A program made the translations under genes and the position numbers. Of a DNA stretch of 64,000 nucleotides, positions 1-64,000 are shown piece by piece. The notes beneath the pieces were generated by a model. It ran no database searches, had not been told where the DNA came from, and saw only the letters and a program-made list of their open reading frames with translations. Position 1 is the stretch's first letter, and the number at the start of each line of letters is the position of its first letter. Where the stretch lies: NCBI RefSeq assembly GCF_013364355.1, contig NZ_CP054931.1:4205501-4269500 (forward strand), written 5' to 3'. The DNA comes from Stenotrophomonas sp. NA06056. Lineage in GTDB: Bacteria > Pseudomonadota > Gammaproteobacteria > Xanthomonadales > Xanthomonadaceae.

Positions 1-161
1 GCCTGCGGAGTGGCACCGAAGCCCATTGCCGCAACGGCGACGATGACCACGCCGAGCACCGCGAACACATACGCATCGGGGAACCACTTTTCCGCCCAGG
101 CGGCCGAGCGCAAGGCTGCGCGCGCCATCCAGCCGTCCTGTACTGCTGCCGTCGAAGCCAT
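1..161 (-). CDS. Short-chain fatty acid transporter family protein (partial, N-terminus only)
   Basis: Reading the minus strand from an ATG at 161 gives about 53 residues before the window edge. They begin MASTAAVQDG and continue with a WFPDAYVFAVLGVVIV segment, which is a charged, tryptophan-rich stretch running into a first membrane helix. This pattern is typical of the AtoE/TIGR00366 family of short-chain fatty acid permeases. The rest of the gene lies outside the window, so the family call rests on the N-terminus alone. It sits downstream of ubiA on the same strand, separated by about 140 bases that hold a SMAG palindrome, so it probably has its own promoter. Another integral membrane permease with a similar first helix cannot be excluded. 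Confidence 0.55.
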   Translation of the reverse strand, partial: MASTAAVQDGWMARAALRSAAWAEKWFPDAYVFAVLGVVIVAVAAMGFGATPQ

Positions 162-268
162 CACCTACCCTCCCAGGTTCGATGGCTTGATTCTGGGCGG
201 TAGGGTGCGGGCTGTCAGCCACCTATTGGTCGTAGGTGGCGGGACGCCCGGCGCTACGCATAATCCGT

Positions 269-292
269 GTAGAGCCGAGCCCACGCTCGGCT
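269..292 (+). repeat. SMAG/GTAG REP element
   Basis: A GTAG tetranucleotide is followed by a short hairpin with stem GCCGAGC (274-280), loop CCAC and stem GCTCGGC (285-291). GTAG-headed palindromes of this form are the SMAG elements known from Stenotrophomonas maltophilia. It lies just after the ubiA stop codon and may fold at the end of that transcript. Similar elements occur near 49.2 kb and 63.9 kb. Confidence 0.75.
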
Positions 293-299
293 GCGCTTC

Positions 300-1193
300 T
301 CAACGCAACGCCAGATCCACGGCGATGCCGGCAAACAGCGCGGCACCCACCCAGTTGTTGTGCAGGAAGGCCTTGAAGCACGGCCCACGCTCGCGGTTGC
401 GGCAGATCCAGAATTCGTACACCACCAGCAGCGTCGCCACCGCTACGCCGGCCAGGTAGTACCCGCCCAGCCCGCCGCGCACGCCGACCAGCGCCATCGT
501 GGCCAGGAACAGTGCGTACAGCACGCCCTGGATGACCAGGTCCAGATCGCCGAACAGGATCGCGGTGGAGTGCGAACCCATCTTCAGGTCGTCCTCGCGA
601 TCGACCATGGCGTACCAGGTGTCGTAGGCGGTGGACCACAGGATGTTGCCGGCATACAGCAGCCAGCCCAGCATCGGCACCTCGCCCTGCACGGCGGCGA
701 AGGCCATCGGGATGCCCCAGCCGAACGACATGCCCAGATAGACCTGCGGCAAGTGGGTGTAGCGCTTCAGGTAGGGATAGCTGGCGGCCAGGAACACGCC
801 GATGAAGCTCAGGGCGATGGTCAGGCCGTTCAGGGTCAGCACCAGGCCGAAGGCCACCAGCATCAGCACCGCGAACAACGCCAGCGCCGCGCGGCCGCTG
901 ATCGCACCGGTCGCCAACGGCCGTGCCTTGGTGCGCTCCACATGCGGGTCGAGCCAGCGGTCGGCATAGTCGTTGATGACGCAGCCGGCCGAGCGGGTCA
1001 GCCACACGCCGGCGGTGAATACGAACAGGGTCCACAGCGGCGGCAGTCCACCGGCGGCAAGCCACAACGCCCACCAGGTGGGCCACAGCAGCAGCAGCGT
1101 GCCGATCGGGCGATCGGCGCGCATCAGACTCCAGTAATGCCGCCAGCGCGGCGTCGGCGCCGGATGCGGCGCGGAAAGGGGGGTATCAGCCAT
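300..1193 (-). CDS. ubiA: 4-hydroxybenzoate octaprenyltransferase
   Basis: Inner-membrane prenyltransferase of ubiquinone synthesis that joins the polyprenyl chain to 4-hydroxybenzoate. The 297-residue length is normal for UbiA. The first aspartate-rich motif, [20 protein letters not shown], binds the prenyl diphosphate through Mg2+. The second conserved region reads [17 protein letters not shown]. Roughly eight hydrophobic segments follow the cytoplasmic N-terminus ([13 protein letters not shown]). The ATG at 1193 is the first good start. No ubiC lies next to it. The downstream gene on the same strand is a fatty acid transporter, so this looks like a stand-alone gene. Confidence 0.95.
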
Positions 1194-1342
1194 GGCACTA
1201 GGATACTCCTGTGCCTCTGGAGCGACTTTGCCGGCGGGGGGAGATTTGTGCGGCGAAACTGGATAGAATGCCCATCCCGCACCGCCTCATTGCGTTGCGA
1301 TGCCCGCCCCGGCCCTGGTCGACGGCGCGGCGGTTCCACCAC

Positions 1343-1419
1343 GCGCTCGTAGCTCAGCCGGATAGAGTAGTGGCTTCCGAAGCCATTGGTCGGGGGTTCG
1401 AATCCCTCCGGGCGCGCCA
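1343..1419 (+). tRNA. tRNA-Arg (anticodon CCG)
   Basis: A full 77-base cloverleaf can be drawn. The acceptor stem GCGCTCG pairs with CGGGCGC. The D-arm begins GCTC, the anticodon loop is TTCCGAA (anticodon CCG), and the T-loop is TTCGAAT between GGGGG and CCCTC. The discriminator base is G and the CCA end is encoded at 1417-1419. It reads CGG arginine codons. It is divergent from ubiA. Confidence 0.97.
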
Positions 1420-1665
1420 TCTTCCCTGTGATTCCCTGTGACGATTTCGACCTGTCCGTTGTCTGGCCGGAGACGCTTGATCGTGCATTCGTGTTGAAGG
1501 CATTCGAGCACAGCTCGACGCCAGCCAACAGAAGGTCGGGAACCGGACAGGAGGCCGCCGTACCAGGGCGAGGTCTTCCCACCTGCCTGGGGGGCGACAG
1601 GCCGAGCGTTGCGCGCGGCCTTCGACATCCATGTCGTGCGCCTGTCCAGTATCCCGGTAAAGATG
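1420..1665. other. Gene-free stretch downstream of tRNA-Arg
   Basis: About 245 bases between the tRNA 3' end and the SapC gene. A short tandem TTCCCTGTGA occurs just after the tRNA. I see no convincing coding frame, integrase fragment or duplicated tRNA end, so there is no sign that this tRNA has served as an integration site here. Confidence 0.5.
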
Positions 1666-2364
1666 TCAGCCGCTGAGCAGGTCGTTGAAGCGCGCCAGCG
1701 AGGCCAGGTGGAAGTGCACCGGTGCCAACCACCCCTGGTGATGCCAGGCGATGACGGTCGCCTCGGGCAGCGCAGCGAAACGATCGGGGTCGACGACCTG
1801 GAAGCCGAGCAGGCTGGAGGTTCGACCGTCGGCACGCACCACATCGGCCTGACGATCCACCAGCACACCCGAGGCCAACAGCTGCGCGCTGAAGGCGGCG
1901 GTGGCGGCGGCTTCGCTGGTAAAGGCTTCGCAGAACTGCAGTGCCTGACGGGTCAATTCGCTGGGCTGGCCATCGGCCTCGAACAACGGCTGACCTTCAT
2001 CCCCCTCGGTGCGCAGCATCGCTGCATCGGCATCGATGGCCAACGCATGACCATCGGGCTGGGTGGTCCGTGCGAACACGAAGGGGTAGCGCCGCACGTA
2101 GGCCGGCACATAGGCCCCACTCTGCCATTGGTCGGCCACTACGAAACGATTGTGCTCCGCTTCCAGCCCCAGCACTGCCATCGGCGCGGCGTCTTCGCCG
2201 ACAAACACCAGCGGGTAGCAACGGGATGCAGCGGCAAATTCGCCCAACACCAGGGGCACGGCATGGCTGCCCGCAGCGAACGCGGCATCGCCCGGCAGCA
2301 GTCGCCAGTGCGCATGGTCGCGCGAGGACAGCAACACCGGCGCACGGTACAGCGGCGGGTACAT
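1666..2364 (-). CDS. SapC family protein
   Basis: About 232 residues. After MYPPLYRAPVLLSSRDHAHW comes the SapC pattern: a basic/hydrophobic lead, then FAAGSHAVPLVLGEFAAAS and YPLVFVGE, and later a DGQPSELTRQALQFCEAF helix. SapC-type proteins of this kind are named after a Campylobacter S-layer-associated gene, but their biochemical role is not established. In TonB-rich bacteria they often sit beside outer-membrane transport genes. The start is uncertain: in-frame ATGs also occur at 2442 and 2454. I prefer 2364 because an AGGAAG lies upstream of it and the codons before it lack the strong GC third-position bias. It ends the minus-strand TPS/TonB gene run, 133 bases after the porin. Confidence 0.75.
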   Translation of the reverse strand: MYPPLYRAPVLLSSRDHAHWRLLPGDAAFAAGSHAVPLVLGEFAAASRCYPLVFVGEDAAPMAVLGLEAEHNRFVVADQWQSGAYVPAYVRRYPFVFARTTQPDGHALAIDADAAMLRTEGDEGQPLFEADGQPSELTRQALQFCEAFTSEAAATAAFSAQLLASGVLVDRQADVVRADGRTSSLLGFQVVDPDRFAALPEATVIAWHHQGWLAPVHFHLASLARFNDLLSG

Positions 2365-2497
2365 CGGGCCAACGTCTTCCTGCGCGGGCAACGTATCCAC
2401 ACCATCACCCTCGGCTACTGAGAGTTGTGAGTCTTCAATCATTTCGGTTTGCATCCAGAGTGCAGGGAAAAGACCGGCGCGAACGCCGGCCGTCACG

Positions 2498-4225
2498 TCA
2501 GAAGCCGGCGTTCACTTCCAGCTGGAACACATCGATGGACTGCGGCGCACCGGTGATTTCCTTGGCCGCCATCCAGCGTCCGGTCAGCGACACGTTCTTG
2601 TCGAACATGTACGAACTGCCCAGGTAGTAGCCCTTGGCATTGGTGCCGCCCAGGTGGAAGTTGGAATCGTTGTACGCGTCGGGAAGTGCATCGGCCTCCA
2701 GCCGCTTGTAGCCCAGCCACAGGTTCCAGTCGCCGGCCTGCTTCAGCGCGAGGTGGCCGAACGTGGCCTGCGCCATGTAGGCCATGTCGCCGCTGTCGAT
2801 GTCCTGCGGCCCGGCTACACCATTCGCGGCGGTAGCCAGGTTGGTGACGATGCCGCCCTGCGCACGACGCCACATGGCGTTGCGATCAAAGGCCAGGTTC
2901 TTGATGCCGTGGCCTTCCAGGCGCAACGCGTATCCGGCGAACAGCGGCGTTTCCCAGGCCAGGTTGAGGTCGAGCAGCTCGAACTCGGAGGCCAGGCCCA
3001 CGTACTGCGGCATCGGCGTATTGGCCGGGTCCAGCGGATTCAACGCGATGTTCCGCAGCAGCATCAGCGTGTTGCCCTTCTGCATGAAGGCAGGGCGTGA
3101 CCAGTCGCTGCTGCAGAAATCGGCACCGGCATACAGCGCGCACGGCTGCGAGTACTCGCCGGCGATGTTGCGGAAATCGAAGTAGCCCACGGCTGCACGC
3201 AGTTTCTGCTCATTGCCGAACTGCCAGTCCGCGCCCACCTGCAGACCATTGAGCCACTTGTTTTCGCTCTTCATCTTGCTCTGGCTGGTGCTGGGGAAAC
3301 CGTCGGAGGAATACTCCAGCGGGGTCAGGCCCAGCGTCGCGAACAGCGAGAAACCATCATCCCCCAGCGCATGGCGGTATTTGAATGCCACGCCGTCGAA
3401 ATTGAGGTCGTTGGAGAACAGGGTGTCGGTGGACCAGTACGGATTGCTGAAGCGGCCACCGATCACGTCCAGCCCCTGCACCGGCGCCCACGACAACCAG
3501 GCCTGGTCAAGCCAGACATCCTTCTTGGCCAGGCCACCGCCCAGTGTCTGAGTGGAGGACACCGGCCCATTGTCGTTGCCGGTGGCCAAGCGAACGCCTG
3601 CGCGGGTATGTTCGCCCAGGTCGGCCACCACACCCAGCCGTGCGCGGATACGCCAGGAATTGGTGCGGTCCTGGCGGTTGTTGCGCAGCGGCGGCAGGCC
3701 CAGATGGGTATTGCCATTGACGTCGTAGCCGTTGCCGGCGTTGATGCGCGCCCAGTCCACTTCGATATCGCTGTTGCGTTCGGAATACAGGCGGCTCTCG
3801 TTGCGCACACGCACGTCGCCCTGCACGCGCAGGCGCTGGGTCCAGTCCGGCACCTGGTCAGGCGCAGCCCAGCCATTGGCCTTGGCTTCGGCCATCACGC
3901 TGGCCTTGAGCTCATCACGGATCTCATCGCGCACGGTCTGCGGGATGTACGGTACGCGCACGTCGCCTGCCTGCGCGGTACTGGCCGCTGTACTGGCCGC
4001 GGGAGATGCGACCGCATCGCGCTGCGCTTCCAACAGCAACGCCTGGCCGGCTTCCGGGGTGAGTGCGCCGCTGTCCATCAGGCCGCGGATCAGCTTGATC
4101 ATGGTGCTTTCGCCACCGCCCTGCTGGGCGTGGGCGCCGCCGCTGGCCAGCACCAGCACGATGCCGGTGGCCACCGCAGAGCGACGCAGGTGCCGCAGCA
4201 CGGAATAGGAGTTGGAACGGGTCAT
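2498..4225 (-). CDS. Putative porin (Porin_5-like), outer-membrane beta-barrel
   Basis: 575 residues with a signal peptide ending near SGGAHAQQ. A short helical segment follows (STMIKLIRGLMDSGALTPEA), which may be periplasmic or coiled. Then comes a long barrel rich in alternating aromatic and glycine strands, such as RLRVQGDVRVRNESRLYSER and SWRIRARLGVVADLGEHT, and it ends in a barrel-like EVNAGF with a terminal phenylalanine. This fits the 'putative porin' family (Pfam Porin_5). The ATG at 4225 is chosen because it begins the signal peptide; upstream in-frame codons are not coding-like. It follows tonB by 52 bases in the same transcription unit and may be the outer-membrane partner of the TonB-ExbBD genes. 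Its substrate is unknown. Confidence 0.85.
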   Translation of the reverse strand: MTRSNSYSVLRHLRRSAVATGIVLVLASGGAHAQQGGGESTMIKLIRGLMDSGALTPEAGQALLLEAQRDAVASPAASTAASTAQAGDVRVPYIPQTVRDEIRDELKASVMAEAKANGWAAPDQVPDWTQRLRVQGDVRVRNESRLYSERNSDIEVDWARINAGNGYDVNGNTHLGLPPLRNNRQDRTNSWRIRARLGVVADLGEHTRAGVRLATGNDNGPVSSTQTLGGGLAKKDVWLDQAWLSWAPVQGLDVIGGRFSNPYWSTDTLFSNDLNFDGVAFKYRHALGDDGFSLFATLGLTPLEYSSDGFPSTSQSKMKSENKWLNGLQVGADWQFGNEQKLRAAVGYFDFRNIAGEYSQPCALYAGADFCSSDWSRPAFMQKGNTLMLLRNIALNPLDPANTPMPQYVGLASEFELLDLNLAWETPLFAGYALRLEGHGIKNLAFDRNAMWRRAQGGIVTNLATAANGVAGPQDIDSGDMAYMAQATFGHLALKQAGDWNLWLGYKRLEADALPDAYNDSNFHLGGTNAKGYYLGSSYMFDKNVSLTGRWMAAKEITGAPQSIDVFQLEVNAGF

Positions 4226-4277
4226 CGGCTTGCTCGCAGAAGAGGGAAATTCGTTGGAAAGAGCGTCATGGCAGCGT

Positions 4278-4970
4278 TCACCCGCCGGGGCGACGGCCCT
4301 GCACCAGCACGCGCGCAGGGAAATCCAGCGATGCCGGTGGGCGTTCGTCGATGCGGCCGACCGCGCGGATCGCCTGCAGTACGCGGTCGTCGGCGTCGGC
4401 ATTGCCGCTGCCACGCAGCAGCTCGACACGGCTGACCGCGCCGTCGGCATCCAGCCAGATGTTGACCGTCAGCTGGAACGCCAACCGGCGCACCTGCTCG
4501 TCGCGCGCCACGGCCTGCTGCAGCACATAGCCCAGGTAGCGGCCATAGCTGGCATTGCCGGCGCCACCGCTGCCGGTGCCACTGCGGCCACCGCCGCTGC
4601 CGGACTGGATGCCGAAGCTGTCGCCACCGGCCTGCGCGTCGGCGTCCATGGTCACCGGGTCGGCGGTGTCCGGGGTGGGCGCTTCTTCAGTCGGCTTGGG
4701 CACTTCGTCCAGCGGTTCCGGCTCGGGCATCACCTCTTCCGGCTTGGCTTCCGGCTCGGGCTCAGGTTCCGGTGGCGGCGGTGGCGGCGGGGGTGGCAGC
4801 ATCACCATCGGCACATCGGCCACCGGCCGCCGCGTGCTGGCGGTGTTCTTGAACAGCAGCAGCCACACCAGCAGCGCCAACAGCGCGACAACGGCGGGCA
4901 CCACCAGCAAGGGCCACCAGCGCCGCCATGCAGGAATCGCGTGGTTAGCGTGGGAGTGGAGTGGGGTCAC
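4278..4970 (-). CDS. TonB-family energy transducer
   Basis: 230 residues from a GTG at 4970. A short cytoplasmic N-terminus precedes one membrane helix (about 18-40, WWPLLVVPAVVALLALLVWL). A periplasm-spanning Pro/Glu region follows (nine consecutive prolines, then repeated EP pairs), a Gly/Ser-rich linker, and a TonB_C-like domain at about 145-225 containing LTVNIWLDADGAVSRVELLR. It would carry the proton-motive energy harvested by ExbB/ExbD to an outer-membrane partner. It lies 4 bases after exbD and is certainly co-transcribed with it. It is not the housekeeping tonB by context. Its C-terminal domain resembles the end of the STN protein at 24275-24991. Confidence 0.9.
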   Translation of the reverse strand: MTPLHSHANHAIPAWRRWWPLLVVPAVVALLALLVWLLLFKNTASTRRPVADVPMVMLPPPPPPPPPEPEPEPEAKPEEVMPEPEPLDEVPKPTEEAPTPDTADPVTMDADAQAGGDSFGIQSGSGGGRSGTGSGGAGNASYGRYLGYVLQQAVARDEQVRRLAFQLTVNIWLDADGAVSRVELLRGSGNADADDRVLQAIRAVGRIDERPPASLDFPARVLVQGRRPGG

Positions 4971-4974
4971 GTGT

Positions 4975-5388
4975 TCACCCCTGCACTTTTCCGGTGACCA
5001 GGCCCACCTGATTCAGGTCGATCCGGCGCAGAAGATCCAGCACTTCGACCACGCGGGCGTACTGCACCTGCGCGTCGCCACGCACGATCACCGGGAAATC
5101 CGGGGTCAGCGCCTTCTCGGTGCGCAGGCGGTCTTCCAGTTCGGCCAGGCTCACCGGATAGGCGTCCAGGAAGACCTGCCCGTTGTTGTCCACGGTGATG
5201 GCCTTGGTCTTGGGTTTCTCCAGGGCCATGCTGGAACTGGCCTTGGGCAGGTTCACCTGGATACCGGGAATGGAGGCGTTGCTGGTGAGGATGAAGATCA
5301 CCAGCACCACCAGCAGCACGTCCACGAAAGGCGTGACGTTGATGCCTTTCTCGCGCTTCTTGATGCCGAACCGCTTTGCCCTGGCCAT
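4975..5388 (-). CDS. exbD: ExbD/TolR biopolymer transport protein
   Basis: 137 residues with the standard ExbD layout. A basic N-terminus is followed by one helix carrying the signature NVTPFVDVLLVVLVIF, in which Asp23 matches the protonatable aspartate of ExbD/TolR. A periplasmic domain follows, ending in DLLRRIDLNQVGLVTGKVQG. It forms the proton channel with ExbB, and together they drive TonB. It lies 11 bases after the exbB stop and 4 bases before tonB, so the three genes form a tight operon. Its position beside tpsB/tpsA suggests a dedicated complex and not the general iron-uptake one. Confidence 0.93.
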   Translation of the reverse strand: MARAKRFGIKKREKGINVTPFVDVLLVVLVIFILTSNASIPGIQVNLPKASSSMALEKPKTKAITVDNNGQVFLDAYPVSLAELEDRLRTEKALTPDFPVIVRGDAQVQYARVVEVLDLLRRIDLNQVGLVTGKVQG

Positions 5389-5399
5389 GGCGATGCCCC

Positions 5400-7205
5400 T
5401 CAGGCCAGGGCCGGACGCGCGACGGCGGCCGGTTCGCTGCGGTCGAACTCTTCGGCCAGGCGCGCGGTGAATTCATCGACGAACACCGACATGTCGGCGG
5501 CGATTGCTTCGGCGCGCGACGCCAGCCAGTTGTAGCCGAACAGCGCCGGGATGGCGACGCCAAGGCCCGCGGCGGTACACAGCAGTGCGGCGGCCATGCC
5601 CGGTGCCACCGAGTTGATGTCCACTGCGCCCGCCATCGCGGCCACCACGAACACCAGCATGATGCCGATCACGGTGCCGAACAGGCCCACGTACGGCGCG
5701 CCTTCGATGGTGGTGGACAGCCAGTTCATGCGCTTGGACATGCGCTCGCTTTCGCGGGTCACTTCGGCATCCATCGATGCACGGATCGAGGTGATCGCTG
5801 CGGCGGTCAGGCCATGATGGTGCGATCCGCGCCCATCCATTTCCTCCATCGCGATGCGGTACAGCTTCCACAGGGTGGAGTTGTCGCGCACCTGCGGTGC
5901 CAGTACACCGCTGCGCTCCACCTGCTGCAGGGCCGCCACCGGTGCGCCGGCGACCTTGCGGTACTGTTCGGAGAACGCCAGGTTGGCGCGGGCCACGGTG
6001 CCAAAGTAGCGGCTCTTGGCGATCATGATCGCCCACGACATCAGCATCATCAGGCCCAGCACCACCACTACCACCCACGCATCCACCGGCATCGCCTTGA
6101 GGATGAACCCGAAGTGGCTGACACCGGCCGACTGCTCATCTTCACCGAAGGTCAGCAGGCGCGATTCGGCGCCCTGCGCGGTTGCGTCTGCCAGCAGCAG
6201 CGCGGCCGGACGTGCGACCTTGGACACGCGCACTTCGTCGATGTCACCCAGGAACGGCTGCGCCATGGCGATCACAGTGGCGTCGCCAGCGGCAGGTGCG
6301 CTCTCGGCACCGATCAGGGCCTCACCTGCGAACGCCGGCAGCACCGCGTCGATCCGGCTCGCTTCATGACCGCCCACCCACAGGACGACCTTGCCTTCGC
6401 CGGCCGTTACCGCCACATGCGTCCACTGCCCTGCCACCAGTGCCGGCACCGCCTGACTGCGCTGATCGTTGACGCGCACGTAGGGCACGCCGTTGTCGAG
6501 ACCGACGATCATCACGTTGCCGCCTTCGCGGCGCGCGTAGAGGGCCTGATCCGGGCCGAGCTGGGCGGGCTTGATCCATGCCGAGAAGGTCATCGCACCA
6601 CCGGCGGCGATCGCCAGTGATGGCGAGCCGGGCAACTGCAGCGGCGTGCCGGAAAGACGCGCGCCGCGGCCGATGATGGCGCCGTCGGCGGCAGTGAACG
6701 CGCCGCTGGCCGGGTTGGCGTAAGCGGTGGTGTCGCGCGCTTCATTGCCACTGTCGGCGAAGTGCAGCACCGCGCTGTAATCCGGATCGAACACGCGCTG
6801 GCCATTACTGGTGGCCGGCGCATTGGCGTTGCCGTAGTACATCCACACGGTCTGCGGCGCGGTGCCACCGAGGCTGGGCACATCCACCCAGATCAGCGCC
6901 ATGCCCAGGCCGGCGTCGTACTGCTCGATCTGGTGGTTCAGCACCGTGTGGCCATCGGCGCCGACAAAGCGGATGTCCTTGCCGCCTTCCGCCACGCCAT
7001 CGAAGGCGAAGTTGCCGGTGTGCAGGCGCACCAGCACAGGGGTGCGGCCGAGATTGCCACCAAGCGCAGCACCGCCGGGGCCCGCATCCAGGGTGATCGA
7101 TTTGCGGTACTTCCACTCGGCCTGCCACCACGGTGTATCGGCGCGGGCGGTGCCGAGCGCGGACAGGCTCAGGCAGAACAACAACAAGGCAAGAAGGCGT
7201 TGCAT
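5400..7205 (-). CDS. ExbB/TolQ proton channel fused to DUF2341 and LamG-like domains
   Basis: 601 residues, far longer than the usual 220-245 of ExbB. It has a signal peptide (MQRLLALLLFCLSLSALGTARA) and then a DUF2341-type region at about 25-150 with WWQAEWKYRKSITLD and VWMYYGNANAPATSNGQ. A concanavalin/LamG-like domain follows at about 150-320 (VLHFADSGNEARDTTAYANP, MTFSAWIKPAQLG, VRVSKVARPAALL). The ExbB/TolQ domain runs from about 370 to 595, with its first helix at WVVVVVLGLMMLMSWAIMI and the conserved VGLFGTVIGIMLVF and MAAALLCTAAGLGVAIPA helices. The front end would lie in the periplasm and might sense or bind a sugar or cell-wall component; this is inference. It is the first gene of exbB-exbD-tonB and follows tpsB by 34 bases. 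Confidence 0.92.
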   Translation of the reverse strand: MQRLLALLLFCLSLSALGTARADTPWWQAEWKYRKSITLDAGPGGAALGGNLGRTPVLVRLHTGNFAFDGVAEGGKDIRFVGADGHTVLNHQIEQYDAGLGMALIWVDVPSLGGTAPQTVWMYYGNANAPATSNGQRVFDPDYSAVLHFADSGNEARDTTAYANPASGAFTAADGAIIGRGARLSGTPLQLPGSPSLAIAAGGAMTFSAWIKPAQLGPDQALYARREGGNVMIVGLDNGVPYVRVNDQRSQAVPALVAGQWTHVAVTAGEGKVVLWVGGHEASRIDAVLPAFAGEALIGAESAPAAGDATVIAMAQPFLGDIDEVRVSKVARPAALLLADATAQGAESRLLTFGEDEQSAGVSHFGFILKAMPVDAWVVVVVLGLMMLMSWAIMIAKSRYFGTVARANLAFSEQYRKVAGAPVAALQQVERSGVLAPQVRDNSTLWKLYRIAMEEMDGRGSHHHGLTAAAITSIRASMDAEVTRESERMSKRMNWLSTTIEGAPYVGLFGTVIGIMLVFVVAAMAGAVDINSVAPGMAAALLCTAAGLGVAIPALFGYNWLASRAEAIAADMSVFVDEFTARLAEEFDRSEPAAVARPALA

Positions 7206-7239
7206 GGGAAGATCTCCAGGGAATTCGGAAAGGCCGGGC

Positions 7240-8835
7240 TCAGTAGCTGGCGCCGAGGCTCAGGTGCAGGCGGTTGGCGCCCTTGGTGGTGGTCGGCCCG
7301 TCGCTGAGCGTGCGGCCGTAGTCCAGGCGCAGGTTGAAGTGGTCGCTGATGCGCAGGCTGCTGCCGACGCCGATGGCCGACATCCAGTTGCTGTCGGTCT
7401 GCTCGGGCAACGGCCGACGCAGACCCAGCCACGCACCATCAAGGAACGTGTAGAAGCGCCAGTCCTGCAGACCCCACAGGCTGAAGGGACGGGTGCGCCA
7501 CTCCAGCGTGGCCAACGCGCCGTAGTCACCGATGCCTTCGGCCGAGCGGTAGCCGCGCGTGGTGTACATGCCACCGGCGGCGAACTGCTCGCCCGAGACC
7601 AGTGGCTGGTCGGTCATCTGTGCCGACACGCGGGCGAACCACTGCGCGCCGCTGTCGAGGGTGTAGGTATCGCTGATATCCAGCTTGACCGCGAAGAAGC
7701 TCGGATCGGCGTAAGCGCGCTTCCAATCGAACTCATCACCGGAACTGCCATAGCCCAGCAGCGTGCGGGTGCCGAACACCGCCTGCAGGCTGACACTGAG
7801 CTGGTGCTTTTCGCCCTGGCGGAAGCCGCTGTAGGCGAAGGTGATCGGCGCGTACTTCAGCGGTGCGAAATCGGAGGCCTGGCCGACCATGGCCACCGAT
7901 TCGTCCAGGTCCTTGAAGTCGATGCCGGCGGACAGCTGGTGCCACCACGCGCCCGTCATCGGCAGGGTGTGGTTGAGTTTCAGGCCCAGCGCATGGCCCT
8001 TGCCGGTCACGTTGGTCTGGCCGCTGGAGACCACGTTGCTGTCGGAACGGTAGCCGGAAAACTCCAGCATCCAGTCCGGCCCGGCCAGCGGCAGGCCGTA
8101 GGACGCCGACAGCACATTGGCCTGGTCCAGGTCCTGCGGGGCGGCAAAGAAGGTGAGCGAGGCGGTGTGGTCGCGCTGCCACAGGTTGTCGTTGCCGATG
8201 CTGAGGGTGCTGCGCAGCGGCTCGGTATCGACGCTGTGGTCGTTGTTGACGCTGGCGCTGTAACGCCACGGCGACGCATCATCCACCTTCAGTTCGACAT
8301 CCATGCGGCCGTCCGCACCGGGCTTGACCAGCGGGATGACCTGGCGCTTGCCGCCGCGGTTGAGTTCGGTCAGCTGTGCCTGTGCCTGGGCGAAGTCCGG
8401 CACCACGCCGGCCTGCAGGGCAGGCACGCGAGCGCGCAGCCGCTGCGGATCATTGTGCTGCGCACCGACAACCTTGACCTCGCCGATGCGGGTCTCGCTG
8501 ACCTGCAGGATCACCACGCCGCCGCTGACCTGCTGTTCGGGCAGCTCGACATACACGGACTGGTAGCCCTTGCCCTGGTAGGCGGTCTGCAGCGCCAGCC
8601 GCGCCGCTTCGACATCCTGCAATGTGCGGTCCGGACCCAGGTACGGGGTGACGGCACGTTCGATCTCGCGCGCATCCAGCACGCTGTTGCCGCGCACAAG
8701 GTACTCGTTGATGTTGACGCGTGCGGCGGGTGGCGCGGTGGGAGGCGCTTGCTCCTGTGCAGCGGCCAGCGGAATCACGCACATCAGGCACAACGGCAGG
8801 GGCACCCAGGCCCCTGCCTTGGTCGGGAAGAACAT
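7240..8835 (-). CDS. TpsB two-partner secretion transporter (ShlB/FhaC/HecB family)
   Basis: 531 residues. The signal peptide runs MFFPTKAGAWVPLPLCLMCV to AAAQ. Two POTRA-type periplasmic domains lie at about 35-190 (INEYLVRGNSVLDAREIERA with VTPYLGPD; VILQVSETRIGEVKVVGAQH). A 16-strand-type barrel follows. It includes the VRGY-like strand at about 415-430, read here as MYTTRGYRSAEGIGDYG, and ends LHLSLGASY with a terminal aromatic residue. The protein should export the TpsA encoded immediately upstream (60 bases apart) across the outer membrane, recognising its N-terminal TPS domain. Gene order tpsA-tpsB on the same strand supports the pairing. Confidence 0.93.
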   Translation of the reverse strand: MFFPTKAGAWVPLPLCLMCVIPLAAAQEQAPPTAPPAARVNINEYLVRGNSVLDAREIERAVTPYLGPDRTLQDVEAARLALQTAYQGKGYQSVYVELPEQQVSGGVVILQVSETRIGEVKVVGAQHNDPQRLRARVPALQAGVVPDFAQAQAQLTELNRGGKRQVIPLVKPGADGRMDVELKVDDASPWRYSASVNNDHSVDTEPLRSTLSIGNDNLWQRDHTASLTFFAAPQDLDQANVLSASYGLPLAGPDWMLEFSGYRSDSNVVSSGQTNVTGKGHALGLKLNHTLPMTGAWWHQLSAGIDFKDLDESVAMVGQASDFAPLKYAPITFAYSGFRQGEKHQLSVSLQAVFGTRTLLGYGSSGDEFDWKRAYADPSFFAVKLDISDTYTLDSGAQWFARVSAQMTDQPLVSGEQFAAGGMYTTRGYRSAEGIGDYGALATLEWRTRPFSLWGLQDWRFYTFLDGAWLGLRRPLPEQTDSNWMSAIGVGSSLRISDHFNLRLDYGRTLSDGPTTTKGANRLHLSLGASY

Positions 8836-8895
8836 CAGTGGCGTCTCAATGCGGAAGAATGGGAAGGCGATGCAGAACGGGGGGCAGTGGCATCG

Positions 8896-11800
8896 TCATT
8901 GCCGCTTGGCCGAAGAGGTGGCCATGCGTGCACGCTGTTCGGCGGTCAGTTCACCCATGCCAACCACCTGCACCACGCTGTCCGGGTCGTAGCGGCCGTC
9001 ATCACTTGCCGGCCGCGTGCTGCTGGTGGCCTCGCCAAAGCCGAGCACCTGCACACTGATGGTCGATGGCTGCGTCTGCTGGGTCTGCCGCTTGACCATC
9101 TCCTGCGCGGCCTGCACGGCACTGTTGGCAGCGGTACTGGCCGAGGTCAGCGCACTGACATTCACCGCTGCAACCACCGGGATGCCGGCGGACTTGCCCT
9201 GCACCTGGATGTTGTCGGCGTTGAGCACCTGCAGTGCCGCCAGATTGACGTTGCCGGAGACGCGGATACCGGCCTCACCGGCGTCGATGGTGCCCAGCGG
9301 CGCGATCAGGTCGATGTCACCCGGCGCGATCTCCGGGATCGGGTTGAGGGTGGCGATGCCGGCACCGGTGGTGGGCGTGTTCGGCGACAGGCTGACGTTG
9401 CCTACGCTGTCGTAGACGCGGCGCTGCGGGGTGTAGACCACCGTGGTCTTGCTGCCACGTCCGGCGTTGATGTCACCGCCGGCCGACCAGGCGAGGATGT
9501 TGCCACCGAAGGTGGTGAAGACGCGGCTCTGGCCGAGCAGGATGCTGTCGCGCGAGTAGATGCTGATGTCACCCTCGCCCTGGGTCATCACGCCCGAGCC
9601 TGCACCCGGCACGAAGCCACCGTCGATGCCGACCAGCGTGCGCCCGCCCGGGGTCAGGATCTGCACGTCACCACCGAACTGGGTGTGGATACCTGCGTCG
9701 ACCACTTCGTAGTAGGCCACGCCGTAGGACGGACTGCCCATGGCCTGCCACTCGGCCTTGCTGATGTACGTCTTGCCCGGTGTCGGTCGATCCTTGCCGA
9801 CACCATTCGTGCTGATGTACTCATCCACGTACAGCGCACTGCTGAACAGCGTCAGATCGCCGTTGTAGCGGCCACCGTTGTCGCCTCCCGGCAACAGCGT
9901 GGCGATCGCTTCACGTCCGCGCGCGTAGCTGCCGAAGCGCTTGCCGTCAGCATCGTTGTACTCGCGGCCGGCGCTCTTCAGTTCGGCGTAGTAGACGTCG
10001 CGCAGGAACGCATGCTGCTGCTCGGCCGGAAGGGCCGTGAAGAACGTACGCGCATCCATCGTACCGGCATCGAAATGCAGGCCCAGGCCGTTGTCAGCAC
10101 CGAAGCGGGTGCTCAACCAGTTCACCAGGTGCAACTGGCTCTGCAGGCGGAACTCGCGTGCCAGCGAACGACTGGCGGCACTGCCACCGCTGCTCAGTGA
10201 TGCAGCGCGCGCCTGGTCCAGTTCGGCCTGCTTGCTGGCCAGGAAGGCATCGGCACCGGCAGCATCACCGCTGTAGCCGAACTCGCGCTGCAGCCACTGT
10301 GGCAGCGTCAACTCGCCACTGTAGATGGCGACCGCCTTGCCAGGCTGCTCGGACAGCGGTCGCTCCGGATCGGCCAGGTTCACCGCATCCAGGTAGCGCG
10401 CGGCAAATGCGTTCCAGTCCGCACCCGCCCCCATGCCGGCCGCCACCACGATGCTGGCACCGCTCGCACGATCGCTGGCGCTGGCATCGACAACGTTGCC
10501 CAGTGATTTGATCTCGCCCTTGTCGGCCAGGTACACGTTGCGGCCAGCACTCACGTCCAGCAGGCCCGGACCAGTGACGTAGAAGCTGCTGAAGCGGATG
10601 TCACGCCCGGCCTGCACCACCGAGATGTCATCGGCGTGGCCGTGCGCGATCAGATTGCCGCGGCCTTCGCCGACGGTATCCTTCTGGCCCAGGCCCGTGC
10701 CGCTGTTACTGATATCACGGCCAGCGCGGATCGCCACCGGAATCGAGCCGTCATAGCGATAGCCGTCGCGTGCCTTCAGCCCCAGCTCGGCTATCTGGCC
10801 CATGCGCAGGCCAACGATGTCACCCTCCACGGCGTAGTAGCGCGCCGGCTGCTGGCCCACGGCCGCATAGCTGGAGGTCGCCTGGCTGCCGAAGTTCAGC
10901 AGCGAAGCGTTGCTGATGCGGCCATTGCCATCGGTGATCCAGTCGTTGAAGGCGATGTTGGCCGCCGCAGCGTTGTGGATGCGCGTCGGGCTGAAGCCAT
11001 TCGGCCCACCGCCGGTCTGCGAGATGATGCCCATGAACGCCGGATTGAACGGACTGCTGAGCGCCGCCGGGTCGGCGGTGGATGCGGTGATGGCATAGCC
11101 GCTGGCGTAGATCGAGTCGCCTGCCAGCAGGGCCAGCTCGCCCTTGCCGGTGGCGTTGATGAACTGGCTGCCTTGCGGCGAGGGCGCCAGTGTCAGCCCG
11201 CGCAGCACGCGTAGGGGTGTACTGCCGTAGTTGTTGCGCAGCGCGGTGCTGCCCACGCCGTAGTAGAGGCTGCCGTTGGCGGCCACCGCACGCAGGATCG
11301 AGGGATAGAAGTCGCCATCCAGCGTGCCCGACGCGTTGCTGCCGCGACGGTCGGTGGCGATGTCTTCGCTGTTGCCACCACCGGCCCACTCGGTGGTCGG
11401 GGTCAGGTTGCCACCGGCACTGAACAGGTCGACGCTGGTGGACGGCGTCCACAGCGAGAACGAACTCCAGCCCTCGCCCGCCAGCTGGCGGCCGCCGTAG
11501 GTGAACGGCGTGGCATTGAGCAGCTTGGTGCGACCCGGATCGCCAACGCCGCCCAGCACCAGATCGCCACGCGTATCCAGCCGTGCTGACGAATCGCCAA
11601 GCACCAGCACCGGACCGCCACCGGCATAGGCACGCCCTGCCGCAAACGGATCACCGCCACGCGAATCGATGTGGTCCAGCACGCCGTAGCGCAGCTGCAA
11701 CCCACCCAGCGCGCCGGCTTCCACGCGCAGCGCACCGCGCAGGTTGACCAGCGTGCTGTTGAGGTCGTGTTCGTTGCGGCGCAGTTCCGCGTTCGGGTTC

Positions 11801-14800
11801 AGGCTGCCGCCGATGCGCAGGTCGAGGTCACCACCACCGGTCAGCACCAGATCGCCCGTGGCGGTCATGCGGCCACTGCTGCCGACCGCCAGGTTCAGGC
11901 CCTGGCTGCGCGGCACCAGGTTCTTGTCCAGGCTCTGCGCGCCCAGATTGAGGCGTGCGTCACCGCGGGCGGACTGGATACCGGCATCACCGCCGGCTTC
12001 CACCACCAGATTGCCACCGCCCAGCGTGCCCACGCCGGTGAAGCCGGCCAGGAACGGGGCATTGGCATAGCGTGCGTTGGAGTTGGCCAGGTAGCTGCCA
12101 TCGGCCGAACCGGGCACATAGGTGCCGAAGTTGACCCACCACGCAACCGGCGTGCCGTCACTGCCCGGCGTCACGCTGCCGGTGCCCTGCCGCCACAACC
12201 AGTTGCCGATGGCCACCGAGCCGATCTGCCCGCGCATCAGGCCGAAGGACACGTTGTTGCGGGGCTCGCCGCCCGCACCGATCAGGTCGCCGACCAGATT
12301 GCCGCCAGCGCGCACCAGTACGTTGCCGCCATGTTCGGGATACCACGCGCGGTAGAGGCTCTGCGTACCGCCGTCGATCAGCGGCCGGAACGCAGCCTCC
12401 TGATCCTTCCACAGCAGGCTGCCGTCCTTCAGCGCGCCGCGTGGCTGGTTGTAGGGGTCAACGCCATTGCCAGCGGCCAGCGACGACGATGCGGTGCCGG
12501 CGGTGTACACGCCATAGGGAGAATGCATCTGCAGGTCACCGGCGGCCACCAGGTCGAGGTCGCCGGTGCCGGTACGCAGCACACTGAACACCTGCTCGCG
12601 GGCGGGCCGGGCGATGTCGGCGTACTGCGGCGGCACTCCCGGGTTGGCCTCGAATACCGGTTCACCCAGGCCCCAGGCATTGAGCTCCAGCGGGCTGGTG
12701 GTGATCAGGCCATACAGGATCAACATGTCGATGATGTCCTGGGTGATCACTTCACCGGCGACCACCAGGCTGGGCAGGCCGATCGAGTTCCACGTGTCAG
12801 CGTCAACGTCCATCGCCCAGCGATACTCCGCAGGAATGCCCGTGCCTGGCACCGGGGCGTTCTCCACCAGCACGCCGTAATGGGTATCGGCCAGGCGTAC
12901 CGTGCCGGTGGCGCCGCGCGCTACGGCGCGGGTATCGGCCGCCTGCAGATCCGCACCCGCCACCAGGCGCAGGTAGAACGACTGCGAGCCAGCTGCCAGC
13001 ATCGGCGCCAGCGCCCAGGTGCGTCCCTGGTTGCCGTTGGCATCGGCCGGGCGCAGGTTGATCGACTCCGCGCCACCCGGCAGTTTGACGTCGGTTTCCG
13101 ACGGCAGGATCGCACCCTTGGCCAGCAGCAGCGGCTGCGCAAGGCGCATGCCCACCGGCAGCGGAACGCCGGCCGGCCAGATGCCGGCCGCCATCGAGGT
13201 GGCCGCAGGTACACGGAATCCGGCATCCAGCTGGGTGCCCGCCGCCAGCGTGGTGGTCTGCGCCAGCACCGTACCGGCCGCGTGCAGCACCGCGCCTTGG
13301 CCATCGCGGATCGCGGCGCCCAGTACAGTACCCGCCGGCAACACCAGCGCATCGGCCAGCATCATGCGTGAAGGCAGCTGCGTGCCCGCGGGCAACTGCA
13401 TGGCCGCTGCGGGAAGATCAAAGTTGAGCGTGCGGCCAGATTGGAACGCACTGCCAGCATCCAGCGTGACCACTCCGCCGTGCGGAATCACCACTTCGCC
13501 ACCGAACGGAATGCGACCATTCGGCAACAGCCAGCCCTTGTCGTCCGGAGTGCTGCCCTTCATCAGGCGCGAGCCATCGAAGCCGTCGCTGATGCTGCCG
13601 AACACCTCCAGGTCGCCCGCTGCACGCAGCACCAGCGCGCCCGCTTCACCGGAGCCGTACTGGCCGGTCTTCTGCAGATGCGGGTTGAGGCTGGCATAGC
13701 GATAGCCGGACAAATCGATATCGCCATCCACATGCAGATGGCCATCGCGATTGACCGCCGCGTCGGCACTGCTGCTGATCTGTACGCCCGGACGCAGATG
13801 GAACTGGTCGCCATAGGCACGCAGCCCGGCCAGCTTGCCGTCGATCAACGCACGATTGCCCAGCGCATTGTCGATGAACGCCGTGCTGTCGGCGTGGAGC
13901 GTGTCCAGATAGGCCTGGTTGATGACCTGGTAGCTGCGACCATCCACCGTGGCATCGGTGCCGGCTGCAGCGTCGGTGTAGTTCTGGAAGGCGTTGACGG
14001 TGATCGCGCGCGCACCGTCGATGCGTACCGGCGCCGAGGCATCGATGGCAACATCATTACCGCGCGCGCCGCCCAGGCGGGGCGCATTGAGCACCACACT
14101 GCCGTACGCCGCCGGTGCGCCGCTGACGCCAAGATCCATGCGCGCGCCGGCAGCGAGCGCCAGAAGGCCCGTACCCGAATCCAGTTCGATCACGGCACGG
14201 TTCGGCGCTTCGATCACCTGGCCGTAGCTGTCCCGTCGCAACACGCTGCCGTGCGCGTCCAGCACCGCGCTGGAGCCAACGCTGAGGCCATCGCGTGCGG
14301 CCAGGCGGATGCTGCCCACCTGTTCACCGCTGGCATCGATGCGGCCCTGCACGCTCAGATGGCCGGCATCGACCGAGACGTTCACCTCGCGCGCCTTCAG
14401 CCCATCACCAATGACCAGGTCGCCCTGCTTGAGCTGGAAGCTGCGGCCACCGAAGACCTGGCCTGCGTTGAGGCGCGCGTTGAGGCCGGCGAAGTCATCG
14501 ATGTGCTGGGCACGCAGATCCAGATAGGCACTGCTGTAGGGCACCCAGGTACCGCCCGTGTCGTAGCGTCCACTGCTGCCGCCCAGTATCTGGCCGGCCA
14601 GCAGGACAGTGCCGGCGTCTGCACCCAGCGCGACGGCATTGAGCCGGCCGCCGCGGTTGTTGACTGCCGACAGATCGATGCGCGAGCCCGCCGCCTGCAC
14701 GATGTTGCCAGCCTGCGAGTCCAGCGTGACATCGCCGCCCCAGCTGTAGCGACTGACATCGAACATGTCGATGCGGCGCCCGGCAAGGTCCAGCTGCGCA

Positions 14801-17800
14801 CCCTCGCCCAGACGCACGTCATCCTGCGCTGCCAGCTGCAGCTTGCCGCTGGGCAGCTGTACGCGGGTATCCAGCAGCAGATCACGGCCAGCCTGCAGTG
14901 AAAGCTCAGCGCCCAGCGCCGCGGCCGGATCGCCGATGACCGCAGTGGCGCCCTGCGCTGCGACCACCGCGATGCGGCCACCGGCACGGATGCGGTTGAT
15001 CGAGCCGGCTGCACCAGTGAACAGCGGGGTGCTGATCAGCAGGTCACCGCCGCTGTAATCGAATGCCTTGGTCTTGCCGTTCCAGGCGCCCTGCGATTGG
15101 TACACCGACAGGCTGCCGGTGTGGTTGGCGCTGATGCGTTCGCTGGCGTTCAGTGCAACCGTGCCGAAACCCAGCGTCTGCCGGTCGTGCATGGCCACGG
15201 TGTCCGGCTGGGACTGCTCGGCATAGCCGAACAGGATCTGCCGTGCGTCCACCTGCAACCGGCCACTGCCCGAACCTGCGCCGCCGGCAACGACATCACC
15301 CGCCGGGCGCGCGCTACCGTTCCAGACAAGCGTGTCGGTGCGGATGCGGGCCACCGCATCGGCATCGCCCTGGCCACGGATGGCCGGCGTGGTCAGCACC
15401 AGTTGTCCCAGCGTCGACGTGCCGTTGGCGTCAAGCGTGGACAGCTCCACCGAATCAAAGAAGTTCACTGCATCGCCAGCCGTCAGCACCAGCTTTTCCA
15501 GTGCCGGCGCACCGGTACTGGTATCACCGCGCAGCAGGCGGTCCAGCACCTGCTGGTTGAGGGTGAGTCCGGCCGGCAGCAGGCCCTCGGTGGCCATCCG
15601 TGCCAGCGCATCACTGCTGCCCACGTTGATGTTGCCAACGGCCAACACCAGGTTACGGGCACCGTAACGCGCACTGTCCGCCAGCTGGAAGCCGGCCGTG
15701 GTGGCTGCGGTGAGGGTGCCGCCTGCGTACAGCGTGGTGGCACCGCTGCAGCTGCGGTCGGTGCCGCACCCCCCGATCAGGATGTCACCCTGGCCATAGC
15801 GCGCCTCGGTGCTGGTCGTGGGGGCCAGCATGTCCAGCCAGCCGTTGGATACCGCCAGCACCGCCGTGGTGCCTGGGTCGAAGACGTAGCCTGCAGTCGA
15901 ATCCCACGCCGCCGCGCCCTTTCCAAGCGTATTGATCGATGCGCCCTGCTCCACCGTGATGCCGCCATCGCGCGCACCGGCCACCAGGAACACCTGCGCG
16001 GCCGACAATTGCGCGCCGCTGCGCAGCACCACCTGCGACGACGCTTGGCCGTTGCTGCCAAACCCGAGCTTGTAGGCGTCCTGGGTGATGCGGTTGACCT
16101 GGAACACCGAGGTCGGCGTGCCGCCGATCGACATCGTGTTGGCACCCACCGCGTTCAGCGCATCGGCACTCACCGAGAGGCCAGAGAAGCCGTCGGTGGC
16201 GGTGCTGCCCGACGCCAGCACTTCCAGCGCACCGGGGCTGCGCACCACCAGTTCACTGCCGTAGCCACCGCTGGCCGCTTCACCACGTACGCTGCCCGGC
16301 GCGATCGCCAGCGCATGCAGTTCCGGTTTGTCGGCCTGGCGATTGGAAAGGTCCAGCGTCAACCTGCCGGCATCACGCTCCAGCCTGGGCCGCGGTGCAC
16401 CGTCACGCTGCGCCCAGGCCAGGCCGAACTGCGCGTAGCTTGTTTCGTTGTACTGCGAGTACTGCCGCAGCGTGTCAGCGGCCGTCACGATCACCTGCGA
16501 GGTCAGCGCATCCTGGATATCGGTACCGGCCGTGCTGAACCGCGCCGCCGTGCTCCACGAACCGTTGCGCATCGCCGTGCTGGCGCCGAAGCCGGCCTGG
16601 CTGCTGGCCTGGCCATTGAGTTCCACCCGGAATGCGCCCGGCAGCAACGCGTAGGTCGATGGCAGCAGCGTGTAGGTGCCGGCCGGCAGGCCTGGCACGC
16701 CCGCACCGATCTGGATCTGGCGGCCGATGGCCGGATCGCCTGCGCCCTTCTCCGCGGCGATCGGTGCGGCATCGGCCTGTGCGCCGGGCACGATCGCATA
16801 GACCGGATTGCTGGACAGGCCGGGCAGCACGAAGCTACCGCCGTTGGCATCGATCTGCACCAGCGGATGCAAGCGTGCATCGGTGGAGCCACCACGCCCG
16901 CTCAGGAACGCCGCACCACTCAGCTCACCGCCGCCGGACAGGTCCAGCACCGCACCGGCCTGTACGTCGATGTTCTCGCCTCGCAGGGTGACGCCACCAA
17001 ACTCGTTGCCGCCGACACCGATGCCCTTGTAGACCGCATCCAGGCCGTCATGCACGTAGGTGAGGCCATCCTTGGTGCCGCCATAGGGCATGCGCAGACC
17101 CACGCCACTGACGGACGTCACGCTGCCCGGCAGCAACTGCACGCGGCTGGCCAGTCCGAAGGTGCCGCCGTCGACCTGACCGATCAGGAGCTCGCCCAGC
17201 GGCGCGCGCACCACGCCACCCTGTTCAATGTTGGACGACAGCAACCGCAGGCTGCCGAAGGCCGCCAGCGGCGCGACCGGCAGGGCATCGCTACTGCGCT
17301 CCACGCGCAGCGAGCGCGCCGGGTCGTACACCACCTGGAACTGACCCCACTGGTCGACAGTGCCTTTCTTGCCGGCACGGATCTCACCCACAGCCTGGGT
17401 GGCGGGATAGATCTGGCTGGCAGACAGCACCAGATCGCCCACCGTATCGATCGAACTGCGGTCGCGCACCTTGGATTTGAGCAGGCGCAGGTCGCCCTTG
17501 CTGCGCAGTTCCACGGTCTCGAAGCCGTCGCGCTGCACATCGATGGTGCCGGCGCCCTGTGCCAGCTTGCCGGACGTACCAAAGGCCACCGACTCGATCA
17601 CATCCAGCGTCCCCGCTTCCACGCGCAGCATGGAGGCGTCACGCAACGAAGGCAGGCGCTGGATCTCGGGCAGCGGCAGGGTGTGTGCATCCTTCGCACC
17701 CCGGGTGTTGCCGGCCAGTCGCACGTATGGCGCGGCGAGCGCTATCTGCGCACCGTTTCTGCTGTGTTCTGCCAGGCTGAAATTGCTCCCGGTCAGGCGC

Positions 17801-20800
17801 AGGCCCTGGCTCATGGCCAGGTCGACGCCATCGTTGAAACTCATCACGCCGTTGACCAGCAGGCTCAGGTTGCCAAAGCCTCCGGCCTGGATGCGGTCAA
17901 CGCCAATCGTGGCGCGTCCATAGACCAGCGCAGGATCAACCTGGCCGGGCTGCAACGCTGCAGCCAGTCCACTGCCGGGCTGCTGCTGGAATACGCTGAG
18001 TTCGCGCAGCGAGCGCACGCGGTCGTCCGGATTGCCGGCCAGCAGATAGTTCGGTGCCTCCAGTGCCACCGACAGGGTGCCGCCTGCGGCGCCGCGTCCA
18101 CCGGCAGCGGCACGCAGGCTGCCGTCCAGGAACAGGCCATTGAAGCTGGCCAGGTGCAGCACGCCACCATCGCCGGCCACCTCGGTTGCCCCTTGGCCCG
18201 GCACGTCGAGCGTGGCACTGGCACCGGAGGCATCGAGGCGTGCCCCCGGACGCACCACCACAAATGCGTCCACGCCATCCACGCTGGTGGCGTTGGCGTC
18301 GTAGCGGCCACCCAGCTGGATGCGGCCGCCGTCGCCGACCCGACCGAAACGCTGGCCGCGCGCATCACGCTCAACCTGGGCCACACCGGAAACATCCAGC
18401 ACGGCGTGGTCGCCGATCCACAGCGAGCGGTCGTGACTCTTCGGCGACGCGGCGATCTCGCCCAGCCCCATGTCGAGGATGTCGATGCGGCCACTGTTGG
18501 CCTGCAAGGTACCGTCCACGGTGATCTGGCCATTGCCTGCCAGGCCGATACTGCGGCCGTTGTCGACCTGCAGGTGCGCGTCCTGACCAATCGTCAGCGT
18601 CGCCAGCGGGCCCATCGTGCTGCCCGCACGCAGCTGCAGATCGGCACCCTTGCGCTGCTGCAGCGTCGCCTTGGCAGTGTCAGCGCTGAACTCCGGCGCC
18701 AGCCATTCCTGCAGTGCCTCGCTGGGCGCACTGCCACTGCGCAACGCACGCGCATGTTCCAGATCCAGCTGCAGCACCGGCATGCTCACCCGCAGGTCGG
18801 CGCCGGGCGCGACGGCCAGACTCTGCTGGCCGGTCACTTCATAGCGCGCGAAGCCTTGCCCGAACAGTTCGCTGGCCAGCTGCAACGGACGCTCGACCGC
18901 CACATCCTGGGCCAGCACATTGCCGGCGGCGATGCGCGTGCCGGCGGCGAAACGGATATCGGCCGGTGCCAGGCTGCCGGCTTTCAACGTCGCCGCCGAT
19001 GGCAGGACCCGGATGCCCTGCGGGAACACGTCCGCCGTCACCAGGAAGTTGATCGGGAAGCCGCCCTGGAAGCCAGTGATCTGGGTAACGACGGTGCCTG
19101 CGGCCAGCGTCGGCGGCGGCGTCCACACGTTCACCGTGAAGGAACGCCCGTCGAGCGTACGCAGAACGTAGGAGTCGGCATTGGCCACCGGCTTGGGCGG
19201 GGTCCAGGTTGCGGCCAGGGTGAGGTGGGTTTCCGGTCGCGCCGGATCCACCACCGGCTGGGTACCCAGCGTTTCGCCCGGTTGCGCCTGTACACGGGTG
19301 TAGGCGTAGTCGACCGGCAGCGTGCTGCCCGCCAGTACCAGGAAGGTCTCGGAGGTGAGCAGATCGATCGGCGCGCGCTCGCCCGCGCGCAACAGACCGT
19401 CGCTGCCGGCCACCTGCCCACCGATCACCACCGCCTTGCCCGATTGCAGGCGCAACGTACCGCCGCCCTTGACGCCGTGGCCGCGCAGCTCGCCCTGCAG
19501 GCTCAGCTGACCCGCCGCGATGCCGGCCACCGGCGCTTCCTCCAGCGCGTTGGCGATCAGCGCGATGTCCCCGCCACGCCCACCACGCAGATGGTCATCG
19601 GCCTGCAACGCCGCACCCGAAGAGGCATCAAGGCGTGCGCCGCGCGCAACCTGCACATCCTGGCTGCTGCGCAGCTGGATGCTGCCACCGTCCACGTAGG
19701 GCATGCCCGCGATGCCAAGCGGATCGGTCTGCAGGTTGCTCCACAGGCCACGGGTATCAAGCAGCACGCCCTCGCCCACCACCGTGCGTGCGCGGCTGTT
19801 GGCAGCCACGGGCACCAGTGCACGATCAAACCAGCCGGTACTCTCGTTCCAGCCGGGGACGATGTTGCCCAGCGCGATCGCGCCGCCCCGGGCCACAAGA
19901 TCGGCATTCACCTGCACCTCGGTGGCATGCAGGCCGAGCGAACCGCCTGCTGCCATCTGCAGCGACTGGTCCACCACCACCGCGTCACGTGCGTAGACCT
20001 GCAGGCCGCCCAGCGCCAGGCCGTTCAGCCACGACGCATCCAGATACATGCCGGAGCTGCTGTCACCCTCTGCAAGCGGCACGCTGCCGATCTGCACCTT
20101 GCCGGTCACGGCCGAAGGCGTGTAGCGCAGGCCGTGCATCGCCTTGTCCTGCACCGCACGCTGCTGGCCGATCACCAGCTGACCATTGCGGGCCACCGCC
20201 GTCTGCGCCTGCAGGTAGCCATCCAGATCGGCCTGGCGGGCATTGATCTGGCGGTCGCCCTGGAAGGTCGCGGTCTCGATGTCGCCCTGCAGTTGCGCCG
20301 ACTGCGTGGCTACGATCATCCGGCCCGCGTCGCGACCGACGACATAGCCATTCTCCAGGCGCTGGCGTGCACCGATCAGCGGGTTGTAGTGGTATTCGGT
20401 CGTGCCCCAGCGGGCGTGGCTGCTCTCGAAGCCCTTGTACAGGCCGGTGTACAGCAGGTCGCCCGGCGCGGTGGAGGCGTTGTACAGGCGGCCATCGGCA
20501 CCCTTCAGGTAGGTCTGCTGGATATAGCCGGTCTGCACGTCCAAGGTGCCACCGGACAAGTTGATCTGCGAACCCGCACGCGTCTGCAGGCTGCCGCCAC
20601 TGAACTGCACGGTGCCGCCCTGCGCCGACCATTCACCGATACCGTGACCGGTAACGCCCAGGTAGCCGCCCACTTCCAGCAAACCGCCGGCGGTGTACCA
20701 GCGGTCGGTCTCGTAACCGTTGGTGCCGGCCGGCACCAGGGTCAGGTCGCGCCGGTCCAGCCAGATGTTGTTGCTGTTGAGTTTCTCGCCAAGGCGGTTG

Positions 20801-22446
20801 ACCGGCGCATCGCGCTGTTCGTTGCCCTGCACACTGATCTGGACATTGTTGGCTTCCATCGCGATCTTGACGCCGACATGGCCGGACACATCGATGCGCG
20901 CGCCCTGCTGCAACTCGGTGCCGCGCGCATCCACGTATACCTGGCCGCCGGTGGCCAGCGTCAGGCTGTCCTTCGCGAAGCGGACATCGCCGGCAGTATC
21001 GATCTGCACCAGCGACTGGTCGCGGCGGTGCTGGATACCATCACCGGCCTTGTCCGAATCCAGCACCAGCGTCTCGCGCTGCACATCCAACGCGCTGGTG
21101 GCCGAGTCGTCCAGCACGATGGCGGTGGTGCTGCCCTGTGCCAGCTGGATGCTGCCGTCGACATCGCTGCGCTCATTGCGCAGGTGGATGGTGCCGCGCG
21201 TATGTACCGAACTGGTGGCCACCAACGTGCCGTGCTGCTGCACGTCATGACCGACCAGGGTGATGTCGCCGGTGCTCGCCTGCACCAGACCGGTGTTGCT
21301 GACCATGCCTGCCGCAGCATCGACCGGTGTGCCGGCCACTGCAGGCGCGCGAAGCGCGGTCACCACGTTGCCACGGGTGGTGGAGGTCAGGTTCTGGTCG
21401 GTGCCCAGGCCCTTGCGGATCACGAACGCATCACCCGCGGCCAGCACGGTCTGGCCGTTGGCGCTGCTGATCTGTCCGTGATTGCTGACCTGCCGGCCGA
21501 GCAGCAGTACATAGCCGCCCCCTTCGGTCACGGTAGTCGGCGCATGCGTGGTGATCTGCGCACCGCGCTCGACCACCACATCACCGGTGGCCGCCGCATG
21601 CGCAAAGCTGTTGGCGCTGCTGCTCAGCTCATTGCCGAAGGTGGGAATGAAGGCCGCACCCTGCGCATCGCTGTACAGGCCCTTGCGGAACTGCGCATCG
21701 CTGATGTTCACCGCCGAGGCGGCCAGGTTGCGGACGTTCACCTGGCTGCTGCCGTCGAACACCACGCCATTACGGTTGACCAGCATCACCGTGCCCTGGC
21801 CCTGGATGCGGCCGAGGATCTGCGACGGGCGTGCGGATGGATCGTTGATGCGGTTGAGCAGCGACCAGCCGGCCTGCTGGTCGAAATCGACCACGGTATT
21901 GCGGCCGACGTTGAAGGTTTCCCAGTTGAGGATCGCCTTGTCGGCAGTCTGCGCGATGCTGACCGTGGTGGTGCCATCCTTGCTGCTCTGCACCGGACCG
22001 CTGGCGTTGGACCAACCCTTGGTCAGCGCATCCTCGTCGATCTTCAGGCCACCCTGGCCCAGGCCATCGGGCACCTGGCTGCCGCGCAGGCGCGCCGCCT
22101 CGCGCGCGCTCTGCTGCAGGCGCTGCTGCATGGCGATGGCCTGCGCGGCCGTGCCGAGATTGTCCAGCGAGGTCTGCAGCGTCTCCCGTGCTTTCTGCGC
22201 CTGTGCATCGGTGCGCACCAGGTTGGACGGCATGCCGTTGGGCATTCGTCCGCTCTGCGCGGCAGTCTGCTGCTGCACGCCCTTGTTGGCGAACCACGCG
22301 GGGCTGAAGGCCTGTTGCGCCGATACTCCGCCTACCATGCCGCCGGCCATCAACAACAGGGCGATGGCCTGCGCGAGCGGCTGCACCTGCGGTTCCCGTG
22401 CCGTCGCGCGCATACCCGGATCGTTCTGCTGCTTCACCATCGCCAT
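8896..22446 (-). CDS. TpsA giant exoprotein (filamentous haemagglutinin family, DUF3739-type C-terminus)
   Basis: About 4516 residues, the largest gene in the window. A long N-terminus holds a hydrophobic signal segment (AQAIALLLMAGGMVGGVSAQ). The TPS secretion domain (about 100-340) contains NWETFNVGRNTVVDFDQQ and VMLVNRNGVVFDGSSQVNV, the NPNGI-like motif read by TpsB. Thousands of residues of beta-helix-type repeats follow. A C-terminal region with YYAVEGDIVGLRMGQIAEL and GKAVAIYSGELTLPQWLQ matches my memory of DUF3739 haemagglutinins. The only cysteines I noticed are a C-x5-C pair near residue 2225. The frame opens at a TTG (22458), but the ATGs at 22446 and 22440 are better starts. Expected to be a surface or secreted adhesin or contact-dependent factor; no toxin domain is evident at the C-terminus. 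It has a long untranslated leader with an inverted repeat. Confidence 0.93.
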   Translation of the reverse strand: MAMVKQQNDPGMRATAREPQVQPLAQAIALLLMAGGMVGGVSAQQAFSPAWFANKGVQQQTAAQSGRMPNGMPSNLVRTDAQAQKARETLQTSLDNLGTAAQAIAMQQRLQQSAREAARLRGSQVPDGLGQGGLKIDEDALTKGWSNASGPVQSSKDGTTTVSIAQTADKAILNWETFNVGRNTVVDFDQQAGWSLLNRINDPSARPSQILGRIQGQGTVMLVNRNGVVFDGSSQVNVRNLAASAVNISDAQFRKGLYSDAQGAAFIPTFGNELSSSANSFAHAAATGDVVVERGAQITTHAPTTVTEGGGYVLLLGRQVSNHGQISSANGQTVLAAGDAFVIRKGLGTDQNLTSTTRGNVVTALRAPAVAGTPVDAAAGMVSNTGLVQASTGDITLVGHDVQQHGTLVATSSVHTRGTIHLRNERSDVDGSIQLAQGSTTAIVLDDSATSALDVQRETLVLDSDKAGDGIQHRRDQSLVQIDTAGDVRFAKDSLTLATGGQVYVDARGTELQQGARIDVSGHVGVKIAMEANNVQISVQGNEQRDAPVNRLGEKLNSNNIWLDRRDLTLVPAGTNGYETDRWYTAGGLLEVGGYLGVTGHGIGEWSAQGGTVQFSGGSLQTRAGSQINLSGGTLDVQTGYIQQTYLKGADGRLYNASTAPGDLLYTGLYKGFESSHARWGTTEYHYNPLIGARQRLENGYVVGRDAGRMIVATQSAQLQGDIETATFQGDRQINARQADLDGYLQAQTAVARNGQLVIGQQRAVQDKAMHGLRYTPSAVTGKVQIGSVPLAEGDSSSGMYLDASWLNGLALGGLQVYARDAVVVDQSLQMAAGGSLGLHATEVQVNADLVARGGAIALGNIVPGWNESTGWFDRALVPVAANSRARTVVGEGVLLDTRGLWSNLQTDPLGIAGMPYVDGGSIQLRSSQDVQVARGARLDASSGAALQADDHLRGGRGGDIALIANALEEAPVAGIAAGQLSLQGELRGHGVKGGGTLRLQSGKAVVIGGQVAGSDGLLRAGERAPIDLLTSETFLVLAGSTLPVDYAYTRVQAQPGETLGTQPVVDPARPETHLTLAATWTPPKPVANADSYVLRTLDGRSFTVNVWTPPPTLAAGTVVTQITGFQGGFPINFLVTADVFPQGIRVLPSAATLKAGSLAPADIRFAAGTRIAAGNVLAQDVAVERPLQLASELFGQGFARYEVTGQQSLAVAPGADLRVSMPVLQLDLEHARALRSGSAPSEALQEWLAPEFSADTAKATLQQRKGADLQLRAGSTMGPLATLTIGQDAHLQVDNGRSIGLAGNGQITVDGTLQANSGRIDILDMGLGEIAASPKSHDRSLWIGDHAVLDVSGVAQVERDARGQRFGRVGDGGRIQLGGRYDANATSVDGVDAFVVVRPGARLDASGASATLDVPGQGATEVAGDGGVLHLASFNGLFLDGSLRAAAGGRGAAGGTLSVALEAPNYLLAGNPDDRVRSLRELSVFQQQPGSGLAAALQPGQVDPALVYGRATIGVDRIQAGGFGNLSLLVNGVMSFNDGVDLAMSQGLRLTGSNFSLAEHSRNGAQIALAAPYVRLAGNTRGAKDAHTLPLPEIQRLPSLRDASMLRVEAGTLDVIESVAFGTSGKLAQGAGTIDVQRDGFETVELRSKGDLRLLKSKVRDRSSIDTVGDLVLSASQIYPATQAVGEIRAGKKGTVDQWGQFQVVYDPARSLRVERSSDALPVAPLAAFGSLRLLSSNIEQGGVVRAPLGELLIGQVDGGTFGLASRVQLLPGSVTSVSGVGLRMPYGGTKDGLTYVHDGLDAVYKGIGVGGNEFGGVTLRGENIDVQAGAVLDLSGGGELSGAAFLSGRGGSTDARLHPLVQIDANGGSFVLPGLSSNPVYAIVPGAQADAAPIAAEKGAGDPAIGRQIQIGAGVPGLPAGTYTLLPSTYALLPGAFRVELNGQASSQAGFGASTAMRNGSWSTAARFSTAGTDIQDALTSQVIVTAADTLRQYSQYNETSYAQFGLAWAQRDGAPRPRLERDAGRLTLDLSNRQADKPELHALAIAPGSVRGEAASGGYGSELVVRSPGALEVLASGSTATDGFSGLSVSADALNAVGANTMSIGGTPTSVFQVNRITQDAYKLGFGSNGQASSQVVLRSGAQLSAAQVFLVAGARDGGITVEQGASINTLGKGAAAWDSTAGYVFDPGTTAVLAVSNGWLDMLAPTTSTEARYGQGDILIGGCGTDRSCSGATTLYAGGTLTAATTAGFQLADSARYGARNLVLAVGNINVGSSDALARMATEGLLPAGLTLNQQVLDRLLRGDTSTGAPALEKLVLTAGDAVNFFDSVELSTLDANGTSTLGQLVLTTPAIRGQGDADAVARIRTDTLVWNGSARPAGDVVAGGAGSGSGRLQVDARQILFGYAEQSQPDTVAMHDRQTLGFGTVALNASERISANHTGSLSVYQSQGAWNGKTKAFDYSGGDLLISTPLFTGAAGSINRIRAGGRIAVVAAQGATAVIGDPAAALGAELSLQAGRDLLLDTRVQLPSGKLQLAAQDDVRLGEGAQLDLAGRRIDMFDVSRYSWGGDVTLDSQAGNIVQAAGSRIDLSAVNNRGGRLNAVALGADAGTVLLAGQILGGSSGRYDTGGTWVPYSSAYLDLRAQHIDDFAGLNARLNAGQVFGGRSFQLKQGDLVIGDGLKAREVNVSVDAGHLSVQGRIDASGEQVGSIRLAARDGLSVGSSAVLDAHGSVLRRDSYGQVIEAPNRAVIELDSGTGLLALAAGARMDLGVSGAPAAYGSVVLNAPRLGGARGNDVAIDASAPVRIDGARAITVNAFQNYTDAAAGTDATVDGRSYQVINQAYLDTLHADSTAFIDNALGNRALIDGKLAGLRAYGDQFHLRPGVQISSSADAAVNRDGHLHVDGDIDLSGYRYASLNPHLQKTGQYGSGEAGALVLRAAGDLEVFGSISDGFDGSRLMKGSTPDDKGWLLPNGRIPFGGEVVIPHGGVVTLDAGSAFQSGRTLNFDLPAAAMQLPAGTQLPSRMMLADALVLPAGTVLGAAIRDGQGAVLHAAGTVLAQTTTLAAGTQLDAGFRVPAATSMAAGIWPAGVPLPVGMRLAQPLLLAKGAILPSETDVKLPGGAESINLRPADANGNQGRTWALAPMLAAGSQSFYLRLVAGADLQAADTRAVARGATGTVRLADTHYGVLVENAPVPGTGIPAEYRWAMDVDADTWNSIGLPSLVVAGEVITQDIIDMLILYGLITTSPLELNAWGLGEPVFEANPGVPPQYADIARPAREQVFSVLRTGTGDLDLVAAGDLQMHSPYGVYTAGTASSSLAAGNGVDPYNQPRGALKDGSLLWKDQEAAFRPLIDGGTQSLYRAWYPEHGGNVLVRAGGNLVGDLIGAGGEPRNNVSFGLMRGQIGSVAIGNWLWRQGTGSVTPGSDGTPVAWWVNFGTYVPGSADGSYLANSNARYANAPFLAGFTGVGTLGGGNLVVEAGGDAGIQSARGDARLNLGAQSLDKNLVPRSQGLNLAVGSSGRMTATGDLVLTGGGDLDLRIGGSLNPNAELRRNEHDLNSTLVNLRGALRVEAGALGGLQLRYGVLDHIDSRGGDPFAAGRAYAGGGPVLVLGDSSARLDTRGDLVLGGVGDPGRTKLLNATPFTYGGRQLAGEGWSSFSLWTPSTSVDLFSAGGNLTPTTEWAGGGNSEDIATDRRGSNASGTLDGDFYPSILRAVAANGSLYYGVGSTALRNNYGSTPLRVLRGLTLAPSPQGSQFINATGKGELALLAGDSIYASGYAITASTADPAALSSPFNPAFMGIISQTGGGPNGFSPTRIHNAAAANIAFNDWITDGNGRISNASLLNFGSQATSSYAAVGQQPARYYAVEGDIVGLRMGQIAELGLKARDGYRYDGSIPVAIRAGRDISNSGTGLGQKDTVGEGRGNLIAHGHADDISVVQAGRDIRFSSFYVTGPGLLDVSAGRNVYLADKGEIKSLGNVVDASASDRASGASIVVAAGMGAGADWNAFAARYLDAVNLADPERPLSEQPGKAVAIYSGELTLPQWLQREFGYSGDAAGADAFLASKQAELDQARAASLSSGGSAASRSLAREFRLQSQLHLVNWLSTRFGADNGLGLHFDAGTMDARTFFTALPAEQQHAFLRDVYYAELKSAGREYNDADGKRFGSYARGREAIATLLPGGDNGGRYNGDLTLFSSALYVDEYISTNGVGKDRPTPGKTYISKAEWQAMGSPSYGVAYYEVVDAGIHTQFGGDVQILTPGGRTLVGIDGGFVPGAGSGVMTQGEGDISIYSRDSILLGQSRVFTTFGGNILAWSAGGDINAGRGSKTTVVYTPQRRVYDSVGNVSLSPNTPTTGAGIATLNPIPEIAPGDIDLIAPLGTIDAGEAGIRVSGNVNLAALQVLNADNIQVQGKSAGIPVVAAVNVSALTSASTAANSAVQAAQEMVKRQTQQTQPSTISVQVLGFGEATSSTRPASDDGRYDPDSVVQVVGMGELTAEQRARMATSSAKRQ

Positions 22447-22505
22447 CACCCGTCGCAATATCGTTCGCTGATAAGGGCAAGCGCGTCTTGCCGCCGTGCT
22501 GCACT

Positions 22506-22532
22506 GCTACGTCCCTGCCATCGGGACGTAGC
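22506..22532. promoter_or_regulatory. 10-bp perfect inverted repeat in the tpsA leader
   Basis: GCTACGTCCC (22506-22515) and GGGACGTAGC (22523-22532) flank a 7-base centre. It sits 60-86 bases upstream of the tpsA ATG at 22446, within the 260-base gap after fecR. It could be a DNA-binding site or an RNA hairpin in the leader. It has no T-tract in the direction of tpsA, so a simple terminator is less likely. No other gene is visible in this gap. Confidence 0.55.
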
Positions 22533-22707
22533 GTGACCGCGACGTGCGTTGCGCTTGTTACGGTGGATAAGACCGGGCCGGATGGCAGCGACTGAACCGC
22601 TGCAACAAAAAATTCATCTGCGGATGACGTGCTGTCGACTCATGCCACGAATGTCATCGCAACGTCATACGTGCGTGCTCTCATCGCGCGCCCGCAGGTC
22701 TACCTGC

Positions 22708-23751
22708 TCAGCCCAGCAGCACCACGTCGCCGGGCATGCTGACAACGCGTGCGCCATAGGCATCGCGTACGAGATCGATGAAGGTGTCGATGCGTTGCAA
22801 CGAAATACGGGCCTGCACCCGGCGCTGCGACAACGCACTGTCTGCGATGACGATGCGTCCGGTGCGGTAGCGGTTGATCTCTTCAACCACCTCCGACAGC
22901 GGCTGGTCGTCGAACATCAGCCAGCCGTGTCGCCACGCATCGACGCGCTCGGTCGGCACCTGCCCTACCGAGGCGATCCGCTCACCGTCCAGGCGCGCCT
23001 GCCAGCCCTGCTGCAGCGCGACCGTCCGCGCGCCACGAACAAGCGCGGCGGTGCCAGCCAGGCAGGTCACCCGCACATCCGCGCCGACGCAGCGCACGTT
23101 CACCCGCGCGCCCGGGTCCAGCCTTACCTGCGCGCCCTCCACCTGGATCACGAAACCGCGGCGTATCCACGCAGGCAGCGCGAACTGTGCCTCGCCCTGG
23201 CTCAACTGCAGGCCGCGCGCGTTGGTGCCGGACCGTCGCAGACGGGTGCGCGTCCCCATCGCCACCGTTACGCCCTGGATCTCCAGTTCGCGACGCTCAC
23301 CGGTGGCGGTGCGGTAGTCCGCGCCCAGTGCACCCAGCTCCGGCCACAGGCCCAGCGGCGAACTGGCCGCGAGCCAGCAGCCACCGGCCGCCGCCGCGAC
23401 TGCGCCGCCCAGGAATGCCCTGCGCCCCATCCGTGTGCGGCTGCGTGGCCGAGCATGGCTGTCGGCGTGGGTCGCTGGCGGCAGACTTGCCACCGGCTGC
23501 ACCACATCGGTCGCAGGCGCCTGTGCTGCCTGCGCGCCCCCGGCCTGCAGCGCCGGACCCAGTGCCTTCCACAGCGCACGCGCCTGCGCGAACGCAGCGG
23601 CGTGGCGCGGGTCCAGCCCCCGCCATCGGCGGAAGGCATCGGCGTCGGCCTCGCTGACGGCCGCACCGTGCAGGCGCAGCAGCCAGTCCTGTGCCTGTTG
23701 TTGTACGTCTGCCGGCAGTGCAGAGGCCACGTTCGTCTTCATATCAGTCAT
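22708..23751 (-). CDS. FecR-family anti-sigma regulator
   Basis: 347 residues. The N-terminal DUF4880-type cytoplasmic domain reads QQQAQDWLLRLHGAAVSEADADAFRRWRGLDPRHAAAFAQ. An Arg-rich linker and one membrane helix follow at about 115-135 (AFLGGAVAAAAGGCWLAAS). The periplasmic FecR domain contains DYRTATGERRELEIQG, MGTRTRLRRSG and a tail with LSEVVEEINRYRTGRIVIAD. FecR proteins hold or activate their partner ECF sigma factor when a periplasmic signal arrives. Its ATG overlaps the sigma-factor TGA (ATGA), so the two are translationally coupled. It most likely controls the tpsA gene that starts 260 bases downstream. Confidence 0.93.
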   Translation of the reverse strand: MTDMKTNVASALPADVQQQAQDWLLRLHGAAVSEADADAFRRWRGLDPRHAAAFAQARALWKALGPALQAGGAQAAQAPATDVVQPVASLPPATHADSHARPRSRTRMGRRAFLGGAVAAAAGGCWLAASSPLGLWPELGALGADYRTATGERRELEIQGVTVAMGTRTRLRRSGTNARGLQLSQGEAQFALPAWIRRGFVIQVEGAQVRLDPGARVNVRCVGADVRVTCLAGTAALVRGARTVALQQGWQARLDGERIASVGQVPTERVDAWRHGWLMFDDQPLSEVVEEINRYRTGRIVIADSALSQRRVQARISLQRIDTFIDLVRDAYGARVVSMPGDVVLLG

Positions 23752-24278
23752 GACGGTTTTCCGGCGCCAGGACCGAACCGTTGCACCAACGGGCGGTCCA
23801 GCCGGCCCGCGCAGTGCTGCAGGGCCTTCTTCAGCTCCTTGCCGATCATCCGCGCCGATACCCCGTGCTGCAGGGCGATGGTTTCGATCGGCAGCTGCTC
23901 GATGCGCGCTGCCACCAGGATGGCGCGCTGGCGCTCGGGCAGCTCGCGCAGGGCCAGCTCCAGCTGCGCCATTTCCACCTGGCCGAAGGTCACCGTGGCC
24001 GGATCCAGATGGTCGGCGGTCTCGTCCATCAGCGCATCCAGTTCGGTGCCGGTCAGCATCCGTGCGTGGGCCTGGCGCTGGTCGCTGGCGGCGTTGATCG
24101 ACATGCGGAACAGATAGGCCACCGGGCTGCGCTGCGGCACGATGTTGCCCATCCGCTCGACACGCAGCCAGGTCTCCTGCAACGCATCCAGCGCCAGGTC
24201 GTCCGAGCCCAGGCGCCGGCGCAGGCGCTTGCGGAAGGCTTCGTAGTGGTCGAGGAACAGTCCTCGAAGTGCGGTCAT
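23748..24278 (-). CDS. ECF sigma factor (FecI-like)
   Basis: 176 residues from the ATG at 24278, which overlaps the STN gene stop (ATGA). Region 2 contains FRKRLRRRLGSDDLALDALQETWLRVER and PVAYLFRMSINAASDQ. Region 4 contains LRELPERQRAILVAARIEQLPIETIALQHGVSARMIGKEL, a helix-turn-helix for the -35 element. Length and absence of region 3 fit the FecI-type extracytoplasmic sigma group. Sandwiched between an STN sensor and a FecR protein, it forms a complete cell-surface-signalling trio. Its likely targets are the trio itself and/or tpsA onward. An alternative in-frame ATG at 24293 would lie inside the STN gene. Confidence 0.93.
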   Translation of the reverse strand: MTALRGLFLDHYEAFRKRLRRRLGSDDLALDALQETWLRVERMGNIVPQRSPVAYLFRMSINAASDQRQAHARMLTGTELDALMDETADHLDPATVTFGQVEMAQLELALRELPERQRAILVAARIEQLPIETIALQHGVSARMIGKELKKALQHCAGRLDRPLVQRFGPGAGKPS

Positions 24279-24991
24279 CGCGCGCCCCTGCACGGCGGCG
24301 TGCGGCCCGCAGCGTGTGGCAGCAACAGCAGCGTCACCGGTTGCGGCAGGTCCACCGGCAGCCCTGGCATGGCCAGGTCATCCAACCGCCGAAGAATCGC
24401 GGCATCGCGACGTGGATCGCCACTGCCTTCCAGAACGTCGGCGCGGCCCACCCGATGGCTGGCAGGGTCCACCCATAGTTGCAGTGCAACCCGATAGCTG
24501 CCAGGTCGCGTCGCGTGCGAGCTGCACAGCGCTGCCTCCAGCGATTGCTGGATGACCCGAGCGGCACGGTGCTGGGCCGCAGCGGAGGCGGTTGCAGAGG
24601 ATGGGCCGGCATCGGACGGGCCGGTGCCACCGGGTGCAGGGGTCTCACCCGCTACCAGCGTGAACCCGCCACCCTCGACAAATCGAGGGGCCAGGCCCGT
24701 GCCCCGCAGCAGCATCTGCAGCGCCGGCAAAGGCGCATGGCGTCCACTGACTGCCGTCGAGCGCAGGCCGCCCAGCATGCGGGCATCAATCAGAACCGCC
24801 ACCCCTGTGGTCTCCCCATACACCTGCAACGCCTGTGGCAACGGTTGGGCTGGAATGTCGAACAGGTAGGTAGTCCCCTCGGGCGCAGCGCCCGCGCCGG
24901 CCCAGGCCAGCAACGCCGGCGCCAGCATCCATGCGATGCACAACAGCCAGGCAACGCGGCGGATGCAGCGATCACGCGTTCCCGCCCGCAT
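24275..24991 (-). CDS. STN-domain sensor with TonB-like C-terminus (VreA-like)
   Basis: About 238 residues from an ATG at 24991 preceded by GGGGGG. It has a signal peptide (VAWLLCIAWMLAPALLAWAGAGA). The STN domain follows at about 40-110, with YLFDIPAQPLPQALQVYGET, GVAVLIDARMLGG and LPALQMLLRGTGLAPRF. After a Gly/Ser/Ala linker, a C-terminal domain at about 145-235 (YRVALQLWVDPASHRVGRAD, VLEGSGDPRRDAAILRRL) resembles the C-terminal domain of TonB proteins. There is no outer-membrane barrel. In P. aeruginosa the PUMA3 protein VreA is also a short STN protein without a barrel, encoded beside its sigma and anti-sigma. ATGA coupling with the sigma gene makes it the signal input of the trio. Alternative starts exist at 25033 and 25042. 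Confidence 0.88.
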   Translation of the reverse strand: MRAGTRDRCIRRVAWLLCIAWMLAPALLAWAGAGAAPEGTTYLFDIPAQPLPQALQVYGETTGVAVLIDARMLGGLRSTAVSGRHAPLPALQMLLRGTGLAPRFVEGGGFTLVAGETPAPGGTGPSDAGPSSATASAAAQHRAARVIQQSLEAALCSSHATRPGSYRVALQLWVDPASHRVGRADVLEGSGDPRRDAAILRRLDDLAMPGLPVDLPQPVTLLLLPHAAGRTPPCRGAR

Positions 24992-25104
24992 TGCCGGCCC
25001 CCCGTCCTGCGCTCCGGTGTCATCAAACTGCATGCAAGACACGCCAGCATCACAACGCCAAGCCGGTCACGTTAGGTCGGCTTCATTGCAGGATGGTGAC
25101 ACCC

Positions 25105-25464
25105 ATGCATCCCTTCCGCTGGCTTGTTACAGGCATCTTTCTGCTACTGGCACCGCACGCGTGGGGCGGCACTGCAAAGGCTGCGCCCGCGCTGACGCCC
25201 GCCGATGCTGCCTGCATCGAGATTGAGGTCAACGGCGAACGCATTCCCGACTACGCCTGCATGAGCGAACGGTTGATGCCCGCGTCGCGCAGGCCCGTGC
25301 CTGAGATACCGGCGTCCGAGCAGCGGGTGCGGCAGGCTCCGACCGCGCTCGGCCTGGCCCATCGGGCTGCTACCCAGCAGAGGATGGGGAACAGTTTTGG
25401 GATTTCCACGCGGCCTCAGCGGCCGATGGCACCGCCTCCAGCACCGCCGATAACGCGGCCGTGA
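25105..25464 (+). CDS. Small secreted proline-rich protein, function unknown
   Basis: 119 residues. A signal peptide (MHPFRWLVTGIFLLLAPHAWG) is followed by a compact segment with two cysteines (ADAACIEIEVNGERIPDYAC) and a low-complexity Pro/Arg tail ending MAPPPAPPITRP. The ATG at 25105 is preceded by GGTGAC; an in-frame ATG at 25093 gives a slightly longer signal. It is divergent from the STN-sigma-fecR operon across about 110 bases, so both could share a control region and this protein might be part of the same response. I do not recognise the family. Confidence 0.65.
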   Translation: MHPFRWLVTGIFLLLAPHAWGGTAKAAPALTPADAACIEIEVNGERIPDYACMSERLMPASRRPVPEIPASEQRVRQAPTALGLAHRAATQQRMGNSFGISTRPQRPMAPPPAPPITRP

Positions 25465-25567
25465 GGCGGGGAATGCGGTGTCGCTGCCGGACGGAATGCT
25501 GACATCACGCGCCAGGCGCCAGCGCGCCTACGAACGGTGGTACTCCGCTACCCGATGCCCCAGCGTA

Positions 25568-26059
25568 CTAAAGCGCCGCCGAGCACCTGCCGAAGACGTT
25601 GGCGGGCTTCTCCCGCAGGCTCACGGCAACCACCCGGTGCTTCTGCTCGCCACATCCGCCCATGACCCCATACATGATGAGAAGTCCCTTGTCGTTGACG
25701 TAGCCGATGAACGTGCCATTGCCTTCATCCGAAGCCGCCCTGACGAGATAGATGCTCTCCCCTGGTGCTGGCTTCAGGCCACTCAACGGCATTGAACCGA
25801 TCTTCCCTTGAACCTCTGATGCCGATACCGCGACCAGTGAATTCTTCAACATCCACTCCGCAATGGCGGCTTCACTATTCGCATCAAGCGTGGAAATGCG
25901 GTCGAACGGCAGAGTCGTGGAGTTTCCAGGGAAGATCGCATCGGATGAAACATCTACCCAGTCCGATCTCCATTCCGTGTGTTGAAACTGGTTGATGCTG
26001 CAGCCTCCCAGCATTGGCAAGAGCAGCAACGGTGCGCGCAAGATGCTTGCGATCTGCAC
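25568..26059 (-). CDS. Putative lipoprotein, immunity-like, function unknown
   Basis: 163 residues with a lipoprotein signal (LRAPLLLLPMLGGC, cysteine at about 20). The mature part has no motif I recognise: WVDVSSDAIFPGNSTTLPFD, then AIAEWMLKNSLVAVSASE and a C-terminal GGCGEQKHRVVAVSLREKP. Base composition is lower in GC than the flanking operons, like the other genes of the Rhs island. It lies about 340 bases downstream of the displaced Rhs tip gene pair on the same strand. A role as an orphan immunity protein for an Rhs-type toxin is plausible but is only inferred from position and the lipobox. Confidence 0.6.
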   Translation of the reverse strand: MQIASILRAPLLLLPMLGGCSINQFQHTEWRSDWVDVSSDAIFPGNSTTLPFDRISTLDANSEAAIAEWMLKNSLVAVSASEVQGKIGSMPLSGLKPAPGESIYLVRAASDEGNGTFIGYVNDKGLLIMYGVMGGCGEQKHRVVAVSLREKPANVFGRCSAAL

Positions 26060-26400
26060 ATTGATCTCCTTTCGCTACTGTCGATCAATGTTCCCCTGAA
26101 TCCAACCGCGCTCGCCGCGCCAGAGATCGGTTAGATGCCCACTGGCGGGGGCCACTATATTTGCGACTTACTCAGGCGCGCTGAGAGCCTGACCGAACGA
26201 CACGCGTTACTCATCGTCAGACGTCGTCCCACATGAAGCTCCTCCAGGCCCAGCCCAGCATTTCACGAAGAAAATGGACCTGCTTGGTCACACTCTCAAA
26301 CCTCGCAATTTCATTCTCACCGCGCGCGACCACTACTCCTCCAACTGTCCAGCAACAAGATTGGAGAGGAGAGATGCATTCACCTGAACCTTTGGGGCTG
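26060..26400. other. AT-richer gap without a supported gene
   Basis: About 340 bases between the lipoprotein gene and the small membrane protein. A minus-strand frame is open from 26504 to 26217 but it overlaps the small protein in another frame and has no good start of its own. I see no terminator or repeat. It may be remains of a former gene in the Rhs island. Confidence 0.4.
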
Positions 26401-26556
26401 TCAATGTCCCATGCTGCATTGGCTCGTCGAGTAGTTCCAGCTCCCTCCACCATCCAAACAGGCGTCAATAGCCATTTGTCCTTGAAGCCAGAAAGCAAGG
26501 GCAACGATCACTGCAATTGCACTGAGGAGGGCAACGATCTTTGAGTATTTTTTCAT
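26401..26556 (-). CDS. 51-residue single-pass membrane protein next to the displaced Rhs tip
   Basis: Starts one base after the stop codon of the Rhs tip gene, so translation is likely coupled. Residues 5-27 (SKIVALLSAIAVIVALAFWL) form one membrane helix. The small external tail holds CLDGGGSWNYSTSQC, a two-cysteine motif with a Gly-Gly-Ser-Trp core that I recall from other small Rhs-linked proteins. Toxin gene then tiny membrane gene is the standard layout for toxin and immunity. If correct, it would protect the inner membrane or periplasmic face. Function is inferred from position. Confidence 0.7.
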   Translation of the reverse strand: MKKYSKIVALLSAIAVIVALAFWLQGQMAIDACLDGGGSWNYSTSQCSMGH

Positions 26557-26557
26557 T

Positions 26558-27802
26558 TCAATACTTTTCCGGCAACCCATTAGGCCTGAATGGTGAACAT
26601 ACATCAGAGCATGAACCCTCGCCCGCGTGTTCCCGGCCAAATATATTGGCCCGCTGATCTGCAGCCGACGCAGCAGATGAGTCCCCCTTGACCCGCTGAT
26701 CAAATATCTCCCGTGCATTGCTCATATTGCAAGCAGCCGCTTTCCCGCCTTGTCCGCGCTGAGCAGCCTCACAGTTTGCCTTGCAATGAAAGTACTTATC
26801 TTGGAGCTTCGTGTTAGCCATCCTCATGTCGATATAGTTTCTCACGAAATCTTGGGCCCCCTGCCTGTATCCCCGTGGATAAGCGCTCGGAGGAGGAGGC
26901 GTTGCGCCGGAATATTTATATATGTACTCAAGGTCTCTCGACTGCAACCCAAACGAATCCACGCTCATTGTCGGACTCCCATCTGCGTACGCGAACGTAC
27001 TGATCCCTCCCTCCAGACCAATCGGATCACTCTGCGAGTACCGCCCCACCGCCGGGTCATATTCCCGCTGATAGTTGTAGAACAACCCACTCGCATCGGT
27101 CGCCTGCTGCCCCGGGAAGCGCAGCGCCGGATCAAACACCACACCATCCCCATCGGGGTCATTGGCCGGTGCCTGATCGCCAAACACCTCACTCTTGTTG
27201 CTCCACTCCCAGATCGCCACATCGCGCACGGGGTCGATCACTACACGCGGCGTACCCAGGTGATCGGGCTGGATGTAGGCCAGCTCCGGCACGCCTGCAG
27301 TTGCTGTCTGGATCAACGCCACCGGGTAGTTGTCCAGCCAGATCGCCTGCTGCTGCGCCTGCCCGGTGGCCGAATAGTTGCCAACCCACCGCCCGGCTTC
27401 GTCATAGACCGTGAGCTGCGCATCGCCACTGGCCGGTGCGCGCAGAACGCGCTCTCCGCGATGGTTGTAACCGTAGCTCTCCACCACAGCATCGCCCTGC
27501 TTCATCGCATTCATGCGGTTGGCGTCGTTGTAGGCGAATGTCTTGCTGCCAATGCTGGTGGTGTTGCCCGCTGCATCCTGGTTGCGCGCCTGACCATCCA
27601 CGGCAATCAGGCGATGGCTGTCAGCCGGATAGGTATAGCTTGCGGTCCCGGCCGAGGTGGTCAGCGAGGTACGGTTGCCGGTGGCGTCGTAGCCATAGGT
27701 TTCAATCGGCGTGCCCGTCGCGCCGTCCTGGGTCTGGGTCAGGCGGCCGAGTGCGTCGTAGGCGTACTTGGCCAGCACCATCGATTCAGTGCCATTCTTC
27801 AA
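26558..27802 (-). CDS. Displaced Rhs core with its own variable C-terminal tip (orphan module)
   Basis: The 414-residue frame opens at a TTG; homology to the Rhs gene at 30585 reaches back to about 27830, where an in-frame TGA blocks it. YD repeats come first (YAYDALGRLTQTQDGATG, ETYGYDATGNRTSLTTSAG). The conserved core follows: AYIQPDHLGTPRVVIDPVRD, FYNYQREYDPAVGRYSQSDP, IGLEGG. After DSFGLQS a different tip of about 130 residues begins, with HCKANCEAAQRGQGGKAAAC, DQRANIFGREHAG and a C-x3-C pair near the end. Such promoterless core-plus-tip modules arise when a new tip replaces an old one and can recombine back through the repeated core. It may be silent unless recombined. Confidence 0.85.
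   Translation of the reverse strand: MKNGTESMVLAKYAYDALGRLTQTQDGATGTPIETYGYDATGNRTSLTTSAGTASYTYPADSHRLIAVDGQARNQDAAGNTTSIGSKTFAYNDANRMNAMKQGDAVVESYGYNHRGERVLRAPASGDAQLTVYDEAGRWVGNYSATGQAQQQAIWLDNYPVALIQTATAGVPELAYIQPDHLGTPRVVIDPVRDVAIWEWSNKSEVFGDQAPANDPDGDGVVFDPALRFPGQQATDASGLFYNYQREYDPAVGRYSQSDPIGLEGGISTFAYADGSPTMSVDSFGLQSRDLEYIYKYSGATPPPPSAYPRGYRQGAQDFVRNYIDMRMANTKLQDKYFHCKANCEAAQRGQGGKAAACNMSNAREIFDQRVKGDSSAASAADQRANIFGREHAGEGSCSDVCSPFRPNGLPEKY
27573..27712 (-). repeat. 140-bp stretch identical to 31669-31808 (Rhs core direct repeat)
   Basis: The 140 bases read identically at the two places, 4096 bases apart and on the same strand. They lie inside a longer, slightly diverged repeat of about 840 bases (about 26990-27830 against 31090-31926) covering the last YD repeats and the conserved Rhs core. 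It gives the homology needed for tip exchange between the two Rhs copies. Confidence 0.9.
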
Positions 27803-27864
27803 CCCGGTGATCGAACCGACGGAATCATGGCCATCCCATCAGGAATGACGACCATTATTTCGGA

Positions 27865-28056
27865 TCAATTATTTTTTCCCGACTTTGTTATCCATACCAA
27901 GGGCCCGCCCAAAACGTAAAGGACAGCTTTCAGCACCTCGGCGATCTTCTGACGCCTGCTCAAGGCAACGCTCGCTGAATAATTCTCACGAATAGCGCGC
28001 CTCCTGCGTGCGACGCCATCCCTGAAATCGATTTGCGATCCAAAACTATTCGCTTC
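27865..28056 (-). pseudogene. Short open frame, possible remnant in the Rhs island
   Basis: After a TAG and TAA that close the upstream gene, the same frame is open for about 63 codons. It encodes a basic segment (DGVARRRRAIRENYSASVAL) and then a hydrophobic one (VLKAVLYVLGGPLVWI), ending KSGKNN. No ATG is in frame near its beginning. It may be the tail of an older toxin or immunity gene, or chance coding. No family recognised. Confidence 0.3.
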
Positions 28057-28062
28057 GATTTA

Positions 28063-28452
28063 CTAGCCATCAACCTCGTCCATTCTTCGAGCAACAGCCA
28101 AGCTCATAACTCTTCCAGGGACGATCAGCAGCAGCACATACCCACTCAAAAGGAATGGTATGGCTTGCCTCTCAATACCCCCCTGGGATCCGGACGCAAC
28201 AACAACCAGCGTCCCAGCCACCCCGATCGCAGTTATCCACCGCTTTGATAATGCCACATTTCGTCCGTGCTCGACGCCATTTATCAGCGGAGCTACACCT
28301 TTCAGTACCAGGTACATCATAACCAAGTTCAGCATCGACCCAGCGATAATGAGAATGCACAACCTCCAACCTGTCAAAGGTGGAAGCAGCACGCTCATGA
28401 AATCAAGCGAAGCCAGGACGAAGCATATCTTCAATCGACTCTTTGTACTCAT
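28063..28452 (-). CDS. Small multi-pass membrane protein, function unknown
   Basis: About 129 residues from MSTKSRLKICFV (an ATG at 28458 is also in frame). Four hydrophobic segments are visible: CFVLASLDFMSVLLPPLTGW; LCILIIAGSMLNLVMMYLVL; WITAIGVAGTLVVVAS; AIPFLLSGYVLLLIVPG. It ends VARRMDEVDG. There is no catalytic motif. Lying among Rhs fragments on the same strand, it could be an orphan immunity protein for a membrane-acting tip. That is position-based inference. Confidence 0.55.
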   Translation of the reverse strand: MSTKSRLKICFVLASLDFMSVLLPPLTGWRLCILIIAGSMLNLVMMYLVLKGVAPLINGVEHGRNVALSKRWITAIGVAGTLVVVASGSQGGIERQAIPFLLSGYVLLLIVPGRVMSLAVARRMDEVDG

Positions 28453-28600
28453 CCTCATTTGACCTTGCACCAGCACTCCCCAGCCGCTTCGGCGCACTTC
28501 AGCGCTTCGACGCCCAACCTCCCCCCGATACTGTTCAGAACCAGCGGAAATCTTCGCTCATCTGCATGCTGAAGGTGATACGAGGAATGGCTGGAAATTA

Positions 28601-29233
28601 TCATTTGCATATTTCTCTCGCTCTGGCGAGAACGGCCGAACTTGCCCGTTCGACCTCAAGCTTCCGAACCAACTCGGAACATTCAGGACGGGCCCCAGTC
28701 TTCGCTCCATAGATCACGAGTTCACCAGCCCTATCTACTCCATCCAAATAAAGCAATGCGCAATCACCGGCAATCATACCAATGCGCAGCGCACGAACAC
28801 TCTCAGTGCTAGCGCTTGGACTGGCCTCACCCTCGCACATCCCACCGTAGTATGCACTGCTCAGTTCAGCGTAGATGGGCTTTGACTGCAGTTCTCCCAA
28901 ACGACCATTGTCACATCCGCCCAAAACCACCCCTCCGATTAAGGCCAGGAAAAATGAGCGCGTCCAGCCACATCCGGGACGGCCTCTAACATGTGCACCA
29001 TAGATCAGAAGCCCATCAGTTCGATCCACTCCACACAAGCAGCGGACAGCGCGGCCGCTGGCGAGAGTACGGACCAAGGTGCGATAGGTATAGAGCGATC
29101 GCGGCGCGCTACTCGGGATAGGGCAACAATACAGACGAGACCTCCAATCGTCGCGACTAGTCGCTATCGCCCCACTGAAATAGCAGGAGCAATGATGGCA
29201 TCCTCTTGGATCGAGCCGAGATGCATCTGGCAT
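28601..29233 (-). pseudogene. Hybrid of two copies of a lipoprotein gene (likely broken)
   Basis: The 210-codon frame has an implausible start. Its middle (about 64-88, CGVDRTDGLLIYGAHVRGRP) repeats the C-terminal part (about 162-186, DGVDRAGELVIYGAKTGARP), both as protein and as DNA (about 28975-29045 against about 28680-28760). Between them is a lipoprotein signal (SFFLALIGGVVLGGC) with no ATG, GTG or TTG in frame just before it. The simplest reading is a tandem duplication in which the tail of copy 1 has fused to the signal peptide of copy 2, removing the start of copy 2. The intact ancestor was probably a small immunity-type lipoprotein. Confidence 0.5.
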
Positions 29234-29245
29234 AGATGGAAGGCG

Positions 29246-29569
29246 TCAGCATCCCTGTACAACGACTGACCTCGCGTGAAAAATACTTGCGGGCATGGCC
29301 AGCAGTAGCAAATACAGCAAGGTCAGCGCGGTAGCGCTTATCCACTGCCCCCCCACAAAGGAAAAAATAAATGGAAGAGCAAGCACAAGCGTCAACCCGT
29401 TTGCATAGAAGATCAATGCAACGTAAGACAGCTCACTTAAGCCGGATTCAATCGTACTGCCACAATGACTGCAGATAGTTTTAGGCCTCCTTTCGAGGCA
29501 GCCAAGCACCGAAAATCTCTGACCTTCTGTGCCACAGGCAGTACAAGAGAACGATAACAGTCGCATCAT
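29246..29569 (-). CDS. Zinc-ribbon plus two-helix membrane protein, function unknown
   Basis: About 108 residues. The N-terminus carries two CxxC pairs (FSCTACG and ICSHCGS) about 20 residues apart, which should bind one zinc. Two membrane helices follow: ALIFYANGLTLVLALPFIFS and TALTLLYLLLLAMPASIFHA. Its start overlaps the stop of the gene at 29566 (AAATGATG), so the two are translationally coupled. The pairing suggests a small toxin/immunity-like or accessory unit left behind in the Rhs island. No named family recognised. Confidence 0.6.
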   Translation of the reverse strand: MMRLLSFSCTACGTEGQRFSVLGCLERRPKTICSHCGSTIESGLSELSYVALIFYANGLTLVLALPFIFSFVGGQWISATALTLLYLLLLAMPASIFHARSVVVQGC

Positions 29570-29892
29570 TTGCAAACCTCCTCTCCAACAACGGCCGCCG
29601 CAGGCACAGCTTGCGGATTTTGATGTGCCGCCTTGAAACCGGATCCATAGGCAACAAGCGCAGAAACCGAAAGGACAGCAGGATAAGAATAAATCATGCT
29701 AACCGCCCCAGCCGAAGCAATTCGGCTTGCTTTCTGCGCTGGATACTTTGACGCCACCACACCGGCAGCAATTGCACTTTGCTGGGGATGTGCTCTTACC
29801 TGATCCCATACAACACCCATCTGAGCATTCGTGTCTGTCGCTTGCAGCGGAGTCTGCCCAAGCATGGCATTCCCCATCGAGGTGGTCGTCAA
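29566..29892 (-). CDS. Possible remnant Rhs tip protein, function unknown
   Basis: 108 residues beginning MTTTSMGNAMLGQTPLQATD. A hydrophobic stretch (VSMIYSYPAVLSVSALVAYG) lies near the middle-to-end, and the tail is AAAVVGEEVCK. The first codons coincide with the end of a decayed Rhs YD repeat (the 'TTS' of the usual LTTSAG motif), so this gene appears to be what was fused behind that Rhs copy. It is coupled to the zinc-ribbon gene downstream. Whether it is still made or is just an open fragment cannot be decided here. Confidence 0.45.
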   Translation of the reverse strand: MTTTSMGNAMLGQTPLQATDTNAQMGVVWDQVRAHPQQSAIAAGVVASKYPAQKASRIASAGAVSMIYSYPAVLSVSALVAYGSGFKAAHQNPQAVPAAAVVGEEVCK

Positions 29893-30060
29893 GGCGCCGT
29901 TGCAGGTCGCGCGCAGCCATGCGTCTCAAACAGTTCGCCGGCCGTGTCCTTCTGCGTCTGGATCAATCGGCCGAGCGTGCCGTAGGCATACTTGACCTGC
30001 GCCTATGGGCCCGCACCGCGCTTCAATTCGGATGCCATTGTGGCCGATCCGGCCTGTCTG
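29888..30060 (-). pseudogene. Decayed Rhs YD-repeat remnant
   Basis: The minus strand reads KYAYGTLGRLIQTQKDTAGE then LFETHG before losing frame. This lines up with KYAYDTLGRLTQTQDGATG and PIETYG of the intact Rhs gene. DNA similarity continues upstream (GCACCGCxCTTCAxxTCGG is shared with the region near 31895) and downstream through a frameshifted copy of the GNRTSLTTS segment. It is the scar of a third Rhs copy between the intact gene and the displaced module. Confidence 0.7.
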
Positions 30061-30085
30061 AAGGCCAACTCCGCGCACGCTTGCC

Positions 30086-30595
30086 TCAAAACTGGCGTCC
30101 CCCATTCCCAACAGGTCGGCAGAGGATAGCCTCTAAATCCCCGTCATTGAGACGATTCCACAGGTACTGCCGCCGACCGTCCGATCCCATCATTATTATT
30201 TCATGATAGTTTTCGCGAACATCCGGCAGAGGAGCAAGGGAAATAATGCACCTGTAGTAAAGATCGATATTGGGCGGCAACTTAGCTGCAAAACCAAGCG
30301 AATCGCGAATCAGAGGTGCAAGCCCTTTGCCAACCCTTAACATCCCACTTTCATCTATGTAGCGCACCGCATGACTTGTATCATATGAAACATAGTAGAG
30401 GCCCGTCTCAGCATCCGACCGAATATTGATAGAGGAAGCATCATCAGGAATCGCTGCAGCCTTTGCGACAGACAGGTCACCTTCGTTAACTATTTTTGAG
30501 AGCGAATCATAGCTACGCCCCGCTTGGCTGCAGCCAGAAATGACAAAGGCAACCATTGATAGTGAAAATGCCAATCCATTTGATTTACTCTTCAC
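30086..30595 (-). CDS. Lipoprotein, likely immunity partner of the full-length Rhs protein
   Basis: 169 residues. The lipoprotein signal is KSNGLAFSLSMVAFVISGC. The mature region contains SKIVNEGDLSVAKAAAIPDD, GLYYVSYDTSHAVRYIDESG and WNRLNDGDLEAILC. It starts 11 bases inside the Rhs gene, directly behind the variable tip, which is the usual place of a cognate immunity gene. A lipid anchor would put it in the periplasm and suggests that the tip acts there. I do not recognise a named family, and activity is inferred from position. Confidence 0.75.
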   Translation of the reverse strand: MKSKSNGLAFSLSMVAFVISGCSQAGRSYDSLSKIVNEGDLSVAKAAAIPDDASSINIRSDAETGLYYVSYDTSHAVRYIDESGMLRVGKGLAPLIRDSLGFAAKLPPNIDLYYRCIISLAPLPDVRENYHEIIMMGSDGRRQYLWNRLNDGDLEAILCRPVGNGGRQF

Positions 30596-33500
30596 CTTTC
30601 CACTCCGGAATGTAATTCTTCAGAAAAACACGAGACGAGACCGGAACATAGCTGGAACAACGCCTTGCGCAATCCTCACCCAGCTTGCACGCGGCTCCTT
30701 GGCGATTTGCGGCCATGTCTCCCGAGTTATCTCTTTGCATCTCTGAATGACTCCTTCGACGGCCATCCCCGTAGAGGCCGACTCGGCCCGCATAGTAGTC
30801 CTTAACTTCTTTCAGTGCCATTAGCTCCAACACAACTCGGGGGTTACTTGTTACTTGAGTTGCTCGACAAGCCGCTAAGCAATGATAGAACTGATCTGCA
30901 CCATTTATGCTCCTCGACTTCATCTCAGAGTTATATCTCGAAAGTATCTTACCCGCCACGAGCGCATCACCGATGTCTGTCGCCGGTGGCGCCTCAGGCT
31001 GCTTCATTCGATACTTTCCGAACTGGAACTGCCCAGACTCCAAACCCAATACATCCAGGTTTGAAATTGGATTCGACTCGACATACGAGTATGTCGACAC
31101 ACCTCCGTCCAGCCCAATCGGATCACTCTGCGAGTATCGCCCCACCCCCGGCTCGTACTCCCGCTGGTAGTTGTAGAACAACCCACTCGCATCCGTCGCC
31201 TGCTGGCCTGGGAAGCGCAGCGCCAGATCAAACGCTACACCGTCCCTGTCCGGGTCATTGACCGGTGCCTGATCGCCAAACACCTCACTCTTGTTGCTCC
31301 ACGCCCAGATCGCGACATCGCGCACGGGGTCGATCACCACACGCGGCGTACCCAGGTGATCGGGCTGGATGTACGCCAGCTCCGGCACGCCCGTGGCTGG
31401 TGTCTGGATCAGCGCCACGGGGTAGTTGTCCAGCCAGATAGCCTGCTGCTGCGCCTGACCTGTCGCTGCGAAATTGCCAACCCACTGCCCAGCTTCGTCA
31501 TAGACCGTGGTCTGAGCATCGCCGCCAGCCGGGCTGCGCAGCACGCGCTCACCGCGATGGTTGTAGCCGTAACTCTCCACTACAGCAGCGCCCTGCTTCA
31601 CCGCATTCATGCGGTTGGCATCGTTGTAGGCGAACGTCTTTCCGCCAATGCTGGTGGTGTTGCCTGCGGCATCCTGGTTGCGCGCCTGACCATCCACGGC
31701 AATCAGGCGATGGCTGTCAGCCGGATAGGTATAGCTTGCGGTCCCGGCCGAGGTGGTCAGCGAGGTACGGTTGCCGGTGGCGTCGTAGCCATAGGTTTCA
31801 ATCGGCGTACCCGTGGCGCCATCCTGGGTCTGGGTCAGGCGGCCGAGTGTGTCGTAGGCGTATTTGGCCAGAACCTCAGAACCAGCACCGCTCTTCAGCT
31901 CGGTGATCGAACCAACGGGATCGTAGCCGTAGCCCAGTGACAGGCCGCCTGCCGCCGGGTCATGCACCGCCTGAGGACGGTAGTCCAGATCCAGCGGGCG
32001 CTGCAGTTGGCGACCATTGCCATAGGTCCAGCCAGTCGCCGGGCCGAAGGCGGCGTAGGTCACGTTGTTGACCACCACCTGCCGGGTCTGTCCCGGGCGG
32101 GTCAGGCCGATCTGGCTGATACGACCCAAGGCGTCGCGTGCGTAGTCCGCCACACTTCCGTCCGGGTAAGTCAACGCAGTCAGGCGACCGGACTTGCTGT
32201 AGGCATAGCGCAGCGTGCTGGCCACGCCATTGATCGTCTGCACCTTGCGGGTGACCTGGCCGAAGCGATCATGGCAGTACAGGGTGCTGCCATTGGCATG
32301 CAGCACCTGGCCAAGGCGGCCCTTGGCGAAACGCTCGTCGCTGGCACATACCGCGGGTGCGGTGTCGTAGTGATAGCCCACGTCGAGGTTGGGGTCCGGA
32401 TAGGCGATACCGACCAGCCGATTGAGCGCGTCGTAGCTGTAGGTGGCAGTCACGCCCCGTGCATCGGTGCGGGTCTTGCGATTGCCAGCAGTATCAACAG
32501 TGAAAGTAGCACTCCCGCTGTCCGGGCTGACCTGCCCGGTCAGATCACCAAAACCGTTGTAGGCGTACGTGGTGTGCAGCCCCTTCGGATCGGTCACCTG
32601 GGTGACCTGATCCAACGCGTTGTAGCTGGAGCGGATCTCCGCAGCGACACCGCCCACGTCCTGCAGGGTCTGCGCCAGCCGGTTCAGCGGATCGTACTGC
32701 TGGGTCGTCTCACGCAGCAGTGCATCGGTGACCGACTGCGGATTGCCATTGGCGTCGTACGCAAAGCCGGTGGCGTTGTTGCCGGCATCCTTCAGCGTGG
32801 TCAGCTGTCCGAGTGTGTTGTAGACACGGGCCAGCGTGCGGCGCAGCGTGCCCCCTGCATCGACCGTATTTTCCTGCAGACGGTTGCCGGCGTTGTCCAG
32901 GGTGTAGTGAATGGTGTTGCCGGCACTGTCGGCAATGTCCGTCAGCCGCTGGGCCGCGTCGTAGACATAGGTGACGCTGCTGCCGTCGGGCTCGGTGACC
33001 TGCTGCACGTGGCCGGTGGGCCAATAGCTCAGTTGGGTGCTGCGGTCTTCGGCAGTAGTGGCGCCACGCACGGTGATCGACGTCGGCCAGCCACGTGGAT
33101 GATAGGTGTAGTCGGTCACCACGCCATTGGCATCGCGCACCGACAGCGGGCGACCCAACGCGTCGTAAGCGAGTGTTTCAACGGTATGGCCCAGCGCACT
33201 GGTGATGCTGCGCAGATCACCCTTGCGGAACGCGCAGGCACCGGTGGTCGCACATCCTGCATCATCGGCGGTGTACCAGGCATAGGTCACGGTATCGGTA
33301 ACGTCCGTACGCGGACCGTCGATGCTTCGCAGCAAGCCCACCTGTGGGCAATCCGGACCTTCGGCCTCACAGTAGTTCTGCGTGGTCACGCGGGTCTGGT
33401 TGGTCGTGGTATCGCGCACGGTGACGCTGGTCGGCTGCAGGCGCGCGTTGCGGGTGATACGGGTCTCCTGGTTGCCGACGGTCTGCTGCACCAGGCGATT

Positions 33501-35309
33501 GCTGTCGAGCGCGGCACGCGTCTCACTGATGCGTTGCTGGGGTGTTCCAGCCGCTTCCGTCGTCGTTGTCACGGCTACTGCACCGGCGGTCGGGTCGCTG
33601 GCCTCGGCGTAGGCGTACTGGGTGACCACGCCACGCCGATCGGTGAGGGACTGCAGTCGACGGCGGAAGTCCGTGCCCTCTGCGAGGTAGGTACGACCGG
33701 CGGTGCCACTGCTGTCGGTGATGCCATTGACCTTGCGTGGAAGACCGCTGCCATCGGCAGCCGTCAATCCGTAGGTACTCTGCTTACCCAGCGCGTCAGT
33801 CACAATGACCGGACCGGCGGTGGTGTAATCCAGATGAATCCCATCAACACCGACATCCGTTCCGGTGCAGTCACCAGAATGCCGGCTGCAGAAGACGCGT
33901 CCCTTGTCATCATAGGCGTACCAGCTGTATCGACGATTGTCTTCGGCGGTGATTCCTGTGAGATACGCTGGGAAGCGAGCATCCTCATAGTGATAGCTTC
34001 GCGACTCACCGTCGGCATATGTAGCCGTCGACAGCTCACCTGCGGGCGTATAGGTATAGGCCACCACTATCTGCCCGGAAACCCGCAGGGCAGAGATCAA
34101 GGAGTCGTTTCCGGGGACGGCATACTCCATCTGCAGTTGGCGACCCGTGGAATGAGAGATGCCAAGCAACCGCTTCTGCTCGTCATAGGTGTAAACCAGC
34201 CAAGTGCCGTCCTCGAAGTCGCGGCGCTCCATCAGGCCGGAAGCGCTGAACACGATGCGCTCGCGCGAGCGCGACATCAGCCAGCTTGCTCCTTGCTGGA
34301 CGACACGATCCCCACTGCCATCGTTGGACTCGTAGTACGCGCCGCGCTTTGGGAACGCACCATGTGTGCCATCCTCGCTCAAGAAGCCCACTTTCAGCTC
34401 TGTCCCCGGCGGAAAGATGCTGCTGTCAACCCCGAGGGTAAGACGCAGATTGTGCGAGTGCGTCCAGCCCGTACCCAGCGCACCGCCGGGCGTGCTTGTC
34501 AGCGAGTGATAGTGGCGACGAAAACTGATCCAGCCCAGATCAAAGTCCGGCTCAGGTTGGGTTTTGTCGCCCGTGGTCGGATCGCAAGGATTGCCAGGCG
34601 TGTCACACTGTTTGGCGACTGGGGAGCTTGTATACTTCCGCATCATCGAAAGCATGCCGGTATCCAGCGAAGGCGGCATCGCACACATACCCTTGGCTGC
34701 CTGCCAGGTCATGATGGTGCTGTCGATGTTCGGGCATTTGACTTCACGCTTGCGCTGAAGATAGCGGGTTCCGCCTATCAGCTCGCAAGTTGAAGTACTC
34801 GGGTTGAGATAGTAGAAGTCAACGGTAGCTCCACCGTGCTCGCCGGTGTTGCTGCCATCCGCGCCCGCACCTGCGCCGCCCCCGGGAATGCCTTCCCAGT
34901 CCTCTCCAATTGTTACCTGCGTGATCGGGCAGGAAGGTACTTGAGGCACTTCTGCCTTCAAGGCAGCAGACAGTTCTTCTGGGGAGTTGTATTCCTGGGA
35001 TCTGTAGCTGTACACCCAGTCGGTCTTGATCAGCTTGGCAGGCTTGATCGCGTAGTCATAGATCACCTTGCCGGGGAGCGATGCAACACCGCGCACCTCC
35101 CAACTGAACGCACCATACTGCTGATAACGCTCATATCGAGCCTCCACGTCACGCTGTGCCAGCTTCTCGGTCGCGCGCTTTTCACTCCCCGGCGCCAATG
35201 CAAGCCATTCCTTTTTCACCTCCTGCGCCTGCACCGCACTGGCACCCACGCACCCCAGCGCGGTCATCGCCAGCGCTGCGCACGAAAAATTCTTCAATCG
35301 CTTCAACAT
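30585..35309 (-). CDS. Full-length secreted Rhs protein with variable C-terminal tip
   Basis: 1574 residues; the ATG has an upstream GGAG. It begins with a Sec signal peptide (NFSCAALAMTALGCVGASAV) and not a PAAR or VgrG-binding domain, so export is not obviously by type VI secretion. A DUF6531-like start of the shell (DFDLGWISFRRHYHSLTSTP, GTGWTHSHNLRL) is at about 260-300. Many YD repeats follow to about 1260, then the core (AYIQPDHLGTPRVVIDPVRD, YSQSDPIGLDGG, SNLDVLGLES). The tip is the last 150 residues: FYHCLAACRATQ, DMAANRQG and a C-x3-C pair. The YD cage should enclose the tip until release. Target cell and tip activity are unknown. Confidence 0.92.
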   Translation of the reverse strand: MLKRLKNFSCAALAMTALGCVGASAVQAQEVKKEWLALAPGSEKRATEKLAQRDVEARYERYQQYGAFSWEVRGVASLPGKVIYDYAIKPAKLIKTDWVYSYRSQEYNSPEELSAALKAEVPQVPSCPITQVTIGEDWEGIPGGGAGAGADGSNTGEHGGATVDFYYLNPSTSTCELIGGTRYLQRKREVKCPNIDSTIMTWQAAKGMCAMPPSLDTGMLSMMRKYTSSPVAKQCDTPGNPCDPTTGDKTQPEPDFDLGWISFRRHYHSLTSTPGGALGTGWTHSHNLRLTLGVDSSIFPPGTELKVGFLSEDGTHGAFPKRGAYYESNDGSGDRVVQQGASWLMSRSRERIVFSASGLMERRDFEDGTWLVYTYDEQKRLLGISHSTGRQLQMEYAVPGNDSLISALRVSGQIVVAYTYTPAGELSTATYADGESRSYHYEDARFPAYLTGITAEDNRRYSWYAYDDKGRVFCSRHSGDCTGTDVGVDGIHLDYTTAGPVIVTDALGKQSTYGLTAADGSGLPRKVNGITDSSGTAGRTYLAEGTDFRRRLQSLTDRRGVVTQYAYAEASDPTAGAVAVTTTTEAAGTPQQRISETRAALDSNRLVQQTVGNQETRITRNARLQPTSVTVRDTTTNQTRVTTQNYCEAEGPDCPQVGLLRSIDGPRTDVTDTVTYAWYTADDAGCATTGACAFRKGDLRSITSALGHTVETLAYDALGRPLSVRDANGVVTDYTYHPRGWPTSITVRGATTAEDRSTQLSYWPTGHVQQVTEPDGSSVTYVYDAAQRLTDIADSAGNTIHYTLDNAGNRLQENTVDAGGTLRRTLARVYNTLGQLTTLKDAGNNATGFAYDANGNPQSVTDALLRETTQQYDPLNRLAQTLQDVGGVAAEIRSSYNALDQVTQVTDPKGLHTTYAYNGFGDLTGQVSPDSGSATFTVDTAGNRKTRTDARGVTATYSYDALNRLVGIAYPDPNLDVGYHYDTAPAVCASDERFAKGRLGQVLHANGSTLYCHDRFGQVTRKVQTINGVASTLRYAYSKSGRLTALTYPDGSVADYARDALGRISQIGLTRPGQTRQVVVNNVTYAAFGPATGWTYGNGRQLQRPLDLDYRPQAVHDPAAGGLSLGYGYDPVGSITELKSGAGSEVLAKYAYDTLGRLTQTQDGATGTPIETYGYDATGNRTSLTTSAGTASYTYPADSHRLIAVDGQARNQDAAGNTTSIGGKTFAYNDANRMNAVKQGAAVVESYGYNHRGERVLRSPAGGDAQTTVYDEAGQWVGNFAATGQAQQQAIWLDNYPVALIQTPATGVPELAYIQPDHLGTPRVVIDPVRDVAIWAWSNKSEVFGDQAPVNDPDRDGVAFDLALRFPGQQATDASGLFYNYQREYEPGVGRYSQSDPIGLDGGVSTYSYVESNPISNLDVLGLESGQFQFGKYRMKQPEAPPATDIGDALVAGKILSRYNSEMKSRSINGADQFYHCLAACRATQVTSNPRVVLELMALKEVKDYYAGRVGLYGDGRRRSHSEMQRDNSGDMAANRQGAACKLGEDCARRCSSYVPVSSRVFLKNYIPEWKGEE
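31669..31808 (-). repeat. 140-bp stretch identical to 27573-27712
   Basis: Second copy of the Rhs core direct repeat, inside the full-length gene. See the entry at 27573 for the extent of the wider repeat. Confidence 0.9.
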
Positions 35310-35533
35310 CCCTGTTCTCCATCCTGGGCGGTTACCACGCCGGGAGGAACGAAGGCGCTTGGGCAGCCATTGCCCTTTCCCGCCCTGCTTCGGATCGTCC
35401 CTGTTCCGGATTGCGGCGTGGCCGCATGGGGAGGTTATCTCCGATATGGGTTACGCATTCAAGTCAGAAACTACGGAACAGGTCGAATTTCAGAGTTTTC
35501 TGATAAGCGCCCGCCATCGATAGCAGGCGGCAG

Positions 35534-35563
35534 AAACAAAAACGCCGGGCAATGCCCGGCGTT
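35534..35563 (-). terminator. Rho-independent terminator after the GH109 gene
   Basis: Read on the minus strand, a 10-bp GC-rich stem (35541-35550 with 35554-35563, loop of 3) is followed by a T-rich run. It lies about 30 bases after the stop codon of the glycosidase gene and ends the TonB-receptor/glycosidase arm of the GalNAc locus. The 220 bases between it and the Rhs start hold no gene that I can support. Confidence 0.85.
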
Positions 35564-35591
35564 TCCGTCACAGCGTGGAAGGGTGTAAACG

Positions 35592-36947
35592 TCAGTACTT
35601 CCCGTCAAACGCAAAAATCGGCTTGCGCTTCTGCCACAACCCCGCAGTGAAGTCCGGGAACTCCAGCGTCTGGAAACTGTTGGCGATCGACTGCTCGCTC
35701 AACGGGGTAATCGCACTCCACGTCACTGCGTCGTAGATGTCGATCGGCATCGGCGCCTTGGCCTTCAGCGCTTCCACGAACGCATGGATCACGAACCAGT
35801 CCATGCCACCATGCCCTGCACTCGCGGCGGTTTCTGCATTCTGCTTCCACAGCGGATGTTCGTACTGATCCTGGTAGGTCTTGAACTCTTCCCACTGGTG
35901 CGGCGGGCTGCGGCCTTCGATGTGGATCGAATGGTTCACGTCCATCCACAGGCCCTTGGTGCCCTGCACGCGGAAGCCCATCGAATACGGGCGCGGCAGC
36001 GAGGTGTCGTGCTGCAGCAGGATGGTCTCGCCGTTCTCGCAGGCCAGCGTGGTAGTCACGATGTCGCCGAGCTTGAACTTCACCTTGGTGCTCGGGTGGG
36101 TGGTGCCACCACTCTTGGCTACCGTGTATTCGTGCAGGCCGCGCGCCTTGGTGGCGAACGCATTGATGTGGGTGAAGCGGTTACCGCGGTTGATGCCGGT
36201 GTACATCGCACACGGGCCGATACCGTGGCTGGGGTAGAGCTCGCCATTACGCTCCACCGAGTGCTCGGTGCGCCAGCGCGCTTCGCTCCAGCCCTTGGGG
36301 CCGAATTCCACGCCACTGTCGTAAGGCTGGTTGGGGTCACCGGAGTTGAACTTCACCCCACGCAGGTCGTGCTGGTAGCCGGCCTGCAGGTGCACCAGCT
36401 CGCCGAACAGGCCCTGCCGCACCATCTGCAGCGCGGCCATCACGTCGCGGCGGTAGCAGACGTTTTCCAGCAGCATGTATGGGGTGCCGGTGCTCAGCTG
36501 GGTCTTCAGCACGTCCCAGTGATCCTGCAGGGTAATGCCGGCCACCACTTCGCATCCGACGGCCACGCCGGCCTGCATCGCGGCGATCGCCATCGGCGCG
36601 TGGTATTCCCAAGGCGTGGCGATGATCACGCCATCAATGCCCTTCTGCTCCAGCAGGCGCTTCCAGGCGTTGACGTCGCGGTCCTGGCCGTAGGTCTTGG
36701 GCGCGGGCTTGCCGGCCTTGCTGACCATCTCCACCGCGCGGCCGAGCATGATCGGCTCGATATCGCACAGGGCAACGACCTCCACGTCGTCGCGGCGCAC
36801 CAGTTCCTTCAGCAGCACCAGGCCACGCATGCCGGTGCCGATCACGGCCAGGCGTACCTTGCGGCCACGGGCCCAGGCCGGGGTCTGCGGCAGCAGGCTG
36901 CTGGCGGCGACAGCGGCACTGGCCGCGATGAATTCCCTACGCTTCAT
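35592..36947 (-). CDS. Gfo/Idh/MocA-fold glycosidase, GH109-like alpha-N-acetylgalactosaminidase
   Basis: 451 residues. The start at 36947 follows AGAGGAG and opens with a Tat-like signal (KRREFIAASAAVAASSLLPQ), matching a folded, cofactor-loaded export. A Rossmann domain (RKVRLAVIGTGMRGLVLLKE) binds NAD(H), and GH109 enzymes use NAD+ in a redox-assisted hydrolysis. GH109-like motifs are NVCYRRDVMAALQMVRQG, GYQHDLRGVKF and YPSHGIGPCAMYTGINRG. The characterised relatives cleave terminal alpha-GalNAc. Location beside a receptor, a GH31 enzyme and a GalNAc catabolic operon supports that substrate. It is probably periplasmic. An ordinary sugar dehydrogenase is possible but fits the motifs less well. 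Confidence 0.85.
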   Translation of the reverse strand: MKRREFIAASAAVAASSLLPQTPAWARGRKVRLAVIGTGMRGLVLLKELVRRDDVEVVALCDIEPIMLGRAVEMVSKAGKPAPKTYGQDRDVNAWKRLLEQKGIDGVIIATPWEYHAPMAIAAMQAGVAVGCEVVAGITLQDHWDVLKTQLSTGTPYMLLENVCYRRDVMAALQMVRQGLFGELVHLQAGYQHDLRGVKFNSGDPNQPYDSGVEFGPKGWSEARWRTEHSVERNGELYPSHGIGPCAMYTGINRGNRFTHINAFATKARGLHEYTVAKSGGTTHPSTKVKFKLGDIVTTTLACENGETILLQHDTSLPRPYSMGFRVQGTKGLWMDVNHSIHIEGRSPPHQWEEFKTYQDQYEHPLWKQNAETAASAGHGGMDWFVIHAFVEALKAKAPMPIDIYDAVTWSAITPLSEQSIANSFQTLEFPDFTAGLWQKRKPIFAFDGKY

Positions 36948-37011
36948 GGCAAACACTCTCCTCTTGAAGGCGCACCGGCCTTGGCCGGCGCGCCTGGTCA
37001 CGCAAACGGAA

Positions 37012-39987
37012 TTACTTGAACCGGTAGCCGATGGTCACACTGTAACCACGGCCGAAGATGGTGGCGTAGTCACTGGAGTCACCCAGGAAGCTGTTCGGAT
37101 CGTAGAACGGCAGGCGGTTGAACAGATTCTTGACGGTGAAGCTCAGGTTCCAGGCATCGTCCGGGCGCCAGGTGACGCTCATGTTGGCGGTCCACCACGA
37201 CGGTGCACCATCGCACTTGCTCTTCTGCAGTGCCAGGTAGCCGCCGGTGCAGGTTTCCTTGTTGTTGCTCTCTTCGTCGATCTGGTCGGTGGCCCACTTG
37301 GTGCCGCCCACGTAGTTGACGAACATGCTGGTGGTGACCTGCTTGTAGGTCCAATCGGCATTCAGCGTGGCACGCAGGCGTGGGTTGTTGTAGTAGCCCA
37401 CCACGTCGCCGTAGTACCAGCCGTTCTGTTCATCCATGTAGAAGCGGTTGCGGTTGGCGATGGTCGCGGCCAGGCCGATGTTCAGACCACCCCACTCACC
37501 CAGCGAGAAGCGGCTGCGCGCATCGATGTCAAAGCCATCGATCAGGGTCTTGCCGCGGTTCTTGTACTGGCCCACCACGCTGGCCACGTTGCCGGCCGAG
37601 TAGCCCGGCAGCGTTCCCGGGCAGCTGACGCCGCTGGCCGGGTCGGCGCACATGGCCGCCAGCTGCGCCAGGTTGGCGCGATCGCTGTCGGTGATCGGCG
37701 AGCGCGACGACGAGATGATGTCTTCGGCACGGCGGTAATCCGGGGCGACGATCTCGTTGTCGCGGTAGATGAACCAGTAGTCGGCCGACACCGACAGCCA
37801 GCTGGCCGGCTCGTAGACGAAGCCCAGCGTGGCGATCTTCGCCTTCTCCGGCTTCAGGTCCTGGTTCGGCTGGGTCATGCGCGCCACGGTGCGGCTGCAG
37901 TCCACGTTGAGCAGGCTCTTGCCCAGATCGACGTCACCGCCGCGCTGCGACTTCAGCAGCAGGTTGGCGATGGCGTTGGTCTCGGCGCAGCGCAGTTCAT
38001 CACGGAAGCCGCCCAGCTGCGCGTACACGCCGCCGTTGCCGGACTCGGCCAGGCTGGGGGCGCGGAAGCCGGTGGAATAGGTGCCGCGCAGCATCAGCTG
38101 GTCGAACGCCTGGTACTTGAAACCGATCTTCGGCGCGACGTTGGCGCTGAAGTTCGGGTACTTGTCCACGCGCACGGCGGCATCCAGCTCCAGCTTCTCG
38201 GTGATCGGCGCCACCGTTTCAGCGAACAACGCATAGGTATTGCGCGCACCATCGAACCACGAGCCACCCTGCTGGGTGATCAGGCCGGCGGCCGCGTCGG
38301 CGTTGCCGGGGGTGTAGAAGGTTTCGCGGCTGGCGTTGAAGCCGAACGCGGCGCGCATGTCACCAGCCGGCAGCTTGAACAGCGGGCCTTCGATCTTGCC
38401 GTCCAGGGTGTGCAGGCGCGTCCACGACTGGATGTCGAAGGTCGGGAAGGCTTCACGGATCAGGGCACCATTGGCCTCGCTGATTTCACCGAACTTGTAC
38501 GCGGGATGGTCGGAGATGATCACCCGGCCCGTGGTCGGGTCGATGCTGTACGGGCCGAAGGCTTTCTCGAAGCCCTTCACGTTGACGTTGATCGTCTGGT
38601 AGGTGGTCGAGTGCGTGCCGGCGGTGGCGAACGCGGTTTCCCAGTTCCAGTCACCGAAGTTGCCACGCGCGCCCGTCAGCACGCGGTAGCTCTTGTCGGT
38701 ATTGCGCTGGCCGAAGTAGTTGGCGCCGGCATCCTGCAACAGGTACTGCAGGCCGACCACACCACCCATCATGGCCTTCAGCTCGGGGCTGGCGTGGTTG
38801 TATTCGTTGTTCGGGCCCAGGAACGGGTACAGGAACTGGTTGACGTTGTTGCCGGTGTCGCGCGAGAACCAGCTGGTCGGGTTGCCGGTGGTGGTGCCGT
38901 AGCTGCGCGGTGTACCGCCGTTGGCACGCAGGTCGATATCGGTATAGGTGGCCTCGGCGAAGATCTCGGTGCTGTCGCCCACCAGGAAGGTGCCGTTGAG
39001 GTAGGCGGTGTTGCGCTCGGACTTGGCGCCTGCGTCGATCTCGTTGTTCATCCAGGTTTCCCAGACGCAACGCGGGCCGGCGGCTTCACTGGTCAGCACG
39101 TTCCTGCAACCCGGTGCGGCTTCCTGCACGCGGCGGCCGGTGACCGGATCAAAAGCGAAGTAGCTGCCCGGGTTGAACTCGCCTGGCTTGCTGCCCACGC
39201 CCAGGCGCAGGTTGGTCAGGTAGTTGGGGTTGTTGACGTAGTACTGGTCCGGGCGCTTGTCATAAAAGTCGGCCAGGGGGATCGCGTCGCGGCGGTACAT
39301 GTTCACCGCGCCATAGATGTTGAAGCGGTTCTCGGTGAGGTCACCGAAGCCGGCGGTGATGCTGGCCTGGCGCTCGCCGTAGGAATCGATGCGCGAGGAG
39401 GTGTCGTTGGTGAAGCTGATCTCCGCGCCCTGGAAGTTGCGCTTGGTGATCACGTTGATCACGCCGGCCACCGCGTCGGTGCCGTACACGGCCGAGGCGC
39501 CGTCGGTCAGCACTTCCATGCGTTCGATGGCGGCGGCGGGAATTGCATCGATGTTGACGAACTGGGTCTGGAAGCCCGCGGGCGCGCCGTAGTACGACAG
39601 GCGACGGCCATTCAACAGCACCAGCGTGCCCTGTGCACCGAGGCCGCGCAGGTTGGCCTGCGATGCGCCGTCGGAGCCGGTGAACAGCGAGCGCGAATCC
39701 TGCTGCGCGGGCCGTGCAGCCGGCAGGTTGTCGAGCACCTGCAGCAGCGTGCGCGCACCCATGTTCTGGATGTCCTGCTTGCTGATCACCTGCACCGGCG
39801 AGGCGGTTTCAACGTCGGTGCGGCGGATGTTGGAACCGGTGACCTCGATGCGGGCCAGATCGGTGGCCTTGTCCTTGCTCTCCTGGGCGAAGGCAGGAAC
39901 GGCGACCGACAGCAGCACGCCGGCAATGGCCAGCGACAGCGGTGCGATCGAGCGACAGGGGGGGCGGTGGTGGCGGGCGGGCAACAT
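37012..39987 (-). CDS. TonB-dependent outer-membrane receptor, predicted GalNAc-glycan uptake
   Basis: 991 residues. AGGAGAGA precedes the ATG at 39987. The signal peptide ends AVPAFAQE. The plug domain runs from about 40 to 160, with LARIEVTGSNIRRTDVETAS, PVQVISKQDIQNMGARTLLQ, a GLGAQGTLVLLNGRRLSYYG loop and VYGTDAVAGVINVITKRNF. A 22-strand barrel follows, ending FGRGYSVTIGYRFK with the terminal aromatic region. The large size and plug match xanthomonad carbohydrate receptors more than siderophore receptors. It lies 64 bases upstream of the GH109 gene and 121 bases after the GH31 gene, probably in one transcript. Substrate is inferred from neighbours. Confidence 0.9.
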   Translation of the reverse strand: MLPARHHRPPCRSIAPLSLAIAGVLLSVAVPAFAQESKDKATDLARIEVTGSNIRRTDVETASPVQVISKQDIQNMGARTLLQVLDNLPAARPAQQDSRSLFTGSDGASQANLRGLGAQGTLVLLNGRRLSYYGAPAGFQTQFVNIDAIPAAAIERMEVLTDGASAVYGTDAVAGVINVITKRNFQGAEISFTNDTSSRIDSYGERQASITAGFGDLTENRFNIYGAVNMYRRDAIPLADFYDKRPDQYYVNNPNYLTNLRLGVGSKPGEFNPGSYFAFDPVTGRRVQEAAPGCRNVLTSEAAGPRCVWETWMNNEIDAGAKSERNTAYLNGTFLVGDSTEIFAEATYTDIDLRANGGTPRSYGTTTGNPTSWFSRDTGNNVNQFLYPFLGPNNEYNHASPELKAMMGGVVGLQYLLQDAGANYFGQRNTDKSYRVLTGARGNFGDWNWETAFATAGTHSTTYQTINVNVKGFEKAFGPYSIDPTTGRVIISDHPAYKFGEISEANGALIREAFPTFDIQSWTRLHTLDGKIEGPLFKLPAGDMRAAFGFNASRETFYTPGNADAAAGLITQQGGSWFDGARNTYALFAETVAPITEKLELDAAVRVDKYPNFSANVAPKIGFKYQAFDQLMLRGTYSTGFRAPSLAESGNGGVYAQLGGFRDELRCAETNAIANLLLKSQRGGDVDLGKSLLNVDCSRTVARMTQPNQDLKPEKAKIATLGFVYEPASWLSVSADYWFIYRDNEIVAPDYRRAEDIISSSRSPITDSDRANLAQLAAMCADPASGVSCPGTLPGYSAGNVASVVGQYKNRGKTLIDGFDIDARSRFSLGEWGGLNIGLAATIANRNRFYMDEQNGWYYGDVVGYYNNPRLRATLNADWTYKQVTTSMFVNYVGGTKWATDQIDEESNNKETCTGGYLALQKSKCDGAPSWWTANMSVTWRPDDAWNLSFTVKNLFNRLPFYDPNSFLGDSSDYATIFGRGYSVTIGYRFK

Positions 39988-40108
39988 CGGGGTTCTCTCC
40001 TGGCAGGGGTGCGGCGCGAATGGTGGATCGGCGGGCAAAACGCTCCCGGGCCACGGCCGTGAGGGCCGTAGTCGGAATGGGCGGGGGAGGAGCGGTGTTA
40101 CGTGGCGG

Positions 40109-43100
40109 TCATGGGGCGACGATGCTGGCGGAGTCGCCCTCCTGGCCGATCAGCACGGCGTTGGCCCAGTTGGCACAGACCTGGGCGGGTTGGCTGCCCT
40201 GCGCACCCAGCGTGCGCAGGCTCAGGGTGGAGAGGCCACGGATGTCCAGCTCCGGCTTGACCACGCCGGGTGCCTTCACCAAGCCGCTGTCGTACAGCAG
40301 ATGGTTGTCACCCCAGACCTGGAACTGCAGGCCACCGGCCGTGCGGCAGGCGTCGTCGATGCCGAGGTCGGCACGCAGCAGGCGCCAGCCGCCCTGCAAC
40401 CGCAGGTCGATGCGGCTGTTGGCTGCCACGCCGAGGCCACGGCGGAACTGCAGGCCGTTCATGCGCATGCCGGCGTCGCCAGTGAACGCCTTGTCGGCGC
40501 GCACCTGGCTGGCCAGCGCGGCCGGCACCGGCAGCTCGGAGAGATAGCGCTGCCGGGCCGGTCGCTCCGGTTCCTGGTGTTCAAGGATGTGGAAGGTGGA
40601 CAGGGCAATCGGGCCGACGTCGCGCGGCTGCAGCGCATCGAAGGCACGCGCACTGCCCTGCGCTGCGGTGACCATCGGATCGCTACTGCTGGCGCCGTCA
40701 CCTTCGGGGTTCTGCACGCTCAGCACGCGGAAGCGCAGCAGGCGGCCGGCGTGGGCCGGGAAATCGATGCGCTGCACGCCTTCCTTCAGCTGCAGGTGGC
40801 CGCGGGCGATCGGTTCACCCCACTGGCCATTGCTGTCGCCCAGGTACACCTCGTAGTCGCGCACCTGGCCGTGCTTCCAGTTCTTGTCGTTGCGCGGCGC
40901 GATGTCGATGCCGTCGATCATCCTGCGTTCGCCGAAGCCGATCACCCACTCATGGGCGCCGGTGCGGACGGCCTGATTGCGTACGCTGCGGAACCAGGTG
41001 GCCGGATCATCATCGAAGGCATTTTCCAGCGCATGGCCGGGTTCTTCGGCCGGGCGGTTGACCACCAGCAGGCTGTCGGCCGGCAGTTCACGGCCCAGCA
41101 CCGGCGCGGCCGGGTAGGCATCGTCGGCGGCTGCGGCGGCCACCGCGAAGTCCAGCTGCAGCTGCAGCGGCTGGCGGATGTCCTGCGCAGAAGTGCGTAC
41201 ATGCAGGGTGCCGCGACGCTCCTTGGCGTCGAAGTACCAGCCCTCGTTGGCGCTGTTGAATGCGGCTGCGTCGGCCAGCGCAGGCAGCGCGCGGCCAGCG
41301 GCCTGCACCGCACGCGGCGCCTGCCGGCTGAGCACGCGCAGGCCGTAGCGTCGCTGCGCCAGCTGGCCGTTGTACTGGCCCTGCACTGCATCGATCTGCA
41401 CCTGCACCGGGCCACTGCCCTGCGCCGGCGCCTGCACGCGGATCAGCTGCGTGCTCGACTCACCCTGCTGGTAGCGGCGCGTATTGCCATCGTCTTCGTA
41501 CAGCGTGTACTGCGCGTCGCCCTGCGGGTACAGGTCGAAGGTCACTTCATCCAAGGGCTTCTCACCGTCGAACAGCATCGACGGGTACATCGGCAGGATC
41601 GCACCGGCGCGCACGAACAGCGGCAGCGTGGCCAGGTCCACCTGGCGGTCGAGCTGACGACCATCGGCACCGGCCTGCACGCGGCGGCCATCCCAGTAGT
41701 CGATCCAGCCGCCGGCCGGCAGGTGAATGTCGCGGCGCCAGCCACGGCTGGCGGCCTGGCTGCGGTACACCGGCGCCACCAGCAGGTCGCGGCCGAGCAG
41801 GAACTGATACTTGTAAGTTTCATCCTGCGCGTGCGGGTCGCGCGGGTTGTCCCACATCAGGCCACGCACCGGCGGTGCACCGGTCTGCGCGGCCTCGTGC
41901 ACCAGCCCGTACATGTACGGGGTCAGGCGCATCTTCAACTTCAGGTAGTCGCGATTGATGCTGCGGTAGGGTTCGTCGTACCACCACGGGTGCTTGCGCG
42001 CGTTCGACGACCAGCCACTCATGCCCATCAGCACCGGGGTGAACGCCTTCCACTGCAGGTCACGGGTGAAGGTCTCGGCACTGCCGCCGAAGATCGCATC
42101 GACATCGCCACTGGCGTAGGCCATGCCGGACAGGCCCGAACCCACCAGGGTCGGCACGTGCCAGCGGATGTAATCCCAGCTGCTGCTCTGGTCGCCGGTC
42201 CAGGCCACGGCATAGCGCTGGATGCCGGCCCAGCCCATCACCGTCCACAGGAACGGGCGCGAATCGGAATTGTCGAGGATGCCGTTGAACGCCTGGCGGT
42301 TGGCGTCCATCGCGAACTGGTAGCCCTTGCCGGTCCAGGCCACGTCCAGCTTCTGCACGCGGCTGCCGGCCTTGCCCACTTCCCAGGCGATCTTGTCGAC
42401 GCCGTTCTCGGTCCACAGGCCGGTGCGGAAGCCATACCCGGCCAGGCCTTTCACGGTTTCCGGCAGCTGCTTGTAGCCGCAGCCGTAGCCATCGTTGGGC
42501 AGGATCCAGCCGCCGGGCATGTCGTTGGCGCGGTACTGCTTGGCCACGCTGTCGATCACATCGGGGGTCGTGCCGGTGGGGCCGTCGCTCCAGCCTTCGG
42601 GCACGGTGCCGGGCTTCTTGCTGTTGTCGCCGTCGTTGTAGCAGTCGGCATCGCCGTAGGACAGCGCCCAGCGCGCGACCATGTTCGGGCGGCCGGTCAG
42701 CTGGGTGTAACGCTCGATCAGCTTCGGCAGATCGGCGCCAACGAAGTAGTAGGCATCGAAGCGGTCTTCGCGGTGCAGCAGGGTGGCCTGGTCGCTCTGG
42801 CGAAGGTCGTAGCTGCCGTCGCTCCATGTGTTGCGCAGCATGCCCCAGCCACGGCTGCTCAGCAGCATCGGTGCCGGGCTCGGGCGATCGCCCTCTTCCC
42901 AGCCACCGGAGTACGAGACTTCCAGTTCGCGGCCCTTGAACTGGTAGCGGCCGTTCTGCTGGCCACCACCGTAATAGCCTTCATCGGCCTGCGAGGACAG
43001 CACCTGCACGCTCTGCGCGGCATCCAGGTCCAACGGCTGCAGTTCCTGCCACAGCGCGGTGGGCTGGCCGTTGTCCAGGCGTTCCAGGCGCAGGCGCAGC

Positions 43101-43468
43101 GGCTGCCGCTGCACATGCAGTACCAATGCGTCGGTGCGCACGCGGATTTCCTGCGCGTCTTCTTCCAGCTGCGCCTGCACGTTGGCCTTGGGCTGCGGCA
43201 GTACGATCGGCGCGGCCTTGTCGCCGGCACCGGTCAGTTTGCCGTTGCGACCAGCCTGCACGCGGATGATGTCGGCGGCCGGCAGTTCGATGCGGATGCG
43301 CGTGCCGTTGTCGGTCTGCAGGTCCCAGCCACTCACGCCGTCGGTGCTGGCACTGGCGCTGACCGAGCGCAGGTTGCCGACCGGTGCGGCCTGGGCCGAC
43401 AGGGACGCCGACAGCAATGCCGGCAACAGGGCCAGCAGCAGTGGCGAACGACGAACGCAGATTTCCAC
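40109..43468 (-). CDS. Multidomain GH31 glycosidase with F5/8-type C and NPCBM domains
   Basis: About 1119 residues from a GTG at 43468 (GGGAG upstream; another GTG at 43489). A signal peptide is followed by an N-terminal beta domain, then the GH31 barrel at about 220-570. The likely nucleophile is Asp375 in KLDVAWTGKGYQFAMD and the acid/base Asp426 in VAWTGDQSSSWDYIRWHV. A DUF5110-like beta region follows (VTFDLYPQGDAQYTLYEDDG). A discoidin-type domain is at about 810-960 (AFDDDPATWFRSVRNQ) and an NPCBM-like domain at about 970-1115 (FRRGLGVAANSRIDLRLQGG, LGIDDACRTAGG). Bacterial GH31 members of this build include alpha-N-acetylgalactosaminidases, which fits the locus; alpha-galactosidase or alpha-glucosidase is possible. 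Confidence 0.88.
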   Translation of the reverse strand: MEICVRRSPLLLALLPALLSASLSAQAAPVGNLRSVSASASTDGVSGWDLQTDNGTRIRIELPAADIIRVQAGRNGKLTGAGDKAAPIVLPQPKANVQAQLEEDAQEIRVRTDALVLHVQRQPLRLRLERLDNGQPTALWQELQPLDLDAAQSVQVLSSQADEGYYGGGQQNGRYQFKGRELEVSYSGGWEEGDRPSPAPMLLSSRGWGMLRNTWSDGSYDLRQSDQATLLHREDRFDAYYFVGADLPKLIERYTQLTGRPNMVARWALSYGDADCYNDGDNSKKPGTVPEGWSDGPTGTTPDVIDSVAKQYRANDMPGGWILPNDGYGCGYKQLPETVKGLAGYGFRTGLWTENGVDKIAWEVGKAGSRVQKLDVAWTGKGYQFAMDANRQAFNGILDNSDSRPFLWTVMGWAGIQRYAVAWTGDQSSSWDYIRWHVPTLVGSGLSGMAYASGDVDAIFGGSAETFTRDLQWKAFTPVLMGMSGWSSNARKHPWWYDEPYRSINRDYLKLKMRLTPYMYGLVHEAAQTGAPPVRGLMWDNPRDPHAQDETYKYQFLLGRDLLVAPVYRSQAASRGWRRDIHLPAGGWIDYWDGRRVQAGADGRQLDRQVDLATLPLFVRAGAILPMYPSMLFDGEKPLDEVTFDLYPQGDAQYTLYEDDGNTRRYQQGESSTQLIRVQAPAQGSGPVQVQIDAVQGQYNGQLAQRRYGLRVLSRQAPRAVQAAGRALPALADAAAFNSANEGWYFDAKERRGTLHVRTSAQDIRQPLQLQLDFAVAAAAADDAYPAAPVLGRELPADSLLVVNRPAEEPGHALENAFDDDPATWFRSVRNQAVRTGAHEWVIGFGERRMIDGIDIAPRNDKNWKHGQVRDYEVYLGDSNGQWGEPIARGHLQLKEGVQRIDFPAHAGRLLRFRVLSVQNPEGDGASSSDPMVTAAQGSARAFDALQPRDVGPIALSTFHILEHQEPERPARQRYLSELPVPAALASQVRADKAFTGDAGMRMNGLQFRRGLGVAANSRIDLRLQGGWRLLRADLGIDDACRTAGGLQFQVWGDNHLLYDSGLVKAPGVVKPELDIRGLSTLSLRTLGAQGSQPAQVCANWANAVLIGQEGDSASIVAP

Positions 43469-43530
43469 ACGGACTCCCAACCCGTTCACCGGGCGTTTCG
43501 AAAGCGGTTGGGCCGACTCTAGGGCAGCGA

Positions 43531-43750
43531 TTCGAAAGATGTCAACAAATTGAAAGGAAAAAGGAAGATATATTTATATGAAACGAAAGTTGTTGCGTTG
43601 CAATACTTTGTGTAAGCGCTTGCAGGCCCCTGTTAAGCATTGTGCGATACGGCATCTGGCGGTTTCTTTCGTTTCCAGCGGCATGCCGCGCCGGGAAAGT
43701 CGGCAACGCAATATCTTTCTTTTTACTTTCGGTATTTGACATTTCGAAAG
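43531..43750. promoter_or_regulatory. Divergent GalNAc promoter region with clustered GAAAG/CTTTC repeats
   Basis: The 320-base gap between the two arms of the locus contains GAAAG at 43534, 43552, 43585 and 43746, and CTTTC at 43666, 43715 and 43726, with the palindrome TTTCGAAA at 43742-43749. E. coli AgaR (DeoR family) binds sites built from CTTTC/GAAAG repeats, and an AgaR-like gene lies in the locus. A TTGACA at 43736-43741 could be a -35 element for agaS, though no good -10 is visible at the expected spacing. No gene is present in the gap. Confidence 0.6.
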
Positions 43751-43789
43751 AAAACACAGATGGTGCGCTGGCCCAACTGGAACCTCCGA

Positions 43790-44944
43790 ATGGACGTCAC
43801 CCTGCTTTCCGATCTGTCCGCCTGGCAGCGCCGCGGCGGAGCCGATACCGCTACCGAAATCGCCCAGCAGCCGGCGCTGTGGGAAGCCCTTGCACAGGAT
43901 CTGTCGCGTGCCCGCGACCGCCTGCAGGCCTTCCTCGGCGACAGCCTCAATGACCCGAACCAGCGCGTGCTGTTCACCGGCGCCGGCAGTTCAGGCTTCA
44001 TCGCCGAAATGGTGGCCGATGCGATCAACGCGCAGTGGCCGGCCGACGTGCGCGTGGTGCATACCACCAGCCTGTTGACCCATCCGTCGCTGTACCTGCA
44101 GCGCGATCGTCCGACCCTGCTGGTCTCGTTCGGCCGCAGCGGTTCCAGCCCGGAGAGCGTGGCGGCGGTCGACCGCGTGCGCAGCGACGTGGACGATGCA
44201 CGCTTCCTCGACATCACCTGCAATGCCGATGGCGAACTGGCCCGTCGCGGCGCCGGCCGCGCCGATACCTGCACGCTGCTGATGCCGTCGGCCAGCTGCG
44301 ACCGTGCCTTCGCCATGACCAGCAGCCTGACCTGCATGCTGCTGGCCGCGCTGACGGTGTTCGACCGCTCGCCCTGGGATACCCGCGTGGCGCGCCTGAA
44401 GCAGATTGCCGGTCTCGCCCGCGAAGGCCAGGCGCAGTGGGACGCGCCGGTAGCCGCGCTGGCGCAACGCCCGTTCAACCGGGTGATCTACCTTGGCAGC
44501 GGCCCGCTGGAAGCACTCGCACGCGAGGCCGCGTTGAAGGTGCTGGAGCTGACCGCCGGCCGCGTGCTGGCGCTGGCCAACACCCCGCTCGGCTTCCGCC
44601 ACGGCCCGAAGTCGACGCTGGACGGCAGTACCCTGGTGGTCGTGCTGCGCAGCGGGCAGCCGCTGGCGCGCCGCTATGAACAGGATCTGCTGGAAGAACT
44701 GCGCCGCGACGGCGTGGCCGGCCAGGTGCTGTCGATTGGACCGCATTCGGATATCGGCGCCGACGATGACTACACCCTCACCGTGCCGGCGCTGGATGAT
44801 CCGTGGCTTGCGCCGGTGTGGCTGGGCTTTGCGCAGTTGTATGCGCTGCAGCGTTCGGCCGCACTTGGCCTGACCCCCGACAACCCGTTCCCGGACGGCA
44901 CCGTCAACCGCGTGGTCAAGGGTGTCACCATCCACCATGGCTGA
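43790..44944 (+). CDS. agaS: SIS-domain sugar isomerase/deaminase, AgaS (galactosamine-6-phosphate)
   Basis: About 384 residues. The N-terminus (RRGGADTATEIAQQPALWEA) matches AgaS proteins. Two SIS domains follow: the first with VLFTGAGSSGFIAEMVADAI and LLVSFGRSGSSPESVAAVDR, the second with VIYLGSGPLEALAREAALKV and LGFRHGPKSTLDGSTLVVV. AgaS converts galactosamine-6-phosphate to tagatose-6-phosphate with loss of ammonia, and needs no FruBP-type lid. It is the first gene of the plus-strand arm, directly behind the GAAAG/CTTTC cluster. An in-frame ATG at 43760 would add ten residues; both have weak ribosome sites. Confidence 0.9.
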   Translation: MDVTLLSDLSAWQRRGGADTATEIAQQPALWEALAQDLSRARDRLQAFLGDSLNDPNQRVLFTGAGSSGFIAEMVADAINAQWPADVRVVHTTSLLTHPSLYLQRDRPTLLVSFGRSGSSPESVAAVDRVRSDVDDARFLDITCNADGELARRGAGRADTCTLLMPSASCDRAFAMTSSLTCMLLAALTVFDRSPWDTRVARLKQIAGLAREGQAQWDAPVAALAQRPFNRVIYLGSGPLEALAREAALKVLELTAGRVLALANTPLGFRHGPKSTLDGSTLVVVLRSGQPLARRYEQDLLEELRRDGVAGQVLSIGPHSDIGADDDYTLTVPALDDPWLAPVWLGFAQLYALQRSAALGLTPDNPFPDGTVNRVVKGVTIHHG

Positions 44945-45875
44945 GCTGATCGCCAACGCCTGCTACGGCATCGACATCGGCGGCACCAAGACCGAGCTGG
45001 TGGTGTGCGATGCGGCGATGCAGGTCACCTGGCGGCGCCGGGTGGCCACGCCGCAGGGTGACTACGACAGCTTCCTGCAGGCGGTGGTGACACTGGTCGC
45101 TGAAGCCGATGCCGCGCTGGGTCGCAGCGATGCGGCCATCGGCATCGCCCTGCCCGGCGTGCGTGATCGTCGCAGCGGCCGCCAGCTCAGCGCGAATGTT
45201 CCGGCGCTGACCGGCCAATGCGTGGCGGCCGATCTGCAGGCACGCCTGCAGCGCCCGCTGCATTTCGGCAACGACCTGCAGTGCTTCGCGCTTTCTGAAG
45301 CGCATGGTGGCGCCGCCGAGGGCTATCCCAGCATGTTCGGCGCCATCCTCGGCACCGGTGCCGGTGGCGGCTTCTGCCTGCAGGGACGCCTGCTGTCCGG
45401 CTTCAACGGCCTGGCCGGCGAATGGGGCCACTGGAGCGTGCCGGGTCACCTGCTGCAGCGCCATGGCCTGCCGCTGATCGATTGCGCCTGTGGCCTGCAA
45501 GGCTGCGTGGAGCGCTACGTGTCCGGTAGTGGCCTGGCGATGATCGAGCGCCATCTCGGTGGTGACGCTGCCGAGGCCAGCGTGGTGATCGCCCTGGCCG
45601 AAGCCGGCGATGCGCGTGCACGGCAGGCGCTGGACATCCATCGCGACCTGCTCGGCCACAGCCTGGCCGCACTGGTGCTGGCACTGGACCCGCACGTGAT
45701 CGTGCTCGGTGGCGGTCTTTCCCAATACGCACCGCTGTACCAGCTGCTGCCCGCGGCCATCGCCGCGCATCTGTTCAACGGCGTGCAGGTGCCACCCATC
45801 GTACCGCCGCGCTTCGGCGATGCCGGTGGCGCACGCGGTGCCGCCCTGCTGGCCTGCCAACCCTCGTTTTCCTGA
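44937..45875 (+). CDS. agaK: ROK-family N-acetylgalactosamine kinase (predicted AgaK)
   Basis: 312 residues. The start overlaps the agaS stop by 8 bases, giving tight coupling. The phosphate-binding ROK motif is GIDIGGTKTELVVCD. The catalytic aspartate lies in LHFGNDLQCFALSE, and GAILGTGAGGGF precedes a zinc site HWSVPG...CACGLQGCVE. The C-terminal LDPHVIVLGGGLSQY is the usual ROK end. It would phosphorylate imported GalNAc to GalNAc-6-phosphate, which replaces the PTS-coupled phosphorylation of E. coli; no PTS genes are seen here. GlcNAc kinase activity cannot be ruled out from motifs alone, but the operon favours GalNAc. Confidence 0.85.
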   Translation: MAELIANACYGIDIGGTKTELVVCDAAMQVTWRRRVATPQGDYDSFLQAVVTLVAEADAALGRSDAAIGIALPGVRDRRSGRQLSANVPALTGQCVAADLQARLQRPLHFGNDLQCFALSEAHGGAAEGYPSMFGAILGTGAGGGFCLQGRLLSGFNGLAGEWGHWSVPGHLLQRHGLPLIDCACGLQGCVERYVSGSGLAMIERHLGGDAAEASVVIALAEAGDARARQALDIHRDLLGHSLAALVLALDPHVIVLGGGLSQYAPLYQLLPAAIAAHLFNGVQVPPIVPPRFGDAGGARGAALLACQPSFS

Positions 45876-45892
45876 TTGACCGGAGCTTGACC

Positions 45893-47227
45893 ATGTCCCC
45901 GTTGCAGACCCTGCTTGCCTCCCACCGCGCCGGTGCCAACGTCGGCCTGTACAGCGTCTGCTGCAGCAACGAGCAGGTGCTGCGTGCGGCCATGCACGTG
46001 GCGCTGGCGCACGGCACCGTGCTGCTGATCGAGGCCACCTCCAACCAGGTCGACCAGTTCGGCGGCTACACCGGCATGACCCCGCCGCAGTACCGCGATT
46101 ACGTGGGCACGCTGGCCGATGAAGAAGGTTTCCCGCGCGAGCGGCTGATCCTGGGTGGCGACCACCTCGGCCCGAATGCCTGGCAGAAGCGCCCGGCCGC
46201 CGAAGCGATGACCCACGCGCGCGTGCTGATCGAAGCCTACGTCGCCGCCGGTTTCCACAAGATCCACCTCGATTGCAGCATGTCCTGCGCCGATGACCCG
46301 GTGCCGCTGCCCGACGCCATCGTCGCTGCACGTTCGGCCGAGCTGGCCGAGATCGCCGAGCGCACCGCCGCCGAACACGGCCTGCCGCCGCCGGTCTACG
46401 TGATCGGCACCGAAGTGCCGATTCCCGGTGGCGAAGCCTCGCTGGCCGGTGGCCTGCAGGTGACCACGCCGGCTGCGGCCGCACAGACCCTGGCCATCCA
46501 CCAGCAGGCCTTCGATACCCCGCAGCTGCGTGATGCGTGGCAGCGTGTGCTGGCAATGGTGGTGCAGCCCGGCGTGGACTTCGACCACAGCAGCGTGCAC
46601 GAGTACGATGCTGCCGCCGCCAGCACGCTGGCCGACTTCCTCGAACAGCAGCCGCGCATCGTGTTCGAAGCGCATTCCACCGACTACCAGCGCGAAAGTG
46701 GCCTGCATGCCCTGGTGCGCGACCATTTCGCCATCCTCAAGGTCGGCCCCGCGGCCACCTTCGCCTACCGCGAAGCGCTGTTCGCGCTGGCGGCCATCGA
46801 AGCCGAGCTGCTGCCGGCCGCGCAGTGCTCGCGCCTGCCGCAGGTGCTGGACGAGGTGATGCTGGCGCAGCCGAAGTCCTGGCAGTCCTACTACCAGGGT
46901 GACGAAGCAACCCTGCGCCTGCTGCGCAGCTATTCCTTCAGCGACCGCTGCCGCTACTACTGGGGCGAGCCGACGCTGGTGCAGGCCGTGCAGACCCTGT
47001 TCGCCAACCTGGAACAGCACGCGCCACCGCTGGTGCTGCTCAGCCAGTACCTGCCCGAGCAGTACCGCGCCGTGCGCGAGGGCACCCTGGCCAATACGCC
47101 TGCTGCCCTGGTGCAGCATCGCATCGGCCTGTGCCTGGGCGAATATGCCCGGGCCTGCAGCGCCAACCAGGCCGGATCGCGCAAGCACAACGCAAGCTCG
47201 GCTGCCGCCGTACTTGCGAACGGCTAA
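45893..47227 (+). CDS. agaZ: Tagatose-bisphosphate aldolase accessory subunit family (AgaZ/KbaZ/GatZ)
   Basis: 444 residues with GGAG before the ATG at 45893. The family is recognisable from the N-terminus (LLASHRAGANVGLYSVCCSN) through VLLIEATSNQVDQFGGYTGM, LILGGDHLGPNAWQ, FHKIHLDCSMSCADD and VIGTEVPIPGGE. KbaZ/GatZ proteins are non-catalytic partners that stabilise the class II aldolase KbaY/GatY; some members were earlier annotated as tagatose-6-phosphate kinases. No KbaY/GatY or kinase gene lies in this window, so the last steps rely on this protein in an unproven role or on genes elsewhere. Confidence 0.88.
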   Translation: MSPLQTLLASHRAGANVGLYSVCCSNEQVLRAAMHVALAHGTVLLIEATSNQVDQFGGYTGMTPPQYRDYVGTLADEEGFPRERLILGGDHLGPNAWQKRPAAEAMTHARVLIEAYVAAGFHKIHLDCSMSCADDPVPLPDAIVAARSAELAEIAERTAAEHGLPPPVYVIGTEVPIPGGEASLAGGLQVTTPAAAAQTLAIHQQAFDTPQLRDAWQRVLAMVVQPGVDFDHSSVHEYDAAAASTLADFLEQQPRIVFEAHSTDYQRESGLHALVRDHFAILKVGPAATFAYREALFALAAIEAELLPAAQCSRLPQVLDEVMLAQPKSWQSYYQGDEATLRLLRSYSFSDRCRYYWGEPTLVQAVQTLFANLEQHAPPLVLLSQYLPEQYRAVREGTLANTPAALVQHRIGLCLGEYARACSANQAGSRKHNASSAAAVLANG

Positions 47228-47254
47228 TCTCTACCTTTCCCTGCGAAACCGAGA

Positions 47255-48037
47255 ATGGCCATGCGCAACACCCGCTCCCGCCGGCAACAGATCCTGCAGC
47301 TGCTGATCGAGCACGGCTCGGTGCAGGTGGCCGATCTGGTCGAACGCTTCGGCGTGTCGGCGGTGACGATCCGTGCCGACCTGACCCACTTCGAAGCGCA
47401 GGGGCTGGCCACGCGCACGCACGGCGGTGCGAACCTGGTGCGTACGCCGCCACAGGAACAGGACATCCACGAAAAGGATGCGCTGAACCTGCCGCTGAAA
47501 GACTCCATCGGCACGGCGGCCGCACGCCTGGTGCAGGCCGGTGACAACATCATCATCGACTCCGGCTCCACCACGATGACATTGGCCCGCCACCTGCGCG
47601 AACACCGCGATGTAACCGTGATGACCAATGGCCTGAACATCGCCTGGGAACTGGCCAACGCCGCCGGCATCACCGTGCTGCTGACCGGTGGCCTGCTGCG
47701 CCAGCAATCGCTGTCGCTGCAGGGCAGCCAGGCCGAGGCCAGCCTCAACTCCTACAGCTTCGACACGCTGTTCCTGGGCGTGGATGGCCTGGACCTGCAG
47801 TTCGGCCTGACCACCCACGACGAGGCCGAAGCCCGCCTCAATCACCGCATGGTCGAACGCGCGCGGCGCATCGTGGTGCTGACCGACGCCTCCAAGTTTG
47901 GCCGCGTCAGCCTGCACCGCATCGCCCGCCTCGATCAGATCCACGCCATCATCACCGACGCCGGCATTGACGACGCAACCCGCGAAGGGCTGCAGCGGCT
48001 GGGCATCGAAGTGATCATCGCCGAGCCCCCCGCATGA
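47255..48037 (+). CDS. agaR: DeoR-family transcriptional regulator of the GalNAc operon (AgaR-like)
   Basis: 260 residues. An N-terminal DeoR helix-turn-helix (RRQQILQLLIEHGSVQVADL, VERFGVSAVTIRADLTHFEA) is followed by the sugar-phosphate-sensing DeoRC domain (NIIIDSGSTTMTLARHLREH, VTVMTNGLNIAWELANAAGI, FLGVDGLDLQFGLTTHDEAEA, DASKFGRVSLHRIARLDQI). Such regulators release DNA on binding a phosphorylated sugar, here probably GalNAc-6-P or a later product. It overlaps the next gene by 4 bases. The GAAAG/CTTTC sites upstream of agaS are likely its operators, so it should control both arms and itself. An ATG at 47261 is an alternative start. Confidence 0.92.
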   Translation: MAMRNTRSRRQQILQLLIEHGSVQVADLVERFGVSAVTIRADLTHFEAQGLATRTHGGANLVRTPPQEQDIHEKDALNLPLKDSIGTAAARLVQAGDNIIIDSGSTTMTLARHLREHRDVTVMTNGLNIAWELANAAGITVLLTGGLLRQQSLSLQGSQAEASLNSYSFDTLFLGVDGLDLQFGLTTHDEAEARLNHRMVERARRIVVLTDASKFGRVSLHRIARLDQIHAIITDAGIDDATREGLQRLGIEVIIAEPPA

Positions 48038-49149
48038 CCGACATCCGCTCCCTGCATGGCCGCATCCTCACCCCACTCGGCTGGCGCCGCGGCCAGGTCC
48101 AGTTCGACTCGCACGTGCGCCAACTGCAGGTGGACGACCACAGCGGCGGCGATGACCCGCAGCTGCCGGTGATCCTGCCTGGTTTCATCGACCTGCACGT
48201 GCATGGTGCGGCCGGCGTCGACCTGATGCAGGGCGGCGATGTGGCCCGCACCATCGCCCGCACCCATGCGCGCTTCGGCACCACCACCCTGCTGGCGACC
48301 ACCATGACCGCCGGCCTGGACGAGATCGAATACGCGCTACAGGGCGTTGCGGCAACAATGGCAGCGCCCGATGCAGACGCCGCCAGCATCGTCGGCGTGC
48401 ATCTGGAAGGGCCGTTCATCAGCCCGCAGCGCCTGGGTGCGCAACCCAACCGCACGATCGAGGCGACCATGGCGCTGGTACAGCAGCTGCACGCACTAGC
48501 ACCGATCCGGGTGATGACGCTGGCGCCCGAGATCGGCGAGCACACTGCGCTGATTCCCGCGCTGTCCGCACTCGGTATCCGCGTGCAGCTCGGCCATAGC
48601 GCCGGCACCTACGAGGAAGGCGTAGCCGCATTGCAGGCGGGTGCTTCCGGCTTCACCCATCTGTTCAACGGCATGACCGGCGTCGACCACTACCGACCGG
48701 GCATCGCCGCGGCCGCACTGGCGCATGCGCAGTACGCCGAGATCATTCCCGACCTGCAGCACATCCATCCCGGCGTGATCCGCCTGGCCGCACGCGCGAT
48801 TCCACGCCTGTACGCGGTGACCGACGCAACCGCCGCCACGGGCATGCCCGATGGTGAGTACGCGCTGGGCGAACAGCGCGTGCACAAGTGCGGCGGCTGC
48901 GTGCGCCTGGCCACCGGCTCATTGGCCGGCAGTGCACTGACGATGGACCAGGCGCTGCGCAATCTGGTGCAGGTGGGATTGGACTTGGCTGACGCGTCGC
49001 AACGCGTGTCCACCTTCCCCGCCGATTACCTAGGCTTGAGTGATCGCGGCCGCATTGCGCCCGACGCCCGCGCCGACCTGGTGGTACTGGATGCGGAGTT
49101 GCGCCTGCAGCAGGTGGTGGTCGGTGGCCGGGTGATCGACCTGAACTGA
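48034..49149 (+). CDS. agaA: N-acetylgalactosamine-6-phosphate deacetylase (NagA/AgaA family)
   Basis: 371 residues. The amidohydrolase fold shows the first metal-site sequence PGFIDLHVHGAAGVDLMQGG, then VGVHLEGPFISPQRLGAQP, the histidines of RVQLGHSAGTYEEGVAA and GASGFTHLFNGMTGVDHY, and the catalytic aspartate in YAVTDATAATGMPDGEYAL. It removes acetate from GalNAc-6-phosphate to feed AgaS. An ATGA overlap couples it to the regulator gene. NagA for GlcNAc-6-P is the closest alternative, but the AgaS/AgaZ neighbours argue for the galacto isomer. Confidence 0.9.
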   Translation: MTDIRSLHGRILTPLGWRRGQVQFDSHVRQLQVDDHSGGDDPQLPVILPGFIDLHVHGAAGVDLMQGGDVARTIARTHARFGTTTLLATTMTAGLDEIEYALQGVAATMAAPDADAASIVGVHLEGPFISPQRLGAQPNRTIEATMALVQQLHALAPIRVMTLAPEIGEHTALIPALSALGIRVQLGHSAGTYEEGVAALQAGASGFTHLFNGMTGVDHYRPGIAAAALAHAQYAEIIPDLQHIHPGVIRLAARAIPRLYAVTDATAATGMPDGEYALGEQRVHKCGGCVRLATGSLAGSALTMDQALRNLVQVGLDLADASQRVSTFPADYLGLSDRGRIAPDARADLVVLDAELRLQQVVVGGRVIDLN

Positions 49150-49186
49150 TGCACCCGATGCGGCCTGGATGCCGCGCAGGCTCCCT

Positions 49187-49282
49187 GTAGAGCCGAGCCA
49201 TGCTCGGCTCACCGCGCGCGAGGCGCGGCACGGGGTACCTCGATATCGGAACGGAAAGCAGCCGAGCATGGCTCGGCTCTAC
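49187..49282. repeat. Pair of inverted SMAG/GTAG REP elements
   Basis: A GTAG-headed hairpin (49187-49210) faces its reverse copy ending in CTAC (49260-49282), about 50 bases apart. Together they fill the gap between the deacetylase and transporter genes. The long hairpin that they can form in RNA may lower or stabilise transcript across this junction. The same sequence family occurs at 269-292. Confidence 0.85.
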
Positions 49283-49313
49283 AGAAAGCACTCCGCCCCT
49301 TGGGAACCTGTCG

Positions 49314-51092
49314 ATGACCGCAAGCACCGCCCCGCGCTGGCCCGTACGCTACCTGCTCTTCATCGGCGGCCTCGGCGGCCTGCTGTACGGCATCGACATC
49401 GGCATCATCGCCGGCGCCCTGCCCTACCTTGAAGCCACCGCCAGCCACGCCTGGCAGCTCAGCAGCCAGCAGCTTGGTTTCGTCGTCGCTGCGGTGCTGC
49501 TGGGCAGCGTGCTGTCCTCGCTCTTTGCCGGCATGATCGCCGACCTGATCGGTCGCCGCGGTGCGATGCTGCTGGCAGGCGTGCTGTTCACCGCTTCCAT
49601 CCCGATCATGGCGCTGGCGTCGGGCTACACCCCGCTGCTGCTGGGGCGACTGCTGCAAGGCGTCAGCGGCGGCCTGATCGGCGTGGTCATTCCGCTGTAC
49701 CTGGCCGAAGTGCTCAGCCCTGAGCGGCGCGGCCGCGGTGCGGCGATGTTCCAGCTGCTGCTGACCGTCGGCCTGGTGCTGGCCGCATTGATCGGCCTGT
49801 ACCACGCGCACGCCGTGGACGCCGCCGCCGAAGCGGTGCGCTCGCTGCCGGTCGCGCAACAGGCGCAGGAACTGTTCACGGTGAAGGACCATGCCTGGCG
49901 CACCATCTTCTGGACCTGCCTGGGTCCGGGCCTGCTGTTCTGCGCCGGCATCTTCTGGCTGTCCGAATCACCGCGCTGGCTGGTGCGTCGCGGCCGCATC
50001 GATGATGCGCGGCGCAGCCTGCAGCGCGTGCTGCCCGCTGCCGACGTCGAGCCCACGCTGGCGCAGATCCAGGCACCGGAATCGAGCAGCAGCAGCGGCA
50101 AGCGCGACCCGCTGCTCAGCCGCCGCTACGTGGTGCCGTTCGTGCTGGCCTGCGTGGTGCTGGCCTGCACCCAGGCCACCGGCATCAACTCGGTGCTGGC
50201 CTATGCGGTGAACATCCTCAACCAGGCGGGCCTGTCCGGCTCGGTCGCCAACGGCGCTGATGTGGCGATCAAACTGCTCAACGCGGTGATGACCGTAGCC
50301 GCGCTGCTGCTGGTCGACCGCAAGGGCCGCAAGTTCCTGCTGATGCTGGGCAGCGGAGGCATCTGCGTGGCCTTGCTGGCAGCGGCGACGCTGTTCTTCC
50401 AGGCCGAACGTGGTCGCGCCGACGTGCAGCCGCAGCTGCAGGCGGCAGTGAGTGGCGATGGCCTGCAACTGGTACTGGACGACGCGCAGTGGCAGCGTCT
50501 TGCCGGTGGCATCGATCGCGAGGGCCGACCGCTGCAGCTGACCGTGTCCTACGCCTATGGGGACTTCACCAACGTGCGCGCCCTGCGCAGCGACAACCTG
50601 ACCGACCGCGAGCTGCGCATCGAACGCGCCGGCACCGTGCAGCCGGACAGCGTCATCGGCGCGTTCTTCCGCACATTGCACCTGAATCCGTTCGCCGATC
50701 CGGCCAGTGCCGCGCAGGCGCCGCTGCGCATCGAGCAGGCACGCATCGGCCCGATCCCGCCACCCGCGCATGGCTGGGCAGTCGCTGCCTGCATTCTGGT
50801 GTTCGTCGCGTTCTTCGCGGTCGGCCCTGGCGTGTGCGTGTGGCTGGCGCTGTCCGAGCTGATGCCCAACCGCATCCGCTCCAACGGCATGAGCATCGCG
50901 CTGCTGATCAACCAGTTCGTGTCGACCACCATTGCCGCGATCTTCCTGCCAACGGTGGGGCACTACGGCTACGCCAGCATGTTCCTGTTCTGGGCCGGCT
51001 GCACGTTCGTGTTCTTCCTGGTGGCCGCGTTGTGGCTGCCGGAAACCAAAGGGCGCTCGCTGGAAGAGATCGAAGCCGGGTTTGCCCGGTAG
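49314..51092 (+). CDS. MFS sugar-porter transporter with a large external insertion
   Basis: 592 residues, longer than the usual 460-500 of this family. Twelve helices can be placed. Family signatures are GLLYGIDIGIIAGALPYLE, DLIGRRGAMLLAG between helices 2 and 3, SESPRWLVRRGR after helix 6, QATGINSVLAYAVNILN in helix 7 and the final LPETKGRSLEEIE. About 115 residues between helices 9 and 10 (from QAERGRADVQPQLQAAVSGD to RIGPIPPPAHG) form an extra domain, probably periplasmic. The GalNAc locus lacks PTS or ABC genes, so this is the likely inner-membrane GalNAc importer. The first 38 codons of the open frame run through the SMAG repeat and are not used. Confidence 0.88.
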   Translation: MTASTAPRWPVRYLLFIGGLGGLLYGIDIGIIAGALPYLEATASHAWQLSSQQLGFVVAAVLLGSVLSSLFAGMIADLIGRRGAMLLAGVLFTASIPIMALASGYTPLLLGRLLQGVSGGLIGVVIPLYLAEVLSPERRGRGAAMFQLLLTVGLVLAALIGLYHAHAVDAAAEAVRSLPVAQQAQELFTVKDHAWRTIFWTCLGPGLLFCAGIFWLSESPRWLVRRGRIDDARRSLQRVLPAADVEPTLAQIQAPESSSSSGKRDPLLSRRYVVPFVLACVVLACTQATGINSVLAYAVNILNQAGLSGSVANGADVAIKLLNAVMTVAALLLVDRKGRKFLLMLGSGGICVALLAAATLFFQAERGRADVQPQLQAAVSGDGLQLVLDDAQWQRLAGGIDREGRPLQLTVSYAYGDFTNVRALRSDNLTDRELRIERAGTVQPDSVIGAFFRTLHLNPFADPASAAQAPLRIEQARIGPIPPPAHGWAVAACILVFVAFFAVGPGVCVWLALSELMPNRIRSNGMSIALLINQFVSTTIAAIFLPTVGHYGYASMFLFWAGCTFVFFLVAALWLPETKGRSLEEIEAGFAR

Positions 51093-51107
51093 CGGTCGGC
51101 CTGGGTC

Positions 51108-51132
51108 GACCTCCGCGCGCAGCGCGGAGGTC
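51108..51132. terminator. 11-bp GC-rich hairpin between convergent genes
   Basis: GACCTCCGCGC (51108-51118) pairs perfectly with 51122-51132 around a 3-base loop. It lies 16 bases after the transporter stop and 72 bases from the end of the convergent HdeD-like gene. There is no clear T-run, so it may be a two-way terminator of the Rho-assisted kind or an unclassified REP-type palindrome. Another short repeat, CAGTCGACTTTCAGTCGACG, follows near 51150. Confidence 0.55.
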
Positions 51133-51203
51133 ACATGGCTGGATCAAAGCGCAGTCGACTTTCAGTCGACGCAACCCAGGGCACTGCTGCGACAGCGTGG
51201 CGC

Positions 51204-51755
51204 TCAGCGGAGCTTGCGCAGCTTGAACGCCACCAGCACCTGCAGCACGCCGTACAGCAGGCTGCCGATGCCGATCCACAGCGTGGTCACCGCTACGCCC
51301 GCATACGGGTTGGCCGCGAACAGCAGGCCCAGCACGATGGCCAGCACGCCACTGAGGATCAGCAGCCACTCGCCGTGGATCTGCTTGCGTACGCGAATGG
51401 CGAAGATGATGCGGTAGATGCCCGCCACCAGCAGCCATGCGGCCAGGAACAGCACCAGCACGCTGGCGGTGGCCAGCGGATTGATCACCGCCAGGATGCC
51501 GAAGCCCAGCGAGGCAACCACATACAGCAGCAGCCAGCCGCGCGAGGCACCACTGCCACCGGTGATCAGCGCCAGCAGGCTGATGACGCCTTCGATGATG
51601 GCCATTACGCCCAGCGTCCACGCCAGCGCGATGGCCGCCGACATCGGCCAGCCGATCGCGATGATGCCGAAGCCCAGCGCCACCAGACCGTACAGCAGCA
51701 GGATCCACCAGCTGCGTCCAACGGCCGACAACAAGGGAGACAGGGGGGAATTCAT
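51204..51755 (-). CDS. HdeD-family (DUF308) membrane protein
   Basis: 183 residues with AAGGAG before the ATG at 51755. Six hydrophobic helices are visible in three pairs, each with the small-residue pattern of DUF308: LLLYGLVALGFGIIAIGWP, VMAIIEGVISLLALITGG, WLLLYVVASLGFGILAVINP, LLVAGIYRIIFAIRV, WLLILSGVLAIVLGLLFAANP and the final IGSLLYGVLQVLVAFKLRKL. HdeD in E. coli is linked to acid tolerance at high cell density; the biochemical role is not known. It is convergent with the transporter and stands alone. Confidence 0.9.
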   Translation of the reverse strand: MNSPLSPLLSAVGRSWWILLLYGLVALGFGIIAIGWPMSAAIALAWTLGVMAIIEGVISLLALITGGSGASRGWLLLYVVASLGFGILAVINPLATASVLVLFLAAWLLVAGIYRIIFAIRVRKQIHGEWLLILSGVLAIVLGLLFAANPYAGVAVTTLWIGIGSLLYGVLQVLVAFKLRKLR

Positions 51756-51813
51756 GACCACTCCTTCGATCCGGGTTCATGACCATCCTAGCCCTTGAGG
51801 ATGAAAGGAGCGA

Positions 51814-52509
51814 TCACGGCACGCGGGCGCAGACCCATGCACGCACCTCTCCTGCGCCCACCAGCCGCAGCGTCTCCGCGATCTCCAGCACGGTACTGCC
51901 GGTGGTCATCACGTCGTCAACGATGGTCAGCCGCGCCGGTACGGCGCCGCGCACATCGAAGGCGTCGAACAGGTTGTCGCGGCGCTGCTCGGCACTGCGT
52001 TCGGACTGCGGCGCGGTGTGGCGGCGGCGATACAGCCCGCGCCACGTCGGCAATTGCAGCAGGCGGCACAGCTCGGCGGCCTGGTCGTAGCCACGTTGAC
52101 GCAGTCGCTTGCGGTGCAGCGGCACGGGCACCAATGGCGCGCATGTCCATGGCGGCGGGTTGCGCAGCATCAGCTGCGCAAGCAGGCGTCCTGCGGACAG
52201 GTCCTGGTGGAATTTGTAGCGGACCAGCAGCTGATCGACCGGCGGCAGGTACAGCAGGCTGGCGTGGGTCGCGGTCTGCGCTGGTGGCTCGTCGCGGCAG
52301 GTTCCGCAGATGGGCAGGGCTGCATCCGGTAGCGGCAACGCGCAACGCAGGCAGGCGCGCCCCGCCCATGGTAGATCGGCGAGGCAGGCAGGGCAGAGGT
52401 CGAGGGTGTCGTGGCCGGGCTCGCTGCAGACCAGGCAGCGCAGCGGCAGCAGCAGGCGAAAGGCGGCCTGCAACAGTTCGCCAAGGGCGGAAGGCAGTGG
52501 GAGATGCAT
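51814..52509 (-). CDS. comF: ComF-family phosphoribosyltransferase-like protein
   Basis: 231 residues. The N-terminal zinc-binding part has CLVC, CPAC, CLRC and CGTC pairs. The phosphoribosyltransferase domain has PLVPVPLHRKRLRQRGYDQA and the PRPP-binding loop RLTIVDDVMTTGSTVLEIAE. ComF proteins take part in natural transformation and interact with DNA-handling proteins. In xanthomonads comF is often found near bioB; here bioB lies 6.5 kb away, with uncharacterised genes in between. Confidence 0.93.
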   Translation of the reverse strand: MHLPLPSALGELLQAAFRLLLPLRCLVCSEPGHDTLDLCPACLADLPWAGRACLRCALPLPDAALPICGTCRDEPPAQTATHASLLYLPPVDQLLVRYKFHQDLSAGRLLAQLMLRNPPPWTCAPLVPVPLHRKRLRQRGYDQAAELCRLLQLPTWRGLYRRRHTAPQSERSAEQRRDNLFDAFDVRGAVPARLTIVDDVMTTGSTVLEIAETLRLVGAGEVRAWVCARVP

Positions 52510-52594
52510 GCCGCAGCATGATCGTGCCAGCGGTTGCGGCCCATCAGCGAATCCAGCAAATGCAGGTCAGTGAAGGGAGTGACCCGCTCTCCGT

Positions 52595-52891
52595 CTATTC
52601 CTGGCCGGGAGCAGCCTCCCGCCACGCGGTCAACGTTCTGGCGATTCGGTCCGCGTGCGGTTCGGTGCCATGCAGGCCCATCTGTTGCTGTGCAATGTCC
52701 TGCAGCGCAGTTGCGATGTCCCGTTCGGAACTACCATGAACCAGCATTGCGAAGATGCGGTCGGCATAGGCATCGTACTCGCTGCGCGCATCAGGAACGT
52801 CCGCTACGCCGATGGGGTCCCACAGGTAGTGCAGGACTTCGCCGACGGCGCGCCGCAGTTCGGCCTGAGAGCGACGTGGTCTTCCGGACAT
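52595..52891 (-). CDS. Small cytoplasmic protein, possibly DUF1871-like
   Basis: 98 residues without signal or membrane helix. The recognisable part is VLHYLWDPIGVADVPDARSE then YDAYADRIFAMLVHGSS and ALQDIAQQQMGL. A WDPIG followed by a Tyr-rich helix and an MGL end resembles the DUF1871 family, whose members are common near immunity genes of polymorphic toxins. It begins 3 bases after the lipoprotein gene, so they are probably one transcript. The family call is from memory of the pattern. Confidence 0.55.
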   Translation of the reverse strand: MSGRPRRSQAELRRAVGEVLHYLWDPIGVADVPDARSEYDAYADRIFAMLVHGSSERDIATALQDIAQQQMGLHGTEPHADRIARTLTAWREAAPGQE

Positions 52892-52894
52892 TCC

Positions 52895-54004
52895 CTATCG
52901 CATCCCGCAGGTCGCACCGACACACTGCCCATTCTCCAAGAAACGCACCTGCGAGTGCCCCGGCTCCCCAGTAGGGGCCGGTACTCCCGGTGCCACGAAG
53001 AACGTCGCCGCGTGCGCACCATACAACCCCGCCGGGATGGCGAAGGCCTTCAGTACGGTGTAACTATGGAAGGGCATGCCCTGCTCCCGCTCGGCGTTGA
53101 CGCCTTCGATGCGCGGGATGTCCGCGGCACCGCCGTTACGTCGGCCACCGGCCTCCCAGGCCCGCAGGTCGGCCACGGTCGCTGGGCGCAGCACCCCGCT
53201 GCGCACCGCTGCATCAATACCAGCCTGCCCCGCCAGCGGTGCATCCTTCAGCTGGAAGTCCGCTACCGGCTTGGCCGTGATATCGGTCACCAGTTGCGCC
53301 CCAGGCGGCAACGTGCCGATGACCGCCCGGCCGTCGCGTGCCGCATAGGCCACGTCAACCGCGCGACCGAATACTTCGCGGGCCAACGGATTGAGCTTGC
53401 TCCACCCCTCTCCTCCCACGTAGGCAAAGCTGCAGGGGCCACGATCCTCGCGGGAGCTGATCAGCAGCGGCATGCCGGCAGGCAGGCCAGTCACCCGCTG
53501 CCGGTGGTAGCCGGTCACCAGCACCGCCGCAATCTGCGTACCACGCGTCCAACCAATACTCCACACGGTGGGTTCGTAAGCGCCCAACAAAAGCACCACC
53601 GGCGCGTTGGGTTCGTGCACGGCCACCTGGATGGTCGTGGCCTGGTGGCCACTCTGATCGATCTGGAAATCGGCTTCCTTACCGCCATAGGCTCCCGCCG
53701 CATAGACCTTCGCGTTGGCCGGGAGCACCAGGCCATCGATCCGGCAGGTGCTCGGCGGGGTATCCACCTTTGCCGGCGCCTCGAACGGGAAGGGCTGCGT
53801 GTCCGCCGCGGAGTGCACGATCACGGGGGGCACCTCGATGGGCCCCGCAGGCATCGCGTCTGCGGCGTCAGGCGCTTGCGCCCCCTTGCCCGTCGATGCC
53901 TGCACATTCGGTTCGGACAGCGAGGGTTCGGTGCAGCCCGCCAACAGCGCCAGCCCGGCGACCGCGACATACATTCTGGTGCCGGAAATGACGTTGCGTT
54001 TCAT
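52895..54004 (-). CDS. Putative lipoprotein, function unknown
   Basis: About 369 residues from MKRNVISGTRMYVAVAG (an ATG at 54019 adds five residues). The lipobox is LALLAGC. A Pro/Ala/Ser-rich linker leads to a domain with VDTPPSTCRIDGLVLPANAK, TIQVAVHEPNAPVVLLLGAY and WSIGWTRGTQIAAVLVTGYH. A C-terminal part has HSYTVLKAFAIPAGLYGAHA and ends in ENGQCVGATCGMR. No known family recognised. It lies between a DUF5694-like gene and a small DUF1871-like gene on the same strand. Confidence 0.7.
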   Translation of the reverse strand: MKRNVISGTRMYVAVAGLALLAGCTEPSLSEPNVQASTGKGAQAPDAADAMPAGPIEVPPVIVHSAADTQPFPFEAPAKVDTPPSTCRIDGLVLPANAKVYAAGAYGGKEADFQIDQSGHQATTIQVAVHEPNAPVVLLLGAYEPTVWSIGWTRGTQIAAVLVTGYHRQRVTGLPAGMPLLISSREDRGPCSFAYVGGEGWSKLNPLAREVFGRAVDVAYAARDGRAVIGTLPPGAQLVTDITAKPVADFQLKDAPLAGQAGIDAAVRSGVLRPATVADLRAWEAGGRRNGGAADIPRIEGVNAEREQGMPFHSYTVLKAFAIPAGLYGAHAATFFVAPGVPAPTGEPGHSQVRFLENGQCVGATCGMR

Positions 54005-54081
54005 GTTGTGATCCTTCATGGCGAGGAATCGGGCACTGATCGGGAACGGCTTGCCTCATGCAGTCGCCGGTCGTTGGCGGA

Positions 54082-55179
54082 CTACTCCAGCATCGCCTGC
54101 ACGTCGACGATACGCACGTCGTGCATCTGCTCGAGATACGCGGCCAGGTACGCCTTGTGCGATGCACCGACAAGCACCAGCGTGCGCATCCCCGGGGTCG
54201 GCCCCATCAGGTCGCGGATGTTGGCCGCCATGCGCAGGTTGCGCGTCTCCCACGAGGTGACGTAGCGCCGCCCGTAGCCCTGCGGAGACGGCTCCTCCAA
54301 TGCGGCGCCGTAGTCGCTTTCGAAGGCGACCGATGCCAGGTCCGCTGCGTTGTAGCGGCGATACAGCGCCAGTGCCTTCTGCGGCGTGTCGACCTGCGCT
54401 TCCAACGCACCGAACATCGTCCCCCGGCGCTTGCTCGCCGGGTTGTCCCAGGCCTTCCTGATCGCGGCTGCATAAGCTTTGGGATCGGGGCCAAACTGAT
54501 CGGAGCTGTGGTCATCCATCGGCCACAACCGCTCGTGGCCAAGACGGGCTGCGAGTGTTGCGGCAATGAGCGTGTTCTCATTGCGGCTGACACGCAGCGC
54601 TTCCAGGGCCGCAACCAACTCCTGGTCCAGGCCGTCTCCTGCCTGCCGATCCGCTTCAGGGAGACGCAACCATTGGACCAGCGCCGAATCGCGTTCGCCG
54701 GCAGCCAGGAACGTAGCGGCAAGCGTGCGCCGTTGCGCGGCCGTGGGATGTGCAGGCCACGTTGCCAGCATCGTCTCTGCCGACGCGTTCGCTGCCGGCA
54801 CATCAAGACCCGTTGCTTTCCCGGCCGCCGAAACATCGGGACAGTAGTCCTTCACCGTATAGCGGTAGCGGGAAGGGTATCGCCGCATCATGTCGCACTG
54901 CTGGCCCGATACCGACTCGATCGCGATGGCCTTCGGCTGCCACGCTGCGAGCCGGTCGATCAGGGTACCCAGTGACGCGGGCTCGAAGGTTTCCGGCAGC
55001 ACCGCCAAGTGCGCGGTACCGAGCACCATCACTTCGTTCGGCACTCCGTGCTGCGGCCCTTTGTGGGCGCGCGGGTCAAAGGTCTGTGCGTGCACTGTTC
55101 CTGCAAGCATCCATGCCGCCAGCAGCGGGCCGATCACTACGCGTCGTCCCCACATCCCCTGCATCATTCCGTGCTGCAT
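54082..55179 (-). CDS. DUF5694 (TraB/PrgY-like) exported protein
   Basis: About 365 residues; in-frame ATGs at 55179, 55167 and 55155 all precede the same signal peptide (VVIGPLLAAWMLAGTVHA), so the exact start is open. The fold marker is PNEVMVLGTAHLAVLPETF, then LIDRLAAWQPKAIAIESVSG and QQCDMM. Near the end come NIRDLMGPTPGMRTLVLVGA and SHKAYLAAYLEQ. The GTAH and GASH pair near the two ends is typical of the TraB/GumN/DUF5694 group, which are suspected metallohydrolases. No substrate is known. Confidence 0.7.
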   Translation of the reverse strand: MQHGMMQGMWGRRVVIGPLLAAWMLAGTVHAQTFDPRAHKGPQHGVPNEVMVLGTAHLAVLPETFEPASLGTLIDRLAAWQPKAIAIESVSGQQCDMMRRYPSRYRYTVKDYCPDVSAAGKATGLDVPAANASAETMLATWPAHPTAAQRRTLAATFLAAGERDSALVQWLRLPEADRQAGDGLDQELVAALEALRVSRNENTLIAATLAARLGHERLWPMDDHSSDQFGPDPKAYAAAIRKAWDNPASKRRGTMFGALEAQVDTPQKALALYRRYNAADLASVAFESDYGAALEEPSPQGYGRRYVTSWETRNLRMAANIRDLMGPTPGMRTLVLVGASHKAYLAAYLEQMHDVRIVDVQAMLE

Positions 55180-55335
55180 ATGGTTCGCCGTTGAAGCGCA
55201 TGTCCAGCGCATAGCGGCGCAGATTCCATCGCCGCCAGCGCTTTGTCAATCGTCATGGCGCTGCTCAAGCAGGAGGCCACCGCTGCTTGGATGTCTGCCA
55301 CAAGAGATAGACGGAACGTACCCATTGTGGCCCCC

Positions 55336-55992
55336 TCAAGCCTCGAACGGCCTGGCAGCACTGTGCTGGGCAGGGAGTCGCAGCGCTGCGCGCGTTCGCC
55401 CGATCGTGGCCGCGATCTCCTGTTCAAACCCGCCCCCCGACTCCAGGCAGCGCAGCAGCCCGGCAGCCCTCTGCTTCAGCTCAATGGCCCATGCCACGTC
55501 ATATGAATCGGCGATCACTTCTGCAAACAGCAACCGACTGCGTTCGACGTCTCCAGCCAACCCGGCCGACACCGCCGAATGGTATGTGTTCCATAGCGTC
55601 GGCGATGCATTGGCGGTCATCCATGCCAATGCATGAGCGACCGAGGGGAAGCGCTCGCGCAGCGCCAGCACTTCCTGTGCCGCACGTCTGGCCAACAGCA
55701 TGGCCGCGTCGGAGAACTGCTCCTCGCTGGTGAACTCGTGGAAGCCTTCCACCCGGTACCCGGCGTCGAACGAAAGAAAATCCTTCTCATGCCAGAGCCA
55801 GCACGCTCCCACATTCAGATAGCTTCCCTTCCCCCACGAAGATGGCTGGAACTCGACCACGCCGATCCACCACCCCTGGTCGTCAAGCCAGATTCTGGAG
55901 CGCCCCTTCTGCACACAGCCCAGAGGGCGCAGCACCGCCCTGGCTGCGCCAGTGATCATTCGAGAGTGCTGGGCAGTCGACATCGAAGGCAT
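55336..55992 (-). CDS. Hypothetical protein, possibly DUF4304-like
   Basis: 218 residues, no signal or membrane helix. The front third reads AVLRPLGCVQKGRSRIWLDD, GWWIGVVEFQPSSWGKGSYL then NVGACWLWHEKDFLSFD. This is the 'tryptophan, then strand, then NVG' pattern seen in DUF4304-type proteins. The rest is helical (DAAMLLARRAAQEVLALRER, AVSAGLAGDVERSRLLFAEV). Stand-alone on the minus strand. The family assignment is tentative. Confidence 0.55.
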   Translation of the reverse strand: MPSMSTAQHSRMITGAARAVLRPLGCVQKGRSRIWLDDQGWWIGVVEFQPSSWGKGSYLNVGACWLWHEKDFLSFDAGYRVEGFHEFTSEEQFSDAAMLLARRAAQEVLALRERFPSVAHALAWMTANASPTLWNTYHSAVSAGLAGDVERSRLLFAEVIADSYDVAWAIELKQRAAGLLRCLESGGGFEQEIAATIGRTRAALRLPAQHSAARPFEA

Positions 55993-56059
55993 CCTTGCGC
56001 TCGCGAACGTTCATGGAATCGTACTGGAAGGAGGGGCAGTGGGTAGCAGGTGCACCCGC

Positions 56060-56524
56060 TTACCTGGCCAATGCCTGCTGGAAGTCACGCTGTCCGCCTT
56101 CGCCCCACCATGGAACAGACACACTACCGCCGAGTGCGCGAAGGTCGCCAAGCAGCGACAGGAAAGCCCGTATCTCGGCGTCCTGCCAGGTGGCCCCCAT
56201 ACGATAATCAACGGTGAACCCGTCAGCAGTCACCAGGACGCCGAGGTCTGGTAGTCGGGTTCCTTGGCGGACAATTCCCTCAAGGAGAAGATGAAATGGC
56301 TCTGATTCACCCGAGCCGAGCCGTTCCGCATCCTCCAGTCCGGAAAACTGTCGCACCGATGGTTTGCCCGACGCCCACAGCTGCCCTCCCCCACGAGTAG
56401 CATCGCGCGCGCCGCAGGCGAACAGATGCGCGAAGGCAGCCACCATGTGTGCGGGCACGGCGAACGTGACTTCCACTTCGGGAAGTGAACCGTCATCTGT
56501 CTTGAAGTAGTGTCCCGGAATCAT
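56060..56524 (-). CDS. Hypothetical protein, function unknown
   Basis: About 154 residues from MIPGHYFKTDDGSLPEVEV; the open frame reaches much further upstream but those codons overlap the divergent H-NS gene and are not used. A region FAVPAHMVAAFAHLFACGAR is followed by DLGVLVTADGFTVDYRMGA and WQDAEIRAFLSLLGDLRALG. It ends in a Trp/Gly-rich tail. No family recognised. The 207-base gap to the H-NS gene serves as the divergent promoter region and holds no other gene. Confidence 0.55.
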   Translation of the reverse strand: MIPGHYFKTDDGSLPEVEVTFAVPAHMVAAFAHLFACGARDATRGGGQLWASGKPSVRQFSGLEDAERLGSGESEPFHLLLEGIVRQGTRLPDLGVLVTADGFTVDYRMGATWQDAEIRAFLSLLGDLRALGGSVSVPWWGEGGQRDFQQALAR

Positions 56525-56731
56525 GCTGGTTCGGCTGCGCATGTGATCAGGCCGGAACGGTAACCGAGTGACCCGCCACTGACTACGTTCGCTGGAGTTC
56601 CGCGTGCTGGAAACGGTTTCCGCTGCAAGGCGAGGATCCCGGCGTTCCCGGCCTGGGCGTGGTGACGGACACGGCGCAGCTGAAGCATCCGCCGCTTGAC
56701 AGGCAACCAGGATCTCCTGACTCTCCGCAGC

Positions 56732-57154
56732 ATGACTATCGACGTTGAACACCTGAGCCTGCGCGAACTGAACGCCCTTGTGGCTGCTGCCGAGCAGCGG
56801 AGGGCGCTGGTCGCCAGCCGCCGCCCCGTGGCCGTCGTCCGCCGCAAGCTGATCGCCTTTGCAGCGCAGTGCGGCTACACGATCGAGGAACTGATCGGCA
56901 CCGCGCCCAGCGAGGCCACGGCGCCGGCCAGAAAACCTGCCGCACGACGCAAGCCCGGCAAGGTGGCCGCCAAGTACCGCGATCCGGACAACAAGCGCAA
57001 CACGTGGTCGGGCCGCGGCCGCATGCCGCGCTGGCTTGCCGAACGCACCAAGCATGGCCGCAGCCCGGCCGATTTCCTGATTCCCGGGCTGGGCCGGTCC
57101 ACCGCTCCCAAGACCCGCACGATCGGGCAGAAGACGGTCTTCAAGCAGGGCTGA
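56732..57154 (+). CDS. H-NS family nucleoid protein (XrvA-like)
   Basis: 140 residues. The N-terminal helix pair (DVEHLSLRELNALVAAAEQR, RALVASRRPVAVVRRKLIAF) should dimerise. A basic linker rich in Ala, Pro, Lys and Arg follows. The DNA-binding motif YRDPDNKRNTWSGRGRMPRW is the H-NS signature; GRGRMP contacts the AT-rich minor groove. The tail continues LAERTKHGRSPADFLI. Xanthomonads carry several such proteins, including the virulence regulator XrvA. It may silence the AT-richer genes nearby, but that is inference. Confidence 0.92.
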   Translation: MTIDVEHLSLRELNALVAAAEQRRALVASRRPVAVVRRKLIAFAAQCGYTIEELIGTAPSEATAPARKPAARRKPGKVAAKYRDPDNKRNTWSGRGRMPRWLAERTKHGRSPADFLIPGLGRSTAPKTRTIGQKTVFKQG

Positions 57155-57314
57155 GCGCTTGTCTGAAGACGCGACGCCGCTCACGGCAGCGTCTCATCGC
57201 TGAACCATGCAGGCAACGCGCGCGTTTACGGGTCGGGCGGTGCATCCGCTGGCCCGCCTGCTGCGTACCTTCCATGCCCCCATGCCGGGGGCGGAAGTAC
57301 CCAGGAGACGCACC

Positions 57315-57878
57315 ATGCACGCTCTTCTTCAACGTGTCGCCCTCACCGCCAGCCTCGCGGTGCTCTGCGGCACCGCCTCGCTCAGCTTCGCCGCCGACAC
57401 CGTGATGGTCGGTGGCGCTGCGATGTACCCCAGCAAGACCATCGTCGAGAACGCACTCAACTCCAAGGATCACACCACGCTGGTGGCCGCCGTGAAGGCC
57501 GCCGGGCTGGTGGATACGCTCAATGGCAAAGGCCCGTTCACGGTCTTTGCGCCCACCAACGAAGCATTCGCCAAGCTGCCTGCAGGCACGGTGGATACGC
57601 TGGTCAAGCCTGAACACAAAGCCGATCTGACCAAGATCCTGACCTACCACGTGGTCGCCGGCACCCATACCTCGCAGCAGCTGATGGCCGACGCCAGGAA
57701 GCACGGCGGCATGGTGTCGCTGAAGACGGTGGAAGGCGAACCGCTGACCGTAAAGCTGCACGATGGCGCGCTGTGGGTGGTTGATGCCAAGGGCGGCAAG
57801 GCTGCCATCAGCATTGCCGATGTCAGGCAGTCCAATGGCGTGATCCACGTCGTGGACACGGTGCTGATGCCGAAATGA
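57315..57878 (+). CDS. Secreted fasciclin-domain protein
   Basis: 187 residues. AGGAGA precedes the ATG at 57315. The signal peptide runs MHALLQRVALTASLAVLCGT to SLSFAA. One FAS1 domain follows, with HTTLVAAVKAAGLVDTLNGK, GPFTVFAPTNEAFAKLPAGT, the H-box-like LTKILTYHVVAGTH and NGVIHVVDTVLMPK. Single-domain bacterial fasciclins are exported and thought to act in adhesion or envelope stress; no specific role is known here. An imperfect hairpin around 57890-57925 may end its transcript. Confidence 0.93.
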   Translation: MHALLQRVALTASLAVLCGTASLSFAADTVMVGGAAMYPSKTIVENALNSKDHTTLVAAVKAAGLVDTLNGKGPFTVFAPTNEAFAKLPAGTVDTLVKPEHKADLTKILTYHVVAGTHTSQQLMADARKHGGMVSLKTVEGEPLTVKLHDGALWVVDAKGGKAAISIADVRQSNGVIHVVDTVLMPK

Positions 57879-57999
57879 TCTGATGCGCCGGGCGGGCATT
57901 CACGCGAGTGCCCGATCCGGCGTGGGCTTGCACGGCCGCGCGTCTGCAATGATCGGCGCCTTCGGCGGCATCCGCAGCACTTGCGGGATGCAGCAGACG

Positions 58000-58347
58000 T
58001 CATGCTCCAAGACGATTGAGTACGTGCACCAACTCCAGCTGGTTGCAGCCTCCGGCGGGCAGCACGCCATCCACGTCCGGCACTCCTATCTCGAACCCAT
58101 ATTCCACGTCTTCGAAGTACAGCAGGCCCTGTGGAAAATGAGCCACGACCAGCACCGGCTCAATCAACCCCAAGCGATGCAACCGCACCGGATGGATCGG
58201 AACCCTCAACAACGCAAACGCTGCTTGTTGACGCGGCGAGCAATCCTGCAGTTGGCGCGCAATCAACGCTTCCAGTTCCCGCACGGTCATCGGTTCCCAG
58301 CTGTCCACGTGGACTCCTGCAGTTTCACTTCCCGCTGCCGGGATCAT
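58000..58347 (-). CDS. Small hypothetical protein coupled to the DUF3658 gene
   Basis: 115 residues if translation starts at the ATG that overlaps the stop of the upstream gene (TGATG). A later ATG at 58290 (MTVRELEALIARQL) is also possible. It contains RQQAAFALLRVPIHPVRLHR, VLVVAHFPQGLLYFEDVEYG and a C-terminal NQLELVHVLNRLG. It has no signal peptide and no recognised family. Coupling suggests a joint role with the DUF3658 protein. Confidence 0.6.
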   Translation of the reverse strand: MIPAAGSETAGVHVDSWEPMTVRELEALIARQLQDCSPRQQAAFALLRVPIHPVRLHRLGLIEPVLVVAHFPQGLLYFEDVEYGFEIGVPDVDGVLPAGGCNQLELVHVLNRLGA

Positions 58348-58913
58348 CAGCGTCCCCTTCGTACTTCGCTGAAGCGCATGCGCGACAGGTCGCCGACAGC
58401 CTCCAGCACGCCCCGCTCGACCAGCCTGCGCACACGCCCTGCGTAGAACACATCTGGAATTCCCGGTTGACCTTCGGGGTCCAGCGACATCGCCGTGGCC
58501 ACGACATAGGCGACTTTGCGGAACTGATCGTCACAGCGGGACAGCAGCTGCTGATCGATCCACGCAACGTCTTCGTCGGTCAACGCTGCGATGTGATGCC
58601 GCTGCTCGTCGGTCAGGTACATATCACTGTCCGGTGCGTCGTCAGCCTCGGGTAACCGGCCATTGACCGCCAGCAGGCGAACCAGCACGTAGAAGCCAAA
58701 GTCAGCCAACTCCGCCTCTGAAAGGCTTTCGAGGTCGGCAAGCAGGCTCGGTGGATAGTCTTTGAATGTAACGAACGTACGGTGCTGCCACATACCGGCA
58801 GTCTCCGATCTGCGCAGGTCATCCAACACCAGACGCACACCTCCATCAGGCAGATCAGCCAGGCTGCACAGCACCGCGTTGCGACAGGTTGCGGCGTTCT
58901 GATGCGGATTCAT
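58347..58913 (-). CDS. DUF3658 domain protein
   Basis: About 188 residues from MNPHQNAATCRNAVLC (an ATG at 58925 is also in frame). The C-terminal DUF3658-type region is clear: ALTDEDVAWIDQQLLSRCDD, QFRKVAYVVATAMSL, GIPDVFYAGRVRRLVERGVL and GDLSRMRFSEVR. The family is widespread and of unknown biochemical function. It is divergent from bioB; its start lies about 70 bases from the BirA-type operator. Confidence 0.82.
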   Translation of the reverse strand: MNPHQNAATCRNAVLCSLADLPDGGVRLVLDDLRRSETAGMWQHRTFVTFKDYPPSLLADLESLSEAELADFGFYVLVRLLAVNGRLPEADDAPDSDMYLTDEQRHHIAALTDEDVAWIDQQLLSRCDDQFRKVAYVVATAMSLDPEGQPGIPDVFYAGRVRRLVERGVLEAVGDLSRMRFSEVRRGR

Positions 58914-58981
58914 GCCGATTCTCACGTTCCATGTGTAGCGGCGAACTTAGCACCGCCGCATTTCGTTTGGGCGGCGGCACG

Positions 58982-59015
58982 CTGTAAACCATAGACATAT
59001 CTGCATGGTTGACAG
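58982..59015 (+). promoter_or_regulatory. BirA-type biotin operator upstream of bioB
   Basis: CTGTAAACC (58982-58990), a 16-base spacer, then GGTTGACAG (59007-59015). The arms are inverted copies with one mismatch, and both spacing and sequence match the E. coli bio operator (TTGTAAACC-N16-GGTTTACAA). It lies 55 bases before the bioB ATG. It predicts that a DNA-binding BirA represses the bio operon when biotin is plentiful. An in-frame ATG at 59005 lies inside the operator and is therefore unlikely to be the bioB start. Confidence 0.88.
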
Positions 59016-59070
59016 AAGTCCCAGCCCCACCCAGACTGCGCCCTCGCTCCAGCCCTTCCAAGGTCCCGCC

Positions 59071-60114
59071 ATGGCAACCGCCATCCGCCACGACTGGCAC
59101 CACGACGAACTGCAGGCGCTGTTCGACCTGCCCTTCCCGGAACTGCTGTTCCACGCCGCCGCGGTCCACCGCGAGCACTTCGACCCGGCCCAGGTGCAGG
59201 TCTCCACGCTGCTGTCGGTGAAGACCGGTGGCTGCCCGGAAGACTGCGCGTACTGCCCGCAGGCGCAGCGCTACAGCACCGGGGTCAACGCGCAGAAGCT
59301 GATGGAGACCGACGCGGTGCTGGCCAAAGCGCGCCAGGCCAAGGCCGCCGGTGCCTCGCGCTTCTGCATGGGTGCGGCCTGGCGTTCGCCGAAGGACCGC
59401 GACATCCCGAAGGTGGCCGCGATGATCGCCGGGGTGAAAGCGCTGGGCCTGGAAACCTGCGCCACGCTGGGCATGCTCAGTGGCGAGCAGGCGCGCGCAT
59501 TGAAGGACGCCGGTCTGGACTACTACAACCACAACCTCGATACCGCGCCGGACTACTACGATTCGATCATCCACACCCGGCAGTACCAGGACCGCCTGGA
59601 CACGCTGGAGCACGTGCGCGATGCCGGCCTGAAGACCTGCTGCGGTGGCATCGTCGGCATGGGCGAAACGCGCGCGCAGCGCGTCGGCCTGCTGCTGGCG
59701 CTGGCCACGTTGCCGGCGCATCCCGATTCGGTGCCGATCAACAAGCTGGTGCAGGTGGCCGGCACGCCGTTGCATGGCAGTGCCGAGCTGGACCCGTTCG
59801 AGTTCGTGCGCATGATCGCCGTGGCGCGCATCGCCATGCCGCGTTCGATGGTGCGGCTGTCGGCCGGTCGCGAAGCGATGAGTGACGAACTGCAGGCGTT
59901 GTGCTTCCTGGCCGGCGCCAACTCCATCTTCTATGGCGACAAGCTGCTGACCACCGGCAACCCGGAGAGCGAGCGCGACATGGCCCTGTTCGCACGCTTG
60001 GGCCTGCAGCCGATGGCGGTGCAGGTGGACGCCGACGGCCACGACCATGGCGGCACCGTGCATGCCGATATCAGCGCCGATGCGCCCGGCTGCGGCTGCG
60101 CCCACGCGGCCTGA
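59071..60114 (+). CDS. bioB: Biotin synthase
   Basis: 347 residues. Radical-SAM enzyme that inserts sulfur into dethiobiotin, the last step of biotin synthesis. The 4Fe-4S-binding cysteines are in [20 protein letters not shown]. Cysteines of the second cluster are in [28 protein letters not shown] and [33 protein letters not shown] holds the conserved arginine near that cluster. The ATG at 59071 follows AAGG and gives a normal length. It is the first gene of the operon under the BirA-type operator. Confidence 0.97.
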
Positions 60115-60181
60115 GCCGGCGGCCAAGCAGGCGTCGCGGCAACGCGCTACCCTAGCCGCCCCGTCGCCGCATCCAGCCGCC

Positions 60182-61405
60182 ATGGCACGCCCCGACCTGA
60201 CCGCCCGCCTCCAAGCCCAGCGCGCGTTGCGCGATGCACAAGGCCGTCGCCGCCCGCGGCGCACGGTCACCCGTCGCGATGGTGTGCGCCTGGAAGTCGA
60301 TGGGCGCTGGCTGACGGGCTTCTGCAGCAACGACTACCTGGGCCTGGCCCAGCAGTTCAGCGTGGTCAACGCACTGCAGGATGCCGCCGCGCGCGAAGGC
60401 GCCGGTGCCGGTGCTTCGCACCTGGTCTGTGGCCACCACGCGCTGCATGACGCCTTGGAACGCGAAGTGGCCGAGTGGCTCGGTTACCCGCGTGCGCTGC
60501 TGTTCGGCAGTGGCTTCGCCGCCAACCTGGCCGTGCAGCAGGCGCTGCTGAGCGAAGAGAACGATGTCTGCGTGCAGGACAAGCTCAACCACGCCAGTCT
60601 GCTCGATGCCACGCGCCTGGCCGGCGCGCGCCTGCGCCGCTACCCGCACCTGGATGCGGAAGGTGCGATGCGCCAGCTCAAGCATGCGCCCGATGGCGCA
60701 GCAATGCTGGCCACCGACAGTGTCTTCAGCATGGATGGCGATATCGCGCCGCTGCGTGCGCTGTCGCTGGTCGCGCGCCTGCAGCAGGCGTTGTTCTACG
60801 TGGACGATGCGCATGGCGTCGGCGTGCTCGGCGATGGCCGTGGCGCGGTCGCCACTGCCGGCCTCGGCGTGAACGATGTGCCACTGCAGCTGGTCACCCT
60901 GGGCAAGGCGCTCGGCGGTTCCGGCGCGCTGGTGCTCGGCCGCGAGGACCTGATCGAGCACCTGGCCGAAACCGCACGCCCCTACATCTACACCACCGCC
61001 ATGGCGCCAGCGTTGGCGGCGTCCGCGCTGGAAGCGGTGCGCCTGGCCCGCCGCGATCATTGGCGCCGCGCAAAGCTTGCCGATCTGATTGCCTTGTTCC
61101 GCGGCGAAGCGCGACGCCACGGGCTGGATCTGATGGCATCGGAAACGCCGATCCAGCCTCTGCTGTGTGGCGACGACCACACTGCAGTGGCGATGTCGCA
61201 GGCGCTGGAACAGGCCGGCTGGCTGGTCGGCGCGATCCGCCCACCGACCGTGCCGGAGGGCAAAGCGCGCCTGCGCGTCACCTTGTCCGCGCTGCACACC
61301 ACCGAACAGGTGCGCGGCCTGGTCGAAGCCATCGCCGTTGCACGCGACCGCGTGGCCTTTGCCGCGCGCGAAGTGCTGCCACCGTCGTTGCCGGCGCTGG
61401 CCTGA
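60182..61405 (+). CDS. bioF: 8-amino-7-oxononanoate synthase
   Basis: 407 residues. PLP enzyme that joins L-alanine and pimeloyl-ACP. Motifs are [68 protein letters not shown] and the PLP lysine in [17 protein letters not shown]. The ATG at 60182 is chosen by family length; 67 bases separate it from bioB. It is followed after 17 bases by bioH. Confidence 0.96.
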
Positions 61406-61422
61406 GTGATCGTGTAGTTCCC

Positions 61423-62202
61423 ATGCATATTGAAGTGACCGGCCATGGGCCGGACCTGGTACTGATCCACGGCTGGGCCCTGCAGGGCGGCGTGTTTGCG
61501 CCGCTGGTGCAGCGGTTGGCCGATCAGTTCACGCTGCATCTGGTCGACCTGCCCGGCCATGGCCACAGCCGCGACGACAGCACGCCACTGCGTCTGCCGT
61601 TCGTGGTCAACGCCATTGCCACGGCCACGCCGCCAGCGGTGTGGTGCGGTTGGTCACTGGGCGGCCTGTTCGCGCTGCACGCGGCGGCCACGCTGCCGAA
61701 GGTGCGTGGTCTGGCGATGATCGCCGCCACGCCGCGCTTCGTGCGTGGTGATGACTGGCCGCACGCTGTGGAGCCGTCGGTGTTCGAGCAGTTCGGTCGT
61801 GACCTGGCGCGGGACTTCAGCGGCACCCTGGAACGTTTCCTGGCACTGGACGTGATGGGTTCGGCGCATGCCCGCGAGGAACTGCGCACCCTGCGCCAAC
61901 GCCTGGTCGAGCGCGGCGCGCCTGCCGAACGTGCACTGCGCGAGGGCCTGCAACTGCTGGAGAACACCGACCTGCGTGGCGCCCTGCCCACACTGGGCAA
62001 GCCCAGCCTGTGGATTGCCGGCCAGCGCGACCGTCTGGTCTCGCCGGCCGCGATGCAGGCCGCTGCGGCGCTGGCGCCGGGCGGGCAGTCGCTGACCGTC
62101 GCCCATGGCGGCCACGCGCCCTTCCTCGGCCATGCCGATGACGTTGCAGCCGCCCTGCAACACTTCGTTGCCGGCCTGTCACCGGCCGATGGCGGACAAT
62201 GA
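61423..62202 (+). CDS. bioH: Pimeloyl-ACP methyl ester carboxylesterase
   Basis: 259 residues, alpha/beta hydrolase. It begins MHIEVTGHGPDLVLIHGWAL. The nucleophile serine is in WCGWSLGGLFALHAA, the acid in IAGQRDRLVSP and the histidine in VAHGGHAPFLGHADD. It removes the methyl ester from pimeloyl-ACP methyl ester made via BioC, closing the BioC-BioH route. Both genes of that route are in this operon. The short gap to bioF (17 bases) supports co-transcription. Confidence 0.95.
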   Translation: MHIEVTGHGPDLVLIHGWALQGGVFAPLVQRLADQFTLHLVDLPGHGHSRDDSTPLRLPFVVNAIATATPPAVWCGWSLGGLFALHAAATLPKVRGLAMIAATPRFVRGDDWPHAVEPSVFEQFGRDLARDFSGTLERFLALDVMGSAHAREELRTLRQRLVERGAPAERALREGLQLLENTDLRGALPTLGKPSLWIAGQRDRLVSPAAMQAAAALAPGGQSLTVAHGGHAPFLGHADDVAAALQHFVAGLSPADGGQ

Positions 62203-62231
62203 CCGCCTTCCAAACCGCGCAGGACTGACGC

Positions 62232-63011
62232 ATGGATATGGGTATCTCCGGCCGCTGGGCACTGGTCTGCGGCGCAAGCAAGGGCCTGGGCCTCGGCTGC
62301 GCACGTGCGCTGGTACGTGAGGGCGTAAACCTGGTGATCGTGGCCCGTGGCGAGGACGCGCTGCAGGCTGCCGCTGCCGATCTGCGCGCGCAGCCCGGCG
62401 CCGCTGACGTGCGCGCGGTCGCCGCCGACGTCACCACCGAGGCGGGCCGCGCCCAGGCGCTGGCCGCCTGCCCGCAGGTCGACATCCTGGTAACCAACGC
62501 CGGTGGTCCGCCGCCGGGAGACTTCCGCACGTTCGAGCGCGACGATTGGATCGCTGCGCTGGACGCCAACATGCTGGCGCCGATCGCGCTGATCCGCGCC
62601 ACCGTCGACGCGATGATCGAACGCGGCTTCGGTCGCATCGTCAACATCACCTCGTCATCGGTGAAGGCACCCATCGATACGCTGGCGCTGTCCAACGGCG
62701 CGCGCAGCGGCCTGACCGGCTTCGTCGCGGGGCTGGCGCGGCGCACGGTCGCCCACAACGTCACGATCAACAACCTGCTGCCCGGCCAGTTCGACACCGA
62801 CCGCCTGCGCGCCAACTTCGCCCACGCCGCTGGCCAGGATGGCGACGTGCAGGCCGTGGCCGAACGCCGCCGCCAGCAGATTCCCGCCGGCCGCTTCGGT
62901 ACGCCGGACGAATTCGGCGCGGCCTGCGCCTTCCTGTGCAGTGCACAGGCCGGTTACCTCACCGGGCAGAACCTGCTGATCGACGGCGGCGCCTACCCCG
63001 GTACGTTCTAA
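62232..63011 (+). CDS. Atypical short-chain dehydrogenase/reductase in the biotin operon
   Basis: 259 residues. The nucleotide-binding motif reads CGASKGLGLGCARALVREG, and NAGG follows near residue 90. The active-site serine region is present (VNITSSSVKAPIDTLALSNG), but where most SDRs have YxxxK this protein reads SNGARSG, so the catalytic tyrosine appears absent. The C-terminus ends GQNLLIDGGAYPGTF as in other SDRs. Similar tyrosine-less SDRs are known as 'BKR-like SDR-like'. It lies between bioH and bioC with gaps of 29 and 12 bases. A role in supplying or trimming the pimeloyl chain, or none in biotin at all, are both possible. Confidence 0.88.
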   Translation: MDMGISGRWALVCGASKGLGLGCARALVREGVNLVIVARGEDALQAAAADLRAQPGAADVRAVAADVTTEAGRAQALAACPQVDILVTNAGGPPPGDFRTFERDDWIAALDANMLAPIALIRATVDAMIERGFGRIVNITSSSVKAPIDTLALSNGARSGLTGFVAGLARRTVAHNVTINNLLPGQFDTDRLRANFAHAAGQDGDVQAVAERRRQQIPAGRFGTPDEFGAACAFLCSAQAGYLTGQNLLIDGGAYPGTF

Positions 63012-63023
63012 GAGACTTCTGCA

Positions 63024-63908
63024 ATGCCGTCCCACTTCGATGCCCGCCATGTCCGCCGCGCCTTCGCCCGCGCCGCCACCAGCTACGACGCTGCCGCCGC
63101 CCTGCAGCGCGAAGTGCAGTCACGGCTGCTGGAATCGCTGGATTATCTGGAGGCACGCAAGCCGGAGGTGGTGCTGGACATCGGTGCTGGCACCGGCCAT
63201 GCCAGCGCGCTGATGAAGAAGCGCTGGCCGAAGGCGCAGGTGATCGCGCTGGATGTGGCACTGCCGATGCTGGACCAGGCCAAGCGTCAGGCAGGCTGGT
63301 GGAAGCCGTTCCAGCGCCTGTGCGCCGATGCCGCCGCGCTGCCGTTGGCTGACAACAGCGTGGATGTGATCTTCAGCAACCTGTGCCTGCAGTGGGTCGA
63401 CGACCTGCCGGCGGTGTTCGCCGGTTTCCGCCGCGTGCTCAAGCCCGGTGGGCTGCTGGTGTGTTCAACCTTCGGGCCGGAAACGCTGGTCGAACTCAAT
63501 GAAGCCTTCGCCGCCGCCGATGACCGGCCACATGTCAGCCGCTTCGCGCAGATCGCCCAGTTCGGCGATGCGCTGATGATGGCCGGCTTCCGCGACCCGG
63601 TTCTGGACCGCGACCTGTTCACCCTCACCTATGACGATCTGCCTTCGTTGATGCGCGAGCTGCGTGCGATGGGCGCGACCAACGCGCGGGTTGATCGCCG
63701 CCATACCTTGACCGGCCGTGGGCGGTTTGCGGCGGCAGCGGCGGCGTACGAGCCGATGCGGCGCGACGATGGCAAGCTGCCCAGCAGCTGGGAAGTGATC
63801 TACGCCCATGCCTGGGCACCCGACCCGGGCGCACCGATCCGCGAAGGCGGCCATGACATTGCGTCTGTGCCGGTGTCGGCGATCCCGATCCGGCGCAAGC
63901 AGACCTGA
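63024..63908 (+). CDS. bioC: Malonyl-ACP O-methyltransferase
   Basis: 294 residues. It begins with DARHVRRAFARAATSYDAAA, the typical BioC start. The SAM-binding motif is PEVVLDIGAGTGHASALMKK. NLCLQWVDDLPAVFAGFRRV and LKPGGLLVCSTFGPETLVEL follow. BioC methylates malonyl-ACP so that it can be elongated by the fatty-acid enzymes. Last gene of the visible operon; a SMAG pair follows the stop. Confidence 0.94.
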   Translation: MPSHFDARHVRRAFARAATSYDAAAALQREVQSRLLESLDYLEARKPEVVLDIGAGTGHASALMKKRWPKAQVIALDVALPMLDQAKRQAGWWKPFQRLCADAAALPLADNSVDVIFSNLCLQWVDDLPAVFAGFRRVLKPGGLLVCSTFGPETLVELNEAFAAADDRPHVSRFAQIAQFGDALMMAGFRDPVLDRDLFTLTYDDLPSLMRELRAMGATNARVDRRHTLTGRGRFAAAAAAYEPMRRDDGKLPSSWEVIYAHAWAPDPGAPIREGGHDIASVPVSAIPIRRKQT

Positions 63909-63915
63909 CTGTCTG

Positions 63916-63986
63916 GTAGTGCCGGCCGCTGGACGGCAACCTCACGATCCCAGGGTGGGCATCTGCCGGCCAGCGGCCGGCACTAC
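63916..63986. repeat. Pair of inverted SMAG/GTAG REP elements after bioC
   Basis: GTAGTGCCGGCCGCTGG and onward at 63916-63939 faces the reverse form ending GCCGGCACTAC at 63964-63986. It differs in stem sequence from the elements at 269 and 49187, so it is another subfamily. It lies 7 bases after the bioC stop and may form the 3' hairpin of the bio transcript. Confidence 0.85.
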
Positions 63987-64000
63987 CGCATGCCACGCCG

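Follow-up and report, generated by a model that had tools for sequence, protein, structure and literature searches.

A PUMA3-like two-partner secretion locus of Stenotrophomonas with its own TonB motor, and what this motor may serve

Two-partner secretion (TPS) is the standard example of a protein crossing the outer membrane with no evident source of energy. Why, then, would a TPS pair lie in one run with a private ExbB-ExbD-TonB complex, as it does in the window analysed here, a stretch of 64,000 nucleotides from Stenotrophomonas sp. NA06056? The preliminary description of this DNA had proposed three roles for the complex: signal input, the TpsB pore or uptake through the linked porin. Our comparison of sequences suggests that it probably serves the TpsA/TpsB/porin machinery and not chiefly the signal input, which is the weakest of the three; the pore and the porin both remain candidates, and the sequences point to a third, the tail at the C-terminus of TpsA.

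The minus-strand run extends from 25042 down to 1666 (Table 1) and encodes successively a VreA-type STN sensor, an ECF sigma factor, a FecR-type anti-sigma factor, TpsA, TpsB, ExbB, ExbD, TonB, a Porin_5 porin and a SapC protein. Pfam identifies every gene named beforehand, and with them the PUMA3-like gene content, the STN match being weak (E 1.4e-4, 22 bits, below the Pfam cut-off of 28.4); its recurrence in other families puts the gene set well beyond chance. The span first given, 1666..25464, is right for the run itself but not for its upper end, since a plus-strand ORF ends at 25464. Likewise, the 4516 residues attributed to TpsA are obtained from the first ATG (22446), and become 4520 if the start is a TTG.

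Table 1. Features of the locus in window coordinates
Feature	Position	Strand	Evidence or remark
SapC-family protein	1666..2496	-	PF07277 E 2.7e-60
Porin_5 porin	2498..4225	-	Pfam; start inferred; longest ORF reaches 4450
Porin N-terminal motif VRVPYIP	3941..3961	-	conserved; candidate docking motif
TonB, Pro-rich, divergent C-terminal domain	4278..4970	-	PF13103 (TonB_2) E 8.6e-7; TIGR01352
ExbD	4975..5388	-	PF02472 E 7.3e-30
ExbB fusion	5400..7205	-	three Pfam domains: DUF2341 6786-6983; LamG-like 6204-6611; TolQ/ExbB motor (MotA_ExbB) 5490-5801
TpsB outer-membrane transporter	7240..8835	-	PF03865 (ShlB), PF08479 (POTRA_2)
TpsA giant exoprotein	8896..22458	-	PF05860 (TPS) E 2.7e-21, PF12545 (DUF3739) E 6.8e-39
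TpsA domains	TPS 21157-22005; DUF3739 9175-9507	-	Pfam
TpsA C-terminal motif ISVQVLGFG	9034..9060	-	45 residues before end
Intergenic region upstream of tpsA	22459..22707	-	conserved blocks; likely promoter
FecR-type anti-sigma (VreR-like)	22708..23751	-	PF16220, PF04773, PF16344
ECF sigma factor (VreI-like)	23748..24293	-	PF04542, PF08281 (sigma-70 regions 2 and 4)
VreA-like sensor	24275..25042	-	STN 24653-24796 (PF07660); TonB-like C-terminal domain about 24329-24562

The hallmarks of two-partner secretion are present, namely the TPS domain of TpsA and the POTRA_2 and ShlB barrel domains of TpsB, whose export of TpsA to the surface is established for the family. An H1-type helix before POTRA is usual in TpsB proteins, if not universal; by eye, none is seen in the TpsB of the window, where a short Ala/Pro-rich segment takes its place, as in most of 37 TpsB rows (their starts are longest-ORF guesses and a few rows are long), and the TpsB of the third TPS system of the genome carries a charged helix-like stretch at this position. 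The Ton system announced by the preliminary description is complete, with MotA_ExbB, ExbD and TonB_2 domains between 4278 and 7205. Its reading of ExbB was incomplete: after a start that resembles a signal peptide by eye, DUF2341 and a lectin-like LamG domain, neither of them reported earlier, are fused ahead of a TolQ/ExbB motor whose nearest PDB chains are TolQ (84 bits) and ExbB (55 bits). This type of motor is not tied to TPS, since two genomes (G236, G250) possess ExbB-LamG/ExbD/TonB sets without TPS.

The likeness to P. aeruginosa PUMA3 is one of description. PMC2729926, PMC4971064 and PMC7035377 place VreA-VreI-VreR with pdtA-pdtB-exbB2-exbD2-tonB4-PA0696 in one regulon, so that both sets combine an STN-like and TolA/TonB-like sensor, an ECF factor, a FecR-type regulator, a TPS pair, ExbB, ExbD, TonB and a putative porin. 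In these papers, PA0696, matched here by family and by its position after tonB, is listed as a 'putative outer membrane porin', exbB2-exbD2-tonB4 are 'still uncharacterized', the products of PA0696-PA0700 are of unknown function (PMC7035377), and the loss of PA0695 (tonB) leaves the VreI-induced virulence in zebrafish unchanged (PMC2729926). The window differs from PUMA3 in that the regulators immediately precede tpsA within a single run, and in that the porin is followed by SapC and then UbiA, where the PUMA3 type has a PA0697-type coiled coil, YbjN and PpiC; the run holds no hxc, lapA/lapB, phdA, PA0697-, YbjN- or PpiC-type gene. The porin and SapC had been taken as apparent additions to the known set. 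This does not hold for the porin, given PA0696 and the gene order described below, but SapC is indeed a lineage-specific addition 3' of the porin, which it adjoins in four of 101 genomes, our own and 100 relatives (G000 in its window copy, G022, G026 and G043); a sequence search of the PDB at E 1 gives it no match.

The clustering was said to be persistent, and this is borne out. Among 369 gammaproteobacterial genomes, a full-length Porin_5 lies above the cut (E 1e-100) in 24, and the 23 genomes with a DUF3739-type TpsA all fall within these; the 30 genomes with weaker matches only, out of 54 with any Porin_5 match, were excluded, as was a DUF3739 match in G322, below cut-off and with an internal stop. 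DUF2341 is found in 23 of the 24 Porin_5 genomes and in seven further ones, and this porin is absent from 100 of the 122 TPS-bearing genomes (lists compared by hand). The near-perfect co-occurrence spans 16 families and includes genomes in which tpsA lies apart from exbB-exbD. The order TpsB-ExbB-ExbD is kept in 80 of 80 relatives, mostly Pseudomonas, and TonB and then the porin come next in 78, the exceptions being L104, which stops at a contig edge, and another, probably L109, judged by its length; after the porin come X (78 relatives), YbjN (78) and PPIase (75). Six of 11 plasmid records were examined, two of these without a gene table, and L102 and L103 were kept in the sequence counts.

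The same genome contains a second copy of the module (G000:C1, about 1896000-1920200), TpsA-TpsB-ExbB(DUF2341-LamG)-ExbD-TonB-porin, whose matched pieces are 48-86% identical to the window. In contrast to the window, type II secretion genes and DING/PstS-like proteins come before it (two PBP_like_2 proteins lie upstream, the first a DING protein), and neither a VreA-type sensor nor SapC accompanies it; its sole regulator set, ECF-FecR-receptor, lies several kb downstream. Beside the window copy, no hxc type II secretion, DING/Lap or other phosphate-binding gene and no coiled-coil partner is found among the neighbours scanned (300-1193 and 24931-28497). The phosphate context elsewhere consists of PstS-like proteins in 16 genomes, type II secretion genes in Cupriavidus and alkaline phosphatase/PhoX in Methylomagnum, and a psp-hxc-haemagglutinin arrangement is described for P. 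fluorescens in PMC2225411. Because copy 2 and several relatives adjoin phosphate-binding proteins, type II secretion genes or phosphatases, TpsA and the porin may have a role in phosphate scavenging. A Pho-like repeat upstream of tpsA (22651-22668) is not above chance, and a consensus search for Pho boxes upstream of tpsB in 78 relatives gave no enrichment; tandem ATGAC repeats are seen by eye in three aligned upstream regions, the G026 stretch of this alignment being misplaced and uninformative.

The regulators are an optional extra of the module. The ECF+FecR pair is present in the window lineage and in G095, and in none of the 22 class-level genomes of the neighbourhood sample (G006 left out) in the stretches searched, some of which are short contigs. 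The C-terminal half of the sensor reaches 38.9 bits against an HMM of the module TonBs, and the module's own TonB is the best match of this domain; one other protein of the genome (L196/L202) reaches 29.1/27.6 bits, above two of 18 sensors, and the TonB of copy 2 (L203, 140 bits), as a module member, was not counted among the non-module proteins compared. In a tree, the sensors fall beside the module TonBs or within them; descent from within them is not claimed, since the monophyly of the module TonBs was not rejected by an AU test (p 0.195).

Two short motifs emerge as new leads, both post hoc. Of 60 linked TpsA tails, 59 carry the pattern of the TpsA motif, against 0.03% of shuffles and none of 15 unlinked TpsAs, three of which were not reached at their C-terminus; its first version matched 20 of the 60 and was widened once the tails had been seen, and the 15 controls were scored after this widening. 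A TonB-box matrix drawn from 30 receptor boxes of the same genome (out of 67 Plug matches), which replaced a poor one made from 9 boxes, finds the motif only box-like: its core score of 6.8 ranks 5 of 4512 TpsA windows, true boxes having at least 9.6, and its rank becomes 29 with two more positions. The pattern of the porin, drawn from alignment A2, is found in 104 of 111 distinct linked porin genes and in 0 of 13 unlinked relatives; among the seven misses, L101, L103 and L142 are near variants by look, G412 is a second porin, and L099, L102 and G207 are possibly masked by over-long N-termini. Its candidature as a TonB box was rejected for want of any resemblance to the 30-box matrix. The prediction for the porin is a barrel of 16 strands that carries an extended segment at its N-terminus, and its modelled fold matches porins of several specificities, OprP/OprO being among the nearest.

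These observations have to be weighed against three other explanations. It is possible, if doubtful, that the complex energises the linked porin alone, the TPS protein being a surface capture protein that supplies it, much as in HxuA-HxuB-HxuC of Haemophilus influenzae, in which HxuC is TonB-powered. The position of the porin after TonB, the confinement of its motif to linked porins in our sample and its fold all favour this, as does the requirement of HxuA, a TPS protein cooperating with an outer-membrane haem receptor, for haem acquisition (PMC4873976). The window differs from that system in having a Porin_5 porin as the outer-membrane partner and a private ExbB-ExbD-TonB. Against the explanation, the porin model shows no plug (its N-terminal part is of low confidence), the porin motif is unlike a TonB box, and G110 has about 25 kb between its porin and exbB-exbD-tonB. 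That clustering would result only from co-regulation at low phosphate, the TonB set being a spare general energiser, seems improbable: the P. aeruginosa set is expressed under PhoB and VreI, according to PMC4971064 and PMC7035377, but the co-occurrence persists where tpsA lies apart from exbB-exbD, and the ExbB is a special fusion in a genome where TonB_C already finds 20 matches.

As a rule, STN domains go together with signalling that depends on TonB, and this, together with the similarity in sequence of the sensor's C-terminal domain to the module's TonB, would be expected if the complex controlled the anti-sigma factor by acting on VreA or jointly with it. Such a service to signal input appears nevertheless quite unlikely, given the absence of the ECF+FecR pair from the stretches searched in 22 class-level genomes, a second copy without a VreA-type sensor and, as reported in PMC7035377, a VreA apparently dispensable for sigma activation.

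The explanation that we prefer, and whose chances as a whole we judge about even, is that of a PUMA3/Pdt-type TPS module working with its own TonB motor. The co-occurrence of DUF3739-type TpsA, Porin_5 and DUF2341, while the regulators are optional, argues that the machinery of TpsA, TpsB and porin is what the TonB complex probably serves. TpsB exports the giant TpsA to the surface, as is established for the family, and the TolQ/ExbB-like motor with its lectin-like head would, with ExbD and TonB, spend the proton-motive force at the outer-membrane end on the TpsA tail, on TpsB or on the linked porin. Within this explanation, the best single target is probably the strand-like C-terminal motif of TpsA, the next candidate being the N-terminal motif of the porin; since TPS export begins at the N-terminus of TpsA, its C-terminus should leave the periplasm last. 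TpsA and the porin would act at the surface as a single device, probably to scavenge phosphate or phosphorylated compounds; SapC is a lineage-specific extra. In the window lineage, the ECF/FecR pair and the VreA-like sensor would have been attached to the module, and the sensor, because its TonB-like domain best matches the module's TonB, may read the same docking site as TonB and relay its state to the anti-sigma factor. More tentatively, one may imagine a TonB-energised class of TPS in which a lectin-headed TolQ-like motor holds or pulls giant TpsA fibres by a C-terminal strand, the porin is obligate, and a VreA issued from a relative of the motor's TonB reads this docking site. A precedent for protein export with the help of TonB is the Oar/PopC system of Myxococcus xanthus, which needs ExbB/ExbD/TonB (PMC6434023); its exporter is a TonB-dependent transporter, whereas that of the window is TpsB. 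Several results count against the preferred explanation: the TpsA motif scores below true TonB boxes and the porin motif does not resemble one, Pho boxes are not enriched, the window copy has no phosphate-binding, type II secretion or coiled-coil partner among the neighbours scanned, ExbB-LamG/ExbD/TonB sets occur without TPS, the porin fold fits several specificities, and virulence induced by VreI in zebrafish was unchanged by the loss of PA0695.

The TpsA motif, the porin motif and the TonB-like domain of the sensor offer short and specific targets for investigation. If a widespread branch of TPS travels with a proton-driven motor and a porin, then either two-partner secretion can be powered, or TPS proteins act as surface components of an uptake device driven by TonB.

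The Pfam scans of the window (C1:4205501-4269500 of the 4.52 Mb genome, whose proteins have named close relatives mainly in Stenotrophomonas) bore out all the minus-strand genes of the PUMA3-like locus claimed in the preliminary description: STN sensor, ECF sigma factor, FecR, TpsA, TpsB, ExbB, ExbD, TonB, porin and SapC. The end quoted there for the run, 25464, belongs to a plus-strand ORF, and the minus-strand run stops at about 25042. This ORF (24931-25464, likely start about 25106), in which the Pfam scan found no family, is small, secreted-looking and divergent from the sensor gene. A protein encoded on the minus strand at 26558-27802 combines an RHS repeat with a serum amyloid A domain at its C-terminus. 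A feature missed by the earlier description is the presence of extra domains ahead of the motor of the 601-residue ExbB, whose N-terminus is, by eye, a signal-peptide-like stretch. In sequence matches to solved structures, this motor scores higher with TolQ (84 bits) than with ExbB (55 bits). DUF2341 is mentioned, in a passage of PMC12505986, as a domain of unknown function on ExbB-type "generic ion transporters".

Domain organization of the ExbB fusion protein
Feature	Residues	Source
DUF2341	75-140	Pfam
LamG/concanavalin-like domain	199-334	Pfam
Motor	469-572	Pfam

The distribution of this set was followed across 369 genomes from the class. Counted at E < 1e-100, Porin_5 is found in 24 of them (54 with any match, the remainder being weaker). 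DUF3739 passes its cut-off in 23, every one inside these 24; DUF2341 occurs in 30 genomes, and 23 of these belong to the 24. The Fisher p of 1.1e-35 for porin with DUF3739, over 16 families, overstates independence because the genomes are kin. One porin genome is devoid of DUF3739 (G204) and one of DUF2341 (G299); neither assembly is complete (85% and 64%, respectively). TPS domains occur in 122 genomes, 22 with and 100 without the porin by comparison by hand with the porin list, and their search gave no match in two porin genomes, G170 and G320. Since 100 of the 122 TPS genomes lack the porin, TPS generally manages without this set; the DUF3739 branch, within the 369-genome sample, does not do without it.

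The association is also one of gene order. Neighbourhoods were taken from 22 of the 24 porin genomes (the present genome aside, G006 left out), and ExbB-ExbD-TonB-porin is contiguous in 19; the porin lies about 25 kb away in G110, and the assemblies of G299 and G170 are too fragmented for the order to be judged. TpsA or TpsB shares the fetched stretch with exb genes or the porin in 18 of the 22, the module genes of G408, G204, G201 and G299 sitting on separate or short contigs. Of the best 80 of 220 named loci, mostly Pseudomonas, retrieved with a Klebsiella plasmid ExbB, all 80 have TpsB-ExbB-ExbD, and 78 have TonB, porin, YbjN and a coiled-coil protein. A Klebsiella IncFIB/IncHI1B plasmid (L098) carries exbB-exbD-tonB-porin-hypothetical-YbjN-PPIase-hypothetical-LysR, followed by transposases, an order like that reported for P. 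aeruginosa. Second DUF2341-LamG-type ExbB, ExbD and TonB sets occur at L049 (G236) and L052 (G250), each adjoining V-type ATPase genes, with neither TPS nor porin within the fetched stretch.

The regulators are less constant companions. The ECF-FecR pair was found in none of the 22 fetched class stretches, and within 10 kb per side of the 80 best named loci, STN or FecR genes flank 10 and ECF genes 9; absence from the flanks of these named loci is weak evidence, because in P. aeruginosa the hxc cluster separates the vre genes from the locus. The window-type arrangement with sensor and SapC recurs in G022, G026 and G043, and the sensor set in a different order in G095. An alphaproteobacterial plasmid, from Methylosinus, carries STN, ECF and FecR in a set that also includes a substrate-binding protein. 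A profile of module-TonB C-termini (112 ORFs, some loci entered with more than one start) scores 26.5-63.5 bits against 18 VreA-like sensors (38.9 for that of the window), and at most 29.1, mostly below 18, against the remaining TonB-type proteins that this genome encodes; the genome as a whole has 67 Plug-domain and 20 TonB_C matches. A profile built from those remaining TonB-type proteins reaches at most 22.3 bits with the sensors, five of which, including that of the window, are unlisted. The sensor domain had been modelled on TolA at 9.3% identity (a passage of PMC2729926); from the profile scores, the module's own TonB is its closest relative among those compared, and a tree of sensors and TonBs leaves the branching unsettled.

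Two motifs, derived from the same sequences on which they were counted, distinguish the linked proteins, that is, those belonging to such a module. A strand-like motif (ISVQVLGFG in the window) is present in 59 of 60 linked TpsA tails, at most 59 residues from the C-terminus in all 59 and stopping one residue short of it in eight; it appears in 0.03% of shuffled tails and in none of 15 unlinked TpsAs, three of them with a C-terminus that is not closed. Of 111 distinct linked porin genes, 104 encode a VRVxYVP-like motif ahead of the barrel, a motif absent from 13 unlinked relatives. By our own count of DSSP elements, the porin model contains 16 strands, its N-terminal part being poorly predicted, and the solved folds closest to it are OmpM1, OprB and OprP/OprO; these predicted-fold matches support the porin identity, not any particular substrate. 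Most linked TpsBs carry a short segment ahead of the first POTRA domain, where the TpsB of the third TPS of this genome has a longer charged stretch.

The genome holds three TPS domains. A sister module near 1.9 Mb (copy 2) contains TpsA, TpsB, DUF2341-ExbB, ExbD, TonB and porin, with 48-86% identity to the window in the matched pieces, and neither a VreA-type sensor nor SapC alongside; an ECF-FecR set and a large receptor with STN and Plug domains lie several kb downstream. No module protein of the window had a match in the third TPS region. Type II secretion genes E and F lie upstream of copy 2, as do genes for two PBP_like_2 proteins, the first of which is a phosphate-binding protein of the DING type (PDB matches: E 7.7e-165 for the best, about 1e-70 to 1e-72 for entries with DING in the name). 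Clustering of the ORFs neighbouring the class-level loci grouped a coiled-coil protein 3' of the porin (17 genomes outside Stenotrophomonas) and a weakly PstS-related protein, about 500 residues long, near the module in 16 genomes; the profile of nine PstS-like members matches a phosphate-binding structure at E 1.2e-4, and three of the nine match PBP_like_2. PEP-CTERM-like proteins, identified by Pfam from two members tested, adjoin the PstS-like gene in 13 genomes, hinting at a link to exosortase-sorted surface proteins. On a Methylomagnum plasmid (L100), TpsA adjoins a Cys-every-fifth RiPP precursor and radical SAM maturases, with alkaline phosphatase and PhoX genes nearby. The extra neighbours, together with the psp DING gene between hxc and a 4083-residue haemagglutinin gene (a passage of PMC2225411) and Pho regulation in P. 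aeruginosa (passages of PMC4971064, PMC7035377 and PMC9769906), suggest that the module serves a low-phosphate surface function, for which Pho-box searches of the window and of the upstream regions of relatives gave no support.

What, then, does the TonB complex do? In the open-access literature searched, DUF3739 is not mentioned, and titles and abstract starts tie no TonB function to this TPS branch, the PUMA3 papers excepted, in which the association of TPS and TonB-complex genes is noted. Most probably, the complex acts on TpsA, TpsB or the porin, where it may serve export, retention or uptake.
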